25,732 bases of DNA. Origin: Betaproteobacteria bacterium (lineage in GTDB: Bacteria > Pseudomonadota > Gammaproteobacteria > Burkholderiales > SG8-41). Positions 1-25,732 of the stretch are shown piece after piece. Within the stretch, counting starts at the first letter, position 1. Each line of letters starts with the position of its first letter. The notes beneath the pieces were generated by a model, which did no database searches, was not told where the DNA came from, and worked only from the letters and a program-made list of their open reading frames with translations. The translations under genes were made by a program, and so were the position numbers. The stretch is taken from positions 1 to 25,732 of the forward strand of contig JANXSE010000085.1 in NCBI GenBank assembly GCA_025356695.1, read 5' to 3'.

Positions 1-644
1 AGCATGAACTCGATGAAGTCGACGATGTTGAGGTCCGACGAATTGCCACAGCTCACTTGATAGCTGACACCGACGCCGGCTTCCTGTGAGCGCCACATCA
101 CGTTGACCTGCCCCGCGCCGCCGCTTTGCGACACCACGCCGACGTTGCCCGCCGGACGCCGCGGCCCGGCAATGGTCGCCGAAGTCGTCATTGCAAAGCC
201 ATCGACGAAGCTGATCATGCCGTTGCAGTTCGGCCCCATGATGCGCATGCCGGAACGGCGCGCCAGCGCAACCACTTCAGCCTGCAATGCCTTGCCTTCG
301 GGCGTGCCGCTTTCGGCGAAACCGCCGGTGTAGACGGTAACGAACTTCGCGCCGCGTGCCGCGCAATCTTCAAGAATGTCCATTACATGCTGTGCGGGGA
401 CGACGACGCCGACATGATCGGGCGACTCGGGCAGATCGCGCACACTGGCATAACATTCGTGGCCGCGGATCTGCTGGCCCTTGAAGCGCGGATTGACCGG
501 ATAGATTTTCCCCCGGTAACCGAAGTCGGTCATGCGCATCAGCACCTTGCCGGCAAAACGCGACAGGTCATCGGTGGCGCCGACCAGCGCCACGCTGGCA
601 GGATTGAAGAATTTTTTCAGATTGGGCTTCGGTGCGGTACTCAT
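1..644 (-). CDS. NDP-forming acyl-CoA ligase (acetate--CoA ligase, ADP-forming, alpha-type), 5' part only
   Basis: The minus strand from 644 downward encodes MSTAPKPNLKKFFNPASVAL, then a CoA-binding Rossmann-type domain (SVALVGATDD near residue 20, IYPVNPRF near 47, MGPNCNGM near 132) and the start of a succinyl-CoA-synthetase-like domain (VGVVSQSGG near 165). This order is typical of NDP-forming acyl-CoA synthetases, which interconvert an acyl-CoA plus ADP and Pi with a free acid plus CoA and ATP. The gene runs off the left edge, so the active-site histidine and ATP-grasp region cannot be seen. Its ATG overlaps the stop codon of the upstream dehydrogenase (ATGA at 644-641), so the two are probably translationally coupled. 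The substrate is unknown; a hydroxy- or oxo-acid route shared with the dehydrogenase is only an inference. Confidence 0.85.
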   Translation of the reverse strand, partial: MSTAPKPNLKKFFNPASVALVGATDDLSRFAGKVLMRMTDFGYRGKIYPVNPRFKGQQIRGHECYASVRDLPESPDHVGVVVPAQHVMDILEDCAARGAKFVTVYTGGFAESGTPEGKALQAEVVALARRSGMRIMGPNCNGMISFVDGFAMTTSATIAGPRRPAGNVGVVSQSGGAGQVNVMWRSQEAGVGVSYQVSCGNSSDLNIVDFIEFM

Positions 645-1780
645 AAGGCTTTTTTCTCCTGCGCTTTTCTGTTCAATCCCAGCGCCTGCTGGATGTTGCA
701 TGCGATTTCTTCGATGTCGTCGAGCAGCGTCTGCCGCGGCCCGCCGGCGAAATGCGGCGTCATCAGAAAATTGTCGAAGGCCAGCAGCGGCTCGTCTTCG
801 GCCACCGGCTCCTGATAATGCACGTCGGCCGCCGCCGCGCCGAGGCGTCCCGATTTCAATACCGCCAACAGTGCATCGTGATCGACGATATCGGCGCGCG
901 AGGTGTTGATCAACCACGCGCCGCGTTTCATTTGATTCAGGGCGGCGGCGCCGACCAGACCGCGCGTCGCCGCTTCGAGCGGCACATGCACGCTCAGGAT
1001 ATCGGAACCCGTGAACAGATCGTCCCAGCCGCAATAGGCGATGCCGAGTGCAGCCTCTTCCGCCGGTGGCAGGCGGTTACGGCGGTGATACCGAATATTG
1101 AGGCCGAAAGCGCGCGCCATTGGCACCAGTTCGCGCGCGATCTCGCCCATGCCAAGCAGGCCCAGCGTCATGCCGTGAATCACGCGCAGGCCGCCGACGC
1201 GACCGTAGTTGTTGGCGCCGGTGTGGCGCGTGTCGTACTTGCGGTATTCGTAGCCGAGTGGCTGCAGGCGTTCAACGGTAACTTTGCCGGCGAGACGGTG
1301 CAGTTGTTTCGCCAGACCAAGGATCAGCGCCATCGTGTGTTCAGCCACCGCGATATTGGTACGGCGACGCTGCGTTTTCACCGTCACACCGCGCGCCACG
1401 CAGGCGGCGAGATCGATGTTATCGGCGCGCATGCCGAACTTGTGGATGAACTTGAGGCGCGGTGCCAGCACCAGTTCAGCAGCACCCACGGCCATGCTTT
1501 CGACTACCAGCGCCTCGGCCTGCGGCAAAACCGCATGCAGTTCTTCAGTGGTTTTGATCAGTTTGACGCTGGACGGAAAAATACCCGGCACGCGCGCGTG
1601 CACATCCGCAAGCCAGGTCTGCTGGTCGATATCGTGGGCAACGTAGTCGGCGAACACGTTCATGCGCTCGGCGGGGGTCGCCGGGTCAAGCAACACCTGC
1701 AAAAAGCGCAGCACTTTGTCGTCTTCAACTGCAATAACGGTCACGGCGGTCTCGGCGGTCACGGCGGTCACGGCGGTCAC
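641..1780 (-). CDS. D-isomer-specific 2-hydroxyacid dehydrogenase (phosphoglycerate dehydrogenase-like)
   Basis: A 379-residue NAD(P)-dependent 2-hydroxyacid dehydrogenase. An N-terminal substrate domain is followed by the nucleotide-binding motif LGLLGMGEIA. The family's catalytic Arg lies in INTSRADIVDHDALL, the Glu in ADVHYQEPVAED and the His in LMTPHFAGGP. The enzyme should reduce a 2-oxoacid or oxidise a D-2-hydroxyacid in the cytoplasm; the substrate cannot be read. The 1780 start is a GTG lying inside five 9-base repeats, which would give an odd N-terminus of Thr-Ala-Val units. A later GTG is quite possibly the real start; the next repeats and the codon before LRFLQVLLDP are candidates, and no clear ribosome-binding site decides. 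The gene ends in an ATGA overlap with the acyl-CoA ligase. Confidence 0.85.
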   Translation of the reverse strand: MTAVTAVTAETAVTVIAVEDDKVLRFLQVLLDPATPAERMNVFADYVAHDIDQQTWLADVHARVPGIFPSSVKLIKTTEELHAVLPQAEALVVESMAVGAAELVLAPRLKFIHKFGMRADNIDLAACVARGVTVKTQRRRTNIAVAEHTMALILGLAKQLHRLAGKVTVERLQPLGYEYRKYDTRHTGANNYGRVGGLRVIHGMTLGLLGMGEIARELVPMARAFGLNIRYHRRNRLPPAEEAALGIAYCGWDDLFTGSDILSVHVPLEAATRGLVGAAALNQMKRGAWLINTSRADIVDHDALLAVLKSGRLGAAAADVHYQEPVAEDEPLLAFDNFLMTPHFAGGPRQTLLDDIEEIACNIQQALGLNRKAQEKKAL

Positions 1781-1782
1781 GG
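1738..1782. repeat. Five tandem 9-bp repeats (CGGTCACGG) at the 5' end of the dehydrogenase
   Basis: Five head-to-tail copies of a 9-base unit fill 1738-1782. The second copy has one A-to-T change. Because the period is a multiple of three, copy-number change would not shift frame but would add or remove Thr-Ala-Val triplets if translation starts upstream. The array also contains several alternative GTG start codons. Confidence 0.9.
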
Positions 1783-1922
1783 CATCGATCTTTCAACAAC
1801 CCTCAGCATTTCCAATCCGCCGGCATCGTCATCCGGTGCGATTTACCGCGGGCGATGATATCACGCGGTCGACCACGTCCTTTTTGCCGTCGAATTCCGC
1901 GCAGCGACACACGCTTACGGCA

Positions 1923-1956
1923 CTGTCACGGCTTTGTCATGCGGTGCCTTTACTCT
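1923..1956 (+). promoter_or_regulatory. Pho-box-type promoter of dgkA
   Basis: CTGTCAC-GGCT-TTGTCAT at 1923-1940 closely matches two PhoB half-sites on an 11-base period. After exactly 10 bases comes TACTCT (1951-1956), placed where a -10 element sits in PhoB-activated promoters, about 27 bases before the dgkA ATG. There is no -35 hexamer, as expected for this promoter class. Confidence 0.7.
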
Positions 1957-1982
1957 TCGCGCAGACAACCGATGGCGCCGCG

Positions 1983-2348
1983 ATGGAAAGCCCGTACAAA
2001 GGCAGGACCGGTCTCAAACGCGTGTGGAACGCGTTGTTCTACTCGTTCGACGGACTGGCCGCCGCATTCCGTCATGAGGACGCTTTCCGCCAGGAAACAG
2101 GACTCGCCTGCATATTGATACCGACGGCACTGTATCTGCCGCTCGACATCCCCATGAAATGCGCGATGATCGCCAGCGTCGTCGCCGTGCTGGTGGTGGA
2201 ACTGCTCAATTCCGGCATCGAGGCCGTCACCGACCGCGTGTCGCTCGAAGACCATGCGCTGGCCAAACGCGCCAAGGATCTGGGCAGCGCGGCGGTACTG
2301 TTATCGGTGGCCAACGTGATCATCGTCTGGTTGCTGGCCCTGCTTTAG
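1983..2348 (+). CDS. dgkA: Diacylglycerol kinase, integral membrane DgkA type
   Basis: A 121-residue protein of DgkA length, with three hydrophobic segments (roughly residues 41-57, 61-76 and 104-121). It carries the family signature ELLNSGIEAVTDR (73-85) followed by RAKDLGSAAVLL, which matches the E. coli DgkA active-site region. DgkA phosphorylates diacylglycerol to phosphatidic acid in the inner membrane using ATP. Here it follows a strong Pho-box-like promoter and sits just upstream of the glycosyltransferase-plcP operon. It could therefore salvage diacylglycerol released by PlcP in competition with the glycosyltransferases. The ATG at 1983 was chosen because the protein then begins, as in relatives, shortly before KGRTGLKRVWNA. 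The nearby ATG at 1972 is out of frame. No good Shine-Dalgarno is visible. Confidence 0.93.
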   Translation: MESPYKGRTGLKRVWNALFYSFDGLAAAFRHEDAFRQETGLACILIPTALYLPLDIPMKCAMIASVVAVLVVELLNSGIEAVTDRVSLEDHALAKRAKDLGSAAVLLSVANVIIVWLLALL

Positions 2349-2360
2349 CAGCAGACGCGG

Positions 2361-2394
2361 TTTTCACAAAACCGTCACGCCAGCGTCATCAAAT
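2361..2394 (+). promoter_or_regulatory. Tandem Pho-box-like array upstream of the glycosyltransferase-plcP operon
   Basis: Three 7-base units on an 11-base period: TTTTCAC (2361), CCGTCAC (2372) and GCGTCAT (2383), with 4-base spacers AAAA and GCCA. Ten bases after the second unit is TCAAAT (2389-2394), a 4/6 match to TATAAT. The array overlaps a perfect inverted repeat, CGGTTTT-CAC-AAAACCG (2358-2374), which could instead be a weak dgkA terminator; the two readings are not exclusive. Confidence 0.55.
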
Positions 2395-2423
2395 TTTCTT
2401 GCTGGCCGGCCAGAATCGCGGCA

Positions 2424-3644
2424 ATGCAAGACGCACCGATCATCTTTGAACACCTGCCGGAAACGCGCCGCACCTTGCGCGTCGCCGTTGTTACCGAAAC
2501 CTATCCGCCGGAAATCAATGGTGTTGCTATCACGATCCAGCACATGATCGAGGGCCTGCGCGCGCGCAATCACGAAGTTCAGCTGATCCGCCCGCGGCAA
2601 AACCGCACTGACAGCGCCACCGTCGAACCGCGTTTTGAGGAAGTCCTCGGGCGCGGCGTTTCGATCCCGCGTTATAACAATCTGAAGATGGGGTTGCCGG
2701 CCAAACAGGCGCTGGCGCGGCTGTGGTCGCTGCACCGCCCGGACATCGTGCACATCGTTACCGAGGGCCCGCTCGGCGCGTCAGCACTCGCCGTCGCCCT
2801 CAAACTGCGCATTCCCTGCTGCAGCGATTTCCACACCAACTTCCACAGCTATAGCCGCCATTACGGCGTCGGCTGGCTGCGCAAACCCATCGCCGGGTAC
2901 CTGCGCCGCTTTCACAACAAGGCGCACTGCACGATGGTGCCGACGCATTCGCTGCGTAACGAACTGGAGGGCCACGGCTATCTGAATCTGCGCGTGGTGC
3001 CGCGCGGCGTCGATACGCAGCAGTTCACACCGCGGCGGCGTAGCGAGAGCCTGCGCAAACGCTGGGGCATTGCCGATGGCCAGACCGTCGCCCTCTATGT
3101 GGGCAGGCTTGCGCCGGAAAAAAATCTGGCGGCGGTCCTCAAGGCCTACACCACGATGCGCGCGGCGGCGCCGGGCGTGCGCCTGGTCATGGTCGGCGAC
3201 GGGCCCGAACGCAAAGCACTGCAGGCACAGGACGCGAGCATCATCTTCGCCGGCATGCAAGCGGGCGATGCGCTGGCCGAACACTACGCCTCCGGCGACA
3301 TTTTTCTCTTCCCCAGCACCACCGAAACCTTCGGCAACGTGACGGTCGAGGCGCTCGCCAGCGGACTCGCCGTCGTCGCTTACGATTACGCCGCCGCCGC
3401 GGAATACATCAGGCACGGCGAAAACGGCCTGCTCGCCCCCGTCGACAACACCCGCGAGTTCGTCAACCTCGCAGTACGGCTCGCCTGCCATCAACCGCGC
3501 ACCGCTGCGCTGGGCCGCGCAGCGCGTGCCTCAATCGAGCCGTTTGAATGGAACACGGTCGGCGCCGCCTTTGAAACCGCGCTACGCGAAGTCATCGCCG
3601 CACAACAACGCCCGGAGGCAATCGACGACCGCTTGTCGGCCTGA
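2424..3644 (+). CDS. GT4-family glycosyltransferase, probable diacylglycerol glycosyltransferase (Agt-like)
   Basis: A 406-residue GT-B fold enzyme. The N-terminal acceptor domain has TETYPPEINGVA (24-35) and SDFHTNFHSYSRHYG (134-148). The C-terminal nucleotide-sugar domain has LYVGRLAPEKN (224-234) and the E-x7-E motif ETFGNVTVE (301-309). The plcP-type gene starts 14 bases after its stop, making an operon. In several proteobacteria a GT4 enzyme beside PlcP glycosylates the diacylglycerol that PlcP releases, giving phosphorus-free glycolipids under phosphate limitation; that role is inferred here from context. The start is supported by gap-free alignment with the N-terminus of the paralogue at 14987-16222 (IIFEHLPE versus IILEQIPA). 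The sugar donor is unknown. Confidence 0.88.
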   Translation: MQDAPIIFEHLPETRRTLRVAVVTETYPPEINGVAITIQHMIEGLRARNHEVQLIRPRQNRTDSATVEPRFEEVLGRGVSIPRYNNLKMGLPAKQALARLWSLHRPDIVHIVTEGPLGASALAVALKLRIPCCSDFHTNFHSYSRHYGVGWLRKPIAGYLRRFHNKAHCTMVPTHSLRNELEGHGYLNLRVVPRGVDTQQFTPRRRSESLRKRWGIADGQTVALYVGRLAPEKNLAAVLKAYTTMRAAAPGVRLVMVGDGPERKALQAQDASIIFAGMQAGDALAEHYASGDIFLFPSTTETFGNVTVEALASGLAVVAYDYAAAAEYIRHGENGLLAPVDNTREFVNLAVRLACHQPRTAALGRAARASIEPFEWNTVGAAFETALREVIAAQQRPEAIDDRLSA

Positions 3645-3658
3645 GAACGACTTCATCC

Positions 3659-4492
3659 ATGGACACCGCCACACACAACCGTACAACTACCCCTGAAAAA
3701 ACCGCACAAAAAGTACGCTCGCTGTTTCTCTCCGACATCCACCTCGGTTCGCGTGCCTGCCGCGCCGAGGAACTGCTCGAATTCCTGAAAGACTACGAAG
3801 CGTCGAACATTTTCCTGCTCGGCGACATCGTGGACTTCTGGGCGATGAGCCGCAGCCTTTACTGGCCGGCGCAGCACAACACAGTGGTACAGAAATTCCT
3901 GAAAAAAGCGCGCCATCATGTGCATGTCTACCTCATACCGGGCAACCACGACGAGGCACTGCGCGAATACGTCGGCAGTTCGTTCGGCGACATCACACTC
4001 GTGCGCGACCACGTGCACATCGCCGCCGACGGCCGCCGCTACGCACTGCTGCACGGCGACGAATACGACCAAGTGACCACCTACCACCGCTGGGTATCGG
4101 TGCTGGGGGACGTGTCGTACACGCTGCTCGTGCATCTGAACCGGCTGTTATCGCTGCTGCGGCGCAAAATCGGCGTCAGCGGCCACTGGTCGCTGGCCGA
4201 CTATGCCAAGCGCAACGTGCTGCGCGCGGTCAGCTTCATCGGCGACTTTGAAAACTCGGTGGTGCGCAACGTCAAGAAACGCGGTCTCGATGGCGTCATT
4301 TGCGGCCACATCCACACGCCGGTGATCAAACGCATCGACGGACTGACCTATATCAACTGCGGCGACTGGGTCGACAGCTGCACCGCCATCGTTGAGCATT
4401 TCGACGGCCGCATGCAATTGGTGCGCTGGACGCGCCCGCTGGCGGACGCGGCGCCGCGAGTGGTCGCAATCGCCGAAGCGCCCCTGCGTTGA
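3659..4492 (+). CDS. plcP: PlcP-type metallophosphoesterase (phosphate-stress phospholipase C)
   Basis: A 277-residue calcineurin-like phosphoesterase with the metal-site motifs in order: LSDIHLG (24-30), LGDIVDFW (54-61), PGNHDEALREY (94-104), LLHGDEYD (130-137) and CGHIHTPV (215-222). The length and the tract SRSLYWPAQHNTVVQKFLKKAR resemble the PlcP family of rhizobia and marine heterotrophs rather than true LpxH, which is shorter. PlcP hydrolyses phosphatidylcholine or phosphatidylethanolamine to diacylglycerol plus a phospho-headgroup at the inner membrane during phosphate starvation. Its position, 14 bases after a GT4 gene, 1.3 kb from dgkA and behind a Pho-like promoter, supports this over UDP-diacylglucosamine hydrolysis. 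No signal peptide is present. LpxH-like activity remains the alternative. Confidence 0.82.
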   Translation: MDTATHNRTTTPEKTAQKVRSLFLSDIHLGSRACRAEELLEFLKDYEASNIFLLGDIVDFWAMSRSLYWPAQHNTVVQKFLKKARHHVHVYLIPGNHDEALREYVGSSFGDITLVRDHVHIAADGRRYALLHGDEYDQVTTYHRWVSVLGDVSYTLLVHLNRLLSLLRRKIGVSGHWSLADYAKRNVLRAVSFIGDFENSVVRNVKKRGLDGVICGHIHTPVIKRIDGLTYINCGDWVDSCTAIVEHFDGRMQLVRWTRPLADAAPRVVAIAEAPLR

Positions 4493-4539
4493 TGCATATC
4501 AGCAAGCGGCCAATCAACCCGCCCCCGCCTGCCGGCAGG

Positions 4540-4573
4540 CTGTAACATATTTGTAATGCATATTTGTTAAGCT
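4540..4573 (+). promoter_or_regulatory. Pho-box-type promoter of ppk
   Basis: CTGTAAC-ATAT-TTGTAAT at 4540-4557 is two PhoB-like half-sites with an AT-rich 4-base spacer. Ten bases later is TAAGCT (4568-4573) in the -10 position, giving a leader of about 55-60 bases before the ppk ATG. The box abuts a 14-base palindrome (4527-4540) downstream of plcP. Confidence 0.72.
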
Positions 4574-4638
4574 GTGGTTCGTCTTGAATTGCGGCTGCCG
4601 GCCCCAATCCGACATTACAGGGCAGAACCGCGTACCCG

Positions 4639-6723
4639 ATGGCAAAACCAGCGCTCGCCGCAGAGTTGTATCTGAACCGTGAACTCGGCCTGCTCGCGTT
4701 CAACCGCCGTGTGCTGGCGCTGGCCGAAGACCGCCGGGTGCCTGCGCTCGAACGCCTGCGCTACCTCTGTATCGTCGACAGCAATCTCGACGAATTCTTC
4801 GAAATCCGCGTCGCCGGCCTGAAAGAGGAAATTGCCGCCGGCGCGCCGCCCGGCCCCGACGGCGTGCCGCTCGACCTGGTGTTCCGCAATATCGCGCGGG
4901 CGACCAAGACGCTGGTGGCACACCAGTACGAAATCCTCAACAACGACGTGCTGCCGCAGCTGTCGGCAGAGGGCATCCGCATCCTGCGCCGGACGAAGTG
5001 GAACGCCGCGCAAAAAGCGTGGGTGCGCGATTATTTTTTCCGCGAACTGATGCCGGTGCTGACGCCGATCGGCCTCGACCCCTCGCATCCGTTTCCACGC
5101 CTCCTGAATAAGAGCCTCAACTTCGTGGTCGAACTCGAAGGCAAGGACGCCTTCGGCCGCAAGTCGAGCATGGCGATTGTGCAGGCGCCGCGCGTGCTGC
5201 CGCGCGTGATCGCGCTGCCGCGCTCAATCGCCGGCTGCGAATACGGCTTCACCTTCCTGTCGTCGATCCTGCATGCGCATGTCGGCGAACTGTTCCCGGG
5301 CATGGCGGTGGTCGGCTGTTACCAATTCCAGCTCACGCGCAACAGCGACCTCTACATCGACGAGGAGGAACTGCGCGAACTGAAAAGCCTGCGCAAGGCC
5401 TTGCAGGGCGAACTCTCGCAGCGCCAGTTCGGCGACAGCGTGCGGCTGGAAGTGGCCGACGAATGCCCGCGCCGGCTCGCCGACGCGCTGCTGCAGCAGT
5501 TCGGCCTCGGCGAAATCGACCTCTACCAGATCAACGGGCCGGTCAATCTGGTGCGCCTGCTGCAGATTGCCGACCGCGTCGACCGCCCGGCGCTGAAGTT
5601 CCCGGCCTTCGTGCCGGGCATGCCGCGCGACCTGCTGCGTTACTCCAGCGTCTTCGACTGCATACGCCGCAGCGACATTCTGCTGCACCATCCTTTCCAG
5701 TCGTTTCTGCCGGTGATCAATTTCATCGAACAAGCCGCGCACGATCCGCAGGTCGTCGCCATCAAGCAGACCGTTTACCGCACCGGCGCGCAGTCGGCGA
5801 TGATGGAACTGCTGATGCAGGCCGCGCGCAACGGCAAGGCGGTCACCGTCGTCGTCGAGCTGATGGCACGCTTCGACGAAGAGGCCAACATCAACTGGGC
5901 GCAGCGGCTGGAAGAAGCCGGCGCCCACGTCATCTACGGCGTGGTCGGCCATAAAACACATGCGAAGATGGCGCTGGTGGTACGGCGCGAGGGAACAACC
6001 CTGCGCCGCTACGTGCATCTGGCGACCGGCAACTACCATTCGCGTACCGCCACGCTCTACACCGACTTCGGCCTCTTCACCTGCAACGAGGAGATCGCGC
6101 AGGACGTCAACGAGGTGTTCATGCAGCTCACTGGTCTGGGCAAGGCGAGCAAGCTCAGGCACCTGTGGGAGGCCCCCTTCACGCTGCATCAACGCGCCAT
6201 CAAGGCGATCCAGGCCGAAACGCGTAATGCCGCCGCCGGCCGCAAGGGCCGCATCGTCGCGCGCATGAACGCGCTACTGGAGCCGGAAATCATCACCGCG
6301 CTCTACGCGGCGTCGCAAGCCGGCGTCAGCATCGACCTCATCGTGCGCGGCGTCTGCGCGCTGCGCCCCGGAATGCCGGGCGTTTCGGAAAACATCCGCG
6401 TGCGCTCGGTGCTCGGCCGCTTTCTCGAACACAGTCGCGTCTTCTACTTCTACAACGGCGGCGCCGAGGACGTTTATCTGTCGAGCGCCGACTGGATGGA
6501 CCGCAATTTCTTCCGTCGCATTGAAATCTGCTTCCCGGTGCTTGAACCGCGCCTGAAACGGCGCGTTATCCGCGAAGGGCTCACCGCCTGCCTCGCCCGC
6601 GACGTCGAGGCCTGGGAAATGGATGCCAACGGCGAATATCACTTCCGCAAGGGCAAACGCGGCCGCGGCGGCCATTCGCAGAACGTCCTACTCGACCTGC
6701 TTGCCGCCAAGACCGGCACCTGA
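4639..6723 (+). CDS. ppk: Polyphosphate kinase 1
   Basis: A 694-residue PPK1 of normal family length. The N-terminal domain is recognisable from LYLNRELGLLAFNRRVL and VDSNLDEFFEIRVAG. The PLD-like catalytic domains carry HKTHAKM, with His441 aligning to the autophosphorylated His435 of E. coli, and LEHSRVFYF, with His598 aligning to His592. PPK1 polymerises the gamma-phosphate of ATP into polyphosphate and runs in reverse to make ATP. A Pho-like promoter lies upstream; ppx is separate and on the opposite strand about 2 kb away, so ppk and ppx are not co-transcribed as they are in E. coli. The ATG at 4639 gives the usual N-terminus. The Shine-Dalgarno is weak. Confidence 0.97.
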   Translation: MAKPALAAELYLNRELGLLAFNRRVLALAEDRRVPALERLRYLCIVDSNLDEFFEIRVAGLKEEIAAGAPPGPDGVPLDLVFRNIARATKTLVAHQYEILNNDVLPQLSAEGIRILRRTKWNAAQKAWVRDYFFRELMPVLTPIGLDPSHPFPRLLNKSLNFVVELEGKDAFGRKSSMAIVQAPRVLPRVIALPRSIAGCEYGFTFLSSILHAHVGELFPGMAVVGCYQFQLTRNSDLYIDEEELRELKSLRKALQGELSQRQFGDSVRLEVADECPRRLADALLQQFGLGEIDLYQINGPVNLVRLLQIADRVDRPALKFPAFVPGMPRDLLRYSSVFDCIRRSDILLHHPFQSFLPVINFIEQAAHDPQVVAIKQTVYRTGAQSAMMELLMQAARNGKAVTVVVELMARFDEEANINWAQRLEEAGAHVIYGVVGHKTHAKMALVVRREGTTLRRYVHLATGNYHSRTATLYTDFGLFTCNEEIAQDVNEVFMQLTGLGKASKLRHLWEAPFTLHQRAIKAIQAETRNAAAGRKGRIVARMNALLEPEIITALYAASQAGVSIDLIVRGVCALRPGMPGVSENIRVRSVLGRFLEHSRVFYFYNGGAEDVYLSSADWMDRNFFRRIEICFPVLEPRLKRRVIREGLTACLARDVEAWEMDANGEYHFRKGKRGRGGHSQNVLLDLLAAKTGT

Positions 6724-6735
6724 GATTCGCACCGG

Positions 6736-6769
6736 GCGTCACGCGGTTGCAACACGCCCGCGCTAACCT
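6736..6769 (+). promoter_or_regulatory. Candidate Pho-like promoter of the EAL/GGDEF gene
   Basis: GCGTCAC-GCGG-TTGCAAC (6736-6753) followed after 10 bases by TAACCT (6764-6769). The spacing equals that of the stronger sites in the window, but the half-sites are more degenerate, so chance is a real alternative. Confidence 0.4.
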
Positions 6770-6833
6770 CTCTTCAGCTGTTGCGACACACACCCGTTCC
6801 GGGCACCGCGCATTCAACAGCCGGAGATACCGC

Positions 6834-8687
6834 ATGGACGCCGCATTGCTGGCCATCAAGCCGCTCGATATTCCCGCGCCGCGCTACCGCGCGCGCAATC
6901 TCGCCGAATCACAGGCCGTGCAGCATGAATTGCAGATCATCGTGCGCAACATCATTGAACAGCGCCTCTTGCACGCGGTGTTGCAGCCGATCGTCGCCAC
7001 CCGCAGCGGCGAAATCATCGGTTACGAGGGCCTGATCCGCGGCCCGGTCGACAGCCCGCTGCACATGCCGGCGTGGCTGTTTTCGGTCGCCGAGCGCTTC
7101 GGTCTGCAATCGGCGGTCGAATTGCTGAGCCGCGAGATCGTCATTGAAACATTCGCCGGCATGTCACTGCCGGGCAAACTGTTTCTCAATGTCAGCCCCG
7201 AACTGCTGACGCAATCGTCCGCCTCCAGCGGCAATCTGGTGGCCTTCCTGCAGAACGTCGGACTGCCGCCCGAGCGCGTCATCATTGAACTCACGGAAAA
7301 CCAGCCGACTCCGGATCTGGCGAAAATGCGCGAGGCGCTGCTGCACTACCGCGGGCTCGGCTTCGAAGTGGCGATCGACGATCTGGGCGAAGGCTTCTCT
7401 TCGCTGCGCCTGTGGTCGGAACTGCGCCCCGAGTTCGTCAAGATCGACAAGCACTTCATCCACGGCGTGTGCGAAGACAACCTCAAGCTGGAGTTCGTCC
7501 GCGCCATCCAGCAGATCGCCTCGTGCTGCGGTTCGCACGTGATCGCCGAAGGCATCGAAACACGCCAGGACTTCCGCGTCATCCGCGATCTGGGCATCGC
7601 CTACAGCCAGGGTTACTTCATCGCCAAGCCCGATGCGATCCCGGCGCGCGAGGCCACCGCCGAAGCGCGCAAGGCCGTGCAGGATTGCGGCATCGCCGTC
7701 TACCCGGGCATCGAGCGCGTGTCGAACCGCGCGGTGAAGGCGCGCAAGCTGATGATCGCGGTCGAACCGGTCGCCCCCGAAACCGAAAACGACCGCGTCT
7801 GCGAACTGTTCGAAAACGATCCGGATTTGATTTCACTGCCGGTGGTAAAAGACCGCGTGCCGGTCGGCCTGATTCACCGTTATGCGCTGATCGACCGCTT
7901 CGCACGGCCGTTCCGCAAGGAGATTTACGGCCGCCGCCCCTGCACCATCTTCATGCAGACGGCGCCGCTGGTGGTCGAGCACGATCTGAGCATCGAGGAA
8001 CTGAGCGCGGTCGTCTCCGAAAGCGACCCGCGCAACCTCGCCGACGGCTTCATCATCACCGACGGCGGCTTTTATCTCGGCATCGGCACCGCGCGCGATC
8101 TCATCCGCGAAATCACGCAGATGCAGATCAACGCCGCGCGTTATGCCAATCCGCTGACGCTGCTGCCGGGCAACGTGCCGATCTCGGAACACATCGAACG
8201 CCTGCTCAACGCCGGCGCGCGCTTCAGCGCCTGCTATTGCGACATCGACAATTTCAAGCCCTTCAACGATGTCTTCGGCTATCAGATGGGCGACGAAGTG
8301 ATCCGTCTGGCGGCGCGCGTGCTGGCGGAAAACTGCGATCCCGAACGCGATTTCATCGGCCACATCGGCGGCGACGACTTCATCGTCATGTTCCAAAGCA
8401 CGGATTGGGAGGGCCGCTGCAGGGCGGCGCTAAAGCAGTTCGCGGAATTGATGCCGTCCTTGCTGAACGAGGACAACCGCGCGCGCGGGCATTACGTCAG
8501 CGAGGACCGGCGCGGGGTGGAAACCACCTACCCGTTCCCGACCGTTTCGATCGGCGCCGTCGAAGTGCCGGCCAACACCATCACTACGCATCTGGAGGTG
8601 TCGAGCGCGGCGACTCATGCCAAGAAGCAGGCCAAGCGCGAAACGGGCAACAGCTTTTTCGTAGAGCGACGCAACCTCTTTGCGTAA
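6834..8687 (+). CDS. EAL - CBS-like - GGDEF signalling protein (cyclic di-GMP turnover)
   Basis: A 617-residue cytoplasmic protein. The EAL domain (about 45-270) has GYEGLIRG (EGL at 65-67), LNVSPE, IELTE (151-155), AIDDLGEGFSSL (DD at 182-183), FVKIDK, AEGIE (238-242) and QGY. The metal and substrate residues expected for c-di-GMP phosphodiesterase are therefore present. A middle region (about 300-430) reads like a degenerate CBS pair. The GGDEF domain (about 440-617) has CDIDNFKPFNDVFG and GGDDF (512-516), where Asp replaces the usual Glu of GGDEF; no RxxD inhibitory site precedes it. Cyclase activity is thus uncertain and a GTP-sensing role is possible. The start is set by GGAG 7 bases before the ATG at 6834. 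It follows ppk and converges on ppx. Confidence 0.9.
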   Translation: MDAALLAIKPLDIPAPRYRARNLAESQAVQHELQIIVRNIIEQRLLHAVLQPIVATRSGEIIGYEGLIRGPVDSPLHMPAWLFSVAERFGLQSAVELLSREIVIETFAGMSLPGKLFLNVSPELLTQSSASSGNLVAFLQNVGLPPERVIIELTENQPTPDLAKMREALLHYRGLGFEVAIDDLGEGFSSLRLWSELRPEFVKIDKHFIHGVCEDNLKLEFVRAIQQIASCCGSHVIAEGIETRQDFRVIRDLGIAYSQGYFIAKPDAIPAREATAEARKAVQDCGIAVYPGIERVSNRAVKARKLMIAVEPVAPETENDRVCELFENDPDLISLPVVKDRVPVGLIHRYALIDRFARPFRKEIYGRRPCTIFMQTAPLVVEHDLSIEELSAVVSESDPRNLADGFIITDGGFYLGIGTARDLIREITQMQINAARYANPLTLLPGNVPISEHIERLLNAGARFSACYCDIDNFKPFNDVFGYQMGDEVIRLAARVLAENCDPERDFIGHIGGDDFIVMFQSTDWEGRCRAALKQFAELMPSLLNEDNRARGHYVSEDRRGVETTYPFPTVSIGAVEVPANTITTHLEVSSAATHAKKQAKRETGNSFFVERRNLFA

Positions 8688-8700
8688 ACGCGGCGCCCGC

Positions 8701-10224
8701 TCAGGCGGCCTGCTGACTGTCGCCGCCGGGTTCGGCCTCACGCAGCGTGCGCACATCGAGCTTGTAGCCGGTGACCTCCCACTCGGCCATCTCCTCCTCG
8801 AGTGCCATCACCGTCAGTGGATTGTCGGCCAGCCATTCACGGTCGATATCGAGGCGCACTGTGCGATTACCGATTTTTGCACTGATCGACGGGCACAGAA
8901 AATCGGCGCGGCTGCGATAGATCAAAGCCGCAAGCCGCAGCGCCATCACCATGCGCCAGTCCGGCGTCTCATCACCGCGCACCATCAGTTTTTTCAATGA
9001 GCGCCGGTGCGCCAGCACCAGTGCGGCAAGCCGCGCCTGCTCCATTTTCGAGAAGCCCGGCATGTCGGCATTTTCCACGATATAGGCCGAATGCCTGTGA
9101 TAGCCGCTGTAGGCGACGGAAATGCCGATTTCATGCAGTTTCGCCGCCCACACCAGAAATTGCGGCGCCGCCTCGTCGCTGTCTTCTGCGCCACTGGTAA
9201 AACTCTCGTACAACTCAAGCGCCAGCACCGCGACGCGACGCGCCTGGCCCGAATCGACGTGATAGCGCTTGATGAACTGTGACACTGTGATGTCGCGCAT
9301 GTCGTGATGGTGGGTGCGGCCGAGCAGATCATAGAGTATGCCCTGGCGCATCGCGCCGGTCGCCACGCTCATCGACTCGATGCCGAGTTCCGACAGCACG
9401 GCGCTCATGATCGCAAGGCCGCCGGCGATCACCGGTCTGCGGTCATTCTTGATGCCGGTGAGGTCAAGGTGATCCAGATCGCCGGCTTTGAGCATCGCCG
9501 CGCGCAACCCGTCCAGACCGTCGATCGTGAGGTGGCCGTCACCGAATCCATTGAGTTGCAGAATCTCGGCAAGTGCGCGTGCGGTACCGGAGGAACCATA
9601 GGCCTCCTGCCAGCTGCCTTTCGAAAAGCGCGACAACAGGTGCTGCAGTTCGCTACGCGCCGCCAGTTCGGCGCGTTTCATCGCGCCCTTGGTGATCTTG
9701 CCGTCGTCGAAATATTTGCGGCTGTAGCTGACGCAGCCCATGTAGGTGCTGTCCAGACGCAGCGGCTTGTGTCCGCGGCCGATGATGAATTCTGTGGAAC
9801 CGCCGCCAATATCGACCACCAGCCGTTTTTGCTCCGATGCCGGCAGTTCGTGCGACACGCCCAGATAAATCAAACGCGCTTCTTCGCGCCCCGCCACCAC
9901 GTCGATCGGAAAACCCAGCGCCGCTTCGGCCTGCTTCAGAAACTGCGCGGCATTCTTGGCCACGCGCAGGGTATTGGTGCCGACGGCACGCACCGCGTGC
10001 CGGTCGAAGCCGCGCAGGCGCTCGCCGAAACGCTTCATGCATTCAAGCGCGCGCAGCTGCGATTCTTCGTCGAGACGTTTTTCGCGGTTAAGCCCGGCGC
10101 CGAGACGGATCGGCTCGCGCAGCGAATCGAGCGGATAAATCTGGTCGCCAACGGCGCGTGCCACCTGCAGGTGAAACGAATTGGAACCGAGGTCAACCGC
10201 GGCGAGAGTGGAGTAGACCGCCAT
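8701..10224 (-). CDS. ppx: Exopolyphosphatase / Ppx-GppA phosphatase
   Basis: A 507-residue protein close to E. coli Ppx in length. It has an ASKHA ATPase-like N-terminal half: VDLGSNSFHL (10-19), AVGTNTLR (80-87), AGREEARLIYLG (111-122, containing the catalytic Glu) and VVDIGGGSTEFI (136-147, phosphate-binding loop). The C-terminal half resembles the HD-like helical domain of Ppx. It releases phosphate from polyphosphate ends, though GppA-type (p)ppGpp hydrolysis cannot be excluded from sequence. The ATG at 10224 was chosen because conserved sequence begins right after it; an upstream in-frame extension to 10392 carries no family sequence. A -10-like TATACT lies at 10305-10310 on the minus strand without a Pho box, which suggests regulation different from ppk. 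It converges on the EAL/GGDEF gene with 13 bases between. Confidence 0.93.
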   Translation of the reverse strand: MAVYSTLAAVDLGSNSFHLQVARAVGDQIYPLDSLREPIRLGAGLNREKRLDEESQLRALECMKRFGERLRGFDRHAVRAVGTNTLRVAKNAAQFLKQAEAALGFPIDVVAGREEARLIYLGVSHELPASEQKRLVVDIGGGSTEFIIGRGHKPLRLDSTYMGCVSYSRKYFDDGKITKGAMKRAELAARSELQHLLSRFSKGSWQEAYGSSGTARALAEILQLNGFGDGHLTIDGLDGLRAAMLKAGDLDHLDLTGIKNDRRPVIAGGLAIMSAVLSELGIESMSVATGAMRQGILYDLLGRTHHHDMRDITVSQFIKRYHVDSGQARRVAVLALELYESFTSGAEDSDEAAPQFLVWAAKLHEIGISVAYSGYHRHSAYIVENADMPGFSKMEQARLAALVLAHRRSLKKLMVRGDETPDWRMVMALRLAALIYRSRADFLCPSISAKIGNRTVRLDIDREWLADNPLTVMALEEEMAEWEVTGYKLDVRTLREAEPGGDSQQAA

Positions 10225-10404
10225 TTCGGCTAGTGAATCCCGGCACGGCGCCGGTCGCGCACGCGGGGAAGAAGGTGTGGATTGCTGTGCATCACGGTAG
10301 CGAAAGTATAGGCATTTCGCAACACGGATGCCACGGTTTTCTGTGCCCGGCAACGACGGGAAATTCACACCGGCCCAAGCATTCGTCATCATTTCGCAAG
10401 AAAT

Positions 10405-10438
10405 GTTTCACCGCCGTGTAACCCCGCCTGTTTAACGT
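10405..10438 (+). promoter_or_regulatory. Candidate Pho-box promoter of the olsB-like gene
   Basis: GTTTCAC-CGCC-GTGTAAC (10405-10422), then 10 bases, then TAACGT (10433-10438). A start about 25 bases before the ATG would follow. The geometry is identical to the phoX and ppk sites; the half-sites are moderately conserved. Confidence 0.5.
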
Positions 10439-10467
10439 AGGCGCACATTCACAAACGGAGATCATGC

Positions 10468-11223
10468 ATGCTGCAAAGTCTGGCACGGCCCCGCGTGCAA
10501 CCGGCGCCTTCCCTTGACGTTTCCATCGCCCGCAACGAACACGAGGTGTTTGAAGCGCAACGCCTGCGCTACAAGGTGTTCGCCGAGGAAATGGGCGCCC
10601 GCGTCAATCCGACCGACGCCGGCATCGACTGCGACATGTTCGACGCGCATTGCGAGCACCTGATCGTGCGCGACACCGTGACCGGCCAGGTGGTCGGCAC
10701 CTACCGCATCCTCACCCCGTCGGCGGCGCGCCGCATCGGCGGCTACTATGCCGAGGAGGAATTCGACCTCACGCGCCTCAACCACCTGCGCGGCCAGATC
10801 GTCGAAATCGGCCGTTCCTGCGTGCATATGAACTATCGTTCCGGCGGCACCATCGCCCTGCTGTGGTCGGGCATTCTGCGTTACGTGCAGACCCACGGTT
10901 ACCAATACATCATCGGTTGCGCGAGTGTGGGCATGGCCGACGGCGGCCAGGGCGCCGCCTCGATCTACCGCCGCCTGCAGGCGACCAGCCTGTGTCCGAT
11001 CGAATATCGCGCCTTCCCGCGCTGCGAGCTGCCGCTCGACGCCTACGAGAACACCATCACTGCGATCAAACTGCCGCCGCTGATCAAGGGCTATCTGAAA
11101 GTCGGCGCCCAGGTCTGCAGCGCGCCGGCATGGGACCCGGATTTCAACACCGCGGACCTGCTGATGATGCTGCCGATCGCGCGCATGGATCCGCGTTACC
11201 CGCGCCACTTCCTGCGCGCCTGA
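10468..11223 (+). CDS. olsB: OlsB-like GNAT-fold acyltransferase (ornithine lipid synthesis)
   Basis: A 251-residue acyltransferase of the OlsB / hemolysin-like GNAT family. Characteristic segments are LRYKVFAEEMGAR (33-45), FDAHCEHLIV (58-67), VGTYRIL (76-82) and the core EIGRSCVH (113-120). OlsB transfers a 3-hydroxyacyl group from acyl-ACP to the alpha-amino group of ornithine, making lyso-ornithine lipid, which OlsA then acylates. Ornithine lipid lacks phosphorus and is made by many proteobacteria when phosphate is short. That fits the neighbouring phoX (convergent, 14 bases between stops) and the Pho-like promoter. No olsA is in the window. The start is set by GGAG 7 bases upstream of the ATG at 10468. 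N-acyl-homoserine or another N-acyl-amino-acid synthase activity is the alternative. Confidence 0.78.
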   Translation: MLQSLARPRVQPAPSLDVSIARNEHEVFEAQRLRYKVFAEEMGARVNPTDAGIDCDMFDAHCEHLIVRDTVTGQVVGTYRILTPSAARRIGGYYAEEEFDLTRLNHLRGQIVEIGRSCVHMNYRSGGTIALLWSGILRYVQTHGYQYIIGCASVGMADGGQGAASIYRRLQATSLCPIEYRAFPRCELPLDAYENTITAIKLPPLIKGYLKVGAQVCSAPAWDPDFNTADLLMMLPIARMDPRYPRHFLRA

Positions 11224-11237
11224 TACCCCCGCGGCGA

Positions 11238-13160
11238 TTACGAACCGATCACCCCGCCGTCGTCCTTGCGGATGACGACGGTGGCCGAACGCGGCCGTCC
11301 GCCGGTGGGGCCATCGGGCCAGTGGCTGACAGCCTGCGGTTGCGCCGGATCGCTGCGCTCGCTCGACGTTTCACCGGGGTGCTGGATGTTGACGAACATC
11401 GTCCTGCCGTCCGGCGTTTCAGTAATGCCGGTGATCTCGCAGCCCTTGGGCCCGGTGAGGAAACGCGCAATGCGGCCGCTGGCAATGTCGGCACACAGCA
11501 TCTGGTTGTTGCCGATGCCCGCGTAGTCACCGCGATACAACGCGCTGGTCGAGACGTCGGTCTGTATCCACAGGCGGCCGGCCGCATCGAACCACAAGCC
11601 GTCGGGACTACCGAACACATCGCCGCGGATGTTACCGCGTTTGTTCGCATCTTCGATCAGCGGATCGCCGGCCATGACAAAAATATTCCAGCGAAACGCG
11701 GTCGCTGAAAAATCGTCGCCATCTTCCTGCCAGCGGATGATATGGCCGAAGGTATTGTTGACGCGCGGGTTGGTCGCATCGACGCCGGGTTGGTCTTTCG
11801 CGCCGCGCGCACTGTTGTTGGTCAGCGTGCAATACACCGAGTTGTCCTTCATATTGACCGCGGTCCATTCGGGGCGGTCCATTTTCGTCGCACCGGCAAC
11901 GTCGGCGGCCTGGCGTGTTTTGATCAGCACGTCGGCCTGCGTCACAAAACCGTTTGCCGCGGTCAGTCCGTTTTTGCCCTGCGTCAGCTCCAGCCATTGC
12001 CCGGCGCCGTCGGCATTGAACTTCGCCGCATAGAGCGTACCGTGATCGAGAAAATCGCGGTTGGCAGCGCGGTCGTTGCGGTTCCACGCGTCGCGCGAGA
12101 CCCATTTGTAGATGTATTCGAATTGTTGATCATCGCCCATGTAGAACACGACGCGGTCGTCTTTGGTGATGGCCCGCGCTGCGCCTTCGTGCTTGATGCG
12201 GCCGAGCGAGGTGCGCTTGACCGGTTGGTACGACGGATCGTACGGATCGATTTCGACGATCCAGCCGAAGCGGTTCGGTTCATTGGGATGGGCCGCCGCA
12301 TCGAAACGCGTGTCGAATTCGTGCCAGCGGTAGCCGGCGCCCTGCGCCGTCATACCATAGCGCCGCTGCTCGGGTGGAATCGCGCCGCCGTTGGCGAAAT
12401 AACCGTTCCAGTTTTCCTCGCAGGTCAGATAAGTGCCCCACGGCGTGTAGCCGTTGGCGCAATTGTTGATGGTGCCCAGCACTTCAATCCCTGCCGGATC
12501 GGCCGCGGTGCGCAAGGTTGCATGACCCGCCGCCGGGCCGGCGATACGCATCGGCGTCATTGCCGAAATACGCCGCGCGTAGGGCGACGGACGCACCACC
12601 GTCCAACTGCCGTCGCGCATTTCAATTTCGATCACCGAAACGCCGTGCGCCGCCTGCGACTTGCGCACCTTGGCCGCATTCCAGCTGTTCATGCCGCCGG
12701 CGTGCAGCAGACCGTCATCGGTATATTCGTGATTGATGGCGAGAAGCCCGCGCGTCGAACCGGCAGAACCGAAAGGCAGCGAAAAGTACTGCATGCCGTC
12801 GTGATGCATGCCGGCCTGCAGCAACTGCTCATCCGCTGAATTGCCGGCGTCGGCGCGAAACGCCGGCATGCCCAGCTTGCTGCCGATGGCATCCCCCCAG
12901 CGATACAGCGGTGTCGCCGTATAACCGGCCGGCACACGCACGCTGTCGTCCTTCGACATGCTGACGGGCGCGAACCCCACCACACCACTGTCGATGCGGG
13001 TGCCCGGCGTCGCGCAGCCGGTGCCGAAACCGAGCACAGGCAATGCCGCGACGGCTTTCAACAGCTGCCGGCGCGTCAGCCAGGTGTCACACACCGTCGA
13101 GAATGATTCTGTTGCTGATGAATTGTCGATGCCCGAGGGATCGCTGTAGCTGCTGCTCAT
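11238..13160 (-). CDS. phoX: PhoX-family alkaline phosphatase, Tat-exported
   Basis: A 640-residue PhoX (formerly DUF839). A twin-arginine signal, TRRQLLKAVAALPVLGFGTG (29-48), follows an unusually long 28-residue n-region and predicts folded export to the periplasm; the Cys just after it lacks a proper lipobox. Family segments include AINHEYTDDGLL, GTYLTCEENWNGYF (with the Cys expected near the iron site), GRIKHEGAARAI, FYMGDDQQFEYIYKWV and GSPDGLWFDAAGRLWIQTD. PhoX is a calcium/iron phosphomonoesterase that frees phosphate from organic phosphate. The ATG at 13160 has AGGAG 10 bases upstream; a longer TTG-initiated frame to 13196 would bypass that site. A near-consensus Pho box lies about 60 bases upstream. 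Confidence 0.94.
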   Translation of the reverse strand: MSSSYSDPSGIDNSSATESFSTVCDTWLTRRQLLKAVAALPVLGFGTGCATPGTRIDSGVVGFAPVSMSKDDSVRVPAGYTATPLYRWGDAIGSKLGMPAFRADAGNSADEQLLQAGMHHDGMQYFSLPFGSAGSTRGLLAINHEYTDDGLLHAGGMNSWNAAKVRKSQAAHGVSVIEIEMRDGSWTVVRPSPYARRISAMTPMRIAGPAAGHATLRTAADPAGIEVLGTINNCANGYTPWGTYLTCEENWNGYFANGGAIPPEQRRYGMTAQGAGYRWHEFDTRFDAAAHPNEPNRFGWIVEIDPYDPSYQPVKRTSLGRIKHEGAARAITKDDRVVFYMGDDQQFEYIYKWVSRDAWNRNDRAANRDFLDHGTLYAAKFNADGAGQWLELTQGKNGLTAANGFVTQADVLIKTRQAADVAGATKMDRPEWTAVNMKDNSVYCTLTNNSARGAKDQPGVDATNPRVNNTFGHIIRWQEDGDDFSATAFRWNIFVMAGDPLIEDANKRGNIRGDVFGSPDGLWFDAAGRLWIQTDVSTSALYRGDYAGIGNNQMLCADIASGRIARFLTGPKGCEITGITETPDGRTMFVNIQHPGETSSERSDPAQPQAVSHWPDGPTGGRPRSATVVIRKDDGGVIGS

Positions 13161-13206
13161 GATCGGAATGCTCCTGTCGGTGGAAGTTGACGGCAATCAA
13201 CAGGAA

Positions 13207-13240
13207 AGCCTAGCGGCGGCACGTGACAAAACGATGACAA
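13207..13240 (-). promoter_or_regulatory. Pho-box promoter of phoX
   Basis: On the minus strand TTGTCAT-CGTT-TTGTCAC (13240-13223) is the best Pho-box match in the window, both half-sites fitting CTGTCAY except the first base. After exactly 10 bases comes TAGGCT (13212-13207) in the -10 position. Confidence 0.8.
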
Positions 13241-13343
13241 CCGCGATACGAAAAACCGGAACAGCCAACCTGACTGCAACAATCAGCCGTTATCCTGCGG
13301 CGCGATCACCCGTATTTGCCCGTCGTTTAAAAGGAGTCTCCCC

Positions 13344-13748
13344 ATGAAACCTTACGTCATGATCACGCGGCACGTGGCACCCGCCGCCGTCGAACTGCTG
13401 ACCAGTGTCTGCGACATCCTGCCGCGCGTTGCCATCGCCGCGTCGCAACGCGGCGATTTTTCGCTGGTCGCCGCCAGCGCCGACGCGCTGCTGATGGCGA
13501 CGCCGGAACGCATCGATGCCACGCTACTGCACCGCTTTCCGCGCCTGCGCGTAATCGCCTGCACCTACCGCCTGCCCGAACACATCGACGTCAGCGCCTG
13601 CACGCGCCGCGGTGTCTGGATCACCAACATCGCTACGCGCCGGGATGGCGACGACGCCGAAATCGAGGCGGCACGCAATATTCTTGACGTCCTGGGCGGC
13701 GACATTCCACGCGGCGCAATGAACGACGTTCTCCAGCCGGCGGCCTGA
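13344..13748 (+). CDS. Short D-2-hydroxyacid dehydrogenase-like protein lacking the NAD-binding domain
   Basis: A 134-residue protein. Residues 1 to about 100 resemble the N-terminal substrate domain of the 2-hydroxyacid/phosphite dehydrogenase family (MITRHVAPAAVELL, LLHRFPRLRVIACT, HIDVSACTRRGVWITN). The end (EIEAARNILDVLGGDIPRG) resembles the family's C-terminal tail. The roughly 200-residue Rossmann domain with the GxGxxG loop and the Arg/Glu/His catalytic residues is absent. The junction falls near codons 100-107 (about 13641-13664), and the frame stays open. A strong AAGGAG sits 7 bases before the ATG, so translation looks intact. It cannot be a conventional dehydrogenase. The nearest full-length pattern I recall is PtxD (phosphite dehydrogenase), which would suit the phosphorus context, but that assignment is a memory-based comparison. 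A domain remnant or a binding-only protein are the options. Confidence 0.72.
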   Translation: MKPYVMITRHVAPAAVELLTSVCDILPRVAIAASQRGDFSLVAASADALLMATPERIDATLLHRFPRLRVIACTYRLPEHIDVSACTRRGVWITNIATRRDGDDAEIEAARNILDVLGGDIPRGAMNDVLQPAA

Positions 13749-13761
13749 CGGCCCGGCAACA

Positions 13762-13795
13762 CCGCCTCCAAACCGTAACACCGGACTGTTACAGT
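13762..13795 (+). promoter_or_regulatory. Weak Pho-like promoter before the second plus-strand glycosyltransferase
   Basis: CCGCCTC-CAAA-CCGTAAC (13762-13779), then 10 bases, then TACAGT (13790-13795, 4/6 to TATAAT). The second half-site and the spacing are good, the first half-site is poor. An overlapping inverted repeat GTAAC...GTTAC (13775-13792) may also be an operator. Confidence 0.33.
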
Positions 13796-13822
13796 CGCGC
13801 ATCACGTTCCGGTTGCAGCCCT

Positions 13823-14992
13823 TTGCGCATCCTCTACATCTCAGACGTCTACTTTCCGCGCATCAACGGGGTCTCGACGTCGATGCAGACCTTTCGCCGC
13901 GAATTGCAGGCACTCGGTCACGAGATCGTCGTCGTCGCACCCGACTACGCACCGACGCCGCAAACTGCCGACGACGGCATCATCCGCATACCGGCACGCC
14001 CGGTGCCGCGCGATCCCGAAGACCGGCTGATGCGGCGGGCGGGCCTGCAAACCCTGCGCCGGCATCCGGCGCTGCACGGCATCGACCTCGTGCATATTCA
14101 AACCCCGTTCGCCGCGCACTACGCCGGTCTGCGCATCGCGCGCCAACTCGGCGTGCCCTGTGTCGCCACCTACCACACGTTTTTTGAAGAATATCTTTAC
14201 CACTATGTGCCGTTTGCACCGCGCGCGCTGATGCGCGCCTGCGCGCGGATATTCTCGCGGCGCCAGGGCAATCAGGTCAATGCGCTGGTGGTGCCGTCGC
14301 GCGCCATGCTCAAAGCACTGACTGCCTATGGTGTGAGAACTGCCATGACCATACTGCCGACCGGCGTCCGCATGCAGGAACTTCGCGGCGGCAATGGCGC
14401 CGCCTTCCGGCAGTCACATGGAATCGCGCCGGAACGACCGTTGCTGGTGCACGTTGGCCGCGTCGCCTTTGAGAAGAACATCGATTTTCTGCTGCACATG
14501 CTGGTGCAGGTGCGCACCCGCCATCCGGACATTCTGTTGTTGATCGCCGGCGAGGGGCCGGCGCTAGCGCAATTGAAAGCGCTGTCGCACAGCCTGCTGC
14601 TCGACGGCAACGTGCGGTTCATCGGCTATCTCGACCGCGCCACCACGCTCCTCGATTGCTATTCTGCGGGCAACGCCTTCGTCTTTGCATCGCGTACAGA
14701 AACACAAGGCCTCGTGCTGCTTGAAGCGATGGCACTCGGCGTGCCGGTCGTTTCGGTCGCCGCCATGGGCACGCTCGACATTCTCGACGCTGGCCGCGGC
14801 GCACTGGTAGCGCCCGGCGAAGAGCGCGCGTTTGCGGACACCGTCTGCCGGTTGCTCACCTCCCCCGAATTGCAACAAAAATTATCCACCGAAGGATGCG
14901 CCTACGCTGCGGAGTGGAGCGCGACGGTGCAGGCCGCGCGGCTGGCCGATTTATATGCAGCGCTTATCGCGCAACACAGAATCATTTCATGA
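13823..14992 (+). CDS. GT4-family glycosyltransferase, resembles diacylglycerol alpha-glucosyltransferase
   Basis: A 389-residue GT-B enzyme. The N-terminus MRILYISDVYFPRINGVSTS is followed by ATYHTFFEEYLYHYVPFAP (near 114-132), a pattern shared with 1,2-diacylglycerol 3-glucosyltransferases. The donor domain has VHVGRVAFEKNIDFLL and the E-x7-E motif ETQGLVLLE. It would add a sugar to diacylglycerol or another lipid at the cytoplasmic membrane face. It is clearly more distant from the other two GT4 enzymes here than those are from each other, so it may use a different acceptor or donor. TTG at 13823 is taken as start because the conserved MRIL begins there; no Shine-Dalgarno is visible. Its last 6 bases overlap tail-to-tail with the minus-strand glycosyltransferase. 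Confidence 0.85.
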   Translation: MRILYISDVYFPRINGVSTSMQTFRRELQALGHEIVVVAPDYAPTPQTADDGIIRIPARPVPRDPEDRLMRRAGLQTLRRHPALHGIDLVHIQTPFAAHYAGLRIARQLGVPCVATYHTFFEEYLYHYVPFAPRALMRACARIFSRRQGNQVNALVVPSRAMLKALTAYGVRTAMTILPTGVRMQELRGGNGAAFRQSHGIAPERPLLVHVGRVAFEKNIDFLLHMLVQVRTRHPDILLLIAGEGPALAQLKALSHSLLLDGNVRFIGYLDRATTLLDCYSAGNAFVFASRTETQGLVLLEAMALGVPVVSVAAMGTLDILDAGRGALVAPGEERAFADTVCRLLTSPELQQKLSTEGCAYAAEWSATVQAARLADLYAALIAQHRIIS

Positions 14993-16222
14993 GGTAACAG
15001 CGGCGACGGCGGCAGTGCCCGCCCCTGCCGGCACTGCACACGGTGCGTCTGCCACCGCCAGCAGCAAATGTTCGAATTGTTCGACCACCCGCGCCCACGC
15101 CATCTGCTCGGCGCTGACCCGCGCGGCGGCGCCAAGCGCGGCAATGCGGTTGCGCGTGCTCGCCAGCGCCGCCGCAAGATGCACAAATTCATGACCGTCA
15201 TCGAAACCAACCAGCAGGCCGTTGCGGCCGTGTTCGATGTACTGGGCGGCCGCCGCGTAATCGTAGGCGACGACTGCCAGACCGCTGGCCATTGCCTCGA
15301 TGGTCACGTTGCCGAAGGTTTCAGTCAGGCTGGGAAACAAAAACACGTCGCCCGAGGCATAGTGCGCGGCAAGGTCGGCCCCCTGTCGCGTGCCGGCGTA
15401 GATCGCCGCCGGGCAGCGCGTCTGCAATTGTGCGCGTGCCGGGCCGTCGCCGACAAAAACCAGCTTCGCGCGCGGCTGCGTCTGCCTGATGCGTTCGAAT
15501 GCGCGCACCACTGGTTCAAGGTTCTTCTCCGGCGCCAGACGCCCGACGTGCAGCAGAACAACGTCATCCGGCGTCGCGCCCCAGCTCGCGCGCAACGTTT
15601 CGCTGCGATGTGCCGGCGCAAAGCGAATGGTATCGACGCCCCGCGCAACGACGCGCAGATTGCGAAACCCGCGCGCGGCAAGTTCCTGCCGCAGCGCCTC
15701 CGTGGGCACCAGCGTCAGCAACGCGCGGTTGTGAAACCTGCGCAGATAGGCGGCGATCGGTTGCCGCAACCAGCCGATGCCGTAGTGCCGGCTGTAGGCG
15801 TGAAAGTTGGTGCGAAAGTCAGAGCTCACGGGGATCCTGAGTTTGTGCGCCGCCTGCAGCGCCGACCAGCCGAGCGGCCCCTCGGTGACGATATGCACGA
15901 CATCCGGCCGCGCACGCGACCACAGGCGGACCAGCGCCTGCCTCGCCGGCAAACCCATCTTCAGTCCCGGATAACGCGGAATCGGCAAACCGCGGCACAA
16001 CACCTCATGAAAGCCATGGCTCTCAGCCGCGGTATCGGTGCGACTTTGCCGCGGACGCAAGAGCTGGATCTCATGGTTGCGTGCGCGCAGTCCTTCGACA
16101 AACTGCGCCGCGGTGTTGGCAACGCCGTTCACTTCCGGCGGATAGGTTTCGCTGACAAAGGCAATACGCAGTGATTTTCTCATGGCAGGAATTTGCTCGA
16201 GGATGATGAAATCGCTTTCCAT
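14987..16222 (-). CDS. GT4-family glycosyltransferase, paralogue of the plcP-linked enzyme
   Basis: A 411-residue GT-B enzyme strikingly similar to the one at 2424-3644. Shared stretches include VHIVTEGPLG, SRHYGIGWLR (GVGWLR in the other), VGRLAPEKNL, LAAHYASGDVFLFPS and SGLAVVAYDYAAAAQYI, and ETFGNVTIE supplies the E-x7-E motif. Alignment without gaps from the first residues supports the ATG at 16222. Two near-identical copies in one locus suggest a duplication with divergence in sugar donor or a two-step (mono- then di-glycosyl) lipid pathway. The C-terminus ends in an Ala/Val/Thr-rich tail absent from the paralogue. It overlaps the convergent glycosyltransferase by 6 bases and diverges from the Mpo1-like gene. 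Confidence 0.9.
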   Translation of the reverse strand: MESDFIILEQIPAMRKSLRIAFVSETYPPEVNGVANTAAQFVEGLRARNHEIQLLRPRQSRTDTAAESHGFHEVLCRGLPIPRYPGLKMGLPARQALVRLWSRARPDVVHIVTEGPLGWSALQAAHKLRIPVSSDFRTNFHAYSRHYGIGWLRQPIAAYLRRFHNRALLTLVPTEALRQELAARGFRNLRVVARGVDTIRFAPAHRSETLRASWGATPDDVVLLHVGRLAPEKNLEPVVRAFERIRQTQPRAKLVFVGDGPARAQLQTRCPAAIYAGTRQGADLAAHYASGDVFLFPSLTETFGNVTIEAMASGLAVVAYDYAAAAQYIEHGRNGLLVGFDDGHEFVHLAAALASTRNRIAALGAAARVSAEQMAWARVVEQFEHLLLAVADAPCAVPAGAGTAAVAAVTS

Positions 16223-16228
16223 CGCGCC

Positions 16229-16262
16229 ATGATGCCGGCCCCGCGAGAAACTTTAATGACAG
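16229..16262 (-). promoter_or_regulatory. Candidate Pho-like promoter of the minus-strand glycosyltransferase
   Basis: On the minus strand CTGTCAT-TAAA-GTTTCTC (16262-16245) begins with a perfect PhoB half-site. Ten bases on is CATCAT (16234-16229, 4/6 to TATAAT). Transcription would start almost at the ATG, implying a leaderless or near-leaderless message. Confidence 0.42.
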
Positions 16263-16286
16263 CCGGCAGGTCGCCGGCGGCTGTCA
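16257..16286. repeat. Inverted repeat between divergent promoters
   Basis: Arms TGACAGCCG (16257-16265) and CGGCTGTCA (16278-16286) with a 12-base spacer. Each arm supplies a CTGTCA half-site pointing outward, one toward each divergent gene. The plus-strand reading CTGTCAC-GAAT-GTGCAAA (16281-16298) has only one good half-site and no clear -10, so a Pho role for the membrane-protein gene is tentative. Confidence 0.6.
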
Positions 16287-16379
16287 CGAATGTGCAAACC
16301 CGCGGTAAACAAACCGCAGCATTGTGGCGTCAACATGCGTGCTGCAACATTTTTTCCGACGCCCGGTAAAGGAGATGCA

Positions 16380-16985
16380 ATGAAGGAATTTCTCGAAGCG
16401 CTCAGAATTCAGCGCTGGGACGACCACCGCTACTACCATCACAGCCGCATCAACCAGTCGCTGCATTTCGTCAGCGCCCTGAGCTTTCTCGCCGCCTATG
16501 CGCTGATTTTCACCGACCCGGTGGCAGCCGCGCTGATCGGCTGGCTCGCCGCCATGGTCAGCCGCCAGATCGGCCACTTCTTCTTCGAGCCGAAAGGCTA
16601 TGACGAGGTCAACCAGGCCAGCCACGAACACAAGGAATCGATCAAGGTCGGTTACAACCTGAAACGCAAAATCGTGCTGCTGACGATCTGGGCGCTGGCG
16701 CCAGTGGTGCTCTACTTCGACCCGCTGCTATTCGGTATTTTTCCGACCGGTGACGGCACGACCTTCGTGCAGAAAACCGGCGTGATCTGGCTGTCGATTG
16801 GCATTGGCGGCCTGCTGTTCCGCACCGTCCATCTGTTCTATCTGAAGGACGTGCGGACCGGACTCGTCTGGCTGGCCAAGATCCTGACCGACCCGTTCCA
16901 CGATCTGCTGCTTTATTACAAGTCGCCCTTTTATCTCCTGCGCGGCGAGCTGCTCGATCCGGCACTGCACAAGCAGCACGCCTGA
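16380..16985 (+). CDS. Small polytopic membrane protein, possibly Mpo1-like (DUF962)
   Basis: A 201-residue protein with about four hydrophobic segments (roughly 30-45, 47-62, 98-120 and 134-156). Histidines cluster in YYHHSRINQSLHF (18-30) and QIGHFFFEPKGYDE (63-76), followed by ASHEHKESIK. The H...N-x3-H and GHxxxE arrangement recalls the Mpo1/DUF962 family, whose yeast member is an iron-dependent dioxygenase acting on 2-hydroxy fatty acids; this assignment is tentative. The start is fixed by AAGGAGATGCA immediately before the ATG at 16380. It diverges from the glycosyltransferase and ends just before a terminator. A role in tailoring hydroxy-fatty-acid lipids such as ornithine lipids is speculation from context. 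Confidence 0.6.
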   Translation: MKEFLEALRIQRWDDHRYYHHSRINQSLHFVSALSFLAAYALIFTDPVAAALIGWLAAMVSRQIGHFFFEPKGYDEVNQASHEHKESIKVGYNLKRKIVLLTIWALAPVVLYFDPLLFGIFPTGDGTTFVQKTGVIWLSIGIGGLLFRTVHLFYLKDVRTGLVWLAKILTDPFHDLLLYYKSPFYLLRGELLDPALHKQHA

Positions 16986-17008
16986 GCGAACCACGGCCCG
17001 CCGTGTCC

Positions 17009-17038
17009 ACGCCCCGTGCTTCTGCGGGGCGTCTTTTT
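17009..17038 (+). terminator. Rho-independent terminator after the Mpo1-like gene
   Basis: A perfect 8-base stem, ACGCCCCG / CGGGGCGT (17009-17016 and 17025-17032), with an 8-base loop is followed by C and five T. It sits 24 bases after the stop codon and overlaps the last codon of the convergent aminotransferase. Confidence 0.88.
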
Positions 17039-18695
17039 ACAAAGTGCCGAAACGTTGAGCGATCATTTCACGCAGTATGCCGCGCCGTATCGCCTTGTTG
17101 GTGAGCGCCGCATCGCACCACCACCAGCCGTCGCGATGCATCGCCTGCGCCGCGCTGACGAAGCGACTGGCCACCGCCGCAAAATCAGTTTCGGTGTAAT
17201 TCAGACTGAAGATCAAACGCCCGCTGCCCACCCAGCTCAGTGCCAGCCCCTCAGCGCGCAGGTAATGCTGCAACATCCAGTTGTAACGCGACGGCCGCAG
17301 GTAATAGACCGTCCAGATCGACGACAGGTTGGCCACCTGCACTGGCAGTCCGGCTTCGAGCAAACGCAGATTGAGCTGTTCGGCGCGCCGGTTCCACAAC
17401 ACATCGAGATTTTCATAAAGCGCGTGCACCTGCCGGGTTTCCATGCGTTCGAGAAAGACCTGCATCGCGCCCATCACGTACGGATGCGCATTGAAGGTGC
17501 CGCGCGCGAAACAGATGTCGATGGGCCGTTCGTCGCGATAGCGCTTCATCAGCGCGGCGCGCCCGCACACCACACCCACCGGCAGTCCGCCGCCGAGCGT
17601 TTTGCCGTAGGTCACCAGGTCGGCCTTCACGCCGAAATATTCCTGCGCACCGCCTGGCGCCAGTCTGAAACCGGTGAAGACCTCGTCGAAGATCAGCACG
17701 ATGTTACGTTCGCTGCACAGCGCGCGCAGTTCGCACAGCCATGCCGTATATCGCGCGCGGTCGAACTGCGCGCGCCGCGAACTGTCGATCAGCGCGGAAT
17801 CGCCCGGCGCACTGCCGTTCGGGTGCAGCGCCTGCAGCGGGTTGACCAGCACGCAGGCAATGTCGCGGCGGCGATGCAGCACCCGCAGCGTATCGGCGTC
17901 CATCTCTTTAAGCGTGTAGGTTTCATGCGCCGGCAGCGGATTGCCGACGCCCGGCTGCACGTCGCCCCACCAGCCGTGATACGCGCCGCAAAAGCGCACC
18001 AGATGCGAGCGCCGCGTGTGATAACGCGCCAGCCGCACGGCCTGCATCACCGCCTCGGTGCCCGACATGTGAAACGACACCTCGTCGAGCCCGGATATTT
18101 CGCGCAGACGCCGCACGTTGCCGGCAACCACTGGGTGATAACTGCCCAGCACCGGGCCGAGAGCACGCACCCGCGCCGCGCCATCCTCGATGCAGGATTT
18201 GTAGAAATCGTTGCCGAACACGTTCACACCGTACGATCCTGTGAGATCGTAAAACTGGTTGCCGTCGAGGTCGGTCACCATCACACCCCACGACGACTGC
18301 AGATAGGAACCTCCCTGCAGATGCTCGCGCACATGGCGGCTGAATTGAAACGGCACGCGGTAGGCGCCGGTGAACTGCAGATCAGAAACGCCCTCGGCGG
18401 TTTTTGCAGTCAGCGCAGCGGATTTTCCAAAACGCTCGCGGTACAGCGCGGCAAGCCGCAGGAAACCGGCGCGGCGCTGCACCACAACATTGGGCGGCGC
18501 ACCGTCGCAGCAGAAAAAGCGCGACTCATCGTATTCGTAATGCGGCACCAGCGCGGCGATGCGGCGTGCCATCCGCGCATGCCCGGCCAACGACGGATGT
18601 TTCGCCTTCGACAGTTCAAGGCGCGTTTTGAGCTTCGGCAGCGCCAGTGCCAAAGCCAGCGCACCCAACGCGTACATGATTGTGGTTTCGTCCAT
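17037..18695 (-). CDS. Membrane-anchored class III aminotransferase (glutamate-1-semialdehyde aminomutase-like)
   Basis: A 552-residue PLP enzyme. Residues 5-20 (TIMYALGALALALALP) form a likely membrane anchor, followed by about 110 residues of unassigned N-terminal domain. The fold-type I core then shows SGTEAV (211-216), GAYHGW (237-242), LIFDEVFTGFR (334-344; Asp337 to the pyridine nitrogen) and YGKTLGGGLPVG (363-374; Lys365 as the PLP lysine). The core resembles HemL but the protein is about 120 residues longer and membrane-tethered, so tetrapyrrole synthesis is unlikely. It is divergent from psd, which hints at an amino-lipid or head-group substrate; this is inference. GGAGG 6 bases before the ATG at 18695 sets the start; the open frame reaches 18758 but lacks such a site. 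Confidence 0.87.
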   Translation of the reverse strand: MDETTIMYALGALALALALPKLKTRLELSKAKHPSLAGHARMARRIAALVPHYEYDESRFFCCDGAPPNVVVQRRAGFLRLAALYRERFGKSAALTAKTAEGVSDLQFTGAYRVPFQFSRHVREHLQGGSYLQSSWGVMVTDLDGNQFYDLTGSYGVNVFGNDFYKSCIEDGAARVRALGPVLGSYHPVVAGNVRRLREISGLDEVSFHMSGTEAVMQAVRLARYHTRRSHLVRFCGAYHGWWGDVQPGVGNPLPAHETYTLKEMDADTLRVLHRRRDIACVLVNPLQALHPNGSAPGDSALIDSSRRAQFDRARYTAWLCELRALCSERNIVLIFDEVFTGFRLAPGGAQEYFGVKADLVTYGKTLGGGLPVGVVCGRAALMKRYRDERPIDICFARGTFNAHPYVMGAMQVFLERMETRQVHALYENLDVLWNRRAEQLNLRLLEAGLPVQVANLSSIWTVYYLRPSRYNWMLQHYLRAEGLALSWVGSGRLIFSLNYTETDFAAVASRFVSAAQAMHRDGWWWCDAALTNKAIRRGILREMIAQRFGTL

Positions 18696-18712
18696 CTGCA
18701 ACCTCCAGCTTT

Positions 18713-18746
18713 CATGTACCTCACACAGTTTACAAACTGATGAAAA
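18713..18746 (-). promoter_or_regulatory. Weak Pho-like promoter of the aminotransferase; overlaps a palindrome
   Basis: On the minus strand TTTTCAT-CAGT-TTGTAAA (18746-18729), then 10 bases, then TACATG (18718-18713). It overlaps the perfect palindrome CAGTTTACAAACTG (18726-18739), which abuts the psd ATG and could be an operator for both divergent genes. The half-sites are degenerate. Confidence 0.33.
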
Positions 18747-19618
18747 TACGTTTCGCACTGGAAAGATTCATTCTGCAGGAGGACATCAACTTCCTGCTCA
18801 CCAACCGCATCCCACGCCGGCTGCTGACGCTCTTCATGGGCTGGTTCAGCAAAATCGAGCAGCCGCTGGTGCGGAATATCTCAATCGCCTTGTGGAAGCG
18901 GTGCGCCAACCTTGCTCTAGAAGAAGCGAAAAAATCGCGCTTCACCAGTCTGCACGACTGCTTCATCCGCGAATTGAAAGACGGCGCGCGACCGGTCGAT
19001 GTCGACCCCGCAGTGCTGACAAGCCCGTGCGACGCCATCGTCGGGGCCTGCGGGCCGATCGAAGGTACCCGTGTGCTCCAGGCCAAGGGGTTTCCCTATA
19101 CCCTGGAAGACCTGCTCGGCGAAGCCGCCACAATCGACCTCGTGCGCGACGGCTGCTACGTCACGCTGCGCATCACGGCCAGCATGTACCACCGCTTTCA
19201 TGCACCGCATGACTGCCGCGTCGAACGCGTGACGTATTTCTCCGGCGACACCTGGAACGTCAACCCGGTCGCGCTCAAACGCATCGAACAGTTGTTCTGC
19301 AAAAACGAGCGCGCGGCGATCTTGGCACGGTTGACTGCGGATGGCACACCGTTCGTGCTGGTGCCGGTAGCGGCAGTGCTGGTCGCCAGCATACGGCTGC
19401 ACTGTCTCGACGCACTGCTGCACCTGCGCTATCGCGGCCCCAATGTCATTGCCTGCGATGCGGTCTATCGCAAGGGCGCAGAAATGGGCTGGTTCCAGCA
19501 CGGCTCGACCATCATCGTCTTTGCCCCGCGCGGCTTCCGGCTCTGCAGCGGTCTGCATGAAGGCGTGCGCATCCGCGCCGGCGAACGCCTGCTGGAGGCC
19601 GCCGTCACGAAACCGTAA
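18740..19618 (+). CDS. psd: Phosphatidylserine decarboxylase proenzyme
   Basis: A 292-residue Psd. Conserved blocks are FTSLHDCFIRELKDGARP, SPCDAIVGACG (Asp98), YHRFHAPHDC (149-158), FSGDTWNVNP and the self-cleavage site WFQHGSTIIVF (252-262). The canonical LGST is HGST here; the scissile Gly-Ser pair is intact, with Ser256 becoming the pyruvoyl group. Psd decarboxylates phosphatidylserine to phosphatidylethanolamine at the inner membrane. Finding it in this lipid block next to a membrane-anchored aminotransferase is unusual; a specialised second psd is possible, but other copies cannot be seen. The ATG at 18740 begins MKIRFALERFILQEDINFLL, which aligns with family N-termini. No obvious Shine-Dalgarno. 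A Pho-like box for the next gene overlaps its stop codon. Confidence 0.92.
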   Translation: MKIRFALERFILQEDINFLLTNRIPRRLLTLFMGWFSKIEQPLVRNISIALWKRCANLALEEAKKSRFTSLHDCFIRELKDGARPVDVDPAVLTSPCDAIVGACGPIEGTRVLQAKGFPYTLEDLLGEAATIDLVRDGCYVTLRITASMYHRFHAPHDCRVERVTYFSGDTWNVNPVALKRIEQLFCKNERAAILARLTADGTPFVLVPVAAVLVASIRLHCLDALLHLRYRGPNVIACDAVYRKGAEMGWFQHGSTIIVFAPRGFRLCSGLHEGVRIRAGERLLEAAVTKP

Positions 19619-19635
19619 CGTCAGTGCAGTACATT
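19602..19635 (+). promoter_or_regulatory. Pho-box-type promoter of the cNMP-binding protein, within the psd 3' end
   Basis: CCGTCAC-GAAA-CCGTAAC (19602-19619) spans the psd stop codon. Ten bases on is TACATT (19630-19635, 4/6 to TATAAT). A further TTGTCAT at 19635-19641 stays on the same 11-base register (33 bases from the first unit). Part of the box is psd coding sequence, so its conservation is constrained by that gene too. Confidence 0.58.
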
Positions 19636-19680
19636 TGTCATTGTAGCGGGCCGGGGCGCCCGCCCATCCGGAGAGCAACA

Positions 19681-20037
19681 GTGGTACACATTGACCTGTT
19701 CAGAAACGAGACCGAATTCGACCGCTTCAGCGCAGGCAGCACCGTATTCAGCGAAGGCGAAGCGGGACACCTCATGTACGTCGTGCTCGACGGCGAGGTG
19801 CGTCTGAGCGTCAAAGGCATGGAAGTCGATCTGCTGGGGCCCGGCGGTGTGCTGGGGGAAATGTCGCTGATCGATGCAGGCCCGCGCAGCGCCACTGCCA
19901 CCGCAGTCACCGATTGCAAACTGGTGCCGATCACTGAGCAGCGCTTCATGTTCATGGTGCAGCAAACACCGAAATTCGCGCTGCAGATCATGCGTGTCAT
20001 TGCCGACCGCCTGCGGACCATGGATACGCGGCTTTAG
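19681..20037 (+). CDS. Stand-alone cyclic-nucleotide-binding domain protein (CRP-like effector domain, no HTH)
   Basis: A 118-residue protein consisting only of a cNMP-binding beta-roll. It has GSTVFSEGEAGHLMYVVLDGEV (19-40) and the phosphate-binding cassette GEMSLIDAGPRSATA (59-73), which retains the Glu and Arg-Ser that contact cyclic nucleotides in CRP. The usual dimerisation helix is short and the DNA-binding helix-turn-helix is missing because the protein stops at residue 118. It may work as a partner or sensor for another protein. GTG at 19681 is chosen because GGAG lies 7 bases upstream (19670-19673) and the beta-roll follows at once; an upstream in-frame extension to 19624 lies in non-coding-looking sequence. 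Ligand and target are unknown. Confidence 0.82.
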   Translation: MVHIDLFRNETEFDRFSAGSTVFSEGEAGHLMYVVLDGEVRLSVKGMEVDLLGPGGVLGEMSLIDAGPRSATATAVTDCKLVPITEQRFMFMVQQTPKFALQIMRVIADRLRTMDTRL

Positions 20038-20129
20038 ACAATAGATCGTCCGGGAGAGGCCGAAACGCCTTTCACGTCATGTCCCCTCCGGCCGGTCCAG
20101 TGGTCAGGAATCAAATCCCCCATCGTTAT

Positions 20130-20170
20130 TTGATCGAAATCAAATTGCCTTCGGGGAAAAGCGGTCTAAT
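20130..20170 (+). promoter_or_regulatory. FNR/ANR box and class II promoter of the nitroreductase gene
   Basis: TTGAT-CGAA-ATCAA at 20130-20143 is a perfect match to the FNR/ANR consensus, extended by one symmetric base on each side. TCTAAT (20165-20170, 5/6 to TATAAT) follows such that a start near 20177 places the box centre at about -40.5, the class II activation geometry. This predicts induction under low oxygen by an FNR/ANR/DNR-type regulator. Confidence 0.82.
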
Positions 20171-20189
20171 TGACGTGCTGACACGTCAA
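20170..20189. promoter_or_regulatory. Palindromic operator-like element at the nitroreductase transcription start
   Basis: Perfect inverted repeat with arms TTGACGTG and CACGTCAA and a CTGA centre. It overlaps the predicted +1 and ends just before the AAGGAAG ribosome-binding region, so a protein bound here, or the RNA hairpin, could block expression. The regulator is unknown. Confidence 0.6.
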
Positions 20190-20202
20190 AGGAAGTGACC
20201 GC

Positions 20203-20808
20203 ATGAACGCACAAGCCAACGAAACCAGCAATGACACAGAACCCGGCAACGGTCTGTATCAACTGCTGACCCGCTATTCAGTCGGGCCCAAGTATCTGGT
20301 CAGTCCTGCACCGACCGTGGACCAGATCCTGATCGCGGCAAGCGCAGCGCTGCGGGCACCGGACCGCCACAATCTGCAACCCTTCCGATTCATCCTGATT
20401 CCGGATGAGCGACGACAGAAGCTCGCCGATCTCTTTGCCGACTGCGCGCGCCGGAATGGCAAATCGGCCGACGAAATTGCGATTGAGCGGGAACGCGCGC
20501 TGCTGGGGCCCGCACTGCTCGCGTTTGTCACGCACATCGAAGCGGAAGAACAGCGGGTCGTCGCACGTGAACAATGGATAGCAGCAGGTGGTGCACTCGC
20601 CAATTTTCTGACGGCCCTGCACATGATGGGCTTCGGCGCCAAGGTGCTGAGCGGCAACAAGGCGGCGGACCCGGTCATCAGTAGCGCTTTTTGCGAAGAA
20701 GGTGAAACGCTCGTCGGCTGGATCGCCGCCGGCACTGCAACCAAAGCACCGCACCCGCGTGAGAGTGACAACCCGAGCTCGATACTGCGCAGCTGGAATC
20801 CGGACTAG
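20203..20808 (+). CDS. Nitroreductase-family FMN oxidoreductase
   Basis: A 201-residue protein. AALRAPDRHNLQPFRFILI (48-66) corresponds to the phosphate/FMN-contacting N-terminal motif of nitroreductases, and GGALANFLTALHMMGFGAKVLSGN to the central helix and loop. Such enzymes use NAD(P)H and FMN to reduce nitro groups, quinones or enones; the substrate is not deducible. The first 20 residues are polar and probably flexible. Expression is probably oxygen-controlled through the FNR-type promoter upstream and may have a second control by the palindrome at 20170. AAGGAAG lies about 8 bases before the ATG. It converges on acr3. It is not clearly linked to the lipid or ars genes. Confidence 0.85.
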   Translation: MNAQANETSNDTEPGNGLYQLLTRYSVGPKYLVSPAPTVDQILIAASAALRAPDRHNLQPFRFILIPDERRQKLADLFADCARRNGKSADEIAIERERALLGPALLAFVTHIEAEEQRVVAREQWIAAGGALANFLTALHMMGFGAKVLSGNKAADPVISSAFCEEGETLVGWIAAGTATKAPHPRESDNPSSILRSWNPD

Positions 20809-20838
20809 GTTTTGTTTGCGGCGGCAGCCGCCACCGCA

Positions 20839-21906
20839 TCAACCGCCGGATTTCATTTCATACCAGTTGCGCGACGTATTGACGATACGCACCACCGACA
20901 GCATCACCGGCACTTCGATCAGCACGCCGACCACGGTGGCCAGCGCCGCGCCCGACTCGAAACCGAACAGGCTGATCGCCGCAGCGACGGCGAGTTCGAA
21001 AAAATTGCTGGCACCAATCAGCGCCGATGGACAGGCCACGTTGTGTGCCACGCCACAGCGGCGGTTCAGCCAGTAGGCGAGCGCCGAATTGAAATAGACC
21101 TGGATCAGGATCGGCACCGCCAGCATGGCGATCACCAGCGGCTGCTTGATGATGGCCTCACCCTGAAAACCGAACAACAGCACCAGCGTGGCGAGCAGTG
21201 ACAGCAGCGACAGCGGATGCAGCGCGGTGAGTGCGCGCTCAAGCGCCACCGTGCCGCCCTGCGCCAGCAAGACGCGCCGCCAGATCTGCGAGAGGATCAC
21301 CGGCACGACGATGTAGAGCGCGACCGAAATCAGCAGCGTGTCCCACGGCACCGTGATCGAGGCCAGCCCTAGCAGCAGCGCGACGATCGGCCCGAAGGCA
21401 AACACCATGATGACGTCGTTCAAGGCGACCTGGCTCAGGGTGAAATACGGATCACCCTTGGTCAGCCGGCTCCACACGAACACCATCGCTGTGCACGGCG
21501 CGGCAGCCAACAGGATCAGGCCGGCGAAATAGCTGTCGATCTGCGCCGCCGGCAGATACGGCGCAAACAGATGGCGGATAAAAATCCAGCCGAGCAGCGC
21601 CATCGAAAACGGCTTCACCGCCCAGTTGATGAATACCGTCACGGCGATGCCGCGCCACTGGCTGCGCACCTGTGCGATCGAAGCGAAATCGATTTTCAGC
21701 AGCATCGGGATGATCATCACCCAGATCAGCGCGCCGACCGGCAGATTGACGCGTGCGACTTCCATGTCGCCAATCGCGTGGAAAACTGACGGCAACCACT
21801 GCCCAAGCACGACACCAGCGATGATGCAGAGAAACACCCACAGCGTGAGAAAACGTTCGAACACGCCCATTGCCGGCGGCGCGGCGCTTGCGGCACCGGC
21901 GCTCAT
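20839..21906 (-). CDS. acr3: Arsenite efflux transporter ACR3
   Basis: A 355-residue membrane protein with about ten hydrophobic segments, in the BASS/ACR3 family. AAAPCTAMVFVWSRL contains the Cys essential for arsenite in ACR3, and GVLIEVPVML the conserved Glu in a late helix; NDVIMVFAFGPIV is also typical. It exports arsenite driven by the proton motive force. It is the last gene of an arsR-arsC-acr3 operon and its ATG overlaps the arsC stop (ATGA at 21906-21903), implying translational coupling. Confidence 0.95.
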   Translation of the reverse strand: MSAGAASAAPPAMGVFERFLTLWVFLCIIAGVVLGQWLPSVFHAIGDMEVARVNLPVGALIWVMIIPMLLKIDFASIAQVRSQWRGIAVTVFINWAVKPFSMALLGWIFIRHLFAPYLPAAQIDSYFAGLILLAAAPCTAMVFVWSRLTKGDPYFTLSQVALNDVIMVFAFGPIVALLLGLASITVPWDTLLISVALYIVVPVILSQIWRRVLLAQGGTVALERALTALHPLSLLSLLATLVLLFGFQGEAIIKQPLVIAMLAVPILIQVYFNSALAYWLNRRCGVAHNVACPSALIGASNFFELAVAAAISLFGFESGAALATVVGVLIEVPVMLSVVRIVNTSRNWYEMKSGG

Positions 21907-22406
21907 GATGTGCCGATCTCGTTGAGTTTCGTCTGCAGGCTCATGCGGTCGAGTTTGTCCACCGACAGATTGGCGAACAAACCGATGCGCAGCGCCAGCT
22001 GACGATAAGTCTCGGCAAAGGCACGGCGCTTCTGTTCATCAGCGCCCTCGGTATTCGATGGATCAGGCACCCCCCAGTGCGCGGTCATCGGGTGGCCGGG
22101 CCACACCGGGCAGACTTCGTTTGCCGCGTTATCGCACACCGTAAACACAAAATCTATCGCCGGTGCGCCGGGCAGTGTGAATTCGTTCCAGTCCTTGCTA
22201 CGTATGCCATCGACCGGCAAGCCCGCTTTTTGAATCTGTTCCAGCGCGAAGGGATTGGGGCGACCGGAAGGATGACTGCCGGCGCTGTAGCCCTTGAACA
22301 GACCGCGGTTCACTGCGGGGTTGTTCATGATCGCTTCGGCCAGCAGGCTACGCGCGGAGTTGTGCGTGCAGAGAAATAAAACGTTGTATTGCCTCGCCTG
22401 AACCAT
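21903..22406 (-). CDS. arsC: Arsenate reductase, low-molecular-weight phosphatase fold
   Basis: A 167-residue ArsC. The active-site P-loop CTHNSARS (C-x5-R, Cys13 to Arg19) starts the protein. TVCDNAANEVCPVWPG supplies two further cysteines like the relay pair of thioredoxin-coupled ArsC, although they are one residue further apart than in the S. aureus enzyme. HWGVPDPSNTEG contains the general-acid Asp-Pro loop. It reduces arsenate to arsenite for ACR3 export. AAGGA about 10 bases upstream and AAGG directly before the ATG can serve initiation. It lies 16 bases after arsR. Arsenate enters through phosphate transporters, so an ars operon beside phosphate-stress genes makes physiological sense. 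Confidence 0.95.
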   Translation of the reverse strand: MVQARQYNVLFLCTHNSARSLLAEAIMNNPAVNRGLFKGYSAGSHPSGRPNPFALEQIQKAGLPVDGIRSKDWNEFTLPGAPAIDFVFTVCDNAANEVCPVWPGHPMTAHWGVPDPSNTEGADEQKRRAFAETYRQLALRIGLFANLSVDKLDRMSLQTKLNEIGTS

Positions 22407-22422
22407 CCTTCAGTTTTCCTTC

Positions 22423-22774
22423 TTAGACTTTTGCCTTGACCGCGCACTTCGGTGGCAAACACACCGTGACCGGCGTGCAGGGATTGCCGCCGCAACAATT
22501 CGATGTCAAAAACGCCACCAGTTCGTTCATGCGGTCGAAGCACGTCGAATAGATGACGAAGCGCCCTTCACTACGCGATTCGAGCAGGCCGGCTGCGCTC
22601 AATTCCTTGAGGTGAAAAGTCAGCGTCGCCGGCAGGATGTCGAGCGCTTCGGCGATCTTCCCAGCCGTCATGCCGTTCGGCCCCTTCTCGACCAGCAGGC
22701 GGAATACCGCCAGACGGGTTTCCTGCGCCAGCGCGCCGAGCGCCGAGCGCCTTCACTGCTTCGGTTGATTTCAT
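22423..22774 (-). pseudogene. arsR: arsR-type repressor gene frameshifted by a 7-bp tandem duplication
   Basis: From the ATG at 22774 the frame reads MKSTEAVKALGA and then diverges. Skipping 7 bases restores GALAQETRLAVFRLLVEKG, then MTAGKIAEALDILPATLTFHLKELSAAGLLES (winged helix-turn-helix) and a Cys-rich end (NCCGGNPC, PPKCAV) typical of arsenic-sensing repressors. The restored protein would be about 114 residues, the normal size. The cause is GCCGAGC repeated twice at 22735-22748. As written, only an 82-residue product from the internal ATG at 22671 is possible; it lacks the first helices needed for dimerisation. This is either a real inactivation that would derepress arsC-acr3, a reversible slippage state, or a sequencing error. 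Confidence 0.88.
22735..22748. repeat. 7-bp tandem duplication disrupting arsR
   Basis: Two adjacent copies of GCCGAGC (22735-22741 and 22742-22748). Removal of one copy restores the arsR reading frame. Confidence 0.92.
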
Positions 22775-22799
22775 ATTTCGAATAATATCAAAATAACGT
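22773..22799 (-). promoter_or_regulatory. AT-rich ars promoter/operator, possibly leaderless
   Basis: An AT-rich patch in a GC-rich region directly before the arsR ATG. On the minus strand TATTAT (22787-22782) is a good -10, and about 7 bases on is the ATG itself, with no Shine-Dalgarno between, so the transcript may be leaderless. TATT-TCG-AATA within it is a short dyad that could be the ArsR site. Confidence 0.45.
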
Positions 22800-22839
22800 T
22801 GCGGTTTCGTTACAACATGAATCGCCATTGAATCCGGCG

Positions 22840-24228
22840 TCAGCCGGCGACTTGGGAAGCGGCCGTGCGCTGTAACAGCTTCAGCAGGGCGTCGGCCTTG
22901 TCGAAGGTTTCCTGGTATTCCTCGTCGAGCTGCGAATCGGCGACGATGCCGCCGCCGGCCCAGAAACGCACGCTGCCGCCGGAACAGACCAGCGTGCGGA
23001 TGGCGATATTCAAATCCATGTTGCCGTCGCAGCCGAGGTAGCCGATGGCGCCGCAATACACACCGCGGCGCTGCGGTTCGAGCTCTTCGATGATCTGCAT
23101 CGCGCGCATTTTCGGCGCGCCGGTGATCGAGCCGCCGGGAAAACAGCCGCGCAGCAGATCGAGCGCATCGCGGCCGGCGCGCAGTTTGCCGGTGACCGTG
23201 CTGACGAGGTGGTGCACGGTGGCAAAGCTTTCCACTTCGAACAAGCGCGGCACCTTGACCGAACCGGTCTCGCAACTCTTCGACAAATCGTTGCGCAGCA
23301 AATCGACGATCATGACATTTTCGGCGCGGTCTTTGGCGCTCGCCTGCAATTCCGCAATGCGCTCGGCGTCCAGACGTGGATGACCGGCGCGCGGCCGCGT
23401 GCCCTTGATCGGCTTGGTTTCAACGACACCATCGCGCACCTGCAAAAATCTTTCCGGCGACGACGACAACACGCTGCCGTAGGGCGTGCGCAGATAGGCC
23501 GAGTACGGCGCCGGATTGACGATGCGCAGTGCCTGGTAGGCGCTCCACGGGTCGCCCACCGCCGGCGCGGAAAAGCGCTGCGCGAGATTGATCTGGTAAC
23601 AATCGCCGGCGTGAATGAAGTCGATAACGCGGCGGAAGCGCCGCGCGTACGAATCGCGCGTCAGGTTCGAGGCCAGCGGCCCGGTAATGCGGAAGGGCTG
23701 GCGGGCGCGCTCGGCGGGCGGCGCGTTGAATTGTGCGACGAGGCGGTCCCACTTCCAGTCGGTCTCGGGGTCACGCCCCTGCCCGACCAGCCAGCTGCGG
23801 CGCTCATGATGATCGACGACGACGGCCCAGTCGTAAATGCCGACCGCCATTTCCGGCATCTTCTCCTCGCTGCGCGCGTGCACCGGCAGTTTTTCAAAGC
23901 GGCGCGCCAGATCGTAGGAGAAATAACCGAGCGCACCGCCGCAGAACGGCAGCTCACAGCCCGCCGCGGGATCAATGGCGAGATGGCGGCGCAAGAGTTC
24001 GAAGGGATCTTCGCGTGACAGCGTGGCTTCCTCGCCGCGCACCTCGGTCAGATTGCCGCGCGTCACCAGCGTGATGTACGGTTCGGCGGCAATGATGTCG
24101 TAACGCGACTGCGTCAGGTCGTGTTTGCCGCTATCGAGAAACACCGCCCACGGCCGGTCCGCCACCGCCTCGAACAAGGCGGCGCTGTTTTCGCAATAAG
24201 GCAGCTCGCTGCGTAAAAGACCTGACAT
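22840..24228 (-). CDS. pabB: Aminodeoxychorismate synthase component I
   Basis: A 462-residue chorismate-utilising enzyme, E. coli PabB length. The N-terminal half has FLDSGKHDLTQSRYDIIAAEP, and FCGGALGYFSYDLARRFE. The catalytic half has AGDCYQINLAQRF, SSSPERFL, KPIKGTRPR with Lys275 in PabB's PIKGT motif, AENVMIVDLLRNDLS, FPGGSITGAPK and WAGGGIVADS. It makes 4-amino-4-deoxychorismate for folate, using ammonia from a glutaminase partner that is not in the window. The ATG at 24228 precedes the conserved start; a GTG at 24267 extends it without support. A 7-base inverted repeat (CGGTATT-TTGC-AATACCG, 24234-24251) lies just upstream of the start. It is transcribed toward arsR, 65 bases away, and looks unrelated to it. 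Confidence 0.95.
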   Translation of the reverse strand: MSGLLRSELPYCENSAALFEAVADRPWAVFLDSGKHDLTQSRYDIIAAEPYITLVTRGNLTEVRGEEATLSREDPFELLRRHLAIDPAAGCELPFCGGALGYFSYDLARRFEKLPVHARSEEKMPEMAVGIYDWAVVVDHHERRSWLVGQGRDPETDWKWDRLVAQFNAPPAERARQPFRITGPLASNLTRDSYARRFRRVIDFIHAGDCYQINLAQRFSAPAVGDPWSAYQALRIVNPAPYSAYLRTPYGSVLSSSPERFLQVRDGVVETKPIKGTRPRAGHPRLDAERIAELQASAKDRAENVMIVDLLRNDLSKSCETGSVKVPRLFEVESFATVHHLVSTVTGKLRAGRDALDLLRGCFPGGSITGAPKMRAMQIIEELEPQRRGVYCGAIGYLGCDGNMDLNIAIRTLVCSGGSVRFWAGGGIVADSQLDEEYQETFDKADALLKLLQRTAASQVAG

Positions 24229-24233
24229 AGGAC

Positions 24234-24251
24234 CGGTATTTTGCAATACCG
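24234..24251. repeat. Inverted repeat upstream of pabB
   Basis: Perfect 7-base arms CGGTATT and AATACCG around TTGC, ending 6 bases before the pabB ATG. It could be an operator or an RNA hairpin in the leader; nothing further distinguishes these. Confidence 0.6.
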
Positions 24252-24300
24252 CGCCTCGATACGCCACACGCCGTCACACAATTGGAACAATTGCAGCGCA

Positions 24301-24320
24301 AGATGACGTTTTTGTCATCT
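24301..24320. repeat. Inverted repeat upstream of the exported phosphoesterase-like gene
   Basis: Perfect 7-base arms AGATGAC and GTCATCT around GTTTTT, ending 10 bases before the ATG. A very weak Pho-like pair, CCGTCAC-ACAA-TTGGAAC (24271-24288), with CAAGAT 10 bases on, lies just upstream. The hairpin covers the place where a ribosome-binding site should be, and none is otherwise visible. Confidence 0.5.
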
Positions 24321-24330
24321 GGGCCGATTT

Positions 24331-25329
24331 ATGCATGCCACTTTGCTTTCGCCACTGCTTTCCCTGATATCCGCCGGCGCGCTTGCTGCGACGCTGACCG
24401 CCACGCCGGCCCTCGCCGAACGCTACACCTTCATGACGCTGGGCGACACGCCTTACACGCTGCCGCGTGACGACTCGGCATTCCAGCGCCTGATCGCGCG
24501 CACCAACCGGTTAAAGCCGGCGTTTACCGTGCATCTCGGCGACATCAAAAGCGGTACCAGTCATTGCACTGACGAGGTCTTCAAACGCGCACTCGAACTC
24601 TTCGCCAGCTTCGAGCAACCGCTGGTTTATACACCGGGCGACAACGAATGGACCGATTGCCACCGCGCCAACAACGGCGGTTTCGATCCGCTCGAACGCC
24701 TCGCCACGCTGCGGCGGCTGATGTATACGGCGCCAGGCAGTCTCGGCCGCAGCAGGATGCCCCTGCTGCATCAGTCAACCGATGCGAAATACGCGAAGTT
24801 TGTCGAAAATGCACGCTGGGAAAAAGCCGGCGTGGTGTTTGCAAGCGTGCACATCATCGGCAGCAACAACAACCTGCAGCGCGACCAGGCGACGGTCAAC
24901 GAATACATCGAGCGCAACGCCGCCAATCTGGCATGGATCAACGCGGCCTACGCGCGTGCCCGGGAAATCAACGCCAAAGGCATCGTCTTCTTTTTCCAGG
25001 CCGATCTGATGTACGAACGCGAAGCGGAACCGGACACACGCTCGGGTTTCAACGACACGCTCGATTTGTTCAAACGTCAGTCGATCGCCTTCGGCAAACC
25101 GGTACTGCTGGTCGGCGGCGACCGCCACCGCCTGATCATCGACCAGCCGCTGTTCGGCCCCGGCCGCCAGCGCATCATGAATGTGACGCGCATCATGGTG
25201 CACGGCGACACCGAGGTGCACGGCACGCTGGTGCATATCGACACCGACAATCCGGATCTGTTCAGCTATCAACCGGTCTACATTCCGGAGAACGTGCCGG
25301 CGTGGAAACCAGCGGCACCGTCGAAGTAG
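24331..25329 (+). CDS. Exported calcineurin-like metallophosphoesterase
   Basis: A 332-residue protein with a Sec signal peptide (hydrophobic 5-25, ALA cleavage at 27-29, mature start near Glu30). Metallophosphoesterase-like motifs follow in order but in divergent form: MTLGDTPYT where DxH is usual, HLGDIKSG, TPGDNEWTDC where GNHD/E is usual, ASVHIIGSNN, and VGGDRHRLIID where GHxH is usual. Metal ligands are thus partly replaced by Asp/Asn variants, so hydrolase activity is plausible but unproven. It should act in the periplasm. It converges on the alcohol dehydrogenase gene with 2 bases between stops. A role in phosphate scavenging is only suggested by the neighbourhood. Confidence 0.82.
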   Translation: MHATLLSPLLSLISAGALAATLTATPALAERYTFMTLGDTPYTLPRDDSAFQRLIARTNRLKPAFTVHLGDIKSGTSHCTDEVFKRALELFASFEQPLVYTPGDNEWTDCHRANNGGFDPLERLATLRRLMYTAPGSLGRSRMPLLHQSTDAKYAKFVENARWEKAGVVFASVHIIGSNNNLQRDQATVNEYIERNAANLAWINAAYARAREINAKGIVFFFQADLMYEREAEPDTRSGFNDTLDLFKRQSIAFGKPVLLVGGDRHRLIIDQPLFGPGRQRIMNVTRIMVHGDTEVHGTLVHIDTDNPDLFSYQPVYIPENVPAWKPAAPSK

Positions 25330-25331
25330 AC

Positions 25332-25732
<401 letters not shown>

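Follow-up and report, generated by a model that had tools for sequence, protein, structure and literature searches.

Does the betaproteobacterial fragment analysed here, a stretch of 25,732 nucleotides that we call the window, carry an island of promoters activated by PhoB under phosphate starvation, and what would the genes behind them do? The first-pass annotation had proposed ten such promoters, each with two 7-bp half-sites 4 bp apart, a 10-bp spacer and a -10-like hexamer, and all ten 7-4-7-10-6 strings are present in the sequence where they were claimed.

Scores and spacing of the boxes

We scored the sites with a PhoB matrix derived from eight sites of E. coli, each of them verified in K-12, against a background of 506 upstream regions (some comparisons use a first set of 403). 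When the -10 is scored together with the box, eight of the ten claimed sites fall within the top 1% of the 506 background regions (cut at 11.07), while those before the EAL/GGDEF gene and GT4b do not. The number of background regions that do as well or better is 0 for dgkA, 1 each for ppk and phoX, 2 each for GT4a, GT4c and the aminotransferase, 4 for the cNMP-binding-domain protein and 5 for olsB. By box score alone, only the dgkA, phoX, ppk and aminotransferase sites rise above all 506 regions; the olsB and cNMP sites pass only with the -10 added or by comparison across genomes. Sites scoring at least 18 number three in the 25.7-kb window, whereas 1.005 Mb of DNA from relatives contains 2. 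Among 85 island upstream regions (12 from the window and 73 from relatives), 28 reach a score of at least 15 versus 0/403 background and 0/39 control-gene regions, and 37 reach at least 12 versus 6/403 and 3/39, counts that overstate independence because orthologous sequences are related. The comparison with related genomes that had been proposed also bears out the boxes, since in orthologous promoters the offset of the box is kept while its letters differ.

The first-pass annotation had cautioned that its weaker boxes were biased by a search for the shared spacing. In our spacing test, boxes were picked by box score alone with the -10 ignored, and 56 of the 85 regions had a best box of at least 9. 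The mean -10 score of these was +0.9 at spacer 10, whereas every other spacer in the range 3 to 21 gave a mean between -4.0 and -9.5; the -10 score was at least 0 at spacer 10 in 37/56, the next best being 15/56 at spacer 21 (spacer 10 plus one 11-bp unit). Background boxes (n=32) gave a flat -10 score across spacers. Because the boxes were picked regardless of the -10, the spacer-10 peak was not produced by the earlier search.

The E. coli Pho promoters (phoA, phoB, pstS, phoE, phoH and ugpB) resemble those of the island, with 7-bp direct repeats that lie 4 bp apart and 10 bp before the -10. In the E. coli control, the best -10 stood at spacer 10 in 6/7 Pho promoters, phnC being the exception; in pstS the -10 hexamer falls inside a second box. 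The Pho box of E. coli is described as usually replacing the -35 element (PMC4971064). The shared geometry is thus real but canonical, which supports PhoB control and makes the geometry itself no novelty. Unlike those of E. coli, the island half-sites often read TGTAAC, TGTAAA or CGTCAC, in GC-rich DNA, and some island promoters have a third half-site.

Promoters of the lipid and phosphate genes

The predicted PhoB-type promoter of dgkA (1923..1956, plus strand; CTGTCAC-GGCT-TTGTCAT-N10-TACTCT) has a box score of 20.9, equalled by 0/506 background regions, and the same geometry is found in both relatives scored; among dgkA upstream regions of other betaproteobacteria, 0/18 reach the background top 5%. 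The gene (1983..2348, plus strand) encodes a diacylglycerol kinase (PF01219, 107 bits). Tandem half-sites follow at 2361..2394 on the plus strand (TTTTCAC-AAAA-CCGTCAC-N10-TCAAAT), with a third half-site, GCGTCAT, within the spacer. This box is moderate (12.3, with 7/506 background regions as good), and both relatives scored have two half-sites in register with the second and third of the window, in boxes that score low (4.8 and 7.3); a PhoB site is plausible here. Behind it lie GT4a (2424..3644, plus strand; PF13692, PF00534, PF13439), a GT4 glycosyltransferase whose two top NCBIfam models are lipid glycosyltransferases, at scores far under their cut-offs, and a calcineurin-fold phosphoesterase (3659..4492, plus strand; PF00149), a putative PlcP. 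The name LpxH was rejected for this phosphoesterase, as the LpxH model gives 55 bits against a curated cut-off of 190; a separate LpxH lies above cut-off in 3/4 relatives. A metallophosphoesterase adjoining a GT4 gene (2424-4492) behind tandem half-sites (2361-2394) is the gene arrangement of PlcP-Agt systems.

Three further promoters are supported as predicted PhoB targets by their boxes or by conservation. That of ppk (4540..4573, plus strand; CTGTAAC-ATAT-TTGTAAT-N10-TAAGCT) has a box of 18.6, with 0/506 background regions as good. In three of the four relatives compared, box plus -10 is matched by at most 7/403 background regions; the fourth, L158, has no ppk box. The polyphosphate kinase gene lies at 4639..6723 on the plus strand (PF17941, PF13090, PF02503, PF13089). 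For phoX (11238..13162, minus strand; PF05787, 584 bits), which encodes the alkaline phosphatase PhoX, the promoter (13207..13240, minus strand; TTGTCAT-CGTT-TTGTCAC-N10-TAGGCT) has a box of 20.1, again with 0/506 as good, and in 7/7 relatives, four of them with an uncertain gene start, box plus -10 is matched by no more than 4/403. The olsB promoter (10405..10438, plus strand; GTTTCAC-CGCC-GTGTAAC-N10-TAACGT) has a box of 8.4, which 42/506 background regions equal, and holds a box at the same offset (-63 or -64) with other letters in 5/6 relatives; among 44 wider olsB boxes, spacer 10 is barely favoured (-3.6 versus -4.0 at spacer 8). Its gene (10468..11223, plus strand; PF13444) encodes an ornithine N-acyltransferase-like protein with OlsB (NF052555) as best model, at 179 bits, under the cut-off of 320.

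The box claimed before the EAL/GGDEF gene (6736..6769, plus strand) is unsupported as a PhoB site: at 1.8 it is no better than background (277/506 as good; 47/506 with the -10), and the gene was not found at the syntenic place of relatives. Before the glycosyltransferase gene GT4b (13823..14992, plus strand; PF00534, PF13439), the box at 13762..13795 on the plus strand (CCGCCTC-CAAA-CCGTAAC-N10-TACAGT) is decayed in this genome. Its score of -3.6 is equalled by 385/403 background regions; with the -10 added, 64/506 do as well as the best site and 123/403 as well as the site first claimed. Of the six relatives scored, four carry a better box, placed between -61 and -69 (for example, CTGTCGC-AAAA-CGGTAAT-N10-TAACGT). 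The GT4c gene (14987..16222, minus strand; PF13692, PF13439), also a glycosyltransferase, has a supported, predicted PhoB box (16229..16262, minus strand; CTGTCAT-TAAA-GTTTCTC-N10-CATCAT) that scores 11.2, with 14/506 background regions as good, and is found at the same -40 position in 5/11 relatives. The -10 ends 6 nt upstream of the annotated ATG, which would leave the mRNA almost without a leader unless the true start is further downstream.

The aminotransferase-psd-Mpo1 block

The genes for an aminotransferase, a second, long phosphatidylserine decarboxylase (psd) and an Mpo1-like protein form one contiguous block. It recurs in 13 out of 60 relatives, the same ones for each gene, and in 34 out of 300 genomes from the order, with one further genome lacking only the aminotransferase match. 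Neither this conserved block nor the half-sites before the Mpo1-like gene had been remarked on earlier. The aminotransferase (17037..18698, minus strand; PF00202) is a class III PLP enzyme with an N-terminal helix, and its lysine 365 is invariant in 17 aligned homologues. Its closest solved structure by sequence and fold is 6kfm (163 bits over 390 residues), the aminotransferase domain of mycosubtilin synthase, which is of the fatty-acyl type and aminates an acyl chain; unlike that domain, it is free-standing, with the N-terminal helix and no carrier-protein fusion. The psd product (18740..19618, plus strand) lies above the cut-off of the curated Psd model (TIGR00163, 151 bits versus 111.75), and a second psd match occurs elsewhere in 13/13 block-bearing relatives.

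Two supported, predicted promoters of this region overlap psd. The aminotransferase box (18713..18746, minus strand; TTTTCAT-CAGT-TTGTAAA-N10-TACATG) scores 15.8, with 0/506 background regions as good, and its first half-site is the psd start codon in reverse, a confounder. Among 37 orthologous upstream regions, 21 have a PhoB-type half-site followed by 10 bp and TA, against a shuffle mean of 0.2 and 0 on the other strand. The -10s are poor, the final T being missing. If the -10 after the half-site is required to begin with T or C followed by A and to have T at position 6, only 1/37 qualifies; the L119 and L120 upstream regions have no box. The cNMP-binding-domain protein (19681..20037, plus strand; PF00027) has a promoter at 19602..19635 on the plus strand (CCGTCAC-GAAA-CCGTAAC-N10-TACATT), the box of which overlaps the last psd codons and is confounded likewise. 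In L002, the cNMP gene stands in another context and has TTGTCAC-GAAC-CTGACAC-N10-TAGATT. Comparison with other genomes thus rescues both boxes from the overlap with psd.

The Mpo1-like (DUF962) membrane protein (16380..16985, plus strand; PF06127 at 23.2 bits, just below the cut-off of 24) has an array of half-sites upstream (16281..16325, plus strand; CTGTCAC-GAAT-GTGCAAA-CCCG-CGGTAAA-N10-CATTGT). The box is weak in the window (5.8), and by box score 27/35 orthologous upstream regions lie in the background top 5% and 14/35 in the top 1%. A half-site followed by 10 bp and TA occurs in 5/36, other spacers reaching 11 and 9. The predicted half-sites are conserved here and spacer 10 is not favoured; a PhoB site is plausible.

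The regulator of the island and its possible function

A PhoB above the family cut-off is found in 2/2 relatives searched. In one of these (G002), phoB and psd share a contig and are about 1.5 kb apart; in the closest relative (G001), pstS-phoB is on another contig and the island geometry also stands before pstS. The earlier description of a near-complete regulon was an overstatement, as a domain scan of 20 window proteins turned up no phoBR, pst or olsA.

It could be argued that PhoB acts on the classical Pho genes only (phoX, ppk, dgkA and olsB), the other boxes being chance products of a search that demanded the spacing. The failure of the EAL/GGDEF and GT4b boxes, the psd codons under the aminotransferase and cNMP boxes and the poor aminotransferase -10s all agree with this. 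So does arsR, outside the island and with no Pho logic, which is matched with its strong -10 by only 2/506 background regions and ranks level with GT4c. However, the spacing peak seen without demanding it, the half-sites of the aminotransferase orthologues far above the shuffle mean, the Mpo1-like orthologues enriched by box and the L002 box in its different context make this explanation unlikely. That the boxes belong to another OmpR/PhoB-family regulator, with a similar direct repeat and responding to another envelope stress, is highly improbable. A protein cannot be named from a motif alone, and G001 does encode a second response regulator above the PhoB cut-off (C19, 325 bits), with many weaker matches to the model; yet the G001 pstS and E. 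coli Pho promoters have the same motif and spacing, the gene content centres on phosphate, and the block lies near phoB in G002.

Taken together, the matrix from another species, the background, the unbiased spacing test and the footprints in relatives make a multi-promoter PhoB-type island well supported, and we consider it very probable that these are PhoB-activated phosphate-starvation genes, PhoB binding and induction being what we infer from directly established site anatomy, spacing, conservation, gene families and co-inheritance. Phosphorylated PhoB would bind TGTMA-type half-sites, repeated directly every 11 bp in place of the -35 element and 10 bp from the sigma-70 -10, at dgkA, ppk, olsB, phoX, GT4c, the aminotransferase and the cNMP gene. 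GT4a-plcP and the Mpo1-like gene are probable further targets. The gene set looks able to exchange phosphorus-containing membrane lipids for phosphorus-free ones: the PlcP-like enzyme would release diacylglycerol from phospholipids when cells are starved of phosphate, GT4 enzymes would convert it to glycolipids, OlsB would start ornithine lipid and any surplus diacylglycerol would go back to phosphatidic acid through DgkA, with PhoX releasing phosphate and Ppk/Ppx managing polyphosphate. The aminotransferase, long psd and Mpo1-like unit would most likely make or alter a further aminolipid. A more specific pathway for the block, undescribed and PhoB-controlled across uncultured betaproteobacteria, is rather doubtful and is offered tentatively: the membrane-anchored, mycosubtilin-synthase-like transaminase might aminate either a lipid aldehyde or a fatty-acyl (beta-keto) chain, a head group of the amino-acid type might be decarboxylated by the second Psd, and the Mpo1-like protein might oxidise a hydroxy acyl chain, giving a new phosphorus-free aminolipid.

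In the PlcP-Agt remodelling described for Phaeobacter, SAR11 and Pseudomonas aeruginosa, the genes for a glycosyltransferase and a phospholipase-C-type enzyme adjoin and have a Pho box, and P. aeruginosa has two such glycosyltransferases (PMC8528852, PMC4796936). The island shares this arrangement, a likeness of gene families and gene order. Unlike those systems, it groups three GT4 genes, dgkA, olsB, phoX, ppk and ppx with the aminotransferase-psd-Mpo1 block, which the portions of that literature available to us, on marine bacteria and Pseudomonas, do not mention (PMC8528852, PMC4796936). A Pho box upstream of olsB is reported in Burkholderia sensu lato and Acinetobacter (PMC7814305, PMC11828411), where, in the portions available, its promoter is considered singly; here it would be part of a multi-promoter island. 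The island would extend the PlcP-Agt scheme to uncultured betaproteobacteria, most of its lipid genes having a PhoB-type site of their own. It also links dgkA, a diacylglycerol-recycling step not called a Pho gene in the partial literature that a limited search found on the point, to predicted PhoB control. Finally, the co-inherited aminotransferase-psd-Mpo1 block offers a defined three-gene target that may lead toward a new lipid class.

Window content and PhoB-type sites

The window, betaproteobacterial as judged by its relatives, holds a real PhoB-type island, for which we infer a phosphate response throughout. A Pfam scan of the window recovered dgkA, a GT4 glycosyltransferase gene (GT4a), a PlcP-like phosphoesterase gene, ppk, an EAL-CBS-GGDEF gene, ppx, olsB and phoX, as well as two further GT4 genes (GT4b and GT4c), a class III aminotransferase gene, psd and the gene of a cNMP-binding protein. 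A short 2-hydroxyacid dehydrogenase domain is also encoded, and the Mpo1-like (DUF962) protein scored slightly below the Pfam cut-off. Identification of the phosphoesterase as LpxH was rejected on the curated LpxH model and on a separate LpxH in 3 of 4 relatives. The closest relative found, CAISYC010000039.1 of an uncultured beta proteobacterium (in genome G001; OlsB identity 86%), has the gene order of the window without the EAL/GGDEF gene and phoX, and the position of the cNMP gene lies past its contig end. G001 and G007 lack the EAL-CBS-GGDEF gene (6834-8687, plus strand) at the corresponding position; next to a second PhoB-like regulator (L165), G001 has a 50% homologue. A MAG labelled Klebsiella pneumoniae (L012), whose label looks wrong, encodes an OlsB 60% identical to that of the window, amid betaproteobacterial matches. 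The island is flanked by an arsenic-type group (20839-22770, minus strand) comprising an SBF-family transporter, identified by domain scan, and arsC-like and ArsR-like ORFs named by inspection. With 95% identity for the transporter but 66-91% for the island genes, the comparison with G007 suggests mosaic descent.

PhoB itself was found above the curated cut-off in both relatives searched. In G001, where PhoB was named by profile search and the pstS-like ORF and its neighbours by sequence inspection, the phoB ORF run opens with CTGTCAC-CGCG-TTGTAAC-N10-TACCAT upstream of the pstS-like ORF, and a second regulator also exceeds the PhoB cut-off. On one contig of G002, about 1.5 kb separates phoB from psd.

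Genome-wide pattern counts (at most one mismatch) did not rise above chance, with 27 matches versus 20 for the reversed control in G001 and 12 versus 7 in G002. Since such counts fail to distinguish signal from chance, we adopted a half-site matrix and a background. The matrix derives from eight E. coli PhoB sites, all of them located in K-12 MG1655. The first background covered 40 stretches of 20 kb (800 kb), in which 723 ORFs were called and 403 upstream regions taken; three of its 20 G001 stretches (C30, C51 and C64) avoided contig starts with a pattern match, which biases it downwards. The second, with those three contig starts swapped in and 17 new stretches of G003 and G005, comprised 506 upstream regions from 914 ORFs in 1.005 Mb. 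The ranking of the window promoters was unchanged between the two, and the top background box scored 14.6 in both; the orthologue footprint ranks, the spacer test and the wider olsB and dgkA comparison are relative to the first 403 regions.

The boxes of dgkA (20.9), phoX (20.1), ppk (18.6) and the aminotransferase gene (15.8) scored above all 506 background regions. When the box was combined with a -10 hexamer at spacer 10, background regions as good numbered 0 of 506 for dgkA, 1 each for ppk and phoX, 2 each for GT4a, GT4c and the aminotransferase gene, 4 for cNMP, 5 for olsB, 47 for EAL and 64 for the best site of GT4b. Sites scoring at least 18 numbered three in the window versus two in the 1.005 Mb background (none in the first 800 kb), and those scoring at least 15 numbered five (one within phoX) versus 13. 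Counting against the PhoB-island reading, the combination upstream of arsR, beyond the island, was matched by only 2 of the 506 regions. A box in psd orientation at 18709 (score 13.7) was rejected as a psd promoter, having no -10 at spacer 10 (-10.6).

Promoter spacing and conservation in relatives

The first-pass annotation had claimed ten Pho-box promoters sharing a 10-base spacer and had warned of search bias; we therefore selected the top-scoring box in every upstream region without regard to the -10, whose position was read off afterwards. Among the 56 island regions (window and relatives, out of 85) with a box of at least 9, the mean -10 score was +0.9 at spacer 10 and -4.0 to -9.5 at the remaining spacers from 3 to 21, and the score at spacer 10 was non-negative in 37 of the 56 (5/6 such boxes in the window only). 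The shared spacer thus persists under unbiased box choice, and the curve for 32 background boxes of at least 9 is flat, with no peak. A second, smaller peak at spacer 21 (15/56) would be expected from arrays that include a third half-site. Seven E. coli Pho promoters have their best -10 (spacers 6-14) at spacer 10 in all cases except phnC. Together, the peak and the E. coli comparison indicate that the predicted island promoters have ordinary PhoB promoter geometry.

Orthologues were brought in because scores from the window only were too weak for GT4b, olsB and cNMP. Orthologous upstream regions retain the box arrangement with altered letters; the genomes are related, so that the following counts are not independent events. 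The arrangement is kept upstream of dgkA in 2/2 relatives, and the phoX box and -10 are matched by at most 4/403 background regions in 7/7, with an uncertain gene start in four. For ppk, the combination is matched by at most 7/403 in three of four relatives, with none in the fourth (L158). The olsB box lies at -63 or -64 in 5/6 relatives and that of GT4c at -40 in 5/11, and the cNMP footprint is present in 2/2, one of them (L002) in a different gene context with TTGTCAC-GAAC-CTGACAC-N10-TAGATT. The upstream region of GT4a has two half-sites in both relatives, one of which has a score matched by 131/403. For GT4b, the best box and -10 lie at -61 to -69 in five of six relatives (matched by 2 to 32/403) and at -141 in L158, and the first half-site is lost in the window. 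Seven of the ten claimed promoters are supported and that of GT4a is plausible, while that of GT4b has decayed and that of EAL, at 47/506, is unsupported.

Elsewhere in betaproteobacteria, 44/77 olsB upstream regions fall within the top 5% of background, and spacer 10 is favoured there only slightly (-3.6 versus -4.0 at 8). None of 18 other dgkA upstream regions does so, and dgkA therefore appears to have been recruited to the Pho regulon in this lineage.

The short dehydrogenase gene (hacd2; 13344-13748, plus strand) was not counted among the promoters, as the window is without the first half-site (box -8.1). Upstream stand a single TGCAAC half-site and, at spacer 10, TATCCT; relatives retain a half-site resembling TGCAAC, again with a -10 at this spacer. 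The 134-residue product comprises no more than the catalytic half of a 2-hydroxyacid dehydrogenase; as it is conserved at 50-72% identity in 7 relatives, the gene is probably not decaying.

The aminotransferase-psd-Mpo1 block

All three genes of the block (aminotransferase, long psd and Mpo1-like) are carried by one identical set of 13 relatives out of 60, aminotransferase presence being a near full-length match of at least 53% identity; the best aminotransferase matches listed for the other 47 are partial, at no more than 46%. In 300 genomes of the order, a sample that includes 7 of these 13, the aminotransferase gene was found in 34 and the other two genes in 35 each; the sets differ solely in G099, where no aminotransferase match reached the cut-off applied. 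By coordinates, the adjacent order psd-aminotransferase-Mpo1 holds in 34/34 genomes. A further psd match outside the block is present in all 13 block-bearing relatives, in fragmentary form in G002 and G009. In G050, psd is accompanied by an ORF (L157:6408-7604) that by eye resembles a lysophospholipid transporter, a further hint at membrane lipids. Three relatives encode a second Mpo1-like paralogue of 56% identity (L152:11847-12431, L153:164-766 and G001:C19:20737-21327), which in two of them lies near the island.

Among solved structures, the closest to the aminotransferase by sequence (163 bits, against 118 for the top-scoring semialdehyde aminomutase) and by fold is the mycosubtilin synthase aminotransferase domain, a domain that aminates a beta-keto fatty-acyl chain. 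The best NCBIfam names, of the glutamate-semialdehyde aminomutase kind, lie far under their cut-offs. The structural model of the aminotransferase, of moderate confidence (pLDDT 69.5), has a moderately confident helix at residues 3-31 that could be a membrane anchor. The predicted Mpo1-like structure was uninformative (pLDDT 65; best fold match no better than E 1.3).

As the first half-site of the aminotransferase box coincides with the psd start codon in reverse, the second half-site alone was tested. YTGTMA followed by 10 bases and TA is present in 21/37 orthologous upstream regions, compared with an average of 0.2 (maximum 2) in shuffled sequences, with none on the opposite strand and at most five at any other spacer; a stricter -10 with final T was found in only 1/37. 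The transcription starts predicted for the aminotransferase gene and for GT4c sit very near the respective ATG. The Mpo1-like gene, unnamed by the first-pass annotation, adds to its ten a gene with conserved predicted half-sites: its box falls within the top 5% of background in 27/35 orthologues and the top 1% in 14/35. Spacer 10 does not appear favoured there, the half-site with 10 bases and TA occurring in only 5/36 and two different spacers giving 11 and 9.

Known and new parts of the island

The promoter type, the PlcP-Agt route and the OlsB route are already known. The E. coli Pho box, with consensus CTGTCATNNNNCTGTCAT (PMC11828411), usually takes the place of the -35 (PMC4971064). Pho boxes are reported upstream of olsB in Acinetobacter (PMC11828411) and Burkholderia (PMC7814305), with PlcP and two Agt enzymes (PMC8528852), and in plcP neighbourhoods of marine bacteria (PMC4796936). 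An excerpt of PMC7649339 does not place dgkA in the Pho regulon, and a limited literature search found no paper that ties phosphate starvation to DUF962 or Mpo1 together with psd and an aminotransferase; the absence of earlier descriptions of the block and of a dgkA-Pho link is that of a limited search only. Within this scope, what is new is how densely the genes are assembled, the link to dgkA, and the co-inheritance of the aminotransferase, psd and Mpo1-like genes as a block.
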